Positions 1 to 59,526 of a stretch of 59,526 bases of DNA are shown here, in pieces. Made by a program: the position numbers and the translations under genes. The stretch comes from Bacteroidota bacterium (GTDB lineage Bacteria; Bacteroidota; Bacteroidia; Chitinophagales; Chitinophagaceae). Below the pieces are notes generated by a model, which was not told the origin of the DNA, ran no database searches, and saw only the letters and a program-made list of their open reading frames with translations. Location of the stretch: assembly GCA_030706635.1 (NCBI GenBank), contig JAUZOD010000020.1:1-59526 (forward strand), written 5' to 3'. Every line of letters starts with the position of its first letter. Within the stretch, counting starts at the first letter, position 1.

Positions 1-220
1 ATTACAAGTAATCAATAGATCATTATAAGGTATTTTACTTATTAGAACCTTATTAATACCTTGGGATAATCTTAAAATGAATACTCCCTCTTTATATTTT
101 CACTAACCTCCCGGGGGAAGAATCAAGAGCTCTTTTATAGGTGATTTGAAACGATTAGCCTTGTCCCAACACGTATATAGTTGCCGCCTTAAAAAACTAA
201 CACCCATTAGCTTTTTGCGC

Positions 221-228
221 TAAATTTG
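221..228 (+). promoter_or_regulatory. possible -7 promoter element upstream of icmF
   Basis: TAAATTTG matches the Bacteroidota -7 consensus TAnnTTTG and lies 22 bases before the icmF start codon. I see no clear TTG at the -33 position with the usual spacing, so this rests on one half of the promoter. The rest of positions 1-250 is A+T-rich and holds no gene I can support. Confidence 0.3.
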
Positions 229-250
229 TTGATTATCAGCTGGTTTCTTT

Positions 251-3200
251 ATGGAAAGCGCTACGCAACGATTGAGGATCGTAACGGCTACCTCGCTGTT
301 CGACGGGCATGATGCTGCCATCAACATCATGCGCCGGATCTTTCAGAGCAAAGGAGTGGAAGTGATTCACCTCGGGCATAACCGGAGCGTGAGGGAAATC
401 GCCGAGGCCGCCATAGAAGAGGATGTTCAGGCCATTGCCATCACTTCCTACCAGGGCGGTCATATCGAATTCTTTAAATATCTGAAAGACCTGCTGGAGG
501 AAAGTGGCTGCGGACACATCCGGCTGTTTGGCGGAGGCGGTGGAACCATCCTGCCGTCTGAAATAAGAGAGCTGCAGGAGTACGGTATCAGTCGCATTTA
601 TTCTCCCGATGATGGCCGTACGATGGGTCTCGAAGGCATGATCGAAGACGTTATCCGTCAAATAAAAAAGACATTCGATCCGGACACGCCAAAGGAAAAG
701 CAATTCTGGAAAGCCGCTTCGCACTGGAATGGGATTCCGCCGCTGGGCGAATACAAGGAGATACGCCGCATTGCCCGGGAAATCAGCATCGCAGAGAACG
801 AATTGGCCGATATTGAAACAGAAGAAAACAGGGATGGATTTGCCGGAACAAAACCTAAAGGAAAAACGCTTTCTCCTGCTGCGGACAAAGGGGGTATCAT
901 TTCTTCGCCGGTAATTGGTATAACGGGCACTGGCGGTGCGGGAAAAAGCAGTGTCACCGATGAAATCGTGCGCCGCTTCCTGCAGGGTTTTGCAAATAAA
1001 ACCATCGCCGTTATTTCTGTAGATCCCTCTAAGAAAAAATCGGGCGGCGCGTTGCTGGGAGACCGGATCAGGATGAACAGCATTCATTCTCCCAGGGCTT
1101 ATATGCGTTCCCTCGCCACCCGGGAAGCCGACGTGGCGCTGAGTCCTTATGTTCGCGAAGCGCTGGATGTTTGCCGCGCATCGGCCTTTGATCTGATCAT
1201 CCTGGAATCCGCAGGTACGGGTCAGAGTGATTCATCCATTCTGGATTACTGCGATCTGAGTATTTATGTGATGACGCCTGAATACGGTGCAGCCAGCCAG
1301 CTCGAAAAAATCAATATGCTTGATTATGCTGACCTGATCGTGCTGAATAAATCCGACAAGCCGGGAGCCGCCGATGCGCTGATTGAAGTCCGGAAACAAT
1401 ATAAACGGAACCACGGCCTGTGGACGGCAAAGGATAGCGAATTACCGGTACAAGCTACAACCGCTTCCTTATTCAATGATACCGGCACTCAAATGATGTT
1501 CAACCAGCTGCTGCAAAAGCTGGACGAGCGATGCAGAACCCGGTTTGTATCTGAAATTCATTTACCGGAAATCAGGACCCATACCGAAAAGGCGATTATA
1601 CCGGCTTCCAGGATCAGGTACCTGAGCGAGATCCATGAAGCGATCACTGAATATAATGACCTGGTAAAGGAACAATCGCGGATAGCCACCACACTTTATC
1701 AGTTACAGGGAGCGATGCAGGAGATGCGGAAAAAAGCTTCCGTTGAAAAACCAGAGGATGATAAGGAAAGTGAAAATTTACTGAACCTTCTGCAGCACCG
1801 GATCTCCTTCCATGAAGCCCGGCTCACGCCGGTAAGCCGGAAATTGATCAGGAACTGGCCGGCAAAAATAAAATCTTACCAGCAGGATCAGTACAGCTAT
1901 AATGTGCGGAATCAGCGGATCACCCAATCTCTTTTTACGAGTACCTTGTCCGGAACGCGTATTCCCAGGGTAGTTCTTCCAAAATATAATGACTGGGGCG
2001 ATATCCTGCGCTGGCAGGCTCAGGAAAATGTTCCGGGATCTTTTCCGTTTACTGCAGGTGTTTTTCCGTTGAAGCGGGAATCGGAAGACCCTACCAGGAT
2101 GTTTGCAGGGGAAGGAGGGCCTGAACGCACCAACAAAAGATTTCATTACGTGTCTGCCGGTCAGCCCTATAAAAGATTAAGCACGGCTTTTGACTCAGTG
2201 ACTTTATACGGGGAAGATCCGGACCCGCGGCCGGATATCTTCGGGAAAGTGGGAAACAGCGGTGTGAGTATTTGTACCGTGGATGACGCGAAGAAATTGT
2301 ACAGCGGCTTCGATCTTTGTGATCCAGCGACTTCAGTCAGTATGACGATCAACGGCCCCGCTCCGATGATCCTGGCCTTTTTTCTGCATGCGGCCATTGA
2401 TCAGCAATGCGAAAAGTATATTTCAGAAAATGGTCTCTGGGATCAGGTGAACCGGCAGATAGACAAACAATATGCTGCGGGCAATCGCCCGGTATATCTT
2501 GAACCGGGCTCAGAAAAACTACCGGAGGGCCATAGCGGGCTGGGATTAAAGCTGCTGGGCGTGTCCGGTGAAGACGTATTACCCAAAGAAGTCTATGATA
2601 CTTTAAAAGCAAAGGCGCTCAGCCTGGTACGCGGAACGGTTCAGGCAGACATTCTCAAGGAGGACCAGGCACAGAACACCTGTATTTTCTCCACAGAATT
2701 CGCATTGAAGCTAATGGGTGATGTGCAGGAATATTTTCATGTAAACAGCGTCCGTAATTTTTACAGCGTATCCATCAGCGGATATCATATTGCAGAAGCC
2801 GGCGCCAATCCCATCACCCAGCTGGCTTTTACGCTGGCCAACGGATTTACTTATGTGGAATATTACAAGAGCAGGGGAATGGATATAGATCAATTTGCAC
2901 CCAATCTTTCTTTCTTTTTCAGCAATGGTATGGACGCTGAATACAGTGTGATCGGTCGTGTGGCGCGCCGGATCTGGTCAAAAGCCATGAAGTACAAATA
3001 CAAGGCAAACAAACGGAGCCAGATGCTGAAATATCATATTCAGACCAGTGGCCGGAGCCTGCATGCGCAGGAAGTTGACTTCAACGATATCCGTACGACC
3101 CTCCAGGCATTATACGCCATCTATGATAACTGCAATTCCCTTCATACCAATGCCTACGATGAAGCCGTCACAACACCAACAGAAGAAAGTGTGCGCAGAG

Positions 3201-3730
3201 CGATGGCCATCCAGCTGATCATCAATCGCGAACTGGGAACAATAAAAACGGAGAATTTTATTCAGGGCTCATTCCTGATTGAGGAACTTACCGATCTCGT
3301 GGAAGAAGCTGTTATGAAAGAATTTGATCGTTTAACGGAAAGGGGCGGTGTGATGGGCGCTATGGAACGGATGTATCAGCGCAATAAGATTCAGGAAGAA
3401 AGCCTCCATTATGAAAGCCTGAAACACACCGGGGAATTGCCGATTGTGGGTGTAAATACTTTCTTAAATAGATCCGGGTCTGCTACAATAACGCCGCGGA
3501 ATATTATCCGGAGCACCCGGGATGAAAAAGACCGGCAAATTGAGAACCTGCGGCAATTCCGCAAGCGCAATGAATCGAAAGCAGAAGAACATCTCCTCAA
3601 ATTGAAAAAGGTGGCCGTTGAAAACGGAAATTTATTTGAATGTCTGATGGACACGGTAAAATATTGCAGCCTTGGCGAGATCACGCATGCATTGTATGAG
3701 GTTGGCGGTCAGTACCGGAGAAATATGTGA
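251..3730 (+). CDS. icmF: fused isobutyryl-CoA mutase IcmF (B12-dependent)
   Basis: The 1159-residue protein interconverts isobutyryl-CoA and butyryl-CoA using adenosylcobalamin, and carries its own G-protein chaperone in the same chain. An N-terminal B12-binding domain has [10 protein letters not shown] at residues 18-27, with His20 as the expected cobalt ligand. A MeaB-like GTPase follows, with P-loop GTGGAGKSS near 226-234, [15 protein letters not shown] after it, and NKSD near 366. The rest, from about residue 560, is the substrate-binding mutase barrel. This domain order and length fit IcmF rather than the two-subunit methylmalonyl-CoA mutase. The gene stands alone on its strand. A hydroxyacyl-CoA dehydrogenase that could handle C4 acyl-CoA lies elsewhere at 40.7 kb. 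The exact substrate (isobutyryl-, isovaleryl- or pivalyl-CoA) cannot be read from sequence alone. Confidence 0.95.
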
Positions 3731-3829
3731 TAAATCAAGGTCCTCATCCGTTAATTCGATGTTCTGCTCCTTGATACGGTTTCTTACCACATCCCAGGGT
3801 TTATTCAATTGCAGGGAAGTTTTCTCCAT
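3632..3829 (-). pseudogene. truncated CsbD-like stress protein remnant
   Basis: The first 33 or so residues (MEKTSLQLNKPWDVVR then IKEQNIELTDEDLDL) resemble the N-terminus of small Bacteroidota CsbD-like proteins, which have a tryptophan followed by a lysine-rich helix and an LTDEDL motif. The expected C-terminal half (glutamate-rich, ending in a helix) is missing. From about position 3730 downward the frame simply runs antisense through the icmF 3' end. It therefore looks like a gene truncated at its junction with icmF. It could still be expressed as a chimera. It follows the small membrane-protein gene at 3845-4048 on the same strand by 15 bases, a pairing typical of stress genes. The family call is from memory of the motif. 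Confidence 0.45.
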
Positions 3830-3844
3830 ATCTATGATTTTGTA

Positions 3845-4048
3845 TTAGCCCCGGTTGGACAAATCGCGGGTACTCCGGATAAGACCAATACCGGCAACGA
3901 AAAAGAGCAATCCAAGAACGCCATACATAACCACGGCCCGTATGCTGTGATTGCTCGCCGTATTGCCCTGGACAAATTGGTAGGCTGCCAGGATCAATCC
4001 GGCAATTCCCAGCACAGTGAGAATTACACCAAACACGCGTTTTTCCAT
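3845..4048 (-). CDS. small two-helix membrane protein
   Basis: This 67-residue protein has two hydrophobic segments, roughly residues 5-22 (VFGVILTVLGIAGLILAA) and 40-57 (VVMYGVLGLLFFVAGIGLI), joined by a short polar loop, so it should be an inner-membrane hairpin. I chose the start at 4048 (MEKRVFGV) because the longer frame adds a tail with no membrane or signal character. Similar small proteins of unknown function are common in Chitinophagaceae. It is transcribed toward the CsbD-like remnant, and the two probably formed a stress-related unit. The function is unknown. Confidence 0.6.
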   Translation of the reverse strand: MEKRVFGVILTVLGIAGLILAAYQFVQGNTASNHSIRAVVMYGVLGLLFFVAGIGLIRSTRDLSNRG

Positions 4049-4138
4049 TTTTAAGGGTTTTAAGTTGATGAAGGCAAAGAGCATGCCTGCCCGGCAATCA
4101 TGCCATGACCCTGGCCTGTTTTTTTCTTGTTTTATAAA

Positions 4139-4861
4139 ATGAAATATTATATCGGCTGTTCAGGCTTTTCTTATAAGGAGTGGAAAGGAGAATTCTACCC
4201 GGAAAAATTGCCGCAGAAGGGCTGGTTTGCCTTTTATGCTACCCAATTCAATACCCTGGAACTGAATACAACCTTCTATCGTTTCCCAACGCCTGCCATG
4301 CTAGGCAATTGGTTTGACCAAAGTCCGGATGTTTTTCTTTTTTCGGTTAAGGCTCCGCGACTGATCACCCATTATAAAAAATTTCAGGATACGGAAGGAC
4401 TGTTGCAGGATTTTTACGGTACAGTTTCGGAAGGTCTGAAAGACAAACTGGGCCCTGTACTCTTCCAACTTCCGAAACAGCTTGTTTATTCTCCGGAGTT
4501 ATTGGAAAGAATTATCGGTTCTCTGGATAAGAAATTCCTGAACGCTGTAGAATTCCGTGATCCAGGCTGGTGGACAAATCATGTTGAAGCTGCGCTCGCG
4601 GATCATAAAATTATGTTTTGCGGAATCAGCCATCCTTCGCTTCCCGACAATATCGTTTTGAATACTACGAATGTTTATTACCGGTATCACGGTGTGCCAA
4701 AACTGTACTATTCGGAATATGATTTAGACATCATGAAGGCTATGGCGGAAAAACTTCAATCTCCCGCCGTGGCACATGCTTATATCTATTTTAACAATAC
4801 GGCAAAAGGAGCTGCTATTCATAACGCAAGACAATTGAAAGAGCTTATTTTTGCATCCTAA
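4139..4861 (+). CDS. DUF72 family protein (YecE-like)
   Basis: The 240-residue protein begins with YYIGCSGFSYKEWKGEFYP, the characteristic N-terminal strand of the DUF72 TIM-barrel family. It continues with FYATQFNTLELNTTFYRFP, KAPRLITH and, near the C-terminus, HAYIYFNNTAKGAAIHNA, the family's conserved NN region. The ATG at 4139 is preferred over the upstream TTG at 4127 because the family alignment starts at this methionine. DUF72 proteins have a nuclease-like or metal-binding barrel, but their cellular role is not settled. The amidase gene follows after 9 bases on the same strand, so the two are probably cotranscribed. Confidence 0.9.
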   Translation: MKYYIGCSGFSYKEWKGEFYPEKLPQKGWFAFYATQFNTLELNTTFYRFPTPAMLGNWFDQSPDVFLFSVKAPRLITHYKKFQDTEGLLQDFYGTVSEGLKDKLGPVLFQLPKQLVYSPELLERIIGSLDKKFLNAVEFRDPGWWTNHVEAALADHKIMFCGISHPSLPDNIVLNTTNVYYRYHGVPKLYYSEYDLDIMKAMAEKLQSPAVAHAYIYFNNTAKGAAIHNARQLKELIFAS

Positions 4862-4870
4862 AAAAGCTGC

Positions 4871-5698
4871 ATGAACAGGAGATCCTTTCTGCTTTTTGCG
4901 ATATTGATTTTAGGATGCCGGACCAATCCTTACCATGCATCGAACCGGGTTTACAGAAAGCAGGTAAAAGAGCTCAGTCAGCGGCTCAGGGAACAACCGC
5001 CCAATTATTTTCAAACAGTGGCGCCAGATGCGGGTGAAGTGTCAAAAGAAAATTGGATCGGTACAGTCAACTTCGATTTGCGGAAACCTGATTTTATCAT
5101 CATTCATCATACGGCGCAGAATGCATGCAACGAGACCCTACACGCGTTTACGATCAAACAATCAAAAGTAAGCGCGCATTATGTGATTTGTAAAGATGGC
5201 ACGGTTCATCACATGCTGAATGATTATCTCCGCGCCTGGCAGGCCGGAGCCAGCAAATGGGGACAGAATACCGACATCAATTCCTGCAGCATCGGTATCG
5301 AACTGGACAATAACGGATTTGAGGATTTTACCGATCCACAGATCAACAGCCTGATCACCCTGCTGGATACGCTTAAAATGAAATACAGGATTCCTCAGGA
5401 GAACATCATTGGTCATGGGGATATTGCTCCGGGAAGAAAAGTGGACCCCAACTGGCGCTTTCCCTGGAAACTGCTGGCGGATCATGGGTTTGGGGAGTGG
5501 TATGATGATACCAGCCGGGTTATTGTTCCACCTGGATTTGACGAATATCAGGCGTTGCGGGTGATCGGTTATCAGGTGAAGGATACTATGGCCGTAGTGA
5601 ACGCCTTCCGGCGTCATTGGATGCAGGACACGGTTTACCGGCCACTTGACAGTGTTTCGGACAAGATCCTGTATAATCTCTCGCAGAAATATCAATAA
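4871..5698 (+). CDS. lipoprotein N-acetylmuramoyl-L-alanine amidase (Amidase_2)
   Basis: This predicted lipoprotein cleaves the amide bond between MurNAc and the stem peptide, in peptidoglycan or recycled muropeptides. The 275-residue product starts with a lipoprotein signal (MNRRSFLLFAILILGC, Cys16 as the lipidation site). The Amidase_2 fold is shown by FIIIHHTA near residue 76 (first zinc histidine) and by GHGDIAPGRKVDP near residue 181 (second zinc ligand plus catalytic Lys region). SAHYVICKDGTVHHM is the conserved central strand. The AmpD-like domain ends near residue 200. The last 75 residues are an extension of unknown role. A bidirectional terminator follows directly. Confidence 0.92.
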   Translation: MNRRSFLLFAILILGCRTNPYHASNRVYRKQVKELSQRLREQPPNYFQTVAPDAGEVSKENWIGTVNFDLRKPDFIIIHHTAQNACNETLHAFTIKQSKVSAHYVICKDGTVHHMLNDYLRAWQAGASKWGQNTDINSCSIGIELDNNGFEDFTDPQINSLITLLDTLKMKYRIPQENIIGHGDIAPGRKVDPNWRFPWKLLADHGFGEWYDDTSRVIVPPGFDEYQALRVIGYQVKDTMAVVNAFRRHWMQDTVYRPLDSVSDKILYNLSQKYQ

Positions 5699-5701
5699 AA
5701 A

Positions 5702-5725
5702 AACCACTTTTCAGTGGTTCTTTTT
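5702..5725 (+). terminator. bidirectional rho-independent terminator
   Basis: AACCACT (5702-5708), loop TTTC and AGTGGTT (5713-5719) form a perfect 7-bp stem. A T-run follows on the plus strand, and an A-run precedes it, which serves as the U-run for minus-strand transcripts. It sits between the convergent amidase and DJ-1/PfpI genes. Confidence 0.8.
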
Positions 5726-5758
5726 ACGATGACTACCTGTGTATATAGACGGGACGGA

Positions 5759-6322
5759 TCAGTTCATAGGAGATGGTTCATGAATGCCTTCCGCAAATTC
5801 TTCAATCATTTTTTTGTTAAATGCTTCCAGATCAGCCGGACTCCGGCTGGTCACCAGTCCACGGTCCGTTACCACTTCCAGATCCGCCCAGCTTACACCC
5901 GCATTTTCCAGGTCGGTTCTGATGGAAGGAAATGATGTCATGTTTCTTCCACTCAGCATGCCTGTTTCAATTAGCAATTGCGGTCCGTGACAAATAGCGG
6001 CTACCGGTTTTCCCTCTTCCAGAAATTGTTGCGCGAAATCCACACAATCGGGATTGGCCCGCATCTGATCGGGATTCATTACCCCGCCCGGAATCATCAG
6101 TGCATCGTAGTCCTCGGCATCTGCATCTTCGAGGTTTACATCTACGGGAAGCTGAACAGACCAGTGGTCGTGATTCCAGGCTTTTACTTTATCCTTTTGC
6201 GGAGACACAATATGCACCGTTGCTCCCGCATCCATCAATGCTTTCCGGGGACTTGTTAATTCAACTTCTTCGAAACCATTCTCCGTGAGGATGGCCACCT
6301 TCTTACCACTTAACTTTCCCAT
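5759..6322 (-). CDS. DJ-1/PfpI family protein (YhbO/YraA-like)
   Basis: The 187-residue protein belongs to the PfpI branch of the DJ-1 superfamily, which includes glyoxalase/deglycase-like stress proteins and putative peptidases. KVAILTENGFEEVEL gives the first strand with the conserved Glu. AICHGPQLLIE is the nucleophile elbow with the catalytic Cys, followed by its partner His. DYDALMIPGG is the usual central motif. The start at MGKLSGKK (6322) is preferred because the longer frame, from 6406, adds about 28 residues with no family similarity. It converges with the amidase across the terminator and is divergent from the glycosidase gene. The true substrate is uncertain, as for most of this subfamily. 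Confidence 0.88.
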   Translation of the reverse strand: MGKLSGKKVAILTENGFEEVELTSPRKALMDAGATVHIVSPQKDKVKAWNHDHWSVQLPVDVNLEDADAEDYDALMIPGGVMNPDQMRANPDCVDFAQQFLEEGKPVAAICHGPQLLIETGMLSGRNMTSFPSIRTDLENAGVSWADLEVVTDRGLVTSRSPADLEAFNKKMIEEFAEGIHEPSPMN

Positions 6323-6439
6323 ACTGACTAAATTTAAAGATGAATTTAATAGTTGTTCAGGCTGAATGGGTTCAAAAACAATACCAGTACAAAACAGATC
6401 CTTCATCCGTTAGTTAACTAAATCGTAATTTTAAACCGG

Positions 6440-9112
6440 ATGAATCCACTTATGACAATTGAGCAGAAAAGACTGGTCGTAAATTCCTATAAAAAGATAC
6501 CCCTCGAACAATGGGGCCCTTACCTGAGCGAGCGGCAATGGGGAACAGTAAGAGAAGACTACGGACCTTATGGGGATGCCTGGAATTATTTTCCTTATGA
6601 TCATGCCCATTGCAGGCAATATCAATGGGGCGAGGACGGCCTGGCGGGGATCTCCGATTTTTTCCAGAACCTCTGTTTTGCCGTTGCCTTGTGGAATGGC
6701 AAAGATCCGATTTTGAAAGAGCGATTGTTCGGGTTGGGAAACACGCAGGGTAACCACGGCGAAGATGTTAAGGAATTGTATTATCACCTGGATAATATTC
6801 CTTCTCATTATTATATGGAATACCTCTACAAATATCCGCAGCAGGCATTTCCTTATGAGAAGATCCGGGAGGAAAACGGAATGCGCTCCAAGAGCGATCC
6901 GGAATATGAAATCCTCGACACCGGCATTTTCGACAGAAATGAATATTTTGACGTGCTGGTCACTTATGCCAAACAGAATGCCAATGATATTTTCATACGG
7001 ATTGATATCAGCAACCGGTATCACGAGGCCGCCGATATCACGGTTCTTCCCACATTATGGTTTTACAATAAATGGAACAATGATCCGGAAAAAAAACCCA
7101 GGATCAGCCAGCGCAATAAAAATTCAGTAAAGGCGGAACATCACCGGCTGGGCAGCTATTATCTATATTTCCAGTCCCCAAAGGATAAATGGTACACGCA
7201 TAATGAAACCAATACCGAAAAGGTTTCCGGAATTCCGAACGAAACCATTTTTGTAAAAGATGCATTTCATGAGGCGCTTATCCGGGGAAAAAACATAGAG
7301 AAGCTGAGAAAGAAAAAAGAAGGAACCAAATTTTCCCCGGTTTATCAATATCATATTGAAGCGGGAAAAACCCAAACAGTTTTTCTGCGGCTCTCGAATA
7401 AATCCATCGGGAACCCTTTCACTTTTGGATTTGAAAAAATTTTCCCGCAACGCAAATCAGAGGCCGACGCTTTTTATGACAATATATTTGATCCGCAGGG
7501 CGATGCTCATCTGAAGAGACTTCAGCGCCAGGCGATTTCCGGATTGCTCTGGAGCAAACAATATTATCACTTCGACGTGGAGAAATGGCTGGCTAAAAGT
7601 GATGGCATCACGCCGGTGAATCAGGGAAAATTATCGGGGAGGAATCATGATTGGAAACACCTCAAAAATCAGGACATCATCGCCATGCCCGATAAATGGG
7701 AATATCCCTGGTATGCTGCCTGGGATATGGCATTCCAGAGTATCCCCATGGCCCTGGTGGATCCGGGTTTTGCGAAAAACCAGTTGCTCCTCATCATGCG
7801 CGAATGGTATATGAAACCCGATGGCCAGTTGCCGGCCTATGAATGGAATTTCAGTGACGTGAACCCGCCGGTGCAGGCCTGGGCCGCCCTTCAGGTTTAC
7901 CGAACGGAGGAGCAGAAGAGCGGGTACGCGGATATCAATTTTCTTAAACGGATCTTTCAAAAACTGCTCATCAATTTTACCTGGTGGGTTAACCGCAAGG
8001 ATCCGAGTGGCAATAATATGTTTGAAGGTGGATTCCTGGGCCTGGATAATATTGGCGTATTCAACCGCAGTATTGAACTGCCCGGGCAAATGCAGCTTGA
8101 ACAGGCCGACGGCACCAGTTGGATGGGTATGTATGCCCTGAACATGATGGACATGGCGCTGGAAATTGCCATGAAGGATAAGTCATTCGAAGACACGGCC
8201 ACCAAATTTTTTGAACAGTTTGTACTGATCGCGGAGGCGCTGAATGAGCAGGGTATGTGGAATGAGGAGGATAAGTTTTTTTATGATACCCTGGCCATTG
8301 CCGGTTCCGCTCCCCTGCAGCTTCGTATTCATTCCATTGTGGGCATCACCACTTTGTTTGCCGTGTCCATAATTGAAAAGAAAAAGCTGGATAAACTGGT
8401 GGATTTCAAAAAGCGCATCAGCTGGTTTGAACATTACCGTCAGAAGAACAAAAAATTCTGGCCCAATGAAGAAAAAACCGATGGCGACACGATACTGCTT
8501 TCACTCATCCCGAGGGAAAGGCTTGTCAGCCTGCTGGTCAGATTACTGAATGAGGAAGAATTCCTGTCACCGGGCGGAATCAGGGCTTTGTCCAAACACC
8601 ATGAGAAAAATCCATATTCGGTCACCATTGACAATATCAGCTATACTATTCAATACGATCCCGGTGATTCCACTTCCAATCTCTTTGGTGGAAATTCAAA
8701 CTGGCGCGGGCCGGTATGGATGCCGATCAACTACCTGATCATTCAGTCCATACGGAAATACGGTCAGTTTTATGGCAATGCGCTGAAAGTGGAATGCCCG
8801 ACAGGTTCGGGTCACTATCTCAACCTGGAAGAAGTAGCCGATTTCCTCACCCGGCGGGTGATCAGTCTGTTTCAGCCCGACGAATCGGGCGCCATCCCGC
8901 AATATGGTCCATACAACTGGTTTTATCAACAACCGGGCAATGAGCATCTGAGTCTATTTTATGAATATTTTCATGGAGATAGCGGGCAGGGGCTGGGAGC
9001 TTGCCAGCAGACCGGCTGGACGGCCCTGCTGGCCGAACTGATCAGTGAACAACAGCGGCGGGAGAAAGAAAAAACGCCGGTGGCAACACCGGAAATAACG
9101 GTAGTTACTTAA
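6440..9112 (+). CDS. MGH1-like / GH63-type glycoside hydrolase
   Basis: This 890-residue protein belongs to the (alpha/alpha)6-barrel enzymes annotated as MGH1-like glucosidases, related to GH63 and mannosylglycerate hydrolase. The N-terminus (WGPYLSERQWGTVREDYGP) and GDAWNYFPYDHA are typical of the family. The barrel carries WEYPWYAAWDMAFQSIP, YEWNFSDVNPPVQAWA and GNSNWRGPVWMPINYLI. No signal peptide is visible, so it should be cytoplasmic. The kinase/RapZ-C fusion gene begins 15 bases downstream on the same strand, so the two are very likely an operon. The substrate is not known; an alpha-glucoside or mannosylglycerate-like compound is plausible. Confidence 0.85.
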   Translation: MNPLMTIEQKRLVVNSYKKIPLEQWGPYLSERQWGTVREDYGPYGDAWNYFPYDHAHCRQYQWGEDGLAGISDFFQNLCFAVALWNGKDPILKERLFGLGNTQGNHGEDVKELYYHLDNIPSHYYMEYLYKYPQQAFPYEKIREENGMRSKSDPEYEILDTGIFDRNEYFDVLVTYAKQNANDIFIRIDISNRYHEAADITVLPTLWFYNKWNNDPEKKPRISQRNKNSVKAEHHRLGSYYLYFQSPKDKWYTHNETNTEKVSGIPNETIFVKDAFHEALIRGKNIEKLRKKKEGTKFSPVYQYHIEAGKTQTVFLRLSNKSIGNPFTFGFEKIFPQRKSEADAFYDNIFDPQGDAHLKRLQRQAISGLLWSKQYYHFDVEKWLAKSDGITPVNQGKLSGRNHDWKHLKNQDIIAMPDKWEYPWYAAWDMAFQSIPMALVDPGFAKNQLLLIMREWYMKPDGQLPAYEWNFSDVNPPVQAWAALQVYRTEEQKSGYADINFLKRIFQKLLINFTWWVNRKDPSGNNMFEGGFLGLDNIGVFNRSIELPGQMQLEQADGTSWMGMYALNMMDMALEIAMKDKSFEDTATKFFEQFVLIAEALNEQGMWNEEDKFFYDTLAIAGSAPLQLRIHSIVGITTLFAVSIIEKKKLDKLVDFKKRISWFEHYRQKNKKFWPNEEKTDGDTILLSLIPRERLVSLLVRLLNEEEFLSPGGIRALSKHHEKNPYSVTIDNISYTIQYDPGDSTSNLFGGNSNWRGPVWMPINYLIIQSIRKYGQFYGNALKVECPTGSGHYLNLEEVADFLTRRVISLFQPDESGAIPQYGPYNWFYQQPGNEHLSLFYEYFHGDSGQGLGACQQTGWTALLAELISEQQRREKEKTPVATPEITVVT

Positions 9113-9127
9113 GCAATCGTTTCACGA

Positions 9128-10585
9128 ATGACTATGGAAAATATTAATGAAGAGATCGCCGGATTGTTTGCCGGTTATCGTAAAGAGCCGCTTGTTTCCA
9201 TTAAAAAGATTCCGCAATCCGGGAGTATACGGATCTATTACCGCATCCATACGGCAACACAAAGTTATATTGCCACCTATGGCATTAACATCAGGGAAAA
9301 TCAGACTTTCGTCCGGTTCAGCCGGCATTTTAAAAGCAAGGGTTGTCCGGTGCCGGAGATCTATGGGGTGAATGCGGAAGGAACCTTATATATACAGGAA
9401 GATTTCGGAGATGCGTCCCTGTTAAACAAACTCGAGGAACACGGATTTACGCCGTACGTATTCGATTTGTTTAAGCAAAGCCTGAAATCCCTGGCGCATT
9501 TCCAAATCCGGGGCGATGAAGGACTCGATTACGATAACTGGTGCCTTACGTCCAGTGAATTCGGGAAGCAGGCCATCCTCAGCGATCTGTTGTATTTTAA
9601 ATATTATTTCCTGGATACGCTGCAGCTTCCCTACGACAAGGAAAAACTCATTGCTGATTTTGAAAACTTCGCTTCCGATCTCAGTGAAGTGGATTATAAA
9701 TATTTTATGTTCCGCGATTTTCAAAGCCGGAATATCATGATAGAAGAGGAAAAAGTTCATTTTATTGACTACCAGGGCGGCATGAAGGGCGCGCTGCAAT
9801 ACGATGTGGCTTCCATGCTCTGGCAGGCAAAAGCGGAATTACCCGATGATTGGAAAAACGACCTGCTGGGATATTATATGGACGTGGTGGAAGAAGAGCT
9901 GGATCGGAAAATGGACCGCGAACGTTTTGCCAGGCAATATCGCGGGTACGTGCTGATCCGCCTGATGCAGGTACTTGGCGCTTATGGATTTCGCGGATTG
10001 TTTGAACGCAAGGCCCATTTTCTCATCAGCATTCCGCTGGGGCTAAAAAATCTGCGATCCTTTTTGCATCATCATTTCACCGGGAGGGATCTGCCGGAGT
10101 TTGAAAGGGTGCTTCACCTCATCGTGGAAGACCAGGTGATCGAGCGCTTCGTGCCGCTCCGGGCGAATTCGGAAACGCCGCTTCTGGTGCACATCAACAG
10201 TTTCTCCTATAAAAAAGGGATTCCGGCGGATTCATCGGAAAATGGCGGTGGATTCGTTTTTGATTGCCGTGGCATTTTAAATCCCGGTCGTCAGGAAATA
10301 TTCAAAGCCAAAACCGGCAGGGATAAAGAAGTCAGTGATTTCCTGGAACAGGAAACCAAAATGCCGGAATACCTGAACAGTGTCTTCGATCTTGTGGATA
10401 TTTCCGTGGAAGATTATATCAAACGCGGTTTCAAAAGCCTGATGGTGAGCTTTGGATGTACCGGCGGCCAGCACCGGAGTGTATATGCTGCAGATGCGCT
10501 GACCCGGCATCTTAAAAATAAGTTCGGTGTTCAGATTGAACTGCATCATGTGGAGCAGGAAAAGAAAAACTGGGTAAACGGATGA
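9128..10585 (+). CDS. APH/AmgK-like sugar kinase fused to RapZ C-terminal domain
   Basis: The 485-residue protein has two parts. Residues 1 to about 330 form an aminoglycoside-phosphotransferase-like kinase, with FRDFQSRNIM near residue 194 as the catalytic loop (Asp and Asn present, the usual His replaced by Phe) and FIDYQGG as the metal-binding Asp. Residues from about 350 to the end match the RapZ C-terminal domain: VFDCRGILNPGR and MVSFGCTGGQHRSVYAAD are its signature segments. The N-terminal P-loop kinase domain of true RapZ is absent. AmgK-type kinases phosphorylate MurNAc/GlcNAc at C1 for peptidoglycan recycling. The RapZ C-terminal domain of E. coli senses glucosamine-6-phosphate. A MurU-like gene at 13998 fits an amino-sugar role. 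The exact substrate is inferred. Confidence 0.85.
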   Translation: MTMENINEEIAGLFAGYRKEPLVSIKKIPQSGSIRIYYRIHTATQSYIATYGINIRENQTFVRFSRHFKSKGCPVPEIYGVNAEGTLYIQEDFGDASLLNKLEEHGFTPYVFDLFKQSLKSLAHFQIRGDEGLDYDNWCLTSSEFGKQAILSDLLYFKYYFLDTLQLPYDKEKLIADFENFASDLSEVDYKYFMFRDFQSRNIMIEEEKVHFIDYQGGMKGALQYDVASMLWQAKAELPDDWKNDLLGYYMDVVEEELDRKMDRERFARQYRGYVLIRLMQVLGAYGFRGLFERKAHFLISIPLGLKNLRSFLHHHFTGRDLPEFERVLHLIVEDQVIERFVPLRANSETPLLVHINSFSYKKGIPADSSENGGGFVFDCRGILNPGRQEIFKAKTGRDKEVSDFLEQETKMPEYLNSVFDLVDISVEDYIKRGFKSLMVSFGCTGGQHRSVYAADALTRHLKNKFGVQIELHHVEQEKKNWVNG

Positions 10586-10594
10586 GACAATCTA

Positions 10595-11143
10595 TCAGCG
10601 CAGCTTGAAAATGATCCCAACCTGTACAATAGAAATATCAAACCCGGCTTCTACATTAAATCCGAAATGACGATTCAGGAAATAGGAGGCTCCGACAAAC
10701 GCGCCGGCGACAGGATAAACCTGGTCATGATGACTGCCGTCCAGGTAATAAACATCGTCAAGATTAATGTAATATCTGACTCCCAGCGAGAGTCCTGCAT
10801 AAGTATCCAGCCGGCGGACATGCCATCCATAATGCCAGGCTGATCTTGCAGCCAGAAAAAAGTTGTGGCTCAAATTGTCGTTGGAACTGCCGATCTCTCC
10901 TCCCAGTGTTATCATGCCGGACCCCGCTCGCCAAATCCCATATTCAAGCGCTCCTTTAATACCGTAAATGAAATCCTGATGAGGACACTCATGGGAAATG
11001 CCTGTTCCCCCTCCTGCATTAAACAAGATGCTTCCTCTTGCCATAATCGCTTCCGGGTCGGGCTTGCCGGTTTGAGCAAGAGAATTGAATGATAAAAAAA
11101 GGCTGAAGAATCCAAATGCAGCAGTCGTTAGGGTTTTGGTCAT
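10595..11143 (-). CDS. outer-membrane beta-barrel protein, paralogue 1
   Basis: The 182-residue protein has a Sec signal peptide (FGFFSLFLSFNSLAQ) and alternating aromatic/glycine strands, ending in FNVEAGFDISIVQVGIIFKLR-like strand sequence whose last residues suit an outer-membrane barrel. It is a clear paralogue of the next gene: WHYGW, LDTYAG, YFLNRHFGFNVEAG and the C-terminal strand are shared. The two lie in tandem on the same strand with 89 bases between them, so they arose by duplication. It converges with the kinase fusion, only 9 bases apart. The function is unknown. Confidence 0.7.
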   Translation of the reverse strand: MTKTLTTAAFGFFSLFLSFNSLAQTGKPDPEAIMARGSILFNAGGGTGISHECPHQDFIYGIKGALEYGIWRAGSGMITLGGEIGSSNDNLSHNFFLAARSAWHYGWHVRRLDTYAGLSLGVRYYINLDDVYYLDGSHHDQVYPVAGAFVGASYFLNRHFGFNVEAGFDISIVQVGIIFKLR

Positions 11144-11232
11144 GGCAAGTTATTTTATTACCGCAGACCTGCGTTAAAGTAAGATACAAACCGCAAAGCT
11201 GCGAAAATGTTAAACCTGATTTTAGCCGGTTA

Positions 11233-11775
11233 TCAGCGTAGTTTAAAAATAATCCCCGCCTGGATAATAGAAATATCGTACCCGGCTTCTACATTAAAAC
11301 CAAAGTGGCGATTCAGGAAATAAGAGGCGCCGATAAACCCGCCGACCAGAGGAAAAACCTCATCCTCATGACTGCCGTCCACAGAATAAACTTTTGAATC
11401 ATCACTATAAAACCCGGCCCCGACAGAAACCCCACCATAGGTATCCAAACCACGGACATTCCATCCGTAATGCCAGGCCGATCTTCCGGCTAAGCCAATG
11501 GAATGACTCAATTCATTTATAGAAATACCGAATTCACCGCCCAGTGTAATAACACCGGGGCCGGCACGCCAAAGGCCAAACTCAAGAGCCGTTTTGATAC
11601 CGACGGAGAGATCATTGTAATATTTATAGGTGAGACCGGGGCCGGCGCCCAGGTTAAGCGTTGTGCTTCCCAGGGACACGGGGGATTCCGGATCATGCAC
11701 GCCCTGAGCACAGGAATTGAATGATGCAAAGAGGCTGATAAGAACGAAGGCGGCTGCTACTCGTATTTTGGACAT
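11233..11775 (-). CDS. outer-membrane beta-barrel protein, paralogue 2
   Basis: The 180-residue product is the upstream member of the tandem pair. It has a signal peptide (AAAFVLISLFASFNSCAQG) followed by beta-strand-like segments with regularly spaced glycines and aromatics. The blocks ARSAWHYGW/GRSAWHYGW, LDTYGGVS, DGSHEDEVFP and NRHFGFNVEAGYDIS align throughout with paralogue 1. Differences cluster in the likely extracellular loops, for example YYNDLSVG here against PHQDFIYG there. No catalytic motif is visible. It resembles small 8-stranded OmpW/OmpA-like barrels in size, but I cannot assign a family with confidence. Confidence 0.7.
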   Translation of the reverse strand: MSKIRVAAAFVLISLFASFNSCAQGVHDPESPVSLGSTTLNLGAGPGLTYKYYNDLSVGIKTALEFGLWRAGPGVITLGGEFGISINELSHSIGLAGRSAWHYGWNVRGLDTYGGVSVGAGFYSDDSKVYSVDGSHEDEVFPLVGGFIGASYFLNRHFGFNVEAGYDISIIQAGIIFKLR

Positions 11776-11862
11776 GTAAATAATTTTATGATCTTGAACC
11801 TTTTTTAGTAAGATGCCTGTAAGGTCGCTAGTAATGATTAAACTTTCTGCATTGTATTTGCC

Positions 11863-12789
11863 CTAATCTCGTACAACCAATTTTGCTTTTTCTTTTGCGG
11901 TGCCGATGGTAGCTATTGCTCCTGAGTTGAAATTAAGGAAGTCTGCTTCAACGCCATCTGAAAATATTACTCCATGCGTTGGCATATAGGATTCTAAAAC
12001 CAATTTTATAGGCCCGGTTAGTATACCGGCGTTCAGATCAATTTGCGTTTTCTTGCTTTGAAATGGTTCTCTGACCGCAAATAATAATTGGTTGTCTTTA
12101 AGTTTCACTATTTTCTTTCTGGTATCATCTTTTTCTATGAATTTACGCATTCCAAAGGTCATATTGAAAATGGAACTCAGCCAGCCTGTGGAACCGGCTT
12201 TTGTTGATACAATAATTCCCGATGAAGAGTGTTCTTCTATTTTGTTGTTATAGGATATCTTATAACGGGCTGAAACATGAGAAGAAGCCCCGATGAATAA
12301 ATCATTAAATGCCAATATCCTTTGCCCGTCATTTAAAATGGCTTCTGCGAGTATTGCGATTTTTGACTTGAAATTGTTGGTTATTACTTTTTCAACTGCC
12401 CCGATGAAGTTGCCAGGATTGAAAGGAAGCAGAAAACCATCATACCGCCCAATGTCGGGGTTTACGGCAACTATCGGTACTTCATTTACATATTTTGCAG
12501 TGTTTGCGACCAGTCCATCCTGTCCTATTACAATTATTACCTGATTCTTATTGAATAGAAAAGACGGCAGGAAATTTCGTTCTATGATTTTGTTTTTTAT
12601 CAGTTTGGAGAGCTGGCGCTGGACGAGTGAAAGTGAATCGTGAAAATTTTGATGTTCAATTTCATAGTCTTCAAAATTCCCGCCTGAACGTTCAATAAAA
12701 AACTTGGCCTGGGCCTTGGTATTAAAGCGTTCAATCAGCGCTTCAAGTCGTGTTTTATTCTTTACAATTATAGCATATTCAATACTCAT
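11863..12789 (-). CDS. NAD-kinase-like / sugar-kinase-superfamily protein
   Basis: The 308-residue protein has the NAD kinase/diacylglycerol kinase fold signatures in altered form. VIGQDGLVAN at residues 87-96 stands where NAD kinases have GGDGT. FNDLFIG near 161 is the NE/ND motif, SGIIVSTKAGSTGW near 190 is the STxxGSTGW motif, and FSDGVEADF lies near the C-terminus. The GGDG-to-GQDG change and the missing Thr suggest an unusual substrate or reduced kinase activity. Its start overlaps the stop of the SPFH gene by 4 bases (ATGA), so the two are translationally coupled. Base composition is clearly more A+T-rich than the flanking genes, consistent with acquisition. It is not the cell's standard NadK, by length and motif drift. 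Confidence 0.72.
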   Translation of the reverse strand: MSIEYAIIVKNKTRLEALIERFNTKAQAKFFIERSGGNFEDYEIEHQNFHDSLSLVQRQLSKLIKNKIIERNFLPSFLFNKNQVIIVIGQDGLVANTAKYVNEVPIVAVNPDIGRYDGFLLPFNPGNFIGAVEKVITNNFKSKIAILAEAILNDGQRILAFNDLFIGASSHVSARYKISYNNKIEEHSSSGIIVSTKAGSTGWLSSIFNMTFGMRKFIEKDDTRKKIVKLKDNQLLFAVREPFQSKKTQIDLNAGILTGPIKLVLESYMPTHGVIFSDGVEADFLNFNSGAIATIGTAKEKAKLVVRD

Positions 12790-13805
12790 CTTTTGTCCGT
12801 CTTATCTTTGAGAACTGATTCTAAGAGTTCCGGGCTGATATTTAAATTTCCGATCTTATTTGCATTTTCTGCAAGTTCCCTAAATGCCAATGCAATATTA
12901 AATTTCGGATCAGGATTGTTATTGAGGGCCGTAATTATTTTCCAGTCCATTTCCTTATAGGGTTTCAAGGTTGTTTCTACTACATAACCTTGAGTGTCTG
13001 CCTCGTTTCTTTCATTGGCAGTCTTCTGTTCAATTAAGAGTTTTCGTTGATTTTCAACCGCAATATCTGCCTGAACTTTCATTTCGCGCAGTTTACGGTC
13101 ATTTTCTGCTATCTGAATTTCAGCTTCCATTTTCTTTTCATTAATCTGTTTTTTCTTTTCTTCTACAGCAATCTCTGTGTTTAATTCTGTTTCTTTTATT
13201 TTTCGTTCCTGCTCAACAGCAAAATTCCTCCGCTCGTAAACTGCCAAATCCGCCTCCTGAGATAATTTTTCTCTTGTTTCTGTCTCCAGCGCTCTCTCCA
13301 TCTCCGGAGTAGCCTTGATGGCGAGGATATTTACAGTTAGTATTTCAATGCCCAGACTGGAAATGGCCTGGGATGCATGAAGGCCCTCTGTAATTTTTGT
13401 TTCTATTGTTTTTGCCGAACGGATTGATTCTTTTAGTCCAAGACTGTGTATATAGGAAGATGTAGCTGTTTGGGCTTCATTTATGATTCGCTGATTTAGT
13501 TTTTCAGCATCGTTCTTTTTATAAATTCCCTTACTATCCACAGTAAAGTCCAGCAGCTCGGCCAATTGCTTGGGATTACCGATTTTATAAGTGACCTGCC
13601 CCTGAATGGAAATGCTTTGATAGTCGGTTGTTGTTTCATTGAAAATAAACGGAAGGTCGTTGCTTCCGAGAGGAATCGCGGCAATTGAACTGTTTGGGGC
13701 ATAATAGAAAAAGGAGAGGCCGCGCCCTTCATTTTTTACCCGGCCATTTTTAAAATGGATGACATAGGTCATTGAATCAAATTTGATATAGCTTATTCCA
13801 AACAT
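12786..13805 (-). CDS. SPFH/band-7 domain protein
   Basis: This 339-residue protein has an SPFH (stomatin/prohibitin/flotillin) domain in roughly residues 1-175. It is followed by a long charged coiled coil at about 170-275, rich in Glu/Lys/Gln with EVEKKKQINEKKMEAEIQIA-like heptads. The helical tail ends NISPELLESVL. I see no clear transmembrane helix, so membrane attachment, if any, is peripheral. SPFH proteins assemble into ring or scaffold structures. The NAD-kinase-like gene overlaps its 3' end by 4 bases, which implies a two-gene unit. The A+T-rich composition matches its partner, not its neighbours. The function of the pair is unknown. Confidence 0.78.
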   Translation of the reverse strand: MFGISYIKFDSMTYVIHFKNGRVKNEGRGLSFFYYAPNSSIAAIPLGSNDLPFIFNETTTDYQSISIQGQVTYKIGNPKQLAELLDFTVDSKGIYKKNDAEKLNQRIINEAQTATSSYIHSLGLKESIRSAKTIETKITEGLHASQAISSLGIEILTVNILAIKATPEMERALETETREKLSQEADLAVYERRNFAVEQERKIKETELNTEIAVEEKKKQINEKKMEAEIQIAENDRKLREMKVQADIAVENQRKLLIEQKTANERNEADTQGYVVETTLKPYKEMDWKIITALNNNPDPKFNIALAFRELAENANKIGNLNISPELLESVLKDKTDKR

Positions 13806-13860
13806 ATAAATCTCTATTTTAGTTATTTTAAGGGTTTAAACTTTCTTTGCTGGAAGCGAA

Positions 13861-13916
13861 AGGTATTCTGGTGTTTTTACCTGAGATAAAATTAAATTTT
13901 ATAACACCAAATACCT
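13861..13916. promoter_or_regulatory. inverted repeat between SPFH and nucleotidyltransferase genes
   Basis: AGGTATTCTGGTGTT (13861-13875) and AACACCAAATACCT (13903-13916) are inverted copies with a one-base bulge and a 27-base A+T-rich spacer. The site lies just upstream of the SPFH start, so it could be an operator, or a terminator for the nucleotidyltransferase transcript, which runs the same way. No strong T-run follows. The rest of the 190-base gap shows nothing else. Confidence 0.35.
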
Positions 13917-13997
13917 CACTATATTCTATTACATGAAGATAATATTTAAAACTAAAAGACAGGTGCTGTTTTAGCAAACGGGAAATTCGGAAATCTT

Positions 13998-14753
13998 CTA
14001 AGGAAAGAAACTTTCAGCAACGGCAACTGCTTCCTGTTTCCCCACATCTACCAGTTTCGAACCGGAGTGATCAAATCCCAGAATCTGATGAGAACCGGCG
14101 AGATCAAGGTAAACATCTACGATTGAAAATTTTCCCTGCTGATGCATGAGTGGAAATATTTCAGGAGACAGGATATGTATGCCGCTGAATGCTTTTTGTT
14201 TCCAGGTGGCCGGAATATTTTCTTCGCTGGTTTTTGTAATTCGTTCTGAAGGAGAACGAACTACCAAACGCTGTTCCCCTGTTTTCATATTCCGCCATCC
14301 GCGCAGGTGGTCTTCTTCATTAAAAAGGAAATACCGGGACGATACGCGATCCGTCAGGGCGAGTGTTGCCAGCGGCAAATGTTTGCGGTGAAAGGAGATC
14401 ATGGTTTTTAAATCGAGGTCCGTCAGAATATCCGCATTCATCAGCACAAAGGGTTCCTCGGTAAAAAACCAGGCCGCTTTTTTTAACCCGCCACCTGTTT
14501 CCAAAACTTCATCACTTTCATCGCTGATGGTAATCTTACTTCCCCAGCCATCATTTGTTTCTATGGCATTGATGACTTGGTCCGCGAAATGATGAACGTT
14601 CACCAGCACTTCTGTAATGCCGTACTGGTGCAGGTAAAGGATATTCCGCTCTAAAAGACTTTTTCCGTTAATGAGCGCAAGGGCTTTGGGATGCTGATCC
14701 GTCCAGGGTTTGAACCGGGTTCCCAATCCTGCGGCCAAGATCATTGCTTTCAT
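13998..14753 (-). CDS. MurU-like sugar-1-phosphate nucleotidyltransferase
   Basis: The 251-residue enzyme is a sugar nucleotidyltransferase. It has the N-terminal pyrophosphorylase motif LAAGLGTRFKPWTDQHPKAL, which holds the nucleotide-binding Gly loop and Lys, then SDESDEVLETGGGLKKA and VLMNADILTDLD (metal-binding Asp). SIVDVYLDLA and VDVGKQEA close the domain. The order and length fit the MurU branch (MurNAc-1-phosphate uridylyltransferase), which works with an AmgK kinase in a peptidoglycan-recycling bypass. The AmgK-like fusion lies 3.4 kb away on the other strand, so they may share a pathway without being in one operon. A glucose- or mannose-1-phosphate substrate cannot be ruled out. Confidence 0.8.
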   Translation of the reverse strand: MKAMILAAGLGTRFKPWTDQHPKALALINGKSLLERNILYLHQYGITEVLVNVHHFADQVINAIETNDGWGSKITISDESDEVLETGGGLKKAAWFFTEEPFVLMNADILTDLDLKTMISFHRKHLPLATLALTDRVSSRYFLFNEEDHLRGWRNMKTGEQRLVVRSPSERITKTSEENIPATWKQKAFSGIHILSPEIFPLMHQQGKFSIVDVYLDLAGSHQILGFDHSGSKLVDVGKQEAVAVAESFFP

Positions 14754-14793
14754 AAGCGAAGACTATTTTCTTATAAAACTAAGACCGGCATCT

Positions 14794-16395
14794 TCAGAGT
14801 ACAATATTCTGAACCAGACTGCTCTTGCCCGGATAGTCGGTGTTGAAATGAAGACCCCGGCTTTCCTTCCGGAACTGAGCTCCCTTCACGATCAGAAACC
14901 CGGTGGTGATCAGGTTTCTCACTTCACAGAGTTGCGGGGAAACAATGGTGGTTTCATAGAGGGATTCTATTTCCTCATGCAGGAGATCGAGTCTTTTGCT
15001 CGCTCGTTCCAGCCGGATATTGGTGCGCACGATGCCGACATAATCACTCATCAGCAATTGCAGCTCTTTTATGCTTTGGGTGATGAGGATCATTTCGTTT
15101 GGGGCTGTTGTGCCTTCCGCATTCCAATCCGGGATTTTTTCGTTAAATGCAATATTCCCGATCGTCGTAACGCTGTCCAGATAGCAACGGTGTGCAAAGA
15201 CCAGCGCTTCCAGCAAAGAATTGCTGGCCAGCCGGTTTGCACCATGCAATCCGGTGGATGCACATTCGCCGCAGGCATATAAATTCCGGATGGAAGTATG
15301 ACCCCATTCGTCCGTTTTAATGCCGCCACAGCTATAGTGAGCGGCGGGCGCTACGGGAATCATCTGGGTGGCCACATCGATGCCGATGGATTTACATTTT
15401 GCATATATATTCGGGAAGTGCTCCCGGAACTTCTCCATATCCATGTGACGACAGTCCAGGTACACATGTTCCGTACCTGTTTTCTTCATCTCGCTGTCGA
15501 TGGCCCGCGCTACAATGTCGCGGGGAGCCAGGTCCTTCCGTTCATCGTACTTCGGCATAAAGGCTTCCTCATTCTTGTTCCGCAGGATGCCGCCATCGCC
15601 GCGAACGGCTTCCGTGATCAGGAAAGAAGGGCTTACTCCCTGCTGATACAGGGCCGTGGGGTGGAACTGAATGAATTCCATGTTCTCGATCCTCCCTTTT
15701 GCCCGGTATACCATGCCGATGCCATCGCCGGTGGCGATCACCGGGTTGGTGGTGGTCCGGTAAACCTGCCCGTTGCCGCCCGTAGCAAAAACGGTAATGC
15801 GCGATAATATTTTTACAATACGGTTCTCCCGCAGATCCAGTGCATAAACGCCATAACATTCGATGTCCGGAGTTGACTTGGTAACCAGGTATCCCAGGTG
15901 GTGCTGGGTAAGAATATCCACCACAAAACAATGCTTGATGATCTCAATATTTTTCTGTGCACTCACCGTGCTGAGCAGCGCGCGTTCCATTTCCCTTCCG
16001 GTAACATCCTTATGATGCAGGATCCGGAATTCGGAATGACCGCCCTCTTTCCCGCGTTTAAATTCACCTTCTTCGTCCTTATCGAATTGGGCGCCCCATT
16101 CAATCATTTCTTTTATCCGTTCTGGTCCTTCCTTCACGACGATCTCCACAGTTCTCGGATTACAGAGTCCGTCTCCTGCGATCAGCGTATCCTCAATGTG
16201 TTTATCGTAACTGTCGTGTTCCAGGTCGGTCACCCCCGCGATACCACCCTGCGCATATTTGGTATTCGTTTCGTCGGCGATGGTTTTGGTAATCACCAGC
16301 ACCTGCTGATCCGGGCAGGCACGGGCCACCTTCAGTGCATAGGTTAATCCGGCAATACCTGAACCAACCACCAGGAAATCCGTTTTTCTGATCAT
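14794..16395 (-). CDS. nadB: L-aspartate oxidase NadB
   Basis: This FAD enzyme oxidises L-aspartate to iminoaspartate, the first step of de novo NAD synthesis. The 533-residue protein starts with the dinucleotide-binding loop VVGSGIAGLTYALK. It carries KYAQGGIAGV, ENMEFIQFHPTALY, GGIKTDEWGHTSIRNLYACG and HGANRLASNSLLEALVF, all diagnostic of NadB as against succinate dehydrogenase flavoprotein. The length is normal. nadA and nadC are not in the window. The lipoprotein gene at 16411 ends 15 bases upstream on the same strand, so the two may be cotranscribed. Confidence 0.97.
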   Translation of the reverse strand: MIRKTDFLVVGSGIAGLTYALKVARACPDQQVLVITKTIADETNTKYAQGGIAGVTDLEHDSYDKHIEDTLIAGDGLCNPRTVEIVVKEGPERIKEMIEWGAQFDKDEEGEFKRGKEGGHSEFRILHHKDVTGREMERALLSTVSAQKNIEIIKHCFVVDILTQHHLGYLVTKSTPDIECYGVYALDLRENRIVKILSRITVFATGGNGQVYRTTTNPVIATGDGIGMVYRAKGRIENMEFIQFHPTALYQQGVSPSFLITEAVRGDGGILRNKNEEAFMPKYDERKDLAPRDIVARAIDSEMKKTGTEHVYLDCRHMDMEKFREHFPNIYAKCKSIGIDVATQMIPVAPAAHYSCGGIKTDEWGHTSIRNLYACGECASTGLHGANRLASNSLLEALVFAHRCYLDSVTTIGNIAFNEKIPDWNAEGTTAPNEMILITQSIKELQLLMSDYVGIVRTNIRLERASKRLDLLHEEIESLYETTIVSPQLCEVRNLITTGFLIVKGAQFRKESRGLHFNTDYPGKSSLVQNIVL

Positions 16396-16410
16396 AGCTG
16401 ATATCCGTTC

Positions 16411-17181
16411 CTAATAATTAATTGTGTATTCAAATTTTTCAGGATGGGTAAACACCTCGATGAGGTTGTACTGCATAACCACCTGCTTTTTATCGGGAGA
16501 TAATTTAGCCAGGATATTGTCCACTTTTTTTACCGGTCGCGGCAGATTAATGGTTAAAGTATATGGTATGGAAATCCCCATGTTTCCGGCGTCCTTCATT
16601 TGCGAAAACTGCGGAATTTGCTGCAGGTCTTTCCATTTCTGCTCATTTAATTTCCGGGAGATCAGTCCATCGTGGCTTTTAAAATCATAGATGGCGTTGA
16701 ACTGATTCATGTCCGGCATATTGTTGTCACTGCCTGCGGAATCTGTTTTCCCCGTCATGCCTTTGAAAAGCTGGGTAAAGCCGAGAGATTGATTGTTCAT
16801 AGAGTTGTACAATTTCTCCAGGTTCGCCTGACTGGTGAATGGGATATGGATATCACTTTTGAAGATCTTCTGCTCCATGTTCAGTTTCATATGCACGGCG
16901 CCATCTTTTACCAGCTCCTTATTTTCCGGAGTCACGTCTTTGGCACTGTCCATCAGGGTTTTCATCATCACCGTCGTGTCCAGGTTTTTACCGGGTAATT
17001 GTTTTTCCATTTCCTCCTGGCCGAGATAGCTCTGCATGGCTTCCAGCAATTTGCTCATATCGGTGTTGATGGTCAGGTTTCCATTTCCATCCGGTTTGAT
17101 GTCAATTTGTTCATGGATCTCGAAGCAGCTGGCCAGCAGGAGGGCCAGTACCCCGGTAAATAAATATTTGAGCCGGTTCAT
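16411..17181 (-). CDS. lipoprotein of unknown function
   Basis: This 256-residue product has a lipoprotein signal, MNRLKYLFTGVLALLLASC, with Cys19 as the lipidation site. The mature part starts with FEIHEQIDIKPDGNGNLTIN, followed by helical regions and beta strands such as SIPYTLTINLPRPVKKVDN and KKQVVMQYNLIEVFTHPEKF. No enzymatic motif is visible. The layout suggests a periplasmic lipoprotein facing either membrane. Similar proteins occur in Bacteroidota without assigned function. It is located just upstream of nadB on the same strand. Confidence 0.75.
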   Translation of the reverse strand: MNRLKYLFTGVLALLLASCFEIHEQIDIKPDGNGNLTINTDMSKLLEAMQSYLGQEEMEKQLPGKNLDTTVMMKTLMDSAKDVTPENKELVKDGAVHMKLNMEQKIFKSDIHIPFTSQANLEKLYNSMNNQSLGFTQLFKGMTGKTDSAGSDNNMPDMNQFNAIYDFKSHDGLISRKLNEQKWKDLQQIPQFSQMKDAGNMGISIPYTLTINLPRPVKKVDNILAKLSPDKKQVVMQYNLIEVFTHPEKFEYTINY

Positions 17182-17268
17182 CGTTGATTTTTGTTTTTTT
17201 GATGACGCGCCGTATCCTGTCCCGGGTGGTCAGGAGCCGTGTAAAAATACAGGCGGAAAGGTACGCCT

Positions 17269-18222
17269 TTACTGCAAACCCAGCTGGTATAACACGCTAA
17301 AAGTTTGTGAATGACCAGGTTCCAGAATCATCAGCCCCAGGCCATTATTCAGGCAATCCGGTGCCGCACTCAGGTTTTCAATGGCAATGCTGTTGCGGTC
17401 GTCCGGTGTATAGATCTGCAGATAAGGATATGTTTTATCCGGAAAGAATGAAAGCGTTGCCCCGTTAACGGGATTGAATAACGTACAGGCGGGCCTGCCC
17501 GGGTGAAATTCCAGGAGAAAACAATGATCCAATGCAACGGAATCAATGCGGGTCGTTGAAAAAAAATGATCGAAGCTGATCCGCGCTCCTGTGGGAACAA
17601 GGGTTGCATCAAAAGCCAGGATCTCCCGGGCGTCCAGGGTCAGGAGCCAGTCGTCTACTTTCCCACCCAGACTGAAATAAGGATGCCAGCCATCGGCTAT
17701 GGGTATGCGCCCCTGGGATAAATTGGTGACGGTGGATTCCAGGAACAATAATCCTTTTTCTTTTAATGTATATTTGACATTTAACCGATAAGTAAATGGA
17801 TATCCCGGGTCTTCCCGGTCGTACAGATATTCCAGCATAACAGAGGCCTGATGATCATCTTCATTCTCCTTCAGAACGCGGAAGGGTTTGTCTGATAGTA
17901 CCCCGTGAATCGCAGATCCGTCTTTGAATTTATTTTTGAATTCGTAGCTTTTCCCTTCAAATTCATACCGGCCGCGGGCAATACGACAGGGGAATGGAGA
18001 CAGTTTCGCGCTCCGGTAGAAAAGCGGATGGTTTTGCCGGAGATCGGAAAGATCTTTATAGCCGCTGACCGCCTGCAAACGCCTTTCCTTCACGGGAATG
18101 GAAAATTCATGCAGCAAAGCTCCGTATTCGGGCAGTATCTTTACCTGTATGCCGGTTTTGGGCTCTGTGAGTTGCAGCAGGTTTAGATCCTGTTCGGTTG
18201 TTTTTGAAATCGTAAATGGCAT
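17269..18222 (-). CDS. galM: aldose 1-epimerase (galactose mutarotase)
   Basis: The 317-residue protein interconverts alpha and beta anomers of hexoses and so feeds galactokinase. It has the mutarotase beta-sandwich features: SPFPCRIARGRYEFEGKSY (substrate Arg), AIHGVL (first conserved His), PIADGWHPYFSLG (second His, the general acid) and ENLSAAPDCLNNG near the C-terminus. It is divergent from galK, with only 23 bases between the two starts, so both promoters must overlap in that gap or lie within the coding sequences. The pairing points to galactose use by the Leloir route, although galT and galE are not in the window. Confidence 0.9.
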   Translation of the reverse strand: MPFTISKTTEQDLNLLQLTEPKTGIQVKILPEYGALLHEFSIPVKERRLQAVSGYKDLSDLRQNHPLFYRSAKLSPFPCRIARGRYEFEGKSYEFKNKFKDGSAIHGVLSDKPFRVLKENEDDHQASVMLEYLYDREDPGYPFTYRLNVKYTLKEKGLLFLESTVTNLSQGRIPIADGWHPYFSLGGKVDDWLLTLDAREILAFDATLVPTGARISFDHFFSTTRIDSVALDHCFLLEFHPGRPACTLFNPVNGATLSFFPDKTYPYLQIYTPDDRNSIAIENLSAAPDCLNNGLGLMILEPGHSQTFSVLYQLGLQ

Positions 18223-18245
18223 TTGTTCAATTGATAATTTCTTTG

Positions 18246-19391
18246 ATGGAAAAACAGATTCGCAGGCAATTTCAGCAATATTTCGGAAAAGACGCCCTGA
18301 TCGCTGCGGCGCCGGGTCGTGTTAATCTCATCGGCGAACATACGGATTACAATGAAGGTTTTGTACTTCCCGGAGCCATTGACCGGAATATCTATATCGG
18401 CATTGATTCCAACACCAACAGGCTGCTCAATGTTTATGCTGAACAGTATCAGGAGAAATTTACTTTTCCGATTGATGACGTTCACCCCGTTAAAGGCTGG
18501 CCCACTTACCTGCTCGGGATGATCTATTATATTCTGCCGCACAAACAACTTTCTCAGGGTATGGATGTGGTGGTAACAGGGAATGTGCCGGTGGGTGCGG
18601 GCATGAGTTCCTCTGCGGCTTTGTGCTCGGCATTCGGCCTCGCCCTGAATGAGATTTTCAGACTGGGCTTATCGCGTATGGAGATCGCTCTTGCAGCGCA
18701 AAAAACCGAACATCATTTTGCCAGTCTGAATTGCGGCATCATGGATCAGTTTGCGAGCTTGCATGGTAAAGCAGGTCATGTGATGAAACTGGATTGCCGC
18801 AATCTGGAATATGAGTATATCCCGTTTGATTTTCCCGGATACTGCATTGTACTGGTGAATTCCATGGTAAGCCATTCGCTCGCTTCTTCGGCCTATAATG
18901 AAAGACGGCGCCAGTGTGAAGAAGGCGTTTCTTTTCTGAGCCGGTTTTATCCGGAGATCCATTCTCTGCGCGACGTGCGCCTGGAACAGTTAAACCATCA
19001 CCGCAGCGAACTGGATCCCGTGGTGTATAAACGATGTCTTTTTGTACTGCAGGAGAACCAGCGTTTACTGGAGGGATGCGATTTTCTGGAAGCAGGCCGC
19101 ATTGAGGCCTTCGGAAAACTCATGTATGCTTCCCATGAAGGATTAAGCAGGGATTATGAGGTGAGTTGTGAAGAATCGGATTTTCTGGTCGAAGCTGCAA
19201 GAACATTTCCGGAAGTAAAAGGTGCGAGACAGATGGGCGGCGGCTTTGGAGGCTGTATCATCACCCTGGTGGAAAAAGACCACACGGATCATTTTGTAAA
19301 CGGCATCCAGGAAAAATATGGAAAGACGTATGGGAAAACGCCGGATTGTTTTATCATGCAGGTAGCGGAGGGAGCCCGCATCCTCGCCTAG
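18246..19391 (+). CDS. galK: galactokinase
   Basis: The GHMP kinase phosphorylates alpha-galactose at C1. PGRVNLIGEHTDYNEGFVLP is the galactokinase signature, PVGAGMSSSAALCSA the ATP loop, and MGGGFGGCII the third GHMP motif. The start at 18246 (MEKQIRRQF) gives 381 residues, close to E. coli GalK at 382. An in-frame ATG at 18216 would add ten residues and overlap the divergent galM start. The 3' end lies 3 bases from the end of the convergent surface-antigen gene. Confidence 0.95.
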   Translation: MEKQIRRQFQQYFGKDALIAAAPGRVNLIGEHTDYNEGFVLPGAIDRNIYIGIDSNTNRLLNVYAEQYQEKFTFPIDDVHPVKGWPTYLLGMIYYILPHKQLSQGMDVVVTGNVPVGAGMSSSAALCSAFGLALNEIFRLGLSRMEIALAAQKTEHHFASLNCGIMDQFASLHGKAGHVMKLDCRNLEYEYIPFDFPGYCIVLVNSMVSHSLASSAYNERRRQCEEGVSFLSRFYPEIHSLRDVRLEQLNHHRSELDPVVYKRCLFVLQENQRLLEGCDFLEAGRIEAFGKLMYASHEGLSRDYEVSCEESDFLVEAARTFPEVKGARQMGGGFGGCIITLVEKDHTDHFVNGIQEKYGKTYGKTPDCFIMQVAEGARILA

Positions 19392-19394
19392 ATT

Positions 19395-20663
19395 TCAAAA
19401 CACTTCCCCGAGATTTACAAAAAATCCTTTGGACCCGTCGATACCGATTCCGTAATCAATGGCGATATTGGTATTGGAATGCTTATTCACTTTAATACGC
19501 AATCCCGCTCCTGCCGCCGGCCACAATTTGCTGAATTGCCGGGAAGGATAGTCGGAGAAGCTTTGCATGTTTGCGAAAGCCACGCCGCCGAAAAGGCCGT
19601 TTCTGCTGATGGGAAAACGATATTCCGCTTCCAGGTAGAGCATATCATCTGACCTGAACCGACCCTGGATATAACCCCTGCCCGTGTTGTTGTAAGTATC
19701 CCATCCGGTTGCCGGCAGATCCAGATAAGGGGGCTTCCCGGATAATGTTAACCAGTCATAACTCCAGAAAGCCAGCATGCTGCGGCCGTCTGCCGACAGC
19801 TTTAAATAGGTGCGCAGATCCAGCGTAAGGGATTGCCAGTTGGAATCACTCCCCAGGGCTCTGAGGTTATCCCGGTAAAGAATATCTGCATAAAAACCAC
19901 CCTGCGGGTTGATGGAATTTTTCCGGCTGTCAAATAATATGTTCAAAACAGCTCCCGATGAAATGGTTTTCTCAGGCAGCCCATAGAGGAATGCATCAGA
20001 GTGCTGGCCATTGGACTGCCCTTCCTCTTTCACATCCCAGTGATAATCGAGAAAATACCCTGCACCGGCATATAAGTTCTGCACAACCTTTTTTAAAACC
20101 GACTGATGGATGCGGAACTGGGAGTAGTCAATATTATCCTCGTTGCTCAGCGAACTGTAACCGCCAAGGCCGTACGTATCCTGGGGATATTTATAGTAAC
20201 GCCAGTCCAGGATAATATTATACTGGTTGTTCCGCGTCCAGTAATTCATCAGCAATGGAACGGTAAGCTGCTGATATTGTGAATACACAAGCTGAACCGC
20301 AATATTGGAAACATTGGTTCTTGCCGGATCATCGGTAAAAAATGCCACATTGGATGCCAGGATGCCGGCGAACCCGGTACTCAGGGTGTATCCGATGGCT
20401 GGTACAAAAGAAAAATGATATTTAACCGGGGGCGCGGGTTCTAACGGGAGACTTTCTTTCTTTTTCCACGAAAGAGAATGTAAAACATCGGTCATGTCTT
20501 TTTGCGGGTAGGGCGGAATGGGTGTTGAATCAGGAAGGCTGATGTTTTGGTCCGGCTTAAGTCTGCTGCTGTCTGTTTGTGCAGACAGATCCACAGACAG
20601 GAATATGAACCCGGCAATACATATATTGATTAAGACCCGTTTACTTCGCCTGGTTCGACCCAC
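19395..20663 (-). CDS. BamA-like surface-antigen outer-membrane protein
   Basis: The 422-residue protein has a signal peptide (LINICIAGFIFLSVDLSAQ), a short polar linker, then about 350 residues of beta-barrel sequence. The barrel is of the Omp85/bacterial surface antigen type (PF01103-like): DSRKNSINPQGGFYADILYR is the typical 'NP..G' segment, RGYIQGRFRSDDMLYLEAEY holds the RGF/RGY-like motif, and FPISRNGLFGGVAF follows. No POTRA domains are present, so it is a barrel-only homologue, not BamA. Its proposed start overlaps the ispG 3' end by 34 bases. No nearer methionine preserves the signal peptide. Confidence 0.8.
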   Translation of the reverse strand: MGRTRRSKRVLINICIAGFIFLSVDLSAQTDSSRLKPDQNISLPDSTPIPPYPQKDMTDVLHSLSWKKKESLPLEPAPPVKYHFSFVPAIGYTLSTGFAGILASNVAFFTDDPARTNVSNIAVQLVYSQYQQLTVPLLMNYWTRNNQYNIILDWRYYKYPQDTYGLGGYSSLSNEDNIDYSQFRIHQSVLKKVVQNLYAGAGYFLDYHWDVKEEGQSNGQHSDAFLYGLPEKTISSGAVLNILFDSRKNSINPQGGFYADILYRDNLRALGSDSNWQSLTLDLRTYLKLSADGRSMLAFWSYDWLTLSGKPPYLDLPATGWDTYNNTGRGYIQGRFRSDDMLYLEAEYRFPISRNGLFGGVAFANMQSFSDYPSRQFSKLWPAAGAGLRIKVNKHSNTNIAIDYGIGIDGSKGFFVNLGEVF

Positions 20664-22642
20664 TCGTTGCTTTCTTTTAACAAATTGATTAATTCATCCA
20701 CGGCTACCTCGCTGCTTACAGCCCGTTTCATCACCTCTTTTCCTTTATACAGGGTAATTTTTCCCGGACCACTTCCCACATATCCAAAATCTGCATCGGC
20801 CATTTCCCCGGGTCCGTTCACGATGCAACCCATCACAGCAATCTTCAAGCCCTTGAGGTGACTCGTAACGGAACGGATTCTGGCCGTGGTTTCCTGGAGG
20901 TCAAAAAGAGTTCTTCCGCAGGAAGGGCAGGAAATGTATTCCGTTTTGGAAATCCTCGTTCTTGCTGCCTGCAGAATCGAAAATGCGGTGTTGTTCAGAA
21001 ATTGCTGATTATTTCCGGACGGGAGATAAGTTCTTCCGGTCACCACGGTATCCACGATCTTTTCCGGATCGTTTTTCAACCAGATACCGTCTCCCATTCC
21101 ATCGGTTAGCAGGGCGCCGGTTTCAACGGCAAAATGGATCAGTTGTTTATCAATGCTGGTTTCGCAGGAGGTAACGGAAAAGATCACCGGGTTTTGGATT
21201 TTCCCGTTCATCATGTCCATCATGAATCGTCTGGTTTCCTGAAATGGATTACCAGCCGATGAATATACGCAAAGAATAACACCCGGGATGCCTTGCATCC
21301 GGGAAAGCAAATCCAGATTCCCGGGTTTGCCGGCATCCAGGGAAACGAAGTTCATGGTTTTTGAATGCCGGCCGGCTTTCAACACTTCTTCACCGGCATA
21401 TAAAGGGAAATATTTTTCTTCACTGGAAACAGCCTTTGTCAGTATATGGTTTTGCCAGCAGGAGTAATCACAAATCACTTTAAGGGTACCGGGCAAGGCA
21501 AATTCAGGAATGATTCCTGCGGTATATATGTAATCGGCAGCGGCATCACCGATATTCCATTTATCAATCCCGGGCTGATACCGGTATCCGATGTTTTGCA
21601 GGGTTTCCCGGGATATATCCCCAGTTGCCGCGAAATCAGCCACGACTACGGGTGGATGCGGGGTTCCGATATTATATTGGGGAATGCTGATTCTTCTTTT
21701 ATACTCAAACGGGGAATGGGAAATATTTTCGATAGCAGGAGCTTCCCTATCCGGTTTTCTGTTTGCATACCGTGCTACGATATCCTGGCAAACAGGGATT
21801 TCAAATTCCGGATCTTCTGTAAGGGAAACCCGGATCGTGTCTCCGATTCCGTCTTCCAGCAGGGTTCCGATGCCAATTGCGGATTTTATTCTTCCGTCTT
21901 CCCCGTCGCCTGCTTCCGTTACACCGATATGCAGTGGATAAAGGATGCCGAACTCGTCCTGCATATTGCGAACGAGCAAGCGGTAAGCCTGCACCATAAC
22001 CAGCGGATTGCTGGATTTCATACTCAGAACGATCTGATGATAACTTTCGCTGCGGGCGATACGGAGAAATTCCATCGCACTCTCCACCATGCCCATGGGC
22101 GAGTCGCCATAGCGGCTCATGATCCGGTCGCTCAAAGAACCATGGTTGGTGCCGATCCGCATAGCGGTTCCGTATTCTTTGCAGATGCGGACCAGCGGAA
22201 CGAACCGGTCGTATATCCGCTGGATCTCTTCCGAATATTCCTGATCGCTGTATTCAATGAACTGGAATTTTTTTTTGTCAACATAGTTGCCGGGATTCAC
22301 CCGTACTTTTTCCACGATCCGGGCGGCGATCTCGGCGGCATTGGGAGTAAAATGGATATCGGCAACAAGCGGCGTTTGATAACCTCTTTTTCTGATCTCG
22401 TTTTTGATGTTGAGCAGGTTCTCCGCTTCACTTTTGCTGGGAGCCGTGATGCGGATGAGTTCGGCGCCGGCTTCAATACAACGGATGGATTGCTCAACGG
22501 TAGCCCGGGTATCCATGGTATCCGGTGTGGTCATGGTTTGAACCCGGATGGGTGCATCGCCACCAATCACCAGGTTACCCACCTTTACGGGTACGGTTTT
22601 CAGTCGTTCGTATTGCGTGAGAGAATTTGTATAAAATTGCAT
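20630..22642 (-). CDS. ispG: 4-hydroxy-3-methylbut-2-enyl diphosphate synthase IspG, long form
   Basis: This iron-sulfur enzyme converts MEcPP to HMBPP in the non-mevalonate isoprenoid pathway. At 670 residues it is the long form found in Bacteroidota, Chlamydiae and plants, with an extra domain between the TIM barrel (about residues 1-290) and the Fe-S domain. The barrel is shown by VGNLVIGGDAPIRVQTMT and PLVADIHFTPNAAEIAA. YISCPSCGR near residue 570 and MGCIVNGPGEM near 605 supply the cluster cysteines. A good promoter lies just upstream. The 3' end overlaps the surface-antigen gene. Confidence 0.97.
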   Translation of the reverse strand: MQFYTNSLTQYERLKTVPVKVGNLVIGGDAPIRVQTMTTPDTMDTRATVEQSIRCIEAGAELIRITAPSKSEAENLLNIKNEIRKRGYQTPLVADIHFTPNAAEIAARIVEKVRVNPGNYVDKKKFQFIEYSDQEYSEEIQRIYDRFVPLVRICKEYGTAMRIGTNHGSLSDRIMSRYGDSPMGMVESAMEFLRIARSESYHQIVLSMKSSNPLVMVQAYRLLVRNMQDEFGILYPLHIGVTEAGDGEDGRIKSAIGIGTLLEDGIGDTIRVSLTEDPEFEIPVCQDIVARYANRKPDREAPAIENISHSPFEYKRRISIPQYNIGTPHPPVVVADFAATGDISRETLQNIGYRYQPGIDKWNIGDAAADYIYTAGIIPEFALPGTLKVICDYSCWQNHILTKAVSSEEKYFPLYAGEEVLKAGRHSKTMNFVSLDAGKPGNLDLLSRMQGIPGVILCVYSSAGNPFQETRRFMMDMMNGKIQNPVIFSVTSCETSIDKQLIHFAVETGALLTDGMGDGIWLKNDPEKIVDTVVTGRTYLPSGNNQQFLNNTAFSILQAARTRISKTEYISCPSCGRTLFDLQETTARIRSVTSHLKGLKIAVMGCIVNGPGEMADADFGYVGSGPGKITLYKGKEVMKRAVSSEVAVDELINLLKESNEWVEPGEVNGS

Positions 22643-22666
22643 GATGGGGCCTTAACTGAATAATGG

Positions 22667-22698
22667 CAAAATTAATGATTCGGCGCGGTGCTTACCAA
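22667..22698 (-). promoter_or_regulatory. Bacteroidota-type promoter of ispG
   Basis: Read on the minus strand, TTG (22698-22696), a 21-base spacer and TAATTTTG (22674-22667) match the -33 TTG and -7 TAnnTTTG pattern. The -7 box lies 24 bases before the ispG ATG. The upstream half overlaps the 3' end of the BatC-like gene, so ispG can be transcribed independently. Confidence 0.5.
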
Positions 22699-23381
22699 TC
22701 CTTCTCCGGCTGGTCGGGTGTGTGCGTTTTGTTCTGGTTCATTTTATCCTGCACGTCTTTTTCCCGCTGAATGAGGGAACGAAGGTACTGCTCCACCTGT
22801 TGTTTGCTCAGCTTGCTTTGCTGGGGTTTGGGACGATTGTCTTCCTGATTTTTGGGTTGTTCTTTTTGCTGCTGATCCTTTTTATCCTGTTTGGGCTTCT
22901 TGTTCTTTTTATCTTTATTGTTGTCGCTGTTCTGCTGTTGTTCCTTTTTCTTTTTTTCAAGCAGGGCTTTCACCAGGTTTTCCCGCGCCTCCTGATCATC
23001 CGGGTTCAGCTCCATGGCATGCTTCCAGGCGTCGATGCTTTCGTCCAGCTTGTTTTGTTTGATCAGCGCCACCCCTTTATTGTACCAGGCGTCTCCCCGG
23101 GTCTTGGCGTCGGTCCCTGTATTCAGTACACGATCATAGCTGGACGCAGCATTTTCAAAATCGTTTTTCCTGAATTCAGCATTGCCAAGATTATAACTGG
23201 CATCCGCATTTTCGGGAGATTTTTTCAGGGCGTTTTCGTAATTGGCTTTCGATTGGTCGTATTGCTGCGCTTTGTAATCACGATTTCCTTTCCGGATCAG
23301 GGCGTCTGCCGGCTGGGCTTGAATCATCGCTGAAACCAGCATCATGGGGAAGAGAAATAATATGCAGGGTATGTGTTTCAG
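22692..23381 (-). CDS. BatC-like TPR protein, probable CTG start
   Basis: The product has an N-terminal signal peptide, about three TPR units (ADALIRKGNRDYKAQQYDQ, PENADASYNLGNAEFRKNDF, DAWYNKGVALIKQNKLDES) and a very Lys/Gln/Asn-rich tail. It ends with QVEQYLRSLIQREKDVQDKM, typical of BatC in the aerotolerance locus. The first ATG (23345) leaves only nine residues before QAQP, too short for export. Extending 12 codons to CTG at 23381 gives a complete signal peptide (KHIPCILFLFP then MMLVSAMIQAQ), and CTGA overlaps the batB stop, as ATGA usually does in this operon. I therefore favour CTG. It follows batB directly. Confidence 0.82.
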   Translation of the reverse strand: MKHIPCILFLFPMMLVSAMIQAQPADALIRKGNRDYKAQQYDQSKANYENALKKSPENADASYNLGNAEFRKNDFENAASSYDRVLNTGTDAKTRGDAWYNKGVALIKQNKLDESIDAWKHAMELNPDDQEARENLVKALLEKKKKEQQQNSDNNKDKKNKKPKQDKKDQQQKEQPKNQEDNRPKPQQSKLSKQQVEQYLRSLIQREKDVQDKMNQNKTHTPDQPEKDW

Positions 23382-24391
23382 GCGGGTTTCGTTTTATGAT
23401 GGATCATTCTTTTTCTTTCCGGCAGATATAATTCAATTACCAGCAGGATTAGGGCAACGGCAATGAACCAGGGAAAATAATTTTTATAGTTAACAAATTC
23501 ATTTTCCGTCAGTGCGCGCTTTTCAATTCCATCCAGCCGCTGCGAAAGGGTTATGGTGGCGTCTTCCAGATTGTCGAGCCGGATATAAATGCCATTGCTG
23601 GCATCAGAAATTCCCTGGAGCTCGGGTTCATTCAGCCTGGAGATCACAATATTGCCCTTTTCGTCCTTTTTCGGCTCATGGGTTTCCGGGTCAATAATGA
23701 TGGATCCTTCCGGTGAACCAATGCCTACTGTATTGATCATGACCCCACTTTCTGCCAGTTGTTTGGCTGTTTTCACACCTTCCGGGTCATGATCCTCCCC
23801 GTCTGATATAAGAACAACCGCCTTGTATTTGTGTTCATTCCGGTTAAAGGAATTGTTGGCCATTTGGAGTGCCTCTGCAAATACGGTCCCCTGAGTGGGA
23901 ACTGCATTGGGACTTGCTTCGGAAATATACAATTTTGCCGCACCATGATCAGGGGTCAGGGGCATTTGCATATAGGACCTGCCGGCAAACAGGATTAGCC
24001 CCAGGCGGTCGTTCGCCAGTCTGTCCACCAACCGGTAAAGCAGTTGTTTAGCCTTGTCCAGCCGACTGGGTTTTACATCCGTAGCCAGCATGCTTTTACT
24101 TACATCCAGCACAATCATTACGTCCACCCCCTGCCGCGTGACATTTTCCGACGCCCCCCTGGCTCTGGGGTTGGCCATGCCGGTGATCAGCAACAGGATG
24201 ACAAGGGCAATCAGGACGAATTTAATCAGGAAATTTCTGGCTGAAAACGATTTTACCAGTTGGTTCACCAGTTGGGGATCCCCGATTCGCCCGCTCACCG
24301 TTTTTTTCCACCGGATCAGCCGGATGAAAAAAAAGACCAGGCCGGGAATCAGCAACAGGGCTATCAGGTATTCCGGGTTTTCAAAATTCAT
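23378..24391 (-). CDS. batB: BatB, von Willebrand factor A membrane protein
   Basis: This 337-residue protein has two N-terminal transmembrane helices (about residues 8-26 and 54-72), a VWA domain with the MIDAS motif DVSKS at 96-100 and a metal-site Asp in LISDGEDHD, and a C-terminal helix near 315-330. The layout and LGLILFAGRSYMQMPLTPDH fit BatB in the Bacteroidota Bat (aerotolerance) locus. The start at MNFENPEYL (24391) is chosen because it gives the usual short N-terminus. It is followed by the BatC-like gene. MoxR, DUF58 and BatA, which normally precede it, are not here. Confidence 0.9.
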   Translation of the reverse strand: MNFENPEYLIALLLIPGLVFFFIRLIRWKKTVSGRIGDPQLVNQLVKSFSARNFLIKFVLIALVILLLITGMANPRARGASENVTRQGVDVMIVLDVSKSMLATDVKPSRLDKAKQLLYRLVDRLANDRLGLILFAGRSYMQMPLTPDHGAAKLYISEASPNAVPTQGTVFAEALQMANNSFNRNEHKYKAVVLISDGEDHDPEGVKTAKQLAESGVMINTVGIGSPEGSIIIDPETHEPKKDEKGNIVISRLNEPELQGISDASNGIYIRLDNLEDATITLSQRLDGIEKRALTENEFVNYKNYFPWFIAVALILLVIELYLPERKRMIHHKTKPA

Positions 24392-24425
24392 AAGTCTGTA
24401 AGATAACGAACCCCCTGCCACTGCA

Positions 24426-25235
24426 TTATTTCTTTCCGTTAAAAAATCCTAAATGAGACAGGATTCCCTTCAGGATATGCAGGCGAACATTCGGCATATC
24501 AATATTTTTATCGGGCGATTCCAGGTTCAGGACAAAGAAATAAGGATGCCTGTTTTCTTCTATCCAGCCAACCACCCATCCCAGCTGATCCCCATTCTCG
24601 TTTTGACCCCAGCCCGTTTTATAACTCAGTTTGTAGTTGGTATCTTCTTCTCTCAGCATAACTTTTTTCACGATTTCCTGGGTACGGTGAAAAAATGGGA
24701 GTTCGCTGAAATATAATTTTTTTACCAGCCCGAGTTCCTCATCGGGTTTCAGCTTCAGTGTATTGTTCAGCCAGAAAGAATCAACAGGACCGCTGATATC
24801 CCGGTTTCCGTAACCCAGGGAATCAATCCAGTGTTTCATGGTGTCGTGGCCAATCCGGCGGGCCACTTCCTGATAATAAGGAACAGACGAAACGGCAAAT
24901 GCCTGTTTCATGGTGAGGTCCTTGTTCCAATCCTGGTTCTGACGGGTTACCCCATCCCATTTAATCAGCATGTTTTCATCACTGATCTTGCCGGTTTGAA
25001 TGCCAATCAGCGAATTCACAATCTTGAAGGTGGAGGCAGGGGTATAGGAGCTGTCCCGGTAACGACTCAGATTATAAATAGTGAAGTCATTCTGCGAATT
25101 GTTGAACAGGGCAAAGCAGCCGGTTACTCCCGCGGAATCAAAATAGGCCTTCAGGCTGTCGTCTTCTTTTACATTGCTGGTTTTACAACCCATCAGCAGC
25201 AGAGGAATCAATGCATAAATTAAAAACCGGCCCAT
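24426..25235 (-). CDS. class D (OXA-type) beta-lactamase, lipoprotein
   Basis: The 269-residue protein is a serine beta-lactamase of class D. It carries a lipoprotein signal, MGRFLIYALIPLLLMGC, with Cys17. All three active-site motifs are present: STFK at 68-71 (nucleophile Ser68 and the Lys that is usually carboxylated), SSV at 116-118 and KTG at 206-208. LGWVVGWIEENRHPYFFVLN matches the last strand of the fold. Its place among housekeeping genes, with no mobile element near, suggests a resident chromosomal enzyme. The substrate range cannot be predicted from sequence. A methicillin-sensor-like role seems less likely because no sensor helices are present. Confidence 0.92.
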   Translation of the reverse strand: MGRFLIYALIPLLLMGCKTSNVKEDDSLKAYFDSAGVTGCFALFNNSQNDFTIYNLSRYRDSSYTPASTFKIVNSLIGIQTGKISDENMLIKWDGVTRQNQDWNKDLTMKQAFAVSSVPYYQEVARRIGHDTMKHWIDSLGYGNRDISGPVDSFWLNNTLKLKPDEELGLVKKLYFSELPFFHRTQEIVKKVMLREEDTNYKLSYKTGWGQNENGDQLGWVVGWIEENRHPYFFVLNLESPDKNIDMPNVRLHILKGILSHLGFFNGKK

Positions 25236-25307
25236 GGTAAAATTTTAGCAAAAATAAGAAGCCGGGAACGAACGGTATATTAGTTATATTTAAGGGAGAA
25301 TTTTTGC

Positions 25308-25826
25308 ATGTTAACAAAAGCGGATATTGAGAAATATTTTATTGCGGAGAAGCACGAAAGCCTGCTTTTCCTGGTCATCGGTCTGCTGGCTATTTTAATT
25401 GCCCTGGTTTTTTATTTTGCGGTAAGAACACATATCGGGAGAGGAGCAGCCGTCCCTTTGTTGATTTTCGGACTGATCCAGGCTGTCGCCGGATACGCCG
25501 TTTACCAGCGCAGTGACGACCAGCGCATCAACCAGGTCTATGCTTACGATATGAATCCGGGCCAGCTGAAAACAGGAGAACTGGCCAGAATGGGAAAAGT
25601 GAACCGTAATTTTAATATCTACCGTTGGGTAGAGGCCGGCGCCGTAATCGCGGGGATCATCCTGGTCCTCATTTTCCGGAATGATCCCGGCAAAGAATTC
25701 TGGGTTGGACTGGGCATTGCCCTTGCGGTGATGACGGCAGAGTTGTTTATAGCTGATTTTATTGCAGCCAAAAGGGCTTTGCATTATACGCAGTTGCTGG
25801 AGAAATTTGCAAATTTGAGGATTTGA
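25308..25826 (+). CDS. small membrane protein of unknown function
   Basis: The 172-residue protein has four hydrophobic segments: roughly residues 19-41 (LLFLVIGLLAILIALVFYFAV), 47-63, 108-122 (AGAVIAGIILVLIF) and 132-150. Charged residues lie between segments 2 and 3. No signal peptide or catalytic motif is visible. It is divergent from the beta-lactamase gene and convergent with dusB. It resembles uncharacterised Chitinophagaceae membrane proteins. A stem of CCTTTGCC and GGCGAAGG (25832-25858) follows the stop without a T-run. Confidence 0.65.
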   Translation: MLTKADIEKYFIAEKHESLLFLVIGLLAILIALVFYFAVRTHIGRGAAVPLLIFGLIQAVAGYAVYQRSDDQRINQVYAYDMNPGQLKTGELARMGKVNRNFNIYRWVEAGAVIAGIILVLIFRNDPGKEFWVGLGIALAVMTAELFIADFIAAKRALHYTQLLEKFANLRI

Positions 25827-25859
25827 AAACGCCTTTGCCCCGGTAGTTTTGGCGAAGGG

Positions 25860-26870
25860 TCATTCATCAACTAGAACGAGCGCCTCCGTCTCTGCGTATC
25901 TCTTCACTACGTCCTCCAGCACCATTTCGATTTCTTCCAGGGAATTTTTTTGTACCAGTTGATTCCGGAAATCCTTGATATAAGGGAATCCCCGGAGGTA
26001 ATTACTGTAGTGCCTGCGCATTTCCAGGATGCCCAGCATATTTCCCTTCCATTCCACCGAGCGATGGAGATGCTGGCGTATGGCTGCCACCCGTTCTTCT
26101 ATGGGAGGAGGTTGCAGCCGGGTGCCGGTTTGAAGAAAATGTTTTATTTCCCTGAAGATCCATGGGTAGCCGATGGCCGCGCGGCCGATCATGATGCCAT
26201 CCACGCCATAGCGGTTCTTGTACTCCAGCGCTTTTTCGGGAGAATCGATATCGCCATTGCCAAATATGGGAATCAGAATCCGGGGATTATTTTTTACACG
26301 GGCGATCAGGCGCCAGTCGGCTTCGCCTTTATATAACTGGGCGCGGGTTCTTCCGTGGATGGTGAGGGCGCTGATGCCTTCATCCTGCAGTCTCTCGGCC
26401 ACTTCTTCAATATTTTTGGATTGTTCATCCCATCCAAGCCGGGTTTTTACCGTTACAGGAAGTCGCGTGGATTGTCTTACGGCACGGGTAAGGCGCACCA
26501 TGGCCTCAATATCTTTCAACACCGCCGCGCCCGCACCTTTGCAAACCACTTTTTTTACCGGGCAGCCAAAATTGATATCTACAAGATCGGGATTGGTGGC
26601 GTCAATGATCCGGGCGCTGAGACCCATGGCTTCTTCATCTCCGCCAAACAACTGGATGCCGAAAGGCCGCTCATATTCAAAAAAGTCCAGTTTCTGTTTG
26701 CTCTTTATGGCGTCCCGGATCAGGCCCTCACTGGAAATGAACTCACTGTACATCAGGTCTGCCCCGTACTTTTTGCAAACAAAACGGAAAGGCGGATCGC
26801 TCACGTCCTCCATGGGCGCCAGTAATAAGGGAAAATCCGGTAGTACTATGTTTCCGATTTGAATGCCCAT
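25860..26870 (-). CDS. dusB: tRNA-dihydrouridine synthase (DusB-like)
   Basis: This FMN TIM-barrel enzyme reduces uridine to dihydrouridine in tRNA. The 336-residue protein has LLAPMEDVSDPPFRFVCKKY at the start, the family motif DINFGCPVKKVVCKGAGAA with the catalytic Cys, VKTRLGWDE, LTIHGRTRAQLYKGEADW and FGNGDIDSPEKAL. The C-terminal helical domain ends in MRRHYSNYLRGFP. It is probably transcribed alone. The exact tRNA position depends on Dus subtype; the sequence fits DusB best. Confidence 0.93.
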   Translation of the reverse strand: MGIQIGNIVLPDFPLLLAPMEDVSDPPFRFVCKKYGADLMYSEFISSEGLIRDAIKSKQKLDFFEYERPFGIQLFGGDEEAMGLSARIIDATNPDLVDINFGCPVKKVVCKGAGAAVLKDIEAMVRLTRAVRQSTRLPVTVKTRLGWDEQSKNIEEVAERLQDEGISALTIHGRTRAQLYKGEADWRLIARVKNNPRILIPIFGNGDIDSPEKALEYKNRYGVDGIMIGRAAIGYPWIFREIKHFLQTGTRLQPPPIEERVAAIRQHLHRSVEWKGNMLGILEMRRHYSNYLRGFPYIKDFRNQLVQKNSLEEIEMVLEDVVKRYAETEALVLVDE

Positions 26871-27007
26871 CCTTAAAAATTAGGGGAAAATCACAAATAT
26901 GCTGTTCCTGATCCCGTTCTGCCGAAAATGATCCGGTCTTGCTTAAATTCGCGCTGCTTTCTGAGAGCAAAGATAAATCATTTAGCCAGAAGCGGAAAGC
27001 ACTACAC

Positions 27008-27973
27008 ATGCATAGCCAATTCGGAATCGGTAATAAGCCTGCCTGGATGCAGTTGATCATTTTTGGTGGATTAGTCGGAATAATCCTTTTTTTGACCCTG
27101 GGCCTCGGCATTTCAATCGTGGCTCGCGTTAATGACCTCACGGTCCGGCAGATTGCTTCCATGAGACCCGAAGACTACGCCAGGCCGGAACTTGCCGGAG
27201 TTGTACGGGGTTTGCTGGTGGTGCAGTCCATCGGTCTGTTTATCCTGCCTTCGCTCTTTTTTGCTTTTTTGGCAGACTCCCGCCCCTTTGCTTTTGCAGG
27301 ACTAAAGGCCCCGGATAAAAAGTCATTTATTTTCTGGGGCGTGATCATTATTGTGGCTGCCTTTTTTATGGTAGAATGGCTTGCGCTGATCAACCAGGAA
27401 CTGGTGACCCATCTCCTGACGAAATCTGCAAGGGATTGGGTGGAAAAAGGAGAATCGGACACGGACAATACGTTGAAAAATATACTAACGCTGAAGAGTA
27501 CCGGCGATCTGCTGGAATCGGTGCTGCTGGTGGGTGTTTTGGCTGCTGTTGGAGAGGAGCTCTTTTTCAGGGGGATTCTTCAAAGACTGTTTATCCAGAT
27601 TTTTAAGAGTGCCTGGCCGGGCATTATTTTTACTGCGGCCCTGTTTTCTGCTTTTCACGGACAATTCATGGGGTTCATTCCCCGCATGATCCTGGGCATA
27701 ATCCTGGGCGCCCTGTATTGGTATAGCGGAAGTATAATACCCGCAATGATCGGCCATTTTATTTTTAACAGCGGGCAGTTGCTCCTGGTCTATTTTAAGG
27801 TGGTGGATCTGGAATCTACAAGCAATGCCAATACGCTCACAACTGTATTAGGCGTTGCTTCCCTGCTACTGGTTATTTTTCTGCTTAATTACATGCGTAA
27901 ACACTCGCAGACGACCTATTCGGGGATGTTTCCGGAGGCGGCGGAAGACGCTTCACGAGGGGTTGACGGTTGA
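27008..27973 (+). CDS. CPBP family intramembrane metalloprotease
   Basis: The 321-residue polytopic protein has about eight hydrophobic segments and the CPBP (Abi) motifs: EELFFRGILQR near residue 183 with the two Glu and Arg, FSAFHGQF with the His, and the third motif around GHFIFN. Such proteins are intramembrane proteases with varied roles, including CAAX-type processing and bacteriocin immunity. The start at MHSQFGIG (27008) is chosen over 26939 because the longer N-terminus is charged and unlike the family. The last four codons and the TGA stop lie in the first arm of a fold-back repeat at 27961. Confidence 0.85.
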   Translation: MHSQFGIGNKPAWMQLIIFGGLVGIILFLTLGLGISIVARVNDLTVRQIASMRPEDYARPELAGVVRGLLVVQSIGLFILPSLFFAFLADSRPFAFAGLKAPDKKSFIFWGVIIIVAAFFMVEWLALINQELVTHLLTKSARDWVEKGESDTDNTLKNILTLKSTGDLLESVLLVGVLAAVGEELFFRGILQRLFIQIFKSAWPGIIFTAALFSAFHGQFMGFIPRMILGIILGALYWYSGSIIPAMIGHFIFNSGQLLLVYFKVVDLESTSNANTLTTVLGVASLLLVIFLLNYMRKHSQTTYSGMFPEAAEDASRGVDG

Positions 27974-28072
27974 CAGTTGACGGTTGACCGACTTCAGGTG
28001 AATCATTACGCTTAAATTCAGTTAGGTTGTTGCGTCTAAAGTCGGTCAACCGTCAACTGTCAACCGTCAACC
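27961..28072. repeat. fold-back heptad element R1
   Basis: The left arm at 27961-27994 and the right arm at 28039-28072 are perfect 34-base inverted copies, each made of GTTGACG/GTTGACA-type 7-base units ending in CCGACTT. The 44-base centre carries the CAGGTG start of the core shared with other copies. The left arm contains the stop codon of the CPBP gene. The element ends 31 bases before the cdsA start. Confidence 0.9.
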
Positions 28073-28103
28073 AATAATTACATCATTTCCGTAACTTCAC
28101 TAA

Positions 28104-28979
28104 ATGTCACTTCAAACCGGTACATTCAGAACCAGGGCGCTCACATCGCTGGTATTTGTTGTGGTAATGCTTGTCGGATTACTCTGGAACGAATGGAGCT
28201 TTTTTGTCCTTTTTTCCATCATCCATTTCGGATGCTGGTATGAATATCAGAAATTACTCAGCAGGATAGATCCTGCTTACCGGGAGATCAGCGTTTTTCA
28301 ACGGTATGGCGTCATGATCGCCGGATGGTGCATCATGATGTATTGCAGCAAAGAAGGCAATGGCAAGCCGGATCTTTTGCTTCACAATGTGGGATTGTAT
28401 GGCAGCATCATTTTTCTTTTTATCCTGCCTGTTACAGAAATATTGTATGTACGCAAACCCCACGTGCACAATATGGGTTACTCTGCGCTGGGACTCATTT
28501 ATATTTCTTTAAGCCTGGGCTTATTACTTAACCTGCGCACCTATTATCCGGGACTCGCCCTGGAACCGGTAAATAAATTACTTGTGATCATGATCATCCT
28601 GAGTTTATGGGTGAATGATACCATGGCTTACCTGGTGGGTTCCCTGATCGGGAAAACACCCTTATCGAAAATTTCGCCAAAGAAAACCTGGGAAGGAACC
28701 ATCGGAGGCATCCTTTTCTCCATCGTGTTTATGGGTGTTGCCGGTTATTTCCTGAGCAGTGATTTTGAAATGCAGGCCGTCAGCCAATGGGTGCTCGTTG
28801 CTGCCATTGCCTCTGTTTCCGGAACCCTGGGGGATCTGCTGCAAAGTAAGCTGAAACGGATGGCAGATGTCAAGGATAGCGGCCAGATCATGCCCGGTCA
28901 TGGCGGGTTCCTGGACCGGTTCGACTCCCTGCTTTTTGCCACGCCATTCATTTGGCTATACATTACTATGTTTGCATAG
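28104..28979 (+). CDS. cdsA: phosphatidate cytidylyltransferase
   Basis: CdsA makes CDP-diacylglycerol from phosphatidic acid and CTP, the branch point to all membrane phospholipids. The 291-residue protein is polytopic with about eight hydrophobic segments. The C-terminal signature is split across SPKKTWEGTIGG and GDLLQSKLKRMADVKDSG, then MPGHGGFLDRFDSLLF, the conserved CTP/metal-binding end. The gene is followed by psd after 30 bases, so the two form a phospholipid operon. A fold-back element lies 31 bases upstream of the start. Confidence 0.96.
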   Translation: MSLQTGTFRTRALTSLVFVVVMLVGLLWNEWSFFVLFSIIHFGCWYEYQKLLSRIDPAYREISVFQRYGVMIAGWCIMMYCSKEGNGKPDLLLHNVGLYGSIIFLFILPVTEILYVRKPHVHNMGYSALGLIYISLSLGLLLNLRTYYPGLALEPVNKLLVIMIILSLWVNDTMAYLVGSLIGKTPLSKISPKKTWEGTIGGILFSIVFMGVAGYFLSSDFEMQAVSQWVLVAAIASVSGTLGDLLQSKLKRMADVKDSGQIMPGHGGFLDRFDSLLFATPFIWLYITMFA

Positions 28980-29009
28980 TTTTTCAGTCGGAACTTTACT
29001 TCTACATCA

Positions 29010-29666
29010 ATGACCATCCACAAAGAAGGATATAAAACGATTGCCATCAGTTCGATTTTATTTGCCGTACTGAATCTGGCGTCTTTTTATTTCATAAGTT
29101 TTTATCAGCCCTGGCTCAGCTGGCTGATTTTTATACTTAGCGCTGCCTTCCTGCTTTTTATCATTTCTTTTTTTCGTGTTCCGTCAAGGAAACCCACGCT
29201 GAACGAAAATTATATTGTTTGTCCTGCCGATGGGAAAGTCGTGGTGATCGAGGAGATCACCGATGAAGAGTATTTTCATGACCGTCGTATCCAGGTTTCC
29301 ATTTTTATGAGCCCTGCCAATGTTCACCGTAACATAAACGCCATAACCGGAGAAGTGATTTACAGCCAGTATCATAAAGGAAAATACCTGGTGGCCTGGA
29401 ACCCCAAATCATCAACGGAAAACGAAAGACACAGTATTGTGGTTAAAAACAGCAAGGGGGAGATCCTGGTCAAACAGATTGCGGGCGCCGTCGCCAAACG
29501 CATTATCAATTACCTGGCCGTCGGCCAAAATGTGAAACAGGGTGAAGAGATGGGCTTCATTAAGTTCGGATCGCGGGTTGATGTATTGCTTCCTCCGGGA
29601 ACAGCATTAAAAGTGCAACTTAACCAGGCGGTGCAGGGCGGCGTTACGGTGCTGGCGGAATGGTAG
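29010..29666 (+). CDS. psd: phosphatidylserine decarboxylase proenzyme
   Basis: The enzyme decarboxylates phosphatidylserine to phosphatidylethanolamine. The 218-residue length fits the short archaeal/Bacteroidota type. Two N-terminal hydrophobic segments precede the catalytic part. FMSPANVHRNINAITGEV is the conserved His/Asn region. FGSRVDVLLPPG near residue 190 holds the self-cleavage Gly-Ser, where the Ser becomes the pyruvoyl group. It lies downstream of cdsA in the same direction, which completes a CDP-DAG to PE route except for the synthase (pssA), not present here. Confidence 0.95.
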   Translation: MTIHKEGYKTIAISSILFAVLNLASFYFISFYQPWLSWLIFILSAAFLLFIISFFRVPSRKPTLNENYIVCPADGKVVVIEEITDEEYFHDRRIQVSIFMSPANVHRNINAITGEVIYSQYHKGKYLVAWNPKSSTENERHSIVVKNSKGEILVKQIAGAVAKRIINYLAVGQNVKQGEEMGFIKFGSRVDVLLPPGTALKVQLNQAVQGGVTVLAEW

Positions 29667-29712
29667 GTTGATATTAATGTGCTGATGTGGAAATGTGCTG
29701 ATGTGGAAAATG
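29667..29712. repeat. single-arm fragment of A+T-rich repeat type (R14)
   Basis: Starting one base after the psd stop, repeated TAATGTG, TGATGTGG and AAATGTG units form one arm like that of the 40638-40740 element. No matching right arm follows before the HAD gene, so this looks like a decayed or half copy. Confidence 0.55.
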
Positions 29713-29725
29713 AAGGCTCGGCGGT

Positions 29726-30421
29726 TTAAAATATATTTTCCAGCTCTTTCAATGAGGTTACCGTATAAGTCGCTTTCACGGGTTCTGGATTCTGCGTGTG
29801 GTTCACATATACCTGGTCCATGCCGGCATTGAGGGCTCCCAGAATATCAACCTCAGGCGTATCCCCGATCATGATGCTTTCTCTTTTTGCGGCCCCGGTT
29901 TTTAATAAGGCATAGGCAAATATTTCCGGGTGCGGCTTCAGGCTGTTTGAACCTTCGGAGGTGATCACTTCCTGAAAGAATCCGTTGATGCCGGAACTTT
30001 TCATCTTTGCATGCTGCGTTTTTTCAAATCCGTTGGTGATGAGGTGAAGCTGATAGGCTTTGGCCCTGAGATACTGAAGGATGTACACCGTATCGGGAAA
30101 CAAAAGCGTTTTGGTCGGTAAAAGCTCTAGAAAAGCATTTCCCATTTTGTGCGCCAGCCCGTCGTCACCGATTTTAAAATCGAGCAGGGCCAGCGCCATG
30201 CGTTTCCAGCGGAGCTCATCCACCTTGATCTGACCGTTCCGGTATTTGTCCCAAAGCCTGTTGTTGTGTGCGAGGTAATTCGAATGGAAAATGCCGAAAT
30301 CATCCACACCTGCTTCTTTCAGCGAGAGGGAAGTGTAAATGTCCTGCAGCGCTTCGCGGCTGTTGCTGTCAAAATCCCAAAGAGTATGATCGAGGTCAAA
30401 GAAAAGATGCTTGTACCGCAT
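29726..30421 (-). CDS. HAD-superfamily phosphatase (YjjG-like)
   Basis: The 231-residue protein is a HAD hydrolase of the YjjG/pyrimidine 5'-nucleotidase group. FFDLDHTLWDFDSNS holds the nucleophile and acid Asp (DLDHT), HLITNGFEKTQ the Thr of motif II, and MIGDTPEVDILGALNAG the motif IV acids, with the Lys of motif III near SLKPHPEIF. The cap domain is the helical C1 type. A role in cleaning up unusual nucleotides is likely for the family, but the substrate is not proven. It is divergent from the SDR gene. Confidence 0.85.
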   Translation of the reverse strand: MRYKHLFFDLDHTLWDFDSNSREALQDIYTSLSLKEAGVDDFGIFHSNYLAHNNRLWDKYRNGQIKVDELRWKRMALALLDFKIGDDGLAHKMGNAFLELLPTKTLLFPDTVYILQYLRAKAYQLHLITNGFEKTQHAKMKSSGINGFFQEVITSEGSNSLKPHPEIFAYALLKTGAAKRESIMIGDTPEVDILGALNAGMDQVYVNHTQNPEPVKATYTVTSLKELENIF

Positions 30422-30522
30422 GCCGCAATTTACTTCATGTTTGCATATTCATTCTATCCTGCCAACACCCGGGCCAGCGTGGCGGTTGAAGAAATGACGT
30501 GTCGGACAGGCACAAAGGCTAT

Positions 30523-30559
30523 TTTCAAATTCTCAAATCATCAAATTTTCAAATTCTCC
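30523..30559. repeat. single-arm A+T-rich repeat fragment (R15)
   Basis: CAAATTTTCAAATTC-type units (TCAAATTC, CTCAAATCA, TCAAATTTTC) resemble one arm of the A+T-rich fold-back type. No partner arm is found. It lies 30 bases upstream of the SDR start and between divergent genes. Confidence 0.4.
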
Positions 30560-30589
30560 AGTTCCCACCGGAATCTTAAATTGCATACC

Positions 30590-31291
30590 ATGACGATCAT
30601 TATCACCGGTGCATCGCGCGGCATTGGTTATGCCCTGGCGGAAAGCTTCGCAAAAGAAGGGCACGATCTTTATCTCACGGCTTCGAATGAAGTTAACCTT
30701 TATCGTGCGCTGGAATCCCTGATGGGACGCTTTCCGGATCAGCGGGTCAAAGCGAAAGCATTTGACCTGTCATCAAAAGAAGGAGCCGTAGGTTTTGGGA
30801 ACTGGGTATTGGATCAACAGGCAGCCGTTGACGTCCTCGTCAACAATGCCGGGCGCTTTATTCCGGGAAGTATTTATAACGAAGAGGATGGCGTGCTGGA
30901 AGAAATGCTCGCTGTCAATTTAATGAGTGCTTATCATCTCACCCGGGTGCTGCTGCCATCCATGATCCAAAGAAAAAGCGGTCATATCTTTAATCTCTGT
31001 TCCATTGCTGCCCTTGCAGCTTACGCAAACGGGGGCTCCTACAGTATCAGCAAATTTGCGCTTTCCGGATTTTCTAAAAATCTCCGTGAAGAAATGAAAC
31101 CTTATGGTATAAAAGTAACGGGCATTTATCCAGGCGCCATTTATACAGATTCATGGGCAGGCAGCGGGGTGGATCCCAACCGGATCATGAAGCCTTCCGA
31201 CATTGCAGATACCATACTGCAAATCTCAAAGCTCTCACCCCAGGCCGTGGTGGAAGATCTGGTGATCAGGCCATTGTTGGGAGATTTATGA
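30590..31291 (+). CDS. short-chain dehydrogenase/reductase
   Basis: This 233-residue NAD(P)-dependent oxidoreductase starts with IIITGASRGIGYALAESFA (the TGxxxGIG cofactor loop). LVNNAGRF is the NNAG motif, and Ser in LCSIAALAAYANGGSYSISK with Tyr and Lys (YSISK) form the catalytic triad. The start at MTIIITGAS (30590) is the only sensible one, because the longer frame begins inside the antisense HAD gene. The substrate is unknown. A decayed fold-back element lies right after the stop. Confidence 0.9.
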   Translation: MTIIITGASRGIGYALAESFAKEGHDLYLTASNEVNLYRALESLMGRFPDQRVKAKAFDLSSKEGAVGFGNWVLDQQAAVDVLVNNAGRFIPGSIYNEEDGVLEEMLAVNLMSAYHLTRVLLPSMIQRKSGHIFNLCSIAALAAYANGGSYSISKFALSGFSKNLREEMKPYGIKVTGIYPGAIYTDSWAGSGVDPNRIMKPSDIADTILQISKLSPQAVVEDLVIRPLLGDL

Positions 31292-31294
31292 ATT

Positions 31295-31374
31295 TGTTGA
31301 CGGTTGACGGATGCCGGTTGACGGATCCGGGGTGTAAATTTGCACATGAAGACCGTCAACTATTAACTGTCAAC
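31295..31374. repeat. fold-back heptad element R2 (degenerate)
   Basis: The left arm has three GTTGACGG units with a GATGCC interruption. The right arm (31353-31374) has CCGTCAAC and CTGTCAAC units with imperfect pairing. The core reads GTGTAAATTTGCAC, like that of R11. It fills the gap between the SDR stop and batD, ending 4 bases before the batD ATG. Confidence 0.75.
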
Positions 31375-31378
31375 TGAA

Positions 31379-33277
31379 ATGTTCTTATTTAAACCAGGCG
31401 TTATCGATTCAATTTTACCTGTCCGCTGTTTTCTTCCCTTATGGCTTTGCCTGCTGATGAGCCCGGCGATGGCGCAGGTAAGCTTTACCACGGTTGCCAA
31501 CACGAAGGATATGGGCAAATCGGATTATGTCCAGATTCAGTATTCAATAGAAAATGCACAGCAGATCGATCACCTTGAACCCCCGGATTTCCCGGATTTC
31601 ACAGTTGTGCAGGGGCCCAGTGAATCCACCGGCACAACGATTGTGAATGGTGCCGTGAGCCAGAATAAATCCGTGAGTTTTGTTTTACAACCCAAACATC
31701 CCGGCAAATTCACCATACAAGGGGCAACTGCGCTGGTTGACGGGCATCCGATGCGTTCCGGCCCGGTCACCATTAATGTAAGGAATGTGAGCAGTTACGG
31801 AAACTCATCGCAGCCCAATAATTTCAATCCCCTGCCTGATCCGGGATGGCCGTCAGCAGAACCGCAGGTGGATATGGAAACCGTGATCAAACCCGGAGAG
31901 AATGTAGCTGAAAAAATAAGGAAGAATCTATTTATCAGGGTAGACGTCAGCAAGAAGGAATGTTACCTGGGGGAACCCATCGTGGTTACGTATAAACTCT
32001 ACTCCAGGCTCCAGTCAGAATCCCGGGTATTAAAACATCCCTCTCTGAACGGGTTTAGCGTGTACGATATGCTGGATCCCAGTAGCGACCAGTCTTCCGT
32101 GGAAAAAGTGAACGGAAAGAATTTTACCGTGCATGTGATCCGGAAGGCACAGTTGATTGCACTTCAGTCCGGCGACATTGTGCTTGATCCCGTAGAAATA
32201 GACAACAACATTTATTTCACGAAGCTTGAAAAAGCCCAGTCATCCAAACAGGGATTCGGTAGTTTACTGGACAGACTGTTTGGTCAGGAATCTCAGGGAA
32301 CTCCTTTTTCGCAACATCTTACCCTGGACAGTAAGCCAGTGACCATACATGTAAAGCCATTACCGGAAGCCGGCAAACCTGCAGATTTCAATGGCGCGGT
32401 GGGCAGGTATTCCATCGGGGCAGCCCTTGACTCTAAGGAAATACATGCGGGGGATGCGGCCATTCTTTCGCTAACCGTAAAAGGAGATGGTAATCTGCCG
32501 ATGATCAACGCACCTGTTGTGGAGTGGCCTGCCAATATGGAATCTTACGATGTAAGCAGCAAGGAGAATATCAACAAGGAGACTGCCCCGCTCGGCGGAT
32601 CCAAAACATATTCTTACAGTTTCTCCTGCACCAAACCGGGACAATATATATTACCTCCGGTGAAACTTTGTTATTTCGATCCGTCTGCAAATGCGTATAA
32701 AACGGTTCAGAGTGATCCGGTACATGTTCAGATCAGCCCTGGCGGCAAAGGAAAATCGTCACCGGTGCCGGTTATCTCCATACCCACTACGCTGATTGCC
32801 GGAGGGTGGGTCAAGAATATTTTATGGATTATCGGCGGTATACTGATTGGTTCCCTGGGCATTTATTTTCTGATGCGGAAAAAGCGTGCGATCAGACCAG
32901 CTGCTGTTCCGGCAATAACGGAGCCGGTTGTGCCGGTTGCGCCCATAGAACCACCTGCGCCTGTTATTGATCCTTTGCGGGAATCGAAGGAATATGCCGG
33001 GTCGGGCGATTACGGGAAATTTTATGCCTCGGTGAACCGGGCTATCTGGAAAGCCGTTTCGGATAAACTGAAATTGCCCGCGAGCGAACTGAATAAATTA
33101 AACATATCGGCCGGCCTCCGGTCCAGAGGTTGGGATGATGAAGAGATCATTCAATTGAAAAGTCTGTTGAATGAATGTGAAATGAAATTATATACCCCCC
33201 ATTACAGCAGTTCGGATGTGGTCCGGACCCTGGAAGCGGCTGAACGGGTGACCGCGCAACTGGTTACGGCTTCCTGA
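31379..33277 (+). CDS. batD: BatD oxygen-tolerance protein
   Basis: The 632-residue membrane protein has a signal peptide (FLPLWLCLLMSPAMAQ), several immunoglobulin-like beta-domains including the BatD domain (PF13584-like; VQIQYSIENAQQIDHLEPPD, YLGEPIVVTYKLYSR), a transmembrane helix near residues 480-500 (NILWIIGGILIGSLGIYFL) and a cytoplasmic tail with a helical C-terminal segment. In Bacteroidota BatD works with BatA/B/C in a membrane complex linked to stress and aerotolerance. Here it is about 8 kb from batB/batC. Its start lies 4 bases after a fold-back repeat, so no Shine-Dalgarno is visible. Confidence 0.9.
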   Translation: MFLFKPGVIDSILPVRCFLPLWLCLLMSPAMAQVSFTTVANTKDMGKSDYVQIQYSIENAQQIDHLEPPDFPDFTVVQGPSESTGTTIVNGAVSQNKSVSFVLQPKHPGKFTIQGATALVDGHPMRSGPVTINVRNVSSYGNSSQPNNFNPLPDPGWPSAEPQVDMETVIKPGENVAEKIRKNLFIRVDVSKKECYLGEPIVVTYKLYSRLQSESRVLKHPSLNGFSVYDMLDPSSDQSSVEKVNGKNFTVHVIRKAQLIALQSGDIVLDPVEIDNNIYFTKLEKAQSSKQGFGSLLDRLFGQESQGTPFSQHLTLDSKPVTIHVKPLPEAGKPADFNGAVGRYSIGAALDSKEIHAGDAAILSLTVKGDGNLPMINAPVVEWPANMESYDVSSKENINKETAPLGGSKTYSYSFSCTKPGQYILPPVKLCYFDPSANAYKTVQSDPVHVQISPGGKGKSSPVPVISIPTTLIAGGWVKNILWIIGGILIGSLGIYFLMRKKRAIRPAAVPAITEPVVPVAPIEPPAPVIDPLRESKEYAGSGDYGKFYASVNRAIWKAVSDKLKLPASELNKLNISAGLRSRGWDDEEIIQLKSLLNECEMKLYTPHYSSSDVVRTLEAAERVTAQLVTAS

Positions 33278-33305
33278 AAGTTACTCAGACCCTGATGCTT
33301 GGGGG

Positions 33306-33404
33306 CTGACGGTTGACAGTTGACGGTTGACGGTTGACGGTTGACGGATATCAGGTGCGAATTCCCACTTTAATACGGTCAACCGTCAACTGTCAACCGT
33401 CAAC
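33306..33404. repeat. fold-back heptad element R3
   Basis: The left arm (33306-33349) has six GTTGACGG/GTTGACAG units, the right arm (33376-33404) four. The outer four pair almost perfectly and two left units are unpaired. The core CAGGTGCGAATTCC matches other copies. It lies between the convergent batD and response-regulator genes. Confidence 0.88.
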
Positions 33405-33419
33405 TGAACTAAGCCAATC

Positions 33420-34127
33420 TTACTCGGTATACTTATACCCCACTCCTCTCACCGAGTGAAAATGCTTCGGATTGCGGCTATCGTCTTCAAAATACTTTCT
33501 GAAATTCAGAATGAAATTGTCAATAGTTCTGGTATTCGGGTAGACCTGGTATCCCCAGACGGCCTGCAGGATCTTTTCGCGTTTCACCACTTCGTTTTTA
33601 TGCTCGATGAGCAGTTTGAGCAGCATGGTCTCCTTCTTGCTTAGCGGAAACCGTTCGTTTTTTTTGTTGAAGGCTTCCTGGGCTTTAAAGTCAATCCCGT
33701 TCTTTCCGAAGAAATATTTATCGGGGGCGGTATTTTTTTCCTGCAGTTTTTGATTCTTATCTATGAGCTTATGCACCCGGAGAAGTAATTCTTCCAGGTT
33801 AAAGGGTTTATTGAGATAGTCGTCAGCCCCTTTTTTTAAGCCGAGAACGCGATCAGTGCTCGTATTGCGCGCACTGAGCATGAGAATCGGAACCGGGTTT
33901 TGTTGCACACGAATCGTTTCGGCTACGTTGATCCCGTCGATACCGGGAAGCATGACATCCAGGATCACGAGGTCGAAGTATTCTGACTTCACCGCCTTCA
34001 GGGCTTCGTTGCCATCGTAGGCGGAACTGACCTGGTAGTTTTCAAGTTCCAGGTTTAGCCGGAGGGCATCGTGCAGATTTTTTTCATCTTCCACCAGTAA
34101 AATGGACTTACGCACAGGTTCCGTCAT
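33420..34127 (-). CDS. OmpR-family response regulator
   Basis: The 235-residue protein has an N-terminal receiver domain (phospho-acceptor Asp57 in VILDVMLPG, acidic pair in LVEDEKN, KPF Lys in YLNKPFNLEELLLRVH). A winged-helix DNA-binding domain from about residue 135 ends IDNFILNFRKYFEDDSRNPK then FHSVRGVGYKYTE. It is the output partner of the adjoining histidine kinase, whose gene overlaps it by 4 bases (ATGA). The genes it regulates are not evident from the window. Confidence 0.93.
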   Translation of the reverse strand: MTEPVRKSILLVEDEKNLHDALRLNLELENYQVSSAYDGNEALKAVKSEYFDLVILDVMLPGIDGINVAETIRVQQNPVPILMLSARNTSTDRVLGLKKGADDYLNKPFNLEELLLRVHKLIDKNQKLQEKNTAPDKYFFGKNGIDFKAQEAFNKKNERFPLSKKETMLLKLLIEHKNEVVKREKILQAVWGYQVYPNTRTIDNFILNFRKYFEDDSRNPKHFHSVRGVGYKYTE

Positions 34128-35113
34128 GACGGGGTCATATTAAAATGGACTGTAAAAATACTACCCTGCGGCTGATTGGAAACCATGCTGATGACCATTT
34201 TATGATCCCGGGCGATTTTACTGCACAGGTAAAGTCCGAGGCCGGTTCCCTGGGTGGAGCGGGTATCTTCATTTCCGACCCGGTAGAATTTCTGAAAAAT
34301 GCGTTTGCGTTCTTTCTGTGATATACCGACACCTTCATCCTTAACCTCCAGCAGGCCTTTATTATTCTGGTTTTTCAGACTGATGTAAACAGGCGCATCG
34401 GGCGCGGAATATTTGACTGCATTCTCAATCAGATTGTTGACCAGGATTTGTATCAAAAGGGGATCGCCGGTAAAATAAATTCCGTTCGCAATTTCGGTAT
34501 GCCAGGGTCTTCCGGGAAAGCGGGCGATAAAATCCTGACAGGAATCACCTACTATTTTAGACATATCCAGCGATTCCTTGTCAAAACGGTAGGAGCCGCC
34601 TTCCAGTTGCGCCGAAACCAGGATATTGCCCGTAAGTGTATTGAGCCGGTTGATTTCCTGCAGGGATGATTTCAGCAGTTTTTCTTTTTGAGCATCATTC
34701 AGGGCATGCTTTAGCAGGGTCTCCAGATTTAACCGGGCAATGGAAATGGGGGTCTTTAGTTCATGGGTAATGGCCATCATGAAATTCTGCTGCTGACGGT
34801 GAATCCGATTTTGCCGCCGGATCGCGGTATATAAAAAGATGGCGCCTACCAGAATCACGATCAGGATAAATAGTCCCTCGCCGATGTATTGAGCCGTTTT
34901 CCGATCCCGGTCGGTGTAAATTTTTTCTGCTTTGGGAATATAGCTGATATCATCGTGGGTGAGCAGGCTCAGTTTATACTCGGTCATCTGACGGTTCTGG
35001 ATGTTCAGGGCGATGAACCACCAGGCTAAGGCAGCGATGATATACAGGAGCAGGAACCAGTAGACCAGGTTCGGCCGGTTAAATCGTCTTTTTTTATAAA
35101 TGTTTCCAGCCAT
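34124..35113 (-). CDS. sensor histidine kinase
   Basis: The 329-residue kinase has two transmembrane helices (about 17-38 and 79-98) flanking a short periplasmic stretch. A HisKA domain has His117 in MMAITHELKTPISIARLN. The HATPase domain has LVNNLIENAVKYS (N box), VKDEGVGIS (G1) and GTGLGLYLCSKIA (G2). The short sensor loop of about 40 residues suggests membrane or small-ligand sensing. The stop overlaps the regulator's start, so the two form a two-component operon. Confidence 0.93.
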   Translation of the reverse strand: MAGNIYKKRRFNRPNLVYWFLLLYIIAALAWWFIALNIQNRQMTEYKLSLLTHDDISYIPKAEKIYTDRDRKTAQYIGEGLFILIVILVGAIFLYTAIRRQNRIHRQQQNFMMAITHELKTPISIARLNLETLLKHALNDAQKEKLLKSSLQEINRLNTLTGNILVSAQLEGGSYRFDKESLDMSKIVGDSCQDFIARFPGRPWHTEIANGIYFTGDPLLIQILVNNLIENAVKYSAPDAPVYISLKNQNNKGLLEVKDEGVGISQKERKRIFQKFYRVGNEDTRSTQGTGLGLYLCSKIARDHKMVISMVSNQPQGSIFTVHFNMTPS

Positions 35114-35149
35114 GATGCTGCATCGTTTTAGCTTTTTGCAGCCCCGCGA

Positions 35150-35617
35150 TTATGGAATCTTTTCCAGCCGCAATCCCACGCTCAGGATATTTTTCAGCGG
35201 ATCTTCCCGCATGAGCTGTTCCATAATAAAATGATAGGATCCGGTTTTGCTGAACCTGGTTTTGGGCTGAATGATGATGCGGGTGTCGTAAATATCATCC
35301 ATGGCAGTTCCGGTCCATCCTTTTTCATTGGTGGCCAGCAAGAGATCATAGTCGCCGGTTTTCGGATGATTTTCGCCGGGTTCCTTTACCATGGCCCGCA
35401 CATACAGATTATTATAATGATAGGCATCCGTATGCCGGAGCACGATGTAGATATTGTACAGGGAAAGGGTGTCTGTAATGGTAAATTCGATGTCCGGTTT
35501 AAGGGAAGAAGGCCATTGGTGATCGGGTAGTGATATGCTTTTTTCAAATGTGCCGGTGGTCAATGAACAGGAGCAGAGAAAAAAGCAGATCCATCCGAAG
35601 AAAATTGTTCTTTTCAC
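35150..35617 (-). CDS. gldH: gliding motility lipoprotein GldH
   Basis: The 155-residue product has a lipoprotein signal (FFGWICFFLCSC, lipidation at the second Cys) followed by a beta-rich domain: LPDHQWPSSLKPDIEFTITD, NIYIVLRHTDAYHYNNLYVR and the C-terminal LREDPLKNILSVGLRLEK-like end, the pattern of GldH. In Bacteroidota GldH belongs to the gliding/type IX secretion apparatus associated with GldK-N, although many non-gliding species also have it. The histidine kinase gene lies downstream on the same strand and yicC upstream, 15 bases away. Confidence 0.85.
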   Translation of the reverse strand: MKRTIFFGWICFFLCSCSLTTGTFEKSISLPDHQWPSSLKPDIEFTITDTLSLYNIYIVLRHTDAYHYNNLYVRAMVKEPGENHPKTGDYDLLLATNEKGWTGTAMDDIYDTRIIIQPKTRFSKTGSYHFIMEQLMREDPLKNILSVGLRLEKIP

Positions 35618-35632
35618 TGTAAACTTCTTGGG

Positions 35633-36508
35633 TTATAATACATTCAATATTTGTTCCTTGGCTTTTTCCAGTTCATCCTTCATCAGCACAACAGCTTTCT
35701 GAATGGTTACATCATAGGCTTTGGAGCCGGTGGTATTGATTTCCCTTCCGATCTCCTGGAGAATAAAAGAAAGCTTTTTCCCCTTGCTGTCCTCCGGTTC
35801 GGCGAGTACTTCCTTAAAATAGGAACAATGGTTTTTGAGTCGCACCTGTTCCTCGCTGATGTCGATCTTCTCCAGGTAGTAGATCATTTCCTGTTCCAGC
35901 CGGTTGCTGTCATAATGGTCCTTGCCCACATGTTCTTCGAGTAGTTTTTCAAGTCCGTCCCGTATTTTCTGCTGACGCAGGGGCTGGAGTTTTATTATTT
36001 CCTCCTGCTGCATGCAGATGTTATTGATACGGAGAATCAGGTCATCCTCCAGCACCTTGCCTTCATTCAGGCGATGGACGTTGAGGTCATCAATGGCCAT
36101 TAACACCACTTTTTTGAATTGTGCCCACTCTTCTTCTGTAAGGGTATCTCCGGTCGGAGTGATTACTTCGGGGAGTTTCACCAGGGTGCTCAGGATGGCC
36201 GAAGGATCCAGGGAAAGTTCTTTAGACAATTCCGCGAGGGCCTGGTAGTAGGCTTTAGCCAGATCAGTATTAATAGTAACCGGTTTTGCATTACCAGTCT
36301 GCTTCAGGGTAATGCTGCAATCCAGCGAACCACGTCCCAATTTTTCCGAAAGGAGCTTCCGGATATCGAATTCATAGGGTTTCAGGAAGCCGGGTAATTT
36401 CAATTGAAGTTCAAACTGTTTTCCATTGAGCGATTTTACATCCACCAGAAAGGTTTTACCCCCCACCGTCTCTTCCGCCCTGCCAAAACCCGTCATCGAT
36501 TTTACCAT
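35633..36508 (-). CDS. YicC family endoribonuclease-like protein
   Basis: The 291-residue protein opens with VKSMTGFGRAEETVGGKTF, the hallmark N-terminus of the YicC family. It ends with DSKGKKLSFILQEIGREINTTGSKA and a Lys/Glu helix, which is the conserved C-terminal half. The E. coli homologue acts on small RNAs; the role in Bacteroidota is not established. The length is typical. It lies upstream of gldH and downstream of the pseudouridine-synthase gene in the same direction, so the set is likely cotranscribed. Confidence 0.92.
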   Translation of the reverse strand: MVKSMTGFGRAEETVGGKTFLVDVKSLNGKQFELQLKLPGFLKPYEFDIRKLLSEKLGRGSLDCSITLKQTGNAKPVTINTDLAKAYYQALAELSKELSLDPSAILSTLVKLPEVITPTGDTLTEEEWAQFKKVVLMAIDDLNVHRLNEGKVLEDDLILRINNICMQQEEIIKLQPLRQQKIRDGLEKLLEEHVGKDHYDSNRLEQEMIYYLEKIDISEEQVRLKNHCSYFKEVLAEPEDSKGKKLSFILQEIGREINTTGSKAYDVTIQKAVVLMKDELEKAKEQILNVL

Positions 36509-36541
36509 AATAATCGTGTTTGTAAACGGAAAGGTAATAAA

Positions 36542-37138
36542 TTAAATGAGCGTATCGAGACCGAGCTTTTGGTAGTATTCCTTTTTATCCATCTCGATCA
36601 TTTCGCCGGGTAAAAGGGAATGGATACTTAATTCAGAAATGCGGTAACGCAGGAGTCGAAGTGTAGGAAACCCTAAGGCCGCAGTCATTTTCCTAACCTG
36701 CCTGTTCTTGCCTTCGTGGAGGATTAGTCTGATCCAGGACGTGGGAATATTCTTTCGGAAACGGATGGGAGGCTGTCTTTCCGGAACCGGTGGCGTTTCG
36801 GTGAAAGATTCGGCACTTGCTTTTCTCGTAATGTATTTTTTCCCGTCCAGCGCAATGGAAACTCCCGTACTCAGGGAGTCAAGCGCTTTCTTTGTGATGA
36901 CCCCCTCCACCTGCACCCAATACTCCCGTTCGTGTGCAAAGGAAGGATGCAGTACCTGATAATTCAGGGATTTGTCGTTGGTCAGCAAAAGCAATCCTTC
37001 ACTGTCATAGTCCAGACGACCCAGGGGGTAAACATCGGGGGGCACCTTAAAAAAATCCTTCAAACAGGCTTTCCCGTTTTCCGGGGTAAACCCGGAAATC
37101 ACCTGAAACGGTTTATATATAATGAAGTATCTGTACAA
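36542..37138 (-). CDS. pseudouridine synthase (RluE/RsuA type)
   Basis: The 198-residue enzyme isomerises uridine in rRNA. YPLGRLDYDSEGLLLLTND contains the catalytic Asp (RLDYDSEG) and LHEGKNRQVRKMTAALGFP is the RsuA/RluB/E/F C-terminal signature. No S4 domain precedes it, as in RluE. The exact rRNA site is not predictable with certainty. It is divergent from lpxD across a 242-base gap that has hairpin-forming sequence. Confidence 0.88.
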   Translation of the reverse strand: MYRYFIIYKPFQVISGFTPENGKACLKDFFKVPPDVYPLGRLDYDSEGLLLLTNDKSLNYQVLHPSFAHEREYWVQVEGVITKKALDSLSTGVSIALDGKKYITRKASAESFTETPPVPERQPPIRFRKNIPTSWIRLILHEGKNRQVRKMTAALGFPTLRLLRYRISELSIHSLLPGEMIEMDKKEYYQKLGLDTLI

Positions 37139-37184
37139 ATGAATTCAATGAAAGCGTTGCGCACAATGGGTTTCAAAAGATCGT

Positions 37185-37262
37185 AAAAAATAAAAAGCCC
37201 CGCTGGCGGCGAGACTTTTACTATTTGGATGGGTTAGTAAGTACAGGGAAATAAATTTCCCT
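37185..37262. other. hairpin-forming sequence between rluE-like gene and lpxD
   Basis: AAAAGCCCCGC (about 37192) and GGCGAGACTTTT (about 37207) can form a stem with two mismatches, and AGGGAAAT / ATTTCCCT (37245-37262) is a perfect inverted repeat. The remaining bases up to 37380 are very A+T-rich. They may be promoter or leader structures for the divergent genes. I see no RNA gene I can name. Confidence 0.3.
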
Positions 37263-37380
37263 ACACAATATTAGAAATAATTTTGTCGATCCGGAAAAAT
37301 TTTCCAATAAATTTTATGCACAATTTTTTTTAGGGTGTGGAAAAGCACTTTAATGTAGGTTTACGCTAAATTTTTCTCCC

Positions 37381-38328
37381 ATGCAATTCCCTTCCCCGGT
37401 TTCGTTGTCCTGGTTGTCTGAATTTCTTGGCGCCTCCCTCATGGGCGATGTAAAGGGATCCGCTACCGGTATCAATGAGATCCACAAAGTTGAAAAAGGC
37501 GATCTTGTTTTTGTAGATCATCCAAAGTATTATGAACAGTGCCTTCGTTCGGCGGCTTCTTTCATTATCATCAATCAGGTAGTGGAATGTCCGCCCGGCA
37601 AAGCCTTGCTGGTTGTTGACGAACCATTTGAAGCCTACCTGAAAATCGTAAAGCACTTTCGTCCTTTTGAAGGCGCTGTTCAACCGGTAAGCCCCGATGC
37701 ACAAATCGGAAAGACCTCTTTTGTTTATCCGGGGACCTTTATTGGTAACCACGTGCAGATCGGAGAAAACTGTCTGATCCATCCTAACGTAAGTATTCTC
37801 GATCATTGCATCATTGGCAATAATGTGATCATCCAGGCCGGAACCGTGATCGGATCGGATGCTTTTTATTATAACACGAAAAAGAACCGGGAGATATGGT
37901 ATAAAAAGATGCTGAGTTGTGGCCGGGTGCTTATTGAAGACGATGTAGAGATCGGAGCAGGTTGTACCATCGACCGGGGTGTTACCAGTGATACGGTGAT
38001 TGGAAAAGGATGCAGGCTGGATAATATGGTTCACATCGGCCACGATACTACCCTGGGAAAGAACTGTCTGATCGCAGCCCAGGTAGCTGTTGCCGGCGCC
38101 GTGGATATCGGGGATGGGGTCATCTTATGGGGACAGGTTGGTGTAAGTAAGACCCTCCGCATTGGTGATCATGCGGTGGTACTTGCCCAAAGTGGGGTGG
38201 GCAAAGATCTGGATGCGGGTAAAATCTATTTTGGATCCCCCTGCGATGATGCATCTGTAAAAAAACGGGAACTCGTTTGGGTTAAGCGGATACCGGAGCT
38301 GTGGAAGAAGGTGATGGAGAAAGGTTGA
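37381..38328 (+). CDS. lpxD: LpxD-like UDP-3-O-acylglucosamine N-acyltransferase
   Basis: The 315-residue protein has an N-terminal uridine-binding-like domain followed by left-handed beta-helix hexapeptide repeats from about residue 105 to 260 (VQIGENCLIHPNVSILDHC, DDVEIGAGCTIDRGV, DNMVHIGHDTTLGKNCLIAA). HIGHD contains the catalytic-type His of LpxD. It would add the second acyl chain to UDP-3-O-acylglucosamine during lipid A synthesis. Bacteroidota often carry more than one LpxD-like gene, so this copy may be the secondary one. The last codon and stop (GGT TGA) lie in a fold-back repeat arm. Confidence 0.82.
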   Translation: MQFPSPVSLSWLSEFLGASLMGDVKGSATGINEIHKVEKGDLVFVDHPKYYEQCLRSAASFIIINQVVECPPGKALLVVDEPFEAYLKIVKHFRPFEGAVQPVSPDAQIGKTSFVYPGTFIGNHVQIGENCLIHPNVSILDHCIIGNNVIIQAGTVIGSDAFYYNTKKNREIWYKKMLSCGRVLIEDDVEIGAGCTIDRGVTSDTVIGKGCRLDNMVHIGHDTTLGKNCLIAAQVAVAGAVDIGDGVILWGQVGVSKTLRIGDHAVVLAQSGVGKDLDAGKIYFGSPCDDASVKKRELVWVKRIPELWKKVMEKG

Positions 38329-38416
38329 TAGTGTATGGTGGATGGTATATGGTGGATGGAATTCAGGCGCGAATTCCTGCTTAAGGTCCATCCACCATAT
38401 ACCATATACCATCAAC
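38324..38416. repeat. fold-back heptad element R4
   Basis: The arms use TATATGGTGGATGG-type units. The inner 17 bases of the left arm (ending 38360) pair perfectly with the right arm (38387-38416). The core TTCAGGCGCGAATTCCTGC resembles R3 and R5. The left end includes the lpxD stop codon (TGA at 38326-38328). It lies between convergent genes. Confidence 0.88.
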
Positions 38417-38435
38417 AAAAGAATTCCGGATATTG

Positions 38436-39518
38436 CTACTCCGGATTATAATCATACGGAACCAGTTCCGCCAGCTTCTTCCATGCCCAGTATCCCATAT
38501 TGGTCACTTCGGATTGCTCATAGAAATAACCATTCTCTTCTATCGAAAACCCGTTGGGGATGTCCAGCGCGGAGATCTGGATTCTGGCGGTCAGGGGGAA
38601 TTTGTTTTTTATAAGATAGGCTTTGTCCGGCACCCGGTTTTTATATTTTATGCGGATGCGTCCTTTGAGGGATATATCCACGGTGCCACTATCCAGAGAA
38701 TAAAAACTGGAATCATAAGGATTTTCAAGCAGGGTTCCCTTTTCCGGATTCGCAGAGTCCAGGATCTCTATCTCAAATCCCTCGTCCTTTAAAGTGCTGT
38801 CGTACCAGCTTCTCATAAAATGCAGGCGGGATCCGATATAGGTCAGGTACCTGTTCTTTTTCCAGAGTTCCTGTTGCTCGGGGGTGCCTGTAAGTTCTTC
38901 AAACAAAGGGTATCCGGTATAACTGCTGATATGCGTATCATAATGATTTACGAAAGAATCGAGCTGGTAATGGATTTTATAACCCAGGGCTTCATTAACG
39001 ATCAGCAACTGCTCTTTGGCCTTTACTTTCAGCCTGTTGCTTTTCTTGTAGTAATAAAACTGGAGGGCGTCCTTATTCATGATCGTGCATTGTGTTGCAT
39101 TATTACTGGTTCCAATGAAGTTCTCGAGGAAGAAGTCTCCGTATCTGGCCCAACCATCCTTTAAGGCCCCGCCGCCGGTAACCACAACTTCCGTCATGCT
39201 TTTATCTTCTTCTTTCAGCAGGATATTGAGTGAATCTTTATCCTTGCTGCTGTTGCTGATACGCAATACCTGGGTTTCATACCCCGTGTAAGAGATAACC
39301 AGATCATAGCCGCCATTGGCCATACGCAATGAAAAAAGGCCATCATTGCTGGAAATTGTTCCGCTGGTGGTATTCTGACAAAACACGGAAGCACCTGCCA
39401 GCGCGCTGCCGGATTTTGCATCCATTATCTTACCCTGAATGCTGAAGGTTTTTTCCTGGGTAAATGCAGTAACTGAAAGCAAAATAGCGATGCAGCTGAA
39501 AAGGAGTGGTTTCATCAT
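38436..39518 (-). CDS. CarboxypepD_reg-like domain outer-membrane-associated protein
   Basis: The 360-residue protein has a signal peptide (LLFSCIAILLSVTAFTQ), then a carboxypeptidase-regulatory-like beta-sandwich at about 25-105 (GKIMDAKSGSALAGASVFC, SYTGYETQVL). The middle and C-terminal part is a DUF5686-like unique region (FLENFIGTSNNATQCTIMNK, YKIHYQLDSFVNHYDTH). This arrangement is typical of Bacteroidota surface or periplasmic proteins, but no TonB-receptor barrel is present. The function is unknown. The methionine three bases inside (39515) is equally possible as start. Confidence 0.8.
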   Translation of the reverse strand: MMKPLLFSCIAILLSVTAFTQEKTFSIQGKIMDAKSGSALAGASVFCQNTTSGTISSNDGLFSLRMANGGYDLVISYTGYETQVLRISNSSKDKDSLNILLKEEDKSMTEVVVTGGGALKDGWARYGDFFLENFIGTSNNATQCTIMNKDALQFYYYKKSNRLKVKAKEQLLIVNEALGYKIHYQLDSFVNHYDTHISSYTGYPLFEELTGTPEQQELWKKNRYLTYIGSRLHFMRSWYDSTLKDEGFEIEILDSANPEKGTLLENPYDSSFYSLDSGTVDISLKGRIRIKYKNRVPDKAYLIKNKFPLTARIQISALDIPNGFSIEENGYFYEQSEVTNMGYWAWKKLAELVPYDYNPE

Positions 39519-39641
39519 GGGAATATCCGGTTTTATAAGCTTAATCAGATTTCACAAAATAGAACGAAATACCCGGTATTGGAAATATGGGGTTGTTAAT
39601 TTATGACAGCTGATGAATGAAGACACATCGGCCCGGGACTG

Positions 39642-40634
39642 TTAACCGGGTTGTATATTTTTAAGATACCGGGAACAGGCATTCCGGATTGAATCTTCTA
39701 TGGGCGTGAATTGGAATCCCGTCAGTGCTTTTAATAATTTGCTGTTGTCATAAACACTTTTCCTGCGGGCAATGGCTGCAGTCTCCCGGGTAAGCATCGG
39801 TTTTTTCCCATTGAAGAGGGATTTGAATTTTTCGGCTCTCCAGGCAAGACCTGCAAGAAAGGGGGTGGCTTCTTTTGAAGGATGATTTTTATGAAATCCA
39901 TCAGCAATGCAGTTGAAGAGATGCCTGTAATCCCAGTTTTCGCCACTAACAATAAACCGGTCGTTGCGAACAGGCGACTTCATCAACAGGGCAATGACCC
40001 TGGCCAGGTCTTCCACATCTACAAATCCATTGCTGCCATTAACATACCAGGGGAATTCCTGATACGCGGTTTTAAATATGGCGCAGCTGCCCTGGTTCCA
40101 GTCGCCATAACCTAAAATGGTGGATGGATTCACAATCACTGGCGTCAATCCCTCGCCCATGCCACGCCATACCTCCATCTCTCCGTAATATTTGCTGATG
40201 GCGTATTGTGACTGACGGGAATTGCTTTCCCATTTTTTTTCCTCGTTCAGCATCTCTGCGTTATTCGTTCTCCCCAGCGCACCCACGGAACTGATATGTA
40301 TAAAATCCGGAATATTATTTTCCAGCGCGGCATTGACAACGTTGGCCGTTCCTTCAATATTTACCTTCCATAATTTTTCCCGGTCACCCGGATAAAATGA
40401 AACCAGGGCAGCAGCATGGATGATGCAATGGCAGCCTTTCATGTATTCGTCCAGGCAAACCACATCCAGGATATCCCCGGAGACCCACTCTACTTTTTCC
40501 GACAGCTCCGGCGATAAATAAAATGGGACAGGGTGATTCTCCCGGCGCAGGGCGCGAACAGCATAGCCCTGCTGTACGAGTTCCGTAAGAACGTACGATC
40601 CGAGAAATCCGGTACCGCCGGTAAGGAAGATCAT
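39642..40634 (-). CDS. NAD-dependent epimerase/dehydratase family protein
   Basis: The 330-residue extended SDR has FLTGGTGFLGSYVLTELVQQ (cofactor loop), IIHAAALVSFYPGDREKLWK, HISSVGALGRTN and YAISKYYGEMEVWR, where Tyr-x3-Lys is catalytic. NPSTILGYGDW is the conserved C-terminal segment. It is closest in form to dihydroflavonol-4-reductase-like epimerases. The substrate is unknown. Its ATG lies 4 bases from the edge of the A+T-rich fold-back element, so there is no room for an ordinary ribosome-binding site. Confidence 0.87.
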   Translation of the reverse strand: MIFLTGGTGFLGSYVLTELVQQGYAVRALRRENHPVPFYLSPELSEKVEWVSGDILDVVCLDEYMKGCHCIIHAAALVSFYPGDREKLWKVNIEGTANVVNAALENNIPDFIHISSVGALGRTNNAEMLNEEKKWESNSRQSQYAISKYYGEMEVWRGMGEGLTPVIVNPSTILGYGDWNQGSCAIFKTAYQEFPWYVNGSNGFVDVEDLARVIALLMKSPVRNDRFIVSGENWDYRHLFNCIADGFHKNHPSKEATPFLAGLAWRAEKFKSLFNGKKPMLTRETAAIARRKSVYDNSKLLKALTGFQFTPIEDSIRNACSRYLKNIQPG

Positions 40635-40637
40635 GGA

Positions 40638-40740
40638 GTTAATGTGGTAATGTGAAAATATGTAAATGTGTAAATGTAATACATCGCAGTAAACTGTCTT
40701 TTATTTCCACATTTACATATTTTCACATTATCACATTAAC
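40638..40740. repeat. fold-back element R13, A+T-rich arm type
   Basis: The left arm from 40638 (TAATGTGG, TAATGTG, AAAATATG, TAAATGTG units) and the right arm at 40707-40740 pair over about 33 bases with one mismatch. The right arm supplies the TAA stop of the upstream minus-strand gene (40736-40738). The left arm sits 4 bases from the start of the next. Confidence 0.9.
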
Positions 40741-41584
40741 CGCTGTATTCAAAAAACCCGCTCCCCGTCTTTCTCCCCAAAGCACCCTGCTCCACTTTTA
40801 ATTTTTGCAGCGGAGAAGGCTTAAGCCGCGCGGGCATACCGAGGGCGTTATAAAGGGAGCAGCTCACAGTATAATTAACATCATTTCCAATCAGGTCCAT
40901 CAGACGGAAGGGTCCCATTTTAAAACCTGCTGCTTCTGCCAGCCGGTCCACCGTTTCCACATCGGCAACATCATGCTCAACCAATCTCAGCGCTTCGAGA
41001 TAGAAGGGCCGGGCAACATGGTTCACGATAAAGCCCGGCGCGTCTTCGCAGATCACAGGCGTTTTCCCCATCCGGATCGCCAGGTCCCGGATTCTTTGAA
41101 TGCTGGTTTCGGCAAGATGGCTGGTCCTGATAATCTCTACCAGTTTCATCCGGGGAGCGGGATTGAAAAAATGCATTCCGACAATTCTTTCGGGGAATGA
41201 GGTTTGCTCGGCAATCGTTTTAATGGAAAGAGAAGAACTGTTGCTGGCGAATAGGGTTTCGGGAGCATTTATTTTTTCAAGTCCGGTAAAAAGAGCCGAC
41301 TTGGCTTCTGTTTGTTCTACGATGGCTTCCAGAATGATTCCGGCCCGGCATTCCGCTAAATCTCCCGTAAAGCGGATCCGTTCCAATATCCCGTTTTTTT
41401 CCAAAGCGCTAATCCGGCGCTTCTCTGCAAGCTGCTGCAGATCCGTTTCGATTTGTCCGGATGCTTTCGAAAGCACGGAAGGGTCAAGATCATATAATAT
41501 TACGGAAATGCCGTGTAGTGCGGCTGTCTCTGCAATACCCGAACCCATGGTTCCCGCTCCGCAAACACATAAGAGATCAGGCAT
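40736..41584 (-). CDS. 3-hydroxyacyl-CoA / 3-hydroxybutyryl-CoA dehydrogenase
   Basis: The 282-residue NAD enzyme oxidises 3-hydroxyacyl-CoA. CVCGAGTMGSGIAETAALHG is the Rossmann loop. AIVEQTEAKSALF, ASNSSSLSI and GMHFFNPAPRMKLVEI (with the catalytic-site His-Phe-Phe-Asn-Pro) are diagnostic, and GFIVNHVARPFYLEALRLV starts the helical dimerisation domain. The short single-domain form matches Hbd/PaaH rather than the multifunctional FadB. The stop TAA lies in the arm of an A+T-rich fold-back element. It could act with IcmF and thiolases in butyrate or phenylacetate metabolism. Confidence 0.93.
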   Translation of the reverse strand: MPDLLCVCGAGTMGSGIAETAALHGISVILYDLDPSVLSKASGQIETDLQQLAEKRRISALEKNGILERIRFTGDLAECRAGIILEAIVEQTEAKSALFTGLEKINAPETLFASNSSSLSIKTIAEQTSFPERIVGMHFFNPAPRMKLVEIIRTSHLAETSIQRIRDLAIRMGKTPVICEDAPGFIVNHVARPFYLEALRLVEHDVADVETVDRLAEAAGFKMGPFRLMDLIGNDVNYTVSCSLYNALGMPARLKPSPLQKLKVEQGALGRKTGSGFFEYSG

Positions 41585-41629
41585 GTACAGTGGGCATGAT
41601 TTGAATAGTTAAAGGTACGCAGATAAAAG

Positions 41630-41760
41630 GGGATGACGATCTTGCCCTCAGTAGCTTTCTTCGATCCTGCGCCCCCGCTGAAGCTATGGCGCATGTAACC
41701 GAAGCTTTCTTCGACCGCCGGAGCCCTGGCGAAGCTGGTAGCGAAGGAGGGATGACGGAT
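41630..41760. repeat. G+C-rich imperfect direct repeat pair upstream of ridA
   Basis: Two imperfect copies of about 35 bases (41651-41685 and 41701-41736) share AGCTTTCTTCGA, a C-rich middle and GCTGAAGCT/GGCGAAGCT, so each can fold on itself. GGATGACG flanks both sides (41631 and 41751). CGCCGGAGCCCT in it recurs, reversed, inside the anti-sigma gene at about 44920. It fills most of the gap between the divergent dehydrogenase and ridA. Confidence 0.65.
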
Positions 41761-41790
41761 CATAAAGCAAACTATCCTTAAATTTGGCAT

Positions 41791-42174
41791 ATGGAAAAGA
41801 AAATCATCAATACCACTGATGCTCCGGCGCCCATCGGTCCGTATAGTCAGGCTGTACAGGTAGGCCAAATGCTATTCCTCTCAGGGCAGGTTGCCATTAA
41901 TCCGCAGACCGGAAATCTGGAAACAGCGGATATTCAAACAGAGACCCACCAGGTGATGCATAATCTAAAGGCCGTATTGCAGTCGGCGGGCATAGATTTC
42001 AGTCATGTTGTTAAAACGACGATTTTTTTGTCGGACATGGCGCTCTTTTCTTCCGTGAATGAATTGTATGGAAAATATTTCACCGGCAATTTTCCCGCCA
42101 GGGAAACGGTGGCCGTGAAGACGCTTCCGAAAAATGCAAATGTGGAGATCAGTATGATTGCCATTTTGGGTTGA
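41791..42174 (+). CDS. ridA: RidA family enamine/imine deaminase
   Basis: RidA hydrolyses reactive 2-aminoacrylate and similar enamines made by PLP enzymes. The 127-residue protein has IINTTDAPAPIGPYSQAVQV, LFLSGQVAINPQTGNL, HVVKTTIFLSDMALFSSVNE and FPARETVAVKTLPKNANVEI, containing the Arg that binds carboxylate. The length is normal. The stop codon (GGG TTG A; TGA at 42172-42174) lies in a fold-back arm, with the convergent kbl stop in the other arm of the same element. Confidence 0.94.
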   Translation: MEKKIINTTDAPAPIGPYSQAVQVGQMLFLSGQVAINPQTGNLETADIQTETHQVMHNLKAVLQSAGIDFSHVVKTTIFLSDMALFSSVNELYGKYFTGNFPARETVAVKTLPKNANVEISMIAILG

Positions 42175-42262
42175 CCGTTGACCGTTGATGGTTGACCGTT
42201 GACCGACTTCAGGTGCGAATTCGCAATAAAACTCCATCAACCATCAACCATCAACCATCAAC
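42169..42262. repeat. fold-back heptad element R5
   Basis: The left arm has GTTGACCG and one GTTGATGG unit, and the right arm four CCATCAAC units, so pairing has C:A-type mismatches between unit types. The core CTTCAGGTGCGAATTCGC is nearly the reverse complement of the R8 core. It carries the TGA stops of both convergent genes, ridA (42172-42174) and kbl (42258-42260). Confidence 0.88.
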
Positions 42263-43451
42263 TTTTCTGAAGCACCCCCAATTCCTTTCCCACTTTCACA
42301 AATGCTTCCACAGCCTTATCCAGGTGCTTTTTTTCATGTGCTGCACTCAGTTGCACCCGGATCCGGGCCTTTCCTTTCGGCACCACGGGAAAGAAAAAGC
42401 CAATGACATAAATACCTTCTTTCAGAAGTTTGGCGGCGAACTCCTGGGCGATCACAGCATCATACAGCATGATGGGGACAATCGGATGATCGCCCGGTTT
42501 GATCTCAAAACCGGCTTCGGTCATTCTCTCCCGGAAATATTTGGTATTAAACTCCAGACGGTCACGAAGGGTTGTGCTTTCCGCGAGCATATCCAGAATG
42601 GCTATGGAAGCTCCGACAATGGAAGGCGCGAGGGTGTTAGAAAACAAGTATGGCCGGCTTCGCTGACGAAGCAGTTCGATAATTTCCTTGCGGCCGCTGG
42701 TAAATCCGCCATTGGCGCCGCCCAGGGCCTTGCCCAGGGTTCCGGTAATTAGGTCTATCCGGCCCATGACATGGCGGTATTCGTGGGTGCCACGCCCCGT
42801 CTTTCCCAGAAATCCGGAGGAATGGGATTCATCACTCATCACAATGGCCCCGTATTGATCGGCCAGATCGCAGATCTTGTCTAACTGGGCAATGGTTCCA
42901 TCCATGCTGAAAGAACCGTCGGTTACGATAACCCGGCTCCGGGAAGATTGGGCCTGTTGCAATTGCAGCTCCAGGTCTTCCATATCATTGTGTTTATACC
43001 GGAGTCTTTTTGCTTTGCACAGCCTGACTCCGTCAATAATGGAAGCATGGTTCAGCTCATCTGATATAATGGCGTCTTCTTCAGCAAATAAAGGTTCGAA
43101 AACGCCTCCGTTGGCATCAAAAGCGGCTACATATATTATAGCGTCCTCCATACCGAGGAAGGCCGATATTTTTTTTTCCAGCTCTTTGTGGATGTCCTGG
43201 GTGCCACAGATGAAGCGGACGCTGCTCAGTCCGTATCCGCGTTCGTCCAGGGCTTTATGGGCCGCCGCGATTACGCGGGGATCGGAAGAAAGCCCCAGGT
43301 AGTTATTGGCGCAAAAATTCAACACGGTTTCCCCGTTTACGGTAATCTCAACCCCCTGGCTGCTGCCAATCACCCTTTCTGTTTTAAACAAACCCGAAGA
43401 ACGGATTTCTTCCAGCTGGCCGGCGATCCGGGATACAAAAGACTCATTCAT
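42258..43451 (-). CDS. kbl: glycine C-acetyltransferase (2-amino-3-ketobutyrate CoA ligase)
   Basis: This 397-residue PLP enzyme of the alpha-oxoamine synthase family cleaves 2-amino-3-ketobutyrate with CoA to glycine and acetyl-CoA, in threonine breakdown. [67 protein letters not shown] and [14 protein letters not shown] (PLP lysine) match Kbl closely. Serine palmitoyltransferase, a related Bacteroidota enzyme, lacks the CGTQDIH pattern. The start at 43451 (MNESFVSR) is chosen because the longer frame reads through a fold-back repeat ([10 protein letters not shown]). tdh is not nearby. Confidence 0.95.
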
Positions 43452-43467
43452 GTGCAATATTTTTGTA

Positions 43468-43551
43468 GATGGTTGTTGGTGTATGGTAGATGGGCTTTTG
43501 TCACAAATTCCCACATGGGAGCCATTAACCATCCACTATCTACCATCCACC
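43468..43551. repeat. fold-back heptad element R6
   Basis: The left arm from 43468 (GATGGTTGTTGGTGTATGG) and the right arm (to 43551, ACCATCCACTATCTACC) pair imperfectly. The core holds ACAAATTCCCACATGGGA. Unlike most copies it lies between divergent genes, kbl and the sigma factor, so any effect there would be on promoters or leaders. Confidence 0.8.
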
Positions 43552-43628
43552 AATAGATAAAGGTACGCCATGTAACTTTTTTAAAAGTCATCCGTAATAC
43601 ATCAGGAGACAACAACCGGAAACGGCTT

Positions 43629-44111
43629 ATGACGGCTGAGGACTACAATGATTGTGTAAAGCAATATGCAGACGGGCTCTACCGGTTCATGCTGAAATCC
43701 ACCAGGCATGTGGAAGATGCGCGCGACCTGGTACAATCCGCTTTTGAGAAACTATGGGAGCACCGGGGGGATGTGAATGCCCTGAAAGGCAAGAGCTACC
43801 TCTTTACCATTGCTTATCATAAGATGATAGATCAGAACCGGAAAAGCCGGAGGATGGAATTCAGGGAAATACTCCCCGAATCAGCAGCGGAGTCCAGACC
43901 GGCGCCTCATTTAAGAAAGGTACTGGAAGAAGCGCTGGACAGATTAAATGAAAGGCAGCGATCCCTGGTTCTGCTAAAGGATTACGAAGGATATTCTTAT
44001 GAGGAGATCGGCGGCATAACCGGCCTCAATGAAAGCCAGGTAAAAGTAACCCTGCACCGGGCCCGGGTCCAATTAAAACAATATCTGGTAAGTGTGGAAA
44101 ATGTGCTTTAA
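43629..44111 (+). CDS. ECF-type RNA polymerase sigma factor
   Basis: This 160-residue sigma-70 family protein has region 2 (YADGLYRFMLKSTRHVEDAR then DLVQSAFEKLWEHR) and region 4 (LNERQRSLVLLKDYEGYSYE then EIGGITGLNESQVKVTLHRAR). No region 3 is present, as in extracytoplasmic-function factors. The next gene, 14 bases on, looks like its anti-sigma factor, and a beta-barrel follows 13 bases later, so the three form one operon ended by the terminator at 46028. The signal it responds to is not known. Confidence 0.92.
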   Translation: MTAEDYNDCVKQYADGLYRFMLKSTRHVEDARDLVQSAFEKLWEHRGDVNALKGKSYLFTIAYHKMIDQNRKSRRMEFREILPESAAESRPAPHLRKVLEEALDRLNERQRSLVLLKDYEGYSYEEIGGITGLNESQVKVTLHRARVQLKQYLVSVENVL

Positions 44112-44125
44112 CAGAAAGAAACATC

Positions 44126-45127
44126 ATGACCATTAACCGAAACAATTACGAAGAATATTTCCTCCTGTACATCGACAGGGAATTGGGCGATGCGGAGCGG
44201 CAAATGGTCGAGGATTTTGTTCGTCGTCATCCGGATCTTGAAAAGGAACTCGCCGCACTGAGGCAAACCGTTGTCCTTCCGCCGGATCTGGTATTTGAAC
44301 ATAAAGAGGCGCTGCTCCGGGATGAAAAAGAACGGCGGTTGTTTCCTCTGTATCTATGGCGTATTGCAGCAGCACTCCTCATCGTGCTGGCCGGTGGCTG
44401 GTTTCTGATGATGGCCGGGAAAACCGGGAAACAGGATCAGCCACCAGCAGATTCCCTGAAAATAGCCGTTAAAAAGGATGCAAAACATGTAAAGCCGTCA
44501 ACAGAACTGAAAACGGAAAACAGGGAGAGTTCCGCGTCCGCTAAAAAGACTTATGCAGACTTCCCGCGGTCTGGCACTTTAAGGAAAACCGGAGTTCCTG
44601 TGATCCGGCAGCAACCCGGATCGGATTTGCTTTCCCCGGATTCAAATCCGGTACAACAGAAATTAATTGCGGCGAAACAAAACCACCGCAATCCCGCCGA
44701 AACAACCAATCCGCATCCTGCAGGTGATTTTCCGCAAACGGCAGCAACTGCGAATCAGGATAATCGGCAACCTTCGATGGATCTTCCTGAAATAGCGCGG
44801 AATGAAATGTTATCTGGAACTACCATTCCACAGTCAGATCAAACGGGCAAATCGGAAATTTTAAATCCATCAACTATAAACCCGCCTTCGCCTGACTCCG
44901 ATGAGCGAAGTGCCTTTTCAAAGGGCTCCGGCGGGAAAGGCCAACCACCATCAACCATCAACGATCAACCATCAACCGCTCAAAGCATCCTGGTATTTGA
45001 CAGTAAAAACAAAACCGTTTCCGGGTTTTTTAAAAAACTATTGTCGGGTCCGCCGGAAGATGCCGTAGCAGATAATCATAGGAAAAGGGTAAGTGTAAGC
45101 GTATTTCAATTCAATCTTAAAAAATAA
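44126..45127 (+). CDS. putative anti-sigma factor with embedded repeat
   Basis: The 333-residue protein has an N-terminal helical domain (YEEYFLLYIDRELGDAERQM), a motif common in Bacteroidota anti-sigma proteins. One transmembrane helix follows near 77-97 (LWRIAAALLIVLAGGWFLMM), then a long low-complexity periplasmic region and a basic C-terminus. Residues about 247-284 (STINPPSPDSDERSAFSKGS, ending PSTINDQPST) are encoded by heptad-repeat DNA at 44865-44977, read in the orientation free of stop codons. This looks like a repeat element inserted in frame into the linker. The role is inferred from its place after the sigma factor. Confidence 0.75.
   Translation: MTINRNNYEEYFLLYIDRELGDAERQMVEDFVRRHPDLEKELAALRQTVVLPPDLVFEHKEALLRDEKERRLFPLYLWRIAAALLIVLAGGWFLMMAGKTGKQDQPPADSLKIAVKKDAKHVKPSTELKTENRESSASAKKTYADFPRSGTLRKTGVPVIRQQPGSDLLSPDSNPVQQKLIAAKQNHRNPAETTNPHPAGDFPQTAATANQDNRQPSMDLPEIARNEMLSGTTIPQSDQTGKSEILNPSTINPPSPDSDERSAFSKGSGGKGQPPSTINDQPSTAQSILVFDSKNKTVSGFFKKLLSGPPEDAVADNHRKRVSVSVFQFNLKK
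44865..44977. repeat. heptad and G+C-rich repeats inside the anti-sigma gene (R17)
   Basis: CCATCAAC-type units stand on both sides (44865-44880 and 44945-44977) of a G+C-rich stretch (44881-44936, CCCGCC to GGCGGG) that resembles the 41.65 kb repeat. Both heptad blocks have the same orientation, so this is not a fold-back. The whole segment is in frame, without a stop. Confidence 0.7.
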
Positions 45128-45140
45128 TGAGCCATATATT

Positions 45141-45971
45141 ATGAAGACGATGAAACAGGGATATATTATCCTGGGCATGCTGTGCTTTTCAATCACCGGA
45201 TTTGCCCAACAGGATTCAACAGTAAAAGCAACCGTAAAGAATGCAGCGGATACCACATTAAAACCGATGGATGAAGGACAGGACCAGGGCAGGCATAACT
45301 GGCACGACTGGCACCGGATGCATTCCAATCACATCAAACCTTCCAACCTCAGCACCAATTGGCTGGTGGTGGATCTTGGGTTTTCCAATTTTAATGACCG
45401 CACCAATTATTCCGGCGCCGGCGCCCAGGCATTTGCACCCGGTTCTGCCGACAACTGGTTTCATCTGAAGACCAATAAGTCAGTGAACGTGGACATCCTG
45501 ATTTTTATGCAACGCCTCAATATGATTAAACATGTGGTGAATCTGAAATATGGATTTGGCATCGAGCTCAATAATTACCGGTACCGGGATAATATAAAAT
45601 ATCTCACCAATCCGACGGAGGTGATCATGGATACCAAAGACTACAGTAAGAACAAACTCGCTGCAGATTATTTTACCATTCCCCTGATGCTGAATTTCAA
45701 TTTCACACCGAATCTGCGGGATGGATTCGGACTGAGTATCGGAGCAAGTGCGGGATACCTGTATTCGGCACGGCAGAAACTGATCAGCGACGAATCGGGG
45801 AAACAAAAAGAGCACGATGATTTTGATCTCCGGCCATGGAAAATCTCCTGGATCGCCGAACTCCAGCTCGGTCCCGTAAAACTATACGGATCTTATGCCA
45901 CGCAGAGTATGTTTAGAAAAGGACTGGATCAGATTCCTTATACGGTAGGCGTCCGGTTGAGCAATTGGTAA
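45141..45971 (+). CDS. outer-membrane beta-barrel protein (PorT-like)
   Basis: The 276-residue protein has a signal peptide (IILGMLCFSITGFAQQ), a short charged linker and a beta-barrel domain of about 210 residues (LSTNWLVVDLGFSNF, KYGFGIELNNYRYRDNI, GFGLSIGASAGYLYSARQ, ELQLGPVKLYGSYATQS) ending in YTVGVRLSNW, with a terminal aromatic as in outer-membrane proteins. It is the last gene of the sigma/anti-sigma operon and could be an outer-membrane sensor or the target of that regulon. The family is the PorT/outer membrane beta-barrel type by general shape. Confidence 0.78.
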   Translation: MKTMKQGYIILGMLCFSITGFAQQDSTVKATVKNAADTTLKPMDEGQDQGRHNWHDWHRMHSNHIKPSNLSTNWLVVDLGFSNFNDRTNYSGAGAQAFAPGSADNWFHLKTNKSVNVDILIFMQRLNMIKHVVNLKYGFGIELNNYRYRDNIKYLTNPTEVIMDTKDYSKNKLAADYFTIPLMLNFNFTPNLRDGFGLSIGASAGYLYSARQKLISDESGKQKEHDDFDLRPWKISWIAELQLGPVKLYGSYATQSMFRKGLDQIPYTVGVRLSNW

Positions 45972-46027
45972 ATTTTCCTTAAAATGGAAAAGATGTCTTT
46001 TATAGAATGAATCCCAGATCCAGCCCC

Positions 46028-46053
46028 GTCCCTGTTCCGCAGGGACTTTTTTT
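46028..46053 (+). terminator. rho-independent terminator of sigma operon
   Basis: GTCCCTG (46028-46034), loop TTCCG and CAGGGAC (46040-46046) form a perfect 7-bp stem followed by seven T. It ends the operon that starts at 43629. Confidence 0.9.
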
Positions 46054-46132
46054 GTTAAACCATCGAATAATTATCAACATGAAAAATATATAAGGATCAA
46101 ATTGCGTTCAAAAAATCTAAAGCCCCGTTGAT

Positions 46133-46711
46133 ATGAACGTTAAAAAGATGATCCTGGTCGGAATGGCAGCAACGAGTCTACTGGCATTCCGGGACGCAGG
46201 CAAAGGCAACAGATCTTCCCATAAACGTTTTTTTCATCGTCAGCTCGCCGGCGATGTTTCTGTGGTTATCCTGAAAGAAACCTATGAGCTCAAAGTATAT
46301 GATCAGGATGGCTGGTACGCCACTTACCCGGTGGTTTTCGGCAGTAAGTCTTTAGATGATAAAATGATGGAAGGTGATCGTAAAACGCCGGAAGGCGTTT
46401 ATCATATTGCTTCCAAACGACCCCATGAAAAATGGGACAAGATGATGCTGATTGATTTCCCAACCCAGGCGGATCTGGATAAATTCAAAGCGAGAAAAGC
46501 CAAAGGGCTGATCCCCAAAAATGCGAAGATTGGAGGCGGAATTGCCATCCATGGCACCTGGCCGCATGATGATATGGCAGTTGATCTGTATCAGAACTGG
46601 ACGAACGGATGCATTGCGCTAAAGAATGAAGATGTAGATGAACTCTACGATCTTCTCCCGATCGGTACGCAGGTGGTCATACAGAAAGAAGGAAAGCCCG
46701 GCGACGAGTAA
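46133..46711 (+). CDS. L,D-transpeptidase family protein (YkuD domain)
   Basis: The 192-residue protein has a short hydrophobic N-terminus (MILVGMAATSLLAF) and a YkuD domain: VVILKETYELKVYDQDGW, FGSKSLDDKMMEGDRKTPEG, GGIAIHGTWPHDD (conserved His) and WTNGCIALKNEDVDELYDLL with the catalytic Cys near residue 160. L,D-transpeptidases crosslink peptidoglycan or attach proteins to it through a meso-diaminopimelate link; the SxGC motif here reads TNGC. It converges with acs, one base apart. Confidence 0.9.
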   Translation: MNVKKMILVGMAATSLLAFRDAGKGNRSSHKRFFHRQLAGDVSVVILKETYELKVYDQDGWYATYPVVFGSKSLDDKMMEGDRKTPEGVYHIASKRPHEKWDKMMLIDFPTQADLDKFKARKAKGLIPKNAKIGGGIAIHGTWPHDDMAVDLYQNWTNGCIALKNEDVDELYDLLPIGTQVVIQKEGKPGDE

Positions 46712-46712
46712 A

Positions 46713-48671
46713 TTATATTTTCCCCATTTTAATTTCTTCCACTACTGCGGGATCCGTTAAGGTGCTGATATCACCCAGCTTATCCATTTCGCCTTCGGCA
46801 ATTTTGCGCAGGATGCGCCGCATGATTTTTCCACTGCGTGTTTTTGGCAACCCGGTTACAAACTGAATTTTATCCGGCTTGGCAATGGAACCGATAATTT
46901 TGGTCACCGTCGCGGCCACACTGCTTTTATCGAGGTTATTTTCTTTGCTTTCACTACCGAGGATCACAAATGCATAGATGCCCTGCCCCTTGATATCATG
47001 TGGATAACCCACCACGGCACTTTCCACTACATCCGGATGCATGTTGATGGCATTTTCCACTTCTGCCGTACCAATGCGGTGACCACTTACATTCAACACA
47101 TCATCCACCCTGCCGGTGATGCGGTAATTGCCCTCGGCATCCCGGAACGCACCATCTCCCGTAAAATACATATCCGGATAAGTGGCAAAATAATTCAGCC
47201 GGCATCTCTCATGATCCCCATAGGTGGTACGGATGATGGAGGGCCAGGGAAAACGGATACAAAGGTTTCCGGTAACGGTTGCACCGGTAGCGCCTTTATG
47301 AAATACGCCATCTTTCGCCGCATCCGATCCCGGTACGGCATGACCATTTTCATCTACAAGCACCGGGCGCACCCCCGGCAAAGGCAGCGTGGCAAAAGCA
47401 GGTTTTCCCTGGCTGATTCCGGCGAGATTGGAGATCATGATGCCCGCAGTCTCCGTTTGCCACCAGGTATCTACAATGGGACATTTATGTTTTCCAACAT
47501 GTTCATCATACCAGTGCCACGCTTCTTCATTAATGGGTTCTCCCACCGTTCCGAGCACTTTTAGAGAACTCAGGTCTTTATTTTTTAACGGCTCGAGACC
47601 ATAGCCCATCAGACTGCGAATGGCCGTGGGCGCGGTATAGAGAATGTTCACTTTATATTTATCCACGATATCCCAGAATCTTCCCGCATCGGGCCAGGAA
47701 GGAATTCCTTCGAACATAACCGTCGTGGCGCCGGCACATAATGGTCCGTATACCGTGTAGCTGTGACCGGTGATCCAGCCGATATCTGCCGTACAGAAAT
47801 AAACCTGCCCGGGCTGATACTGGAAAACGTTCACGAAACTATAGGTAGTAAAAATCATGTATCCTGCATTGGTATGCACCACGCCTTTGGGCTTGCCGGT
47901 GGAGCCGGAAGTATAGAGAATAAACAGGATATCTTCTGCGTCCATGCTTTCGGCCGTCCTGTCTTTTATACCCTGTGCATCTACTTTTTTGATCTCATCG
48001 TGCCACCAGATATCCCTTCCTTCCTTCATACTGATCTCGTTGCCCAGGCGTTTCAGCACGATCACTTTTTTCACATGCCCTGTATTTTGTAAAGCCTCAT
48101 CAATCGTATCTTTCAACAGAATATCCTTGCTGCCGCGGTGTCCGCCATCCGCAGTGATCACCAGGCTGCATTGGGCATCGTTAATCCGGTCGGCAATGCT
48201 CTGGGCTGAATAGCCGCCAAAAACCACGGAATGGATGGCGCCCATCCGTGCGCAGGCCAGCACGGCAATGGCGGCTTCGGGAACCATCGGCATATAAATG
48301 CAAATGCGATCGCCTTTTTTTACCGAATTATTTTTCAGTACCTGCACGAAACGGCAAACCTCTTCATGCAGTTCTTTAAAACTCAGGATGCGGTTCTTCT
48401 CCTTCGGATCATTCGATTCCCAAATAATGGCCGGGTGGTCGCCCTTATCTGCCAGGTGGCGGTCCAGGCAATTCTCCGTGATGTTCATTTTTGCACCCTG
48501 AAACCATCTCACCCTGGGCTCTTTAAAATTCCATTCCAACACCTTGTCCCATTTTTTCTTCCAGGTAAAATGTTCTGCAATCCCGCTCCAGAAATTCTCG
48601 GGCTGATCGATGCTTTTTTTATACTCGGAAAGATACTCTTCGAAAGAATGGATCTGATAGGGAAAGCTCAT
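46713..48671 (-). CDS. acs: acetyl-CoA synthetase (acetate-CoA ligase)
   Basis: The 652-residue AMP-forming enzyme makes acetyl-CoA from acetate. ILYTSGSTGKPKGVVHT is the AMP-binding P-loop, DTWWQTETAGIM the acetate/AMP site, YFTGDGAFRDAEGNYRITGR the hinge, and KTRSGKIMRRILRKIA contains the Lys that is acetylated in related enzymes. Length and motifs match E. coli Acs (652). The 5' region holds 13 tandem GTTGACA units that end 8 bases before the start codon. This may affect translation or transcription in a copy-number-dependent way. Confidence 0.96.
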   Translation of the reverse strand: MSFPYQIHSFEEYLSEYKKSIDQPENFWSGIAEHFTWKKKWDKVLEWNFKEPRVRWFQGAKMNITENCLDRHLADKGDHPAIIWESNDPKEKNRILSFKELHEEVCRFVQVLKNNSVKKGDRICIYMPMVPEAAIAVLACARMGAIHSVVFGGYSAQSIADRINDAQCSLVITADGGHRGSKDILLKDTIDEALQNTGHVKKVIVLKRLGNEISMKEGRDIWWHDEIKKVDAQGIKDRTAESMDAEDILFILYTSGSTGKPKGVVHTNAGYMIFTTYSFVNVFQYQPGQVYFCTADIGWITGHSYTVYGPLCAGATTVMFEGIPSWPDAGRFWDIVDKYKVNILYTAPTAIRSLMGYGLEPLKNKDLSSLKVLGTVGEPINEEAWHWYDEHVGKHKCPIVDTWWQTETAGIMISNLAGISQGKPAFATLPLPGVRPVLVDENGHAVPGSDAAKDGVFHKGATGATVTGNLCIRFPWPSIIRTTYGDHERCRLNYFATYPDMYFTGDGAFRDAEGNYRITGRVDDVLNVSGHRIGTAEVENAINMHPDVVESAVVGYPHDIKGQGIYAFVILGSESKENNLDKSSVAATVTKIIGSIAKPDKIQFVTGLPKTRSGKIMRRILRKIAEGEMDKLGDISTLTDPAVVEEIKMGKI

Positions 48672-48679
48672 ATCGTTAG

Positions 48680-48770
48680 GTTGACAGTTGACAGTTGACA
48701 GTTGACAGTTGACAGTTGACAGTTGACAGTTGACAGTTGACAGTTGACAGTTGACAGTTGACAGTTGACA
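48680..48770. repeat. (GTTGACA)13 tandem repeat upstream of acs
   Basis: The segment is exactly 91 bases, 13 perfect GTTGACA units, with no inverted partner arm. It lies 8 bases upstream of the acs start codon. On the coding strand it reads TGTCAAC. It is the same unit as in the fold-back arms but expanded in tandem, which makes slipped-strand length changes likely. Confidence 0.97.
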
Positions 48771-48827
48771 ATGGGGGATAAAATTAGGGATTAAATTTTT
48801 TATATGTAATAGAAATTTGAATTGCTT

Positions 48828-48860
48828 CTCATCTCCACATTTTCACATTTTCAAATTCTT
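48828..48860. repeat. single-arm A+T-rich repeat fragment (R16)
   Basis: CTCCACATTTTCACATTTTCA-like units (here ATTTTCACATTTTCAAATTC) resemble the right arm of the A+T-rich fold-back type at 40707. No left arm is present nearby. It is in the leader of the sugar transporter gene, about 50 bases before its ATG. Confidence 0.45.
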
Positions 48861-48908
48861 CATTGTCCATTTTTCCCTATCTTATATCCTCAAATATTAA
48901 CTGCTGAA

Positions 48909-50234
48909 ATGAAAATAAATATATTTCTGTTTCGCTGTACGATGATCGCGGCGCTGGGCGGTTTTTTATTCGGATTTGAAACCGCTGTAATTTCCGGCGC
49001 GGAGAAAACCATTCAGCACTTGTGGTCCCTGACCGCCTTCTGGCAGGGATTTACCGTTGCGGCAAGTCTTATCGGCACGGTAATCGGCGCGGCCATCGCT
49101 GGCTTACCGGCGCAAAAATGGGGAAGAAAAAAAGTATTGATGGCGATCGCCCTGATGTACCTCCTCTCTGCCATCGGCTGTGCGCTCACCTCCACCTGGT
49201 TATTATTTATCACGTCCCGGATGATCGGGGGTATCGCTGTTGGCGCATCCTCTGTGGTCGGTCCGATGTATATTTCAGAACTGGCGCCGGCTTCGGTGCG
49301 CGGCCGCCTGGCCGGAATGTTTCAGCTGAATATTGTGGCCGGTATTTTCATTGCTTATCTCACCAATTTTTTATTTGTGGGTCTGGGAGACGAGGCCTGG
49401 CGCTGGATGCTGGGCATCATGGCCATACCTGCCGGACTGTTCGCCCTCCTGCTCCGGGGCATCCCGGAAAGTCCGCGCTGGCTGATCTTAAATAATCGCG
49501 ATGCCGAAGCCGCAGCTATTTTTGCCCGCACCGGAGAGCCGGATGCCTTTAGCCTGATCCGCGAAGAGCACGCGCTCTCGAAGCTCGGTACAAAAGAAAG
49601 TCTGTTCAACGGAAAATTCCGGAAACCCATTTTATTCGCCATGTTGCTGGCCATGTTCAACCAGCTCTCCGGAATCAATGCGATCCTGTACTATGCGCCG
49701 CGCATTTTTGAAATGGCCGGTTTTGATAAGAACCATGCTTATCTGCTGCCAGTATATATTGGTGCGGCGAATCTGTTGTTCACGTTCCTGGCCATGACCA
49801 TCATTGATAAAGTGGGCAGAAAAACCTTGTTGATTACCGGGGCCATCGGCATGATCATCTTTCTTGCATTAACCGCCGGCGCATTCAGCAATACAGGACA
49901 TGCAAACAGCATGGTGCTCGTTTATCTGCTGGGCTTCATCGCTTTCTTTGCCTTTTCCCAGGGCGCGGTCATCTGGGTATTCATTTCAGAGGTCTTTCCA
50001 AATTCTGTCCGATCCCAGGGGGGATCGCTGGGCAGCTTCACACACTGGATCATGGCAGCAATTATTTCCTGGACCTTCCCGATCATCGTGGAAGGAAGCG
50101 CCAACGGCGGGTTTTATTCCTTTATATTTTATAGTCTCATGATGCTGGCCTCCCTGATCTTTATCTGGCGCGTGATGCCGGAAACGAAGGGGCGGACGCT
50201 GGAGGAGATTCAGAAGGATTTGGGGATTGCTTAG
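48909..50234 (+). CDS. sugar porter (MFS, XylE/galactose-proton type)
   Basis: The 441-residue inner-membrane transporter has 12 predicted helices. It carries the sugar-porter signatures GFLFGFETAVISGAEK at the first helix, RMIGGIAVGASSVVGPMYIS, PESPRWLIL after helix 6, NQLSGINAILYYAP and DKVGRKTLL. PETKGRTLEEI at the end is the MFS sugar-porter C-terminal motif. It probably imports a monosaccharide by proton symport. The start at 48909 gives a family-like N-terminus; 29 further upstream codons lie in a repeat-like leader. Confidence 0.93.
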   Translation: MKINIFLFRCTMIAALGGFLFGFETAVISGAEKTIQHLWSLTAFWQGFTVAASLIGTVIGAAIAGLPAQKWGRKKVLMAIALMYLLSAIGCALTSTWLLFITSRMIGGIAVGASSVVGPMYISELAPASVRGRLAGMFQLNIVAGIFIAYLTNFLFVGLGDEAWRWMLGIMAIPAGLFALLLRGIPESPRWLILNNRDAEAAAIFARTGEPDAFSLIREEHALSKLGTKESLFNGKFRKPILFAMLLAMFNQLSGINAILYYAPRIFEMAGFDKNHAYLLPVYIGAANLLFTFLAMTIIDKVGRKTLLITGAIGMIIFLALTAGAFSNTGHANSMVLVYLLGFIAFFAFSQGAVIWVFISEVFPNSVRSQGGSLGSFTHWIMAAIISWTFPIIVEGSANGGFYSFIFYSLMMLASLIFIWRVMPETKGRTLEEIQKDLGIA

Positions 50235-50242
50235 CGCTGTGC

Positions 50243-50346
50243 ATGGTATTTAGTGGATGGTATATGGTATATGGTGGATGGCAGATGGAGTTTTATTGTA
50301 AATTCGCATCTGAATATCCATATACCATCCACCATATACCATCCAC
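50243..50346. repeat. fold-back heptad element R8
   Basis: The arms are of TATATGGTGGATGG type, with the left arm longer by about two units. The core (50288-50316, AGTTTTATTGTAAATTCGCA) reads as the reverse complement of the R5 core, so the centre is directional and inverted here relative to R5. It lies between the sugar transporter and gldA, ending 12 bases before the gldA start. Confidence 0.88.
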
Positions 50347-50358
50347 GGCCCCACAACA

Positions 50359-52863
<2,505 letters not shown>

Positions 52864-52865
52864 TT

Positions 52866-52951
52866 GTTGATGGTATATGGTGGATGGTAGATGGGCTCAG
52901 ATGCGGATTTGCCGATAAGATCCATCCACCATCCACTATATACTATCCACC
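52866..52951. repeat. fold-back heptad element R9
   Basis: The left arm (52866-52894) and right arm (52920-52951) use TGGATGG/TATATGG units. The core CTCAGATGCGGATTTGCCG matches R5 and R8 with changes. The rest of the gap to 53090 holds no feature I can name; a promoter for the next gene is likely there. Confidence 0.85.
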
Positions 52952-53090
52952 CAAACCGGTCGTTCCCCCAATAAACCCTCCAATCCGCCCATCATCATTA
53001 AATTGGTTTGTCACGCAATAACGCAAACTGAATGACGTTTTTACTATCGGACGGGTTTATTTTTACTGCTTTCTGATTATTGGACATTAA

Positions 53091-53348
53091 ATGGTTTCGC
53101 CTATGACACTCTTTACCCCGGAGGATCTTTTGCGGTATTTGTATAAAGAGTCTTCCCACGAATTAACTATAGCCATAGAAAGGGCTCTAAAGGAAGACTT
53201 TACACTCCGTGAACGTCTGAATGAGCTAAAAGTATCTGTTAATCAAATAGATGCAGATAAGAAGCTGGTGGCTCCCCGTATGGAGGTTGTTTTTAAAGTA
53301 CTTCAGTATGCCCGTGAAACGGCTACGGAAGCGGCCTCTCACAGCTGA
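53091..53348 (+). CDS. small conserved protein of unknown function
   Basis: The 85-residue protein is mainly helical: LLRYLYKESSHELTIAIERA then LKEDFTLRERLNELK, followed by a short linker ending APRMEVVFKVLQYARETA. Proteins with the 'sPR...vl.YAR' end occur widely in Bacteroidota next to housekeeping genes, without known function. No signal peptide is present. An in-frame ATG four codons later (53103) could also be the start. Confidence 0.75.
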   Translation: MVSPMTLFTPEDLLRYLYKESSHELTIAIERALKEDFTLRERLNELKVSVNQIDADKKLVAPRMEVVFKVLQYARETATEAASHS

Positions 53349-53389
53349 CTTGTTCACCCCTGCTTTTCCCTTAATTTCGGGTTTTATAA

Positions 53390-54037
53390 ATGACCCGGAA
53401 ACAGCGTTACGATTTTGTTATTGCCTGGTTCAGCGAACACGCGCCTGAGGCAGAAACAGAACTCATTTACGACAGTCCCTTTCAATTGCTGGTATCGGTT
53501 ATCCTGTCTGCGCAATGCACAGATAAGCGTGTAAACCTGACGACACCCGCCATTTTCTCCCGTTTCCCAAATCCGGAATCCCTCGCCAAAGCGGAATTCG
53601 ACGAGCTCTTCCCCTACATTAAAAGCATCTCTTACCCCAACAACAAAACCAAACACCTGATCGGCATGGCAAAAATGCTGGTAAAGGATTTTCATGGCCA
53701 GGTACCGCTTACAGTTGCTGAGCTTATCCGGCTACCCGGTGTAGGCAGAAAAACCGCTAACGTGATCACGTCGGTGGTAGACGGGCAGCCGAATATGGCC
53801 GTGGATACCCACGTGTTCCGGGTGTCCGCACGTATCGGTCTTACCATCGGAGCCAAAAGCCCCCTGGCCGCCGAAAAACAACTTATTCAATTTATTCCGA
53901 CAGAACTGATTCACAAGGCGCACCACTGGCTGATCCTGCACGGGCGCTATGTTTGTGTGGCGAGAAATCCGAAATGCGGGATCTGCGGATTAAAACCGGC
54001 TTGTAAGTACTATCAGAAGAATTTTAATGGTGGATAG
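53390..54037 (+). CDS. nth: endonuclease III
   Basis: This 215-residue base-excision repair enzyme is a DNA glycosylase/AP lyase for oxidised pyrimidines. VSVILSAQCTDKRVN, the helix-hairpin-helix LPGVGRKTANVITS (Lys120-like catalytic Lys in GRKTAN), and VDTHVFRVSARIGLT with the catalytic Asp are all present. The 4Fe-4S cluster Cys are in CVARNPKCGICGLKPAC. The last codons (AAT GGT GGA) and the TAG stop lie in a fold-back repeat arm. Confidence 0.96.
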   Translation: MTRKQRYDFVIAWFSEHAPEAETELIYDSPFQLLVSVILSAQCTDKRVNLTTPAIFSRFPNPESLAKAEFDELFPYIKSISYPNNKTKHLIGMAKMLVKDFHGQVPLTVAELIRLPGVGRKTANVITSVVDGQPNMAVDTHVFRVSARIGLTIGAKSPLAAEKQLIQFIPTELIHKAHHWLILHGRYVCVARNPKCGICGLKPACKYYQKNFNGG

Positions 54038-54117
54038 TATATAGTGGATGGTATATGGACCTAATGTACCGTCCCACCAAGAATTTCCATCCACCATCCA
54101 CCATATACCATCCACCC
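54027..54117. repeat. fold-back heptad element R10
   Basis: The left arm (54027-54059, GGTGGATAGTATATAGTGG) and right arm (54087-54117, CCATCCACCATCCACC then ATATACC) pair over most of their length. The left arm includes the nth stop TAG (54035-54037). The core is divergent, with GAATTTCC as the only familiar part. It ends 20 bases before the next start. Confidence 0.85.
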
Positions 54118-54137
54118 ATTCTCCTGATTAAACACCC

Positions 54138-56456
54138 ATGGACTACCGAACTACCTTCCGCTCCTTCATCAACAGTCACTATCTGAGTGAGGGGATCCGC
54201 ATTACCATAGGGCTTACCCTGCCTGCGCTGATCGGAGCCTGGCTGCATCAGGAAGCCATAGGCATTACCATGTCGCTGGGTGCGAGCTGCGTCATCATGG
54301 TTGACAATGCCGGCCCGGTTCATCACCGCCGCAATGCCATGCTCATTTGCACGCTCGTCATTTTTATTGTGGCCCTCCTGACCGGGTTTATCGCTGTTTC
54401 CACAGCCGGCACCGGTATGCTGATCGCGGTATTTTGTTTCCTGTTTCCGATGATCGGCGTATACGGGGCACGCGCCGGGTCCATTGGCCTGGCGGCTTTA
54501 TTCATCATGGTGTTGAATCTGGAAGAGCGTATCCAGGGCTGGAATGTGCTGCTCAATGCAGCCTATGTTGCCTTCGGCGCAATCTGGTACACACTGCTCA
54601 GCCTCTCGCTTTACAGTTTTCGTCCTTTTAAAGTCACGCAACAGGCGCTGGGGGATTGTATCCAGTCCACCGCAGAATATCTGCTCGCACGATCCGCTTT
54701 CTATAATAAAAATCCGGACTTCGATCAAATCTATTCACACCTGATTGATAAGCAGGCGGAAATTCATGAAAAGCAGAACCTGGTGAGGGAACTGCTTTTC
54801 AAGAGTCGCGATATCGTAAAAGAAACCACCAATACGGGCCGCGTTTTACTGCTCATCTTTCTGGACATCATCGATCTCTTCGAACGCGTAATGAGTACGC
54901 AGCCTGACTATAGACTCCTTCATCAATACTTTGATGAATCCGGAATACTCGGAAAATTCAAGTCCCTTCTCCTGGTTGTTTCGGAAGAACTGAATGAAAC
55001 AGGCATTGCGGTGAAAAGCGGGAGACCGTATTCCTTAAATGAACGGATGGAGATCATGCTGCGGGAATTGAAAGACGATTTTGACCAGCTGCGGGATGAT
55101 AAAAGAAATGCATCCAATGTGGAGGGGTTTATTGCCATGCGGAACGTGCTGGATGGATTGGAAGAAATTGTTTCCCGCCTGATCACCATTCAGCAGTACA
55201 GTTCATACGATCTGAAAGTAAATAAAAGCGATCTGGGGGAAGTGGATTACGACCGCTTCGTAACCCACCAGGATATCGACTGGAAACTGCTGATTGATAA
55301 TGTCAACTGGAAGTCCAACAGCTTTCGTCATGCGGTGCGCGTTTGTGTAGCCACAACCACCGGATTCATCGTTTCCCAATTTTTCCCCCTCGGGCACAGT
55401 TACTGGATATTGTTAACCATCATTGTGATCCTGAAACCCACTTACGGCCTCACCAGGAAGCGGAATTATGACCGGGTGCTGGGAACCATTGCCGGCGCCG
55501 CCATCGCCGCGCTGATACTCTACTTTATAAAAGACCGGCAGGTGATTTTTGGTTTCATGATTCTGCTCATGATCCTGGCGTATAGTTTTATGCGTTTGAA
55601 ATATCTGGTTTTTGTTACACTGATGACGCCCTATATCCTGATCCTGTTTTACCTGCTTAATCCGCATGATTTCAGAAACGTGGTGGGCGACCGGTTGCTG
55701 GATACGGCCATCGGATCGGGGATTGCCTTTCTGAGCAATGCTTTTATCGCCCCCGCATGGGCGAGAGAGGAGTTTACATCCTACCTCATGCAGATGATAC
55801 AGGCAAACAAGAATTATTTCCGTGACGTGGCAGTTTCTTTTGTTGGCAGGGACGTGGGGATTGTCCAATATAAATATTCACGTAAAATGGCTTATGTGGC
55901 GCTCGCCAATGTAACGGATGCCCTGAACAGAATGCTGTCTGAGCCAAAAAGGAAACAAAAGAATGCGACGGACTTTCACCAGTTCGTCGTGCTTAATTAT
56001 ATGCTGGCTTCGCATACCGCGACGCTCGCTTCTTATGCCAGGCGGGGAGATCCGATACCCCGGGATAAGGACTATCAGTCCGTGATAGATGCCGTGCTCG
56101 GCATTTTGTCGAAGGCCTGCCATCTGCTCGTTCGGGATTCCACCCGCCTGGAAATAAAACCGGAAGGGATTAATAGATCGTCCGGAACGGAACAGGTTCC
56201 GGATGATCTGACACTGCCGGGGAAATCTTCAGGGCAGGAGCCTGTTCCGAAAGAAGCTGCCGCCAAAGATGGATTACGGAAAATGAATGACCGGGTAACC
56301 GCTATGATACAGAAACGCAAGGCGGAACTGGAACAGGGCATCCTGGAAAGCCCCACCCGCAGACAGCTGACCCTGGTAAAATCCGTGAACGACCAGTTTA
56401 ATTTCATCACAAAAATCTCTGAAGATCTGCTTAAGGTGGCGGGCAAGTGGAAATAA
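54138..56456 (+). CDS. FUSC family membrane protein (YccS/YhfK-like)
   Basis: The 772-residue protein has two membrane halves: about six helices in residues 20-150 (IGLTLPALIGAW, CTLVIFIVALLTGFIAVS) and again at about 415-540 (AVRVCVATTTGFIVSQF, SYWILLTIIVILKPTYG, YDRVLGTIAGAAIAALIL). Large soluble helical domains lie between and after them. This is the FUSC pattern (fusaric-acid-resistance-like/YccS), with LKPTYGLTRKRNYDRVLGT as the typical motif. The substrate is unknown; aromatic acid efflux is known for some relatives. Repeat elements flank it on both sides. Confidence 0.88.
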   Translation: MDYRTTFRSFINSHYLSEGIRITIGLTLPALIGAWLHQEAIGITMSLGASCVIMVDNAGPVHHRRNAMLICTLVIFIVALLTGFIAVSTAGTGMLIAVFCFLFPMIGVYGARAGSIGLAALFIMVLNLEERIQGWNVLLNAAYVAFGAIWYTLLSLSLYSFRPFKVTQQALGDCIQSTAEYLLARSAFYNKNPDFDQIYSHLIDKQAEIHEKQNLVRELLFKSRDIVKETTNTGRVLLLIFLDIIDLFERVMSTQPDYRLLHQYFDESGILGKFKSLLLVVSEELNETGIAVKSGRPYSLNERMEIMLRELKDDFDQLRDDKRNASNVEGFIAMRNVLDGLEEIVSRLITIQQYSSYDLKVNKSDLGEVDYDRFVTHQDIDWKLLIDNVNWKSNSFRHAVRVCVATTTGFIVSQFFPLGHSYWILLTIIVILKPTYGLTRKRNYDRVLGTIAGAAIAALILYFIKDRQVIFGFMILLMILAYSFMRLKYLVFVTLMTPYILILFYLLNPHDFRNVVGDRLLDTAIGSGIAFLSNAFIAPAWAREEFTSYLMQMIQANKNYFRDVAVSFVGRDVGIVQYKYSRKMAYVALANVTDALNRMLSEPKRKQKNATDFHQFVVLNYMLASHTATLASYARRGDPIPRDKDYQSVIDAVLGILSKACHLLVRDSTRLEIKPEGINRSSGTEQVPDDLTLPGKSSGQEPVPKEAAAKDGLRKMNDRVTAMIQKRKAELEQGILESPTRRQLTLVKSVNDQFNFITKISEDLLKVAGKWK

Positions 56457-56493
56457 GCCCATTATTTTCGTAATTTGTAACCCCGTTTGAATT

Positions 56494-56622
56494 GTTGATG
56501 GTTGGTAGTTGATGGTTGATGGGCTTTACGTGTAAATTAGCACGTAGAAAAAGCCGCTCTCCCATTGGAGAATTTCGCCTGAAGTCCATCAACCATCAAC
56601 CATCAACTATCAACCATCAACC
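56494..56622. repeat. fold-back heptad element R11
   Basis: The left arm (56494-56523, GTTGATGG and GTTGGTAG units) pairs with the right arm (56582-56622), which has one extra unit and one mismatch. The long core (about 58 bases) is similar to R12: GTGTAAATTAGCAC, then TCTCCCATTGGAGAATTTC. It ends 7 bases before the next ATG. Confidence 0.9.
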
Positions 56623-56629
56623 AAAAAAA

Positions 56630-57655
56630 ATGAAAAGAAGAAATTTTATTAAACACAGCACACTCGCTGCAGGAGGAACACTGATTATGCATAACTTATT
56701 CGCTGCAAAAAAAGAGAAAGTATATGGTTATAATGGCATGACCTATACCCTGGATACTTCCTGGTCTAAAGCCAATGCCAAGGATCTTCCGGTGAACGAT
56801 TGCCATGAAATGGTTCAGGACAGCAGGGGCCGGATCATCCTGCTGACCAATGAAACAAAAAACAATATCCTGATCTACAATACAGACGGAAAAGTATTGG
56901 ACAACTGGGGCCATCTGTTCCCGGGAGCCCACGGACTGACCCTGCATAACGAAAACGGGACAGAATTTCTATATATAACCGATACGGTTAAACACCAGGT
57001 GTATAAAACCACGATGGATGGAAAGGTGTTGCTGACGATCGATCCTCCGTTGGATGCGGGCATCTACAGCAAGACCGAGGAATTTGTGCCTACGGAAACG
57101 GTGATCGATGCCGAAGGGGACATTTTTATTGCCGACGGATACGGCGCACAATATGTTTTGCGGTACGACCGAAACGGAAAATTGAAGCATTATTTTGGCG
57201 GTCGCGGAGAAGGCGATACCCACCTGGATAATGCTCATGGCATCTGCTTTGACACGCGGAACAATCTGCATTCGCTGCTGGTGACAGACAGAACCAGGAA
57301 TTGCTTCAAACGGTTTGATACAGACGGCAAATTGCTGGAGGTGATCAAACTTCCTGGTGCCTGTGTGTGCCGGCCGGTGATCAAGGACGATCATCTGTAT
57401 GCAGCCGTGCTTCGCTCGCCCAATCTGGATGCCGTCGGAACAGGGTTCGTTACCATCCTCGACAAACACAATAAGGTAGTCAGCAATATTGGCGGAAGCG
57501 AGCCGCAATATGTGGATGGCGTTCTGCAACCGATGAGCCAGACAGATAAGATCTTTGTACATCCTCATGACGTGTGCATTGACCGCGATGATAATATCTA
57601 TGTAGCCCAGTGGGCGTCCGGGAAGGTTTATCCTTACAAATTGACCAGAGCGTAG
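56630..57655 (+). CDS. NHL-repeat beta-propeller protein with Tat-like signal
   Basis: The 341-residue protein starts MKRRNFIKHSTLAAGGT, a twin-arginine (RRxF) export signal. Beta-propeller repeats of NHL type follow: DGKVLDNWGHLFPGAHGLTL, FIADGYGAQYVLRYDRNGKL, HLDNAHGICFDTRNN, FVHPHDVCIDRDDNIYVAQW. Relatives are annotated as peptidylglycine monooxygenase-like or 6-bladed propellers, but the copper-enzyme domains are not present here. It is probably periplasmic. The start at 56630 is the first after the repeat element; the longer frame reads repeat DNA ([12 protein letters not shown]). Confidence 0.85.
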   Translation: MKRRNFIKHSTLAAGGTLIMHNLFAAKKEKVYGYNGMTYTLDTSWSKANAKDLPVNDCHEMVQDSRGRIILLTNETKNNILIYNTDGKVLDNWGHLFPGAHGLTLHNENGTEFLYITDTVKHQVYKTTMDGKVLLTIDPPLDAGIYSKTEEFVPTETVIDAEGDIFIADGYGAQYVLRYDRNGKLKHYFGGRGEGDTHLDNAHGICFDTRNNLHSLLVTDRTRNCFKRFDTDGKLLEVIKLPGACVCRPVIKDDHLYAAVLRSPNLDAVGTGFVTILDKHNKVVSNIGGSEPQYVDGVLQPMSQTDKIFVHPHDVCIDRDDNIYVAQWASGKVYPYKLTRA

Positions 57656-57659
57656 GAAA

Positions 57660-57780
57660 GGTTGATGGTTTATGGTTGATAGTTGATGGATCTTATGTGT
57701 AAGTTAATACAGAGAAAGGCCGTTCTCCCGTTGGAGAGTTTCACTGAAGTCCATCAACTATCAACCATAAACCATCAACC
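57660..57780. repeat. fold-back heptad element R12
   Basis: The arms at 57660-57690 and 57750-57780 are perfect 31-base inverted copies, including a unique TTTATGG unit found in both arms and nowhere else in the family. The core resembles R11 (TCTCCCGTTGGAGAGTTTC). It begins 5 bases after the NHL gene stop and ends 31 bases before the next start. Confidence 0.92.
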
Positions 57781-57811
57781 TTTCGTGGTCTAACAATAAA
57801 ACCATGACAAA

Positions 57812-58849
57812 ATGGACGTGTTAAAAGAACTTCACGATTGGGCCGTAGGTTTTTTCAGCCTGGATGATGTGACCAGGATCGTAAAATCCGGCGATTACCG
57901 GGTGCTGCTGACCTTCAAAGGGTTCATGGCAGTGGTCGGTCCTCTTTTCCCGATCGTTTTGTTCCTGGAGATCCTGGTGGGTTTGATCAGCCGCAAATTC
58001 AAAGCGCTGAATTATAAAGTACCCTTTTTCTCCTACCTGCTGAACCTGGCCATCGGGAAATTTATTTCCATCACGGCCGTTATATTTTGTATCGGTCTTT
58101 TTGAAAAATACGCCATCATCAAAATCGGGTTCACCTGGTACTGGTTCATCTATGGCTATATTGTGTGGGAGCTGGGACATTTTTTTTATCACTATTTCGG
58201 CCACAAGGTTCGTTTATTCTGGTGTTTGCACTCTACGCATCATGCTCCGCAAACCATGAACCTCTCCGTTTCTTATGCCCACTTCTTTCTCGAAGGCGCT
58301 TATGCGGATGTGATCAGGACCACCACCTGTATTTTACTGGGCGTGCCGCCGCTCATGCTGGCCGCTATCATGTTTATTGATGGATTCTGGGGAGGGTTTA
58401 TTCATATCGGCGAAGGCATGGTGAAGAATTCCCGGCTGGGTCCCCTGGAGAATATCATTCTTACTCCTTCCCATCACCGGGTTCATCATGGCAGGAATCC
58501 GCTTTATATGGACACCAACTTCTGCAACCTGCTGCCCATCTGGGACCGCGTATTCCACACTTACCAGCCGGAAAAGCAAGACGTACCTGTGGACTATGGC
58601 ATCACGCGAAAAATGATTCCCAACAGTTTTATGGATGCTTATTTCGGCGAGTTTGTTTTGCTGGCCAAAGATGTTGCCAGGGCGCCAGGCATTAAAAATA
58701 AATTATTGTATATCGTTATGCCACCCGGCTGGAGCCATACCGGTGAACATAAAACAGCGTATAAGGTCAGAAAAGAATTCCTGGAGAAAATGGAACACGG
58801 CAATGGTGAAACTGCGAGGAATGAGTTGCTGGTTGAACCCCAGGCATGA
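57812..58849 (+). CDS. sterol desaturase / fatty acid hydroxylase family membrane protein
   Basis: The 345-residue protein has four or more hydrophobic segments and the three histidine clusters of the di-iron fatty-acid-hydroxylase superfamily: HFFYHYFGHK near residue 130, HSTHHAP near 148 and HHRVHHGRN near 228. Such enzymes hydroxylate or desaturate lipids. In Bacteroidota these proteins may act on sphingolipids, ornithine lipids or carotenoid-like compounds. The particular substrate is not evident. It stands alone in its direction before korA. Confidence 0.9.
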   Translation: MDVLKELHDWAVGFFSLDDVTRIVKSGDYRVLLTFKGFMAVVGPLFPIVLFLEILVGLISRKFKALNYKVPFFSYLLNLAIGKFISITAVIFCIGLFEKYAIIKIGFTWYWFIYGYIVWELGHFFYHYFGHKVRLFWCLHSTHHAPQTMNLSVSYAHFFLEGAYADVIRTTTCILLGVPPLMLAAIMFIDGFWGGFIHIGEGMVKNSRLGPLENIILTPSHHRVHHGRNPLYMDTNFCNLLPIWDRVFHTYQPEKQDVPVDYGITRKMIPNSFMDAYFGEFVLLAKDVARAPGIKNKLLYIVMPPGWSHTGEHKTAYKVRKEFLEKMEHGNGETARNELLVEPQA

Positions 58850-58852
58850 CGG

Positions 58853-58883
58853 TGAAAATAAAACCGGCGGGCAAATCTGCCGG
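58853..58883 (-). terminator. possible terminator of korA
   Basis: CCGGCGG (58864-58870) and CTGCCGG (58877-58883) form a G+C-rich stem with one G-T pair. On the minus strand it is followed by TTTTATTTT. It sits between the convergent sterol-desaturase-like gene and korA. Confidence 0.5.
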
Positions 58884-58890
58884 GATGCCC

Positions 58891-59526
58891 TTAATTTTCC
58901 AGCATCTCCCTCATCTTCAACAGCAGCTCCGACCTGGTGAATGGGATTCCCATGATCTTATTGTATCCGGCAGCATTGATAAAATACTGATCGCGGATGA
59001 TCTTAATGAGCTGACCATTATTGAGTTCGGGGATAAGCACCTGTTCATAACTTTCCAGTATATGACCCAGATTCCGGGGGAAGGGCCTGAGATAACGGAG
59101 ATGCGCATGCGCTACAGCAAGGCCTTCTTTTTGTAATTCCGCAACGGCCGTTTTGATAGATCCATACGTACTTCCCCAGCCCAGCACGAGCAGTTTGCCT
59201 TTCTCCGGACCACTGTCGAGTTTCTGAAGGGGAATATGTTCAGCCACCTTATCTACTTTCTCCTGACGAAGTTTCACCATCAGCTGATGGTTCTCCGGAT
59301 CGTAGCTCACATTGCCCGTGATATTTTGTTTTTCAAGTCCGCCGATGCGGTGTTCCAGTCCCGGCGTACCCGGAATGGCCCAGGGCCGCACGCCTCTTTC
59401 ATCCCTTAAATAGGGCTGCAGCTTGTCCTCTCCATCGCCAAGATCCGTTTTGAAATGAACATCAATCGGATGCAGGTGCTCTTCGTCAGGAAATTTCCAT
59501 GGCTCGGAGCCGTTGGCAATATATCC
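58891..59526 (-). CDS. korA: 2-oxoacid:ferredoxin oxidoreductase alpha subunit, C-terminal part (partial)
   Basis: The frame is open to the window edge, giving the last 211 residues. They match the C-terminal portion of KorA-type subunits, which oxidise 2-oxoglutarate (or another 2-oxoacid) to acyl-CoA with ferredoxin. YIANGSEPWKFP and RPWAIPGTPGLEHRIGGLEK are characteristic, then LLVLGWGSTYGSIKTAVAEL, HLRYLRPFPRNL and VLIPELNNGQLIKIIRDQYF from the domain that binds the partner subunit. The gene starts beyond the window, so the GTG at 59391 is not the start. korB would be expected just downstream but is not here, because the convergent gene follows. Substrate is inferred from the family. Confidence 0.9.
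   Translation of the reverse strand, partial: GYIANGSEPWKFPDEEHLHPIDVHFKTDLGDGEDKLQPYLRDERGVRPWAIPGTPGLEHRIGGLEKQNITGNVSYDPENHQLMVKLRQEKVDKVAEHIPLQKLDSGPEKGKLLVLGWGSTYGSIKTAVAELQKEGLAVAHAHLRYLRPFPRNLGHILESYEQVLIPELNNGQLIKIIRDQYFINAAGYNKIMGIPFTRSELLLKMREMLEN

Follow-up and report, generated by a model that had tools for sequence, protein, structure and literature searches.

The stretch of DNA analysed here (the window: 59,526 nucleotides of a Chitinophagaceae contig, JAUZOD010000020.1) raises the question of what the fold-back elements between its genes are and by what process they are made. RAYT transposases or RNA function are often invoked to account for short palindromic repeats in bacteria, and the original prediction proposed that these are mobile or templated structural elements, or bidirectional terminators. 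Scans of the raw sequence for inverted and tandem repeats placed all twelve predicted fold-backs at the expected positions, between 27961 and 57784 (Table 1); eleven belong to one family, here called A, and one, an octad element, to a second family, B. A covariance model of the A elements, R1, recovers 11 of the 11 in the window, three of which (33322, 38334 and 54033) were used to build it and are therefore bound to match. The weakest two, 31296 and 43465, are supported by R1 and by the tandem-repeat scan, and the latter also by a motif search; since a codon-usage caller places the start of ORF 42258-43532(-) at 43451, the 43465 element is probably located in the divergent gap before 43629(+). 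The motif GTTGACGGTTGACG, with at most three mismatches, has 50 matches in the window versus 3.5 expected, GTNNAYGGTNNAYGG has 344 matches in the genome versus 24 for its reversed control, and 30 hairpins were observed in 459.5 kb of this genome (G000) versus none in one local shuffle.

Table 1. Fold-back elements and arrays in the window, with the corresponding sites in related genomes
Feature	Coordinates	Strand	Arms, core and setting	Corresponding site
A fold-back	27961..28072	.	GTTGACG/A arms, 34 bp, perfect; long core; codirectional gap	36-bp gap in G003 and G017
B-type octad array, AATGTGCT GATGTGGA x2	29676..29709	+	no inverted partner; convergent gap	TAATTGT fold-back in G017
A fold-back	31296..31378	.	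right arm degenerate; R1 48.6 bits	
A fold-back	33305..33406	.	GTTGACG arms; convergent gap; R1 90.6 bits (in the model's alignment)	30 bp in G003; octad fold-back in G017
A fold-back	38323..38416	.	GTGGATG/GTATATG arms; convergent gap, after lpxD-like gene	element common to G000 and G006
B fold-back	40638..40740	.	AATGTGNN octad arms; core not conserved; codirectional gap	one-armed octad array in G006; 11 bp in G003 and G017
A fold-back	42170..42262	.	arms unlike: left mostly GTTGACC, right GTTGATG; convergent gap; R1 81.4 bits	
A fold-back	43465..43547	.	diverged arms; overlaps upstream end of ORF 42258-43532(-); R1 57.5 bits	
One-armed heptad array	44947..44977	.	inside ORF 44126-45127; CATCAAC reading, free of stop codons	
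Thirteen perfect GTTGACA repeats	48680..48770	+	no inverted partner; divergent gap	different heptad array in G006
A fold-back	50236..50349	.	GTGGATG/GTATATG arms	core same-strand and best-matching in G006 and G019
A fold-back	52866..52951	.	just after stop codon	G006 core reversed versus G000 and G019; G019 arms of GTTGATG type
A fold-back	54029..54116	.	overlaps stop of 53390-54037	G019 with GTTGAYG arms, core reversed versus G006
A fold-back	56491..56623	.	long-core subtype	
A fold-back	57656..57784	.	long-core subtype; perfect 35-bp arms; first base is the base after the stop codon	

An A element is about 85 bp long and consists of 3-5 heptads of the form GTNNAYG, an asymmetric core of about 26 bp and 3-5 inverted heptads, and 37 copies from three species align gap-free over 80 columns. 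The original description of differing unit types needs correction: GTTGACG, GTTGATGG and TATATGGTGGATGG belong to one family with this grammar and one core, while the TAATGTG-like arms form the separate octad family. The same genome therefore holds at least this one further family, B, of the same design, and relatives carry other unit families built likewise. A period of 7 or 8 was found in 91 of 93 intergenic arrays, and 62 hairpins that were measured have arms of 18-53 bp and loops of 2-105, most of them longer than 20. The arms of A elements are 90.4% paired. Arm cells changed on both sides numbered 102, compared with 40.8 in shuffles (reached in none of 500), and arm pairs changed on both sides numbered 14, a value equalled by 41 of 500 shuffles; because the elements were collected for being complementary, the pairing levels and part of this covariation are selected. 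The core was less paired than in every one of 500 shuffles, and it is thus an asymmetric sequence that occurs in both orientations, 25 copies against 21 (n=46), or 9 against 5 relative to transcription (n=14). When arms were matched with one another, again in elements selected for complementarity, the partner within the element was the unique best match for only 11 of 33 A and 8 of 23 B elements, since arms belonging to one subtype can stand in for each other.

Further copies were found with the covariance model in G000 and its relatives, in 11 of the 33 genus genomes including G000. R1 has at least 142 strand matches in G000, at about 70 places or more, at least 142 in G006 and 117 in G019. 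There was no R1 match in G003, although it groups with the carriers, and no element in 29 of its gaps that were compared, and G015 has many heptad matches with no hairpin in 43 kb. Elements of this kind are also seen in Spirosoma oryzae (L224). One element searched by blastn in each of a plasmid and a phage collection gave no match, and Rfam gave none for the window at gathering score. Hot sites shared by G000 and G017 with unlike units were striking by eye but not significant (6 of 9 versus 12 of 30 gaps, p 0.26), with a detection that missed the window elements 29676 and 31296.

The hairpins are found mostly at the ends of genes. Of the 50 hairpins whose gap is codirectional or convergent, 45 have a stop codon within 37 nt, and 15 of these 45 overlap the gene end; for the element at 27961 the stop codon of the upstream gene is inside the arm. 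The density is 16 per 13.4 kb in convergent, 34 per 55.6 kb in codirectional and 9 per 31.2 kb in divergent gaps, the last class holding 9 of the 62 hairpins, one of which is a non-heptad hairpin. Arms read inward stop more frames than arms read outward (84 versus 0, with 8 ties, for 92 arms of G000; by unit family 10 versus 2, with 3 ties, p 0.04), and such multi-frame stop codons suggest how gene ends tolerate the elements.

When orthologous gaps were compared by eye, 7 of 11 sites were shared with a sister species, which argues against the proposed mobility, and short gaps at others argue for it. At some of the shared sites both arms are of another type in the sister species. For example, at L129 13294/13409 three species have a left flank of 30 nt, while the core is reversed and the arms switch from the GTTGAC to the GTTGAT type. 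Changes in arms and core can also be uncoupled: at 52863 the core of G019 is on the same strand although its arms are of another type, and that of G006 is reversed although its arms are alike. This puts less weight on an explanation by DNA copying and more on that by a mobile element.

We tentatively favor, at somewhat short of an even chance, the interpretation that the elements are dispersed non-coding palindromic repeats that copying at the DNA level keeps self-complementary and that gene ends tolerate. Whole or partial copies would be overwritten by one another in either orientation, through ectopic gene conversion or replication template switching at a DNA hairpin, as judged from three species, and the same copying would keep the two arms Watson-Crick matched. 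Slippage by 7-8 nt may set the arm length and homogenize the units. The elements may persist mostly at gene 3' ends because insertion is tolerated there and the inward-reading arms give stops in several frames, and any hairpin formed in the 3' end of the mRNA would be a by-product rather than a selected function. Of the alternatives originally offered, the templated structural element fits best, since the arms co-vary with no bias to G-U pairs and both arms can differ in type between sister species; on the sense strand of 52 codirectional elements from four genomes, the arm mismatches were 31 G-U, 28 A-C and 63 other. Against this interpretation, the first dispersal of copies requires an insertion step in addition to the overwriting proposed, and the step of 7 or 8 is not accounted for. 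SbcD is a subunit of a nuclease that cuts DNA hairpins, and its scarcity throughout the genus would permit palindromes without explaining which species carry them. Among the 33 genomes of the genus, SbcD exceeded the cut-off in 2, with G000 not among them, and 14 more had matches below it. The scarcity extends to the element-free species G003, G010, G013 and G002, and loss of SbcD therefore does not suffice to explain where the elements are present or absent.

It is also possible, although somewhat unlikely, that the elements are non-autonomous mobile elements, similar to MITEs or REPINs, which are moved in trans by an unrecognised or lost transposase. The many dispersed copies with one core are in accord with this, as are the short gaps in G006 and G019 at the sites of the G000 copies L078 1889 and L129 15804 and the 36-bp gaps opposite the 27961 element. 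However, a heptad remnant found in G019 at the L078 site could reflect deletion just as well as a lack of insertion, and the best core identity within a genome was 86% among 49 copies compared, so that no recent burst is seen. Target-site duplications, looked for as a sign of mobility, were at control level: flanking direct repeats were not in excess for k=3, 4, 5, 6, 8 and 9 among 105 hairpins of three genomes, whose boundaries are uncertain by a few bases (k=4, 2 of 105 versus 2.9 expected; k=5, 1 versus 0.6). Furthermore, the lack of a nearby RAYT gene extends to the entire genome, as no match to Y1_Tnp (PF01797) was found anywhere in G000. This domain is present in 23 of 33 genus genomes; it is absent from 7 of 11 R1-positive and present in 19 of 22 R1-negative genomes, in a set that includes several incomplete genomes. 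REP and REPIN sequences, which accompany RAYT, are described as non-coding, extragenic inverted doublets with predicted hairpins and many copies (PMC3116915). The elements resemble them in being extragenic, inverted, hairpin-forming and multi-copy, but their stems are tandem runs of 7 or 8 nt and G000 is without Y1_Tnp. A RAYT/REPIN origin is rejected on the arm and loop sizes and on the gene absence, and the elements are not REP/REPIN.

Other repeats have parts of this design, as far as excerpts of their descriptions allow comparison. In the GTAG/CGTC palindromic repeats the stems measure 5-13 or 8-9 bp and the loops 2-20 or 4-5 bp, a tetranucleotide tag is left unpaired, and the CGTC type occurs in Bacteroidetes, apparently without a dedicated transposase (PMC3733652). 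They are likewise palindromic and extragenic, but the arms and most loops found here are outside their short stem and loop sizes. TAACTGA and other heptamer direct repeats are intergenic, have a stop-bearing unit, are known from five Bacteroidetes as well and sometimes mix heptamers (PMC4679880). Intergenic heptad arrays are thus shared; in contrast, theirs are direct repeats with no core, and in the main species most of them precede start codons and a single case is inverted. Eukaryotic foldback transposons (Tetris, Tm1 and Galileo, compared by brief descriptions) share long, internally repetitive inverted ends and variable structure, but they have transposase-bearing relatives. Within the open-access literature we recognised no description, in the excerpts available, of inverted heptad or octad arms with a core.

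The reversed cores could alternatively result from in-place flip-flop of the core between the inverted arms, an explanation that seemed good at first and is now quite unlikely. Of 6 shared sites, 4 have a pair of species with reversed cores, although the evidence at one of the 4 is weak, and both orientations are about equally common. Chloroplast stem-loops offer a precedent, with inversions of 5-50 bp between inverted repeats of 11-24 bp (PMC12928735); a short spacer in both orientations is shared with them, whereas no dispersed family or heptad arms are described there, in the excerpt available. However, in comparisons of G006 with G019 the reversed cores scored 10.5 and 12.5 while same-strand cores scored 17-21, and when an orthologous core was ranked against all copies of the other genome, it took first place in 11 of 18 comparisons if on the same strand and in 1 of 10 if reversed. 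These rank tests weakly favor replacement by another copy over flipping in place. The orientation labels are soft. Those of the three species pairs at 54037 are mutually inconsistent, the G000 core at L129 6664 differs so much that it scores negatively in either orientation, and at 38328 an ortholog on the same strand came only third of 14 and 15th of 22.

It is improbable that the elements function as RNA hairpins at the 3' ends of mRNAs, where they would be terminators or barriers to exonucleases, acting in both directions in convergent gaps, and be kept by selection for pairing. The location right after stop codons, the highest density in convergent gaps, the strong arm covariation and the very high folding stability (z from -6.1 to -12.6 in six elements) would agree with such a role, but some copies are in divergent gaps, the wobble bias is missing, and G003 does without elements in gaps comparable to those of the carriers. 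Moreover, the 8 nt after the stem contain 2.10 T compared with 2.26 in the adjoining flank, and at least 5 T were found on only 6 of 92 sides. Scans with a terminator consensus were at chance level, the single terminator-like match at an element sitting inside the core; these scans allow loops of 3-8 only, and whole elements could therefore not be scored. The elements are not canonical intrinsic terminators, and the suggestion of bidirectional terminators is weakened by the T-tract counts and by G003. A reverse-transcriptase origin of the arrays is rejected for the main carriers, as PF00078, found in 13 of 33 genus genomes, has no match in 8 of the 11 R1-positive ones, including G000, G006, G019, G017, G005 and G014.

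The strict period of 7 or 8 across unlike unit sequences points to a physical step size. A still broader proposal, which we consider unlikely, is that many Bacteroidota run a DNA process, indifferent to sequence and with a step of 7/8 nt, for building and rewriting inverted arrays at the ends of genes; it would be independent of RAYT and reverse transcriptase and permitted by SbcCD scarcity, and A, B and the other families would be its successive products. A large family with no RAYT, T-tract or wobble bias, and missing from a genome that groups with its carriers, is a natural comparison for studying how palindromes are made and cleared. Arrays with one arm also exist, and they were counted against the explanation by arm copying: the window holds three arrays with no inverted partner, of which those at 29676 and 48680, together with that of G006 at the 40638 gap, were the ones considered, and the array at 48680 carries a weak R1 match of 32 bits.

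The draft genome that contains the window as an entire contig (G000:C76) measures 4.58 Mb. Twelve fold-back elements lie between 27961 and 57784 of the window, together with three arrays that have one arm only. Eleven of the twelve fold-backs share both the heptad grammar GTNNAYG, with GTTGACG, GTTGATG, GTGGATG and GTATATG among its variants, and a core near ACTTTAATTGCGAATTCGCACCTGATAT (the A family). Elements of this kind were also collected from two other genomes of the genus, G006 and G019, and of the 49 from the three genomes, 37 gave a gapless alignment of 80 columns, with three elements of the octad-armed B type, seven with an odd spacer and two out of register left out. By simple sorting, 62 hairpins from G000 were divided into 33 of type A, 23 of type B and 6 others, and by eye no sequence was common to the B cores.

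The two arms of the aligned elements are paired at 90.4%, a value that fell to 27-40% when partners were shifted by one column. Double-change cells numbered 102 in the arms against 40.8 in shuffles (reached by none of 500), pairs changed on both sides were at least as numerous in 41 of 500 shuffles, and the core was less paired than all 500. RNA folding of six elements gave z-scores of -6.1 to -12.6. Selection on an RNA stem should favour G-U. Among mismatches on the sense strand of codirectional elements (31 from G000, 11 from G006, 6 from G019 and 4 from the related genome G017), G-U (31) was found about as often as A-C (28), with 63 others. The original prediction had included bidirectional terminators among its readings; no T-tract was found after the stems. 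A cause of the pairing at the DNA level is favoured, with the caveat that the elements were themselves chosen for complementarity.

The 62 G000 hairpins lie in 857 kb of stretches that were partly selected by pattern hits, and their densities are therefore not genome averages. Relative to genes called by a custom codon-usage caller, 34 are codirectional, 16 convergent, 9 divergent, 1 within a gene and 2 at edges, at least four of the 62 being without heptads or octads. Among the 50 codirectional and convergent hairpins, 45 are at most 37 nt from a stop codon, including 15 that overlap the gene end, and the remaining 5 are 182-807 nt away. Furthermore, arms stopped more reading frames when read inward than outward in 84 of 92 cases in G000, with the opposite in none and 8 ties. 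The same excess was found in G006 (38 vs 2), G019 (19 vs 2) and G017 (13 vs 5), and the reverse tendency in G026 (0 vs 1) and G020 (0 vs 2). Since most arms come from one family, the fair count is that per unit family, which gave 10 inward, 2 outward and 3 ties (n = 15, p 0.04).

When the two arms of an element were scored separately, intergenic arrays in samples from G000 and nine relatives had a period of 7 in 63 cases, 8 in 28, 9 in one and 11 in one, and none had a period of 4-6, 10, 12 or 13; within called genes of these samples, there were 9 arrays of period 7 and one each of periods 6 and 9. At gaps orthologous to those of the window, G017 and G005 have fold-backs with the units TAACGCG, AGTATAAG, TAATTGT, AAGCCTA or TGTGGTAG, and G014 has mostly non-periodic palindromes; the overlap between the gaps occupied in G000 and those occupied in G017 was not significant. 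Long near-perfect palindromes, several with arms of 35-51 bp and mostly lacking 7/8 periodicity, were seen in two sampled G014 loci (L092 and L093), some of them in gaps occupied by elements in the window. In 80 enolase loci of titled records (925.6 kb), 15 arrays had period 7, 9 had period 8 and 8 had other periods. Among the loci with periodic-arm fold-backs are those of Spirosoma oryzae (L224) and of a Ferruginibacter MAG (L163); an artefact of a single draft genome can thus not account for the design. In this set, which possibly lacks records of G000 or very near genomes, the closest enolase genes were at 84% (a Bacteroidetes MAG) and 83% (a Chitinophagaceae MAG), and three Ferruginibacter records gave 78-80%.

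The nearest described systems are REPINs (PMC3116915), GTAG/CGTC repeats (PMC3733652) and heptamer repeats (PMC4679880). A REP survey tabulates three Bacteroidota, and heptad or tandem-unit terms were not found in its main text (PMC12306157); a survey of structural DNA patterns reports that inverted repeats are generally over-represented between genes (PMC4060949). Inverted 7/8-nt arrays combined with a core appear in none of these five sources, as far as the parts consulted extend.

A covariance model of the A family gave at least 142 strand matches in G000, at least 142 in G006 and 117 in G019; among the matches listed, elements were mostly matched on both strands, and the counts thus correspond to about 70 places or more in G000, at least 70 in G006 and about 58 in G019. 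Fewer matches were found in G026 (44), G017 (23), G025 (22), G014 (18), G022 (9), G005 (8), G020 (5) and G015 (3), and none in 22 of the 33 genomes of the genus, several of which are incomplete. For instance, G003, which groups with the carriers G017 and G005 (support 100; unrooted tree of eight genomes from six joined proteins), had no match, one hairpin in 107 kb and elements in none of 29 compared gaps. G010 groups with the carrier G014, though it has no matches. In G015, heptad patterns gave 86 matches vs 8 in the control, yet no hairpin was found in the 43 kb sampled; its heptads are perhaps arrays without inverted partners.

Comparison by eye of eleven A sites of G000 with G006 or G019 showed seven common to at least one sister and four that were not. 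Core orientation was scored at six shared sites and a reversed pair was found at four, of which L129 6664 is weak, both scores being negative, and 54037 carries contradictory labels.

Selected elements and arrays (bare positions, window; L-numbers, sampled genome stretches with their own coordinates)
Position	Feature	Context or comparison
40638	octad-type element	units AATGTGNN, AATTTGNN
44947-44977	heptad array within ORF	stop-codon-free in reading direction
48680-48770	13 perfect GTTGACA units, each giving TTGACA (with next base)	between divergent genes 46713-48671(-) and 48822-50234(+), the latter sugar-transporter-like; other heptad array in this gap in G006
56491-56623; 57656-57784; L132 14385-14491	long-core A subtype	common inner stretch GGAGAGTTTCAC-like
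42174	A site	unshared (compared with G006 only)
L078 1883	A site	unshared
L129 3430	A site	unshared
L129 15790	A site	unshared
43465	twelfth A site	seemingly shared, by position (L081 5697-5770)
L129 13294	A site	left flank of 30 nt in three species; arm type and core orientation differ
L129 6664	A site	arms and core both differ
54037	A site	arms and core both differ
50234	A site	arms and core differ little
52863	A site	G019: same-strand core but other arms; G006: reversed core but like arms

Either flipping in place or rewriting from other copies could be considered for such changes. Orthologous cores ranked first among the other genome's copies in 11 of 18 same-strand comparisons and 1 of 10 reversed ones (against pools of other cores numbering 21, 13 and 6; G000 core of L129 6664 excluded), and from these ranks we lean, weakly, towards the view that elements may have been rewritten rather than flipped. 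Copying between ectopic sites and template switching, like the cutting of hairpins by SbcCD, are general background, for which a review is a further source (PMC7999016), and do not stem from data on these species.

Direct repeats flanking the elements were at chance level, and genome searches of G000 gave no match to the RAYT transposase domain Y1_Tnp or to the reverse transcriptase domain RVT_1. Of the 33 genus genomes, 2 had the hairpin nuclease subunit SbcD above cut-off, and neither of these had A-family matches; among control genomes it was 8 of 14. With weaker matches included, the values were 16 of 33 and 13 of 14. Y1_Tnp was found in 19 of the 22 genomes without A-family matches vs 4 of the 11 with them.
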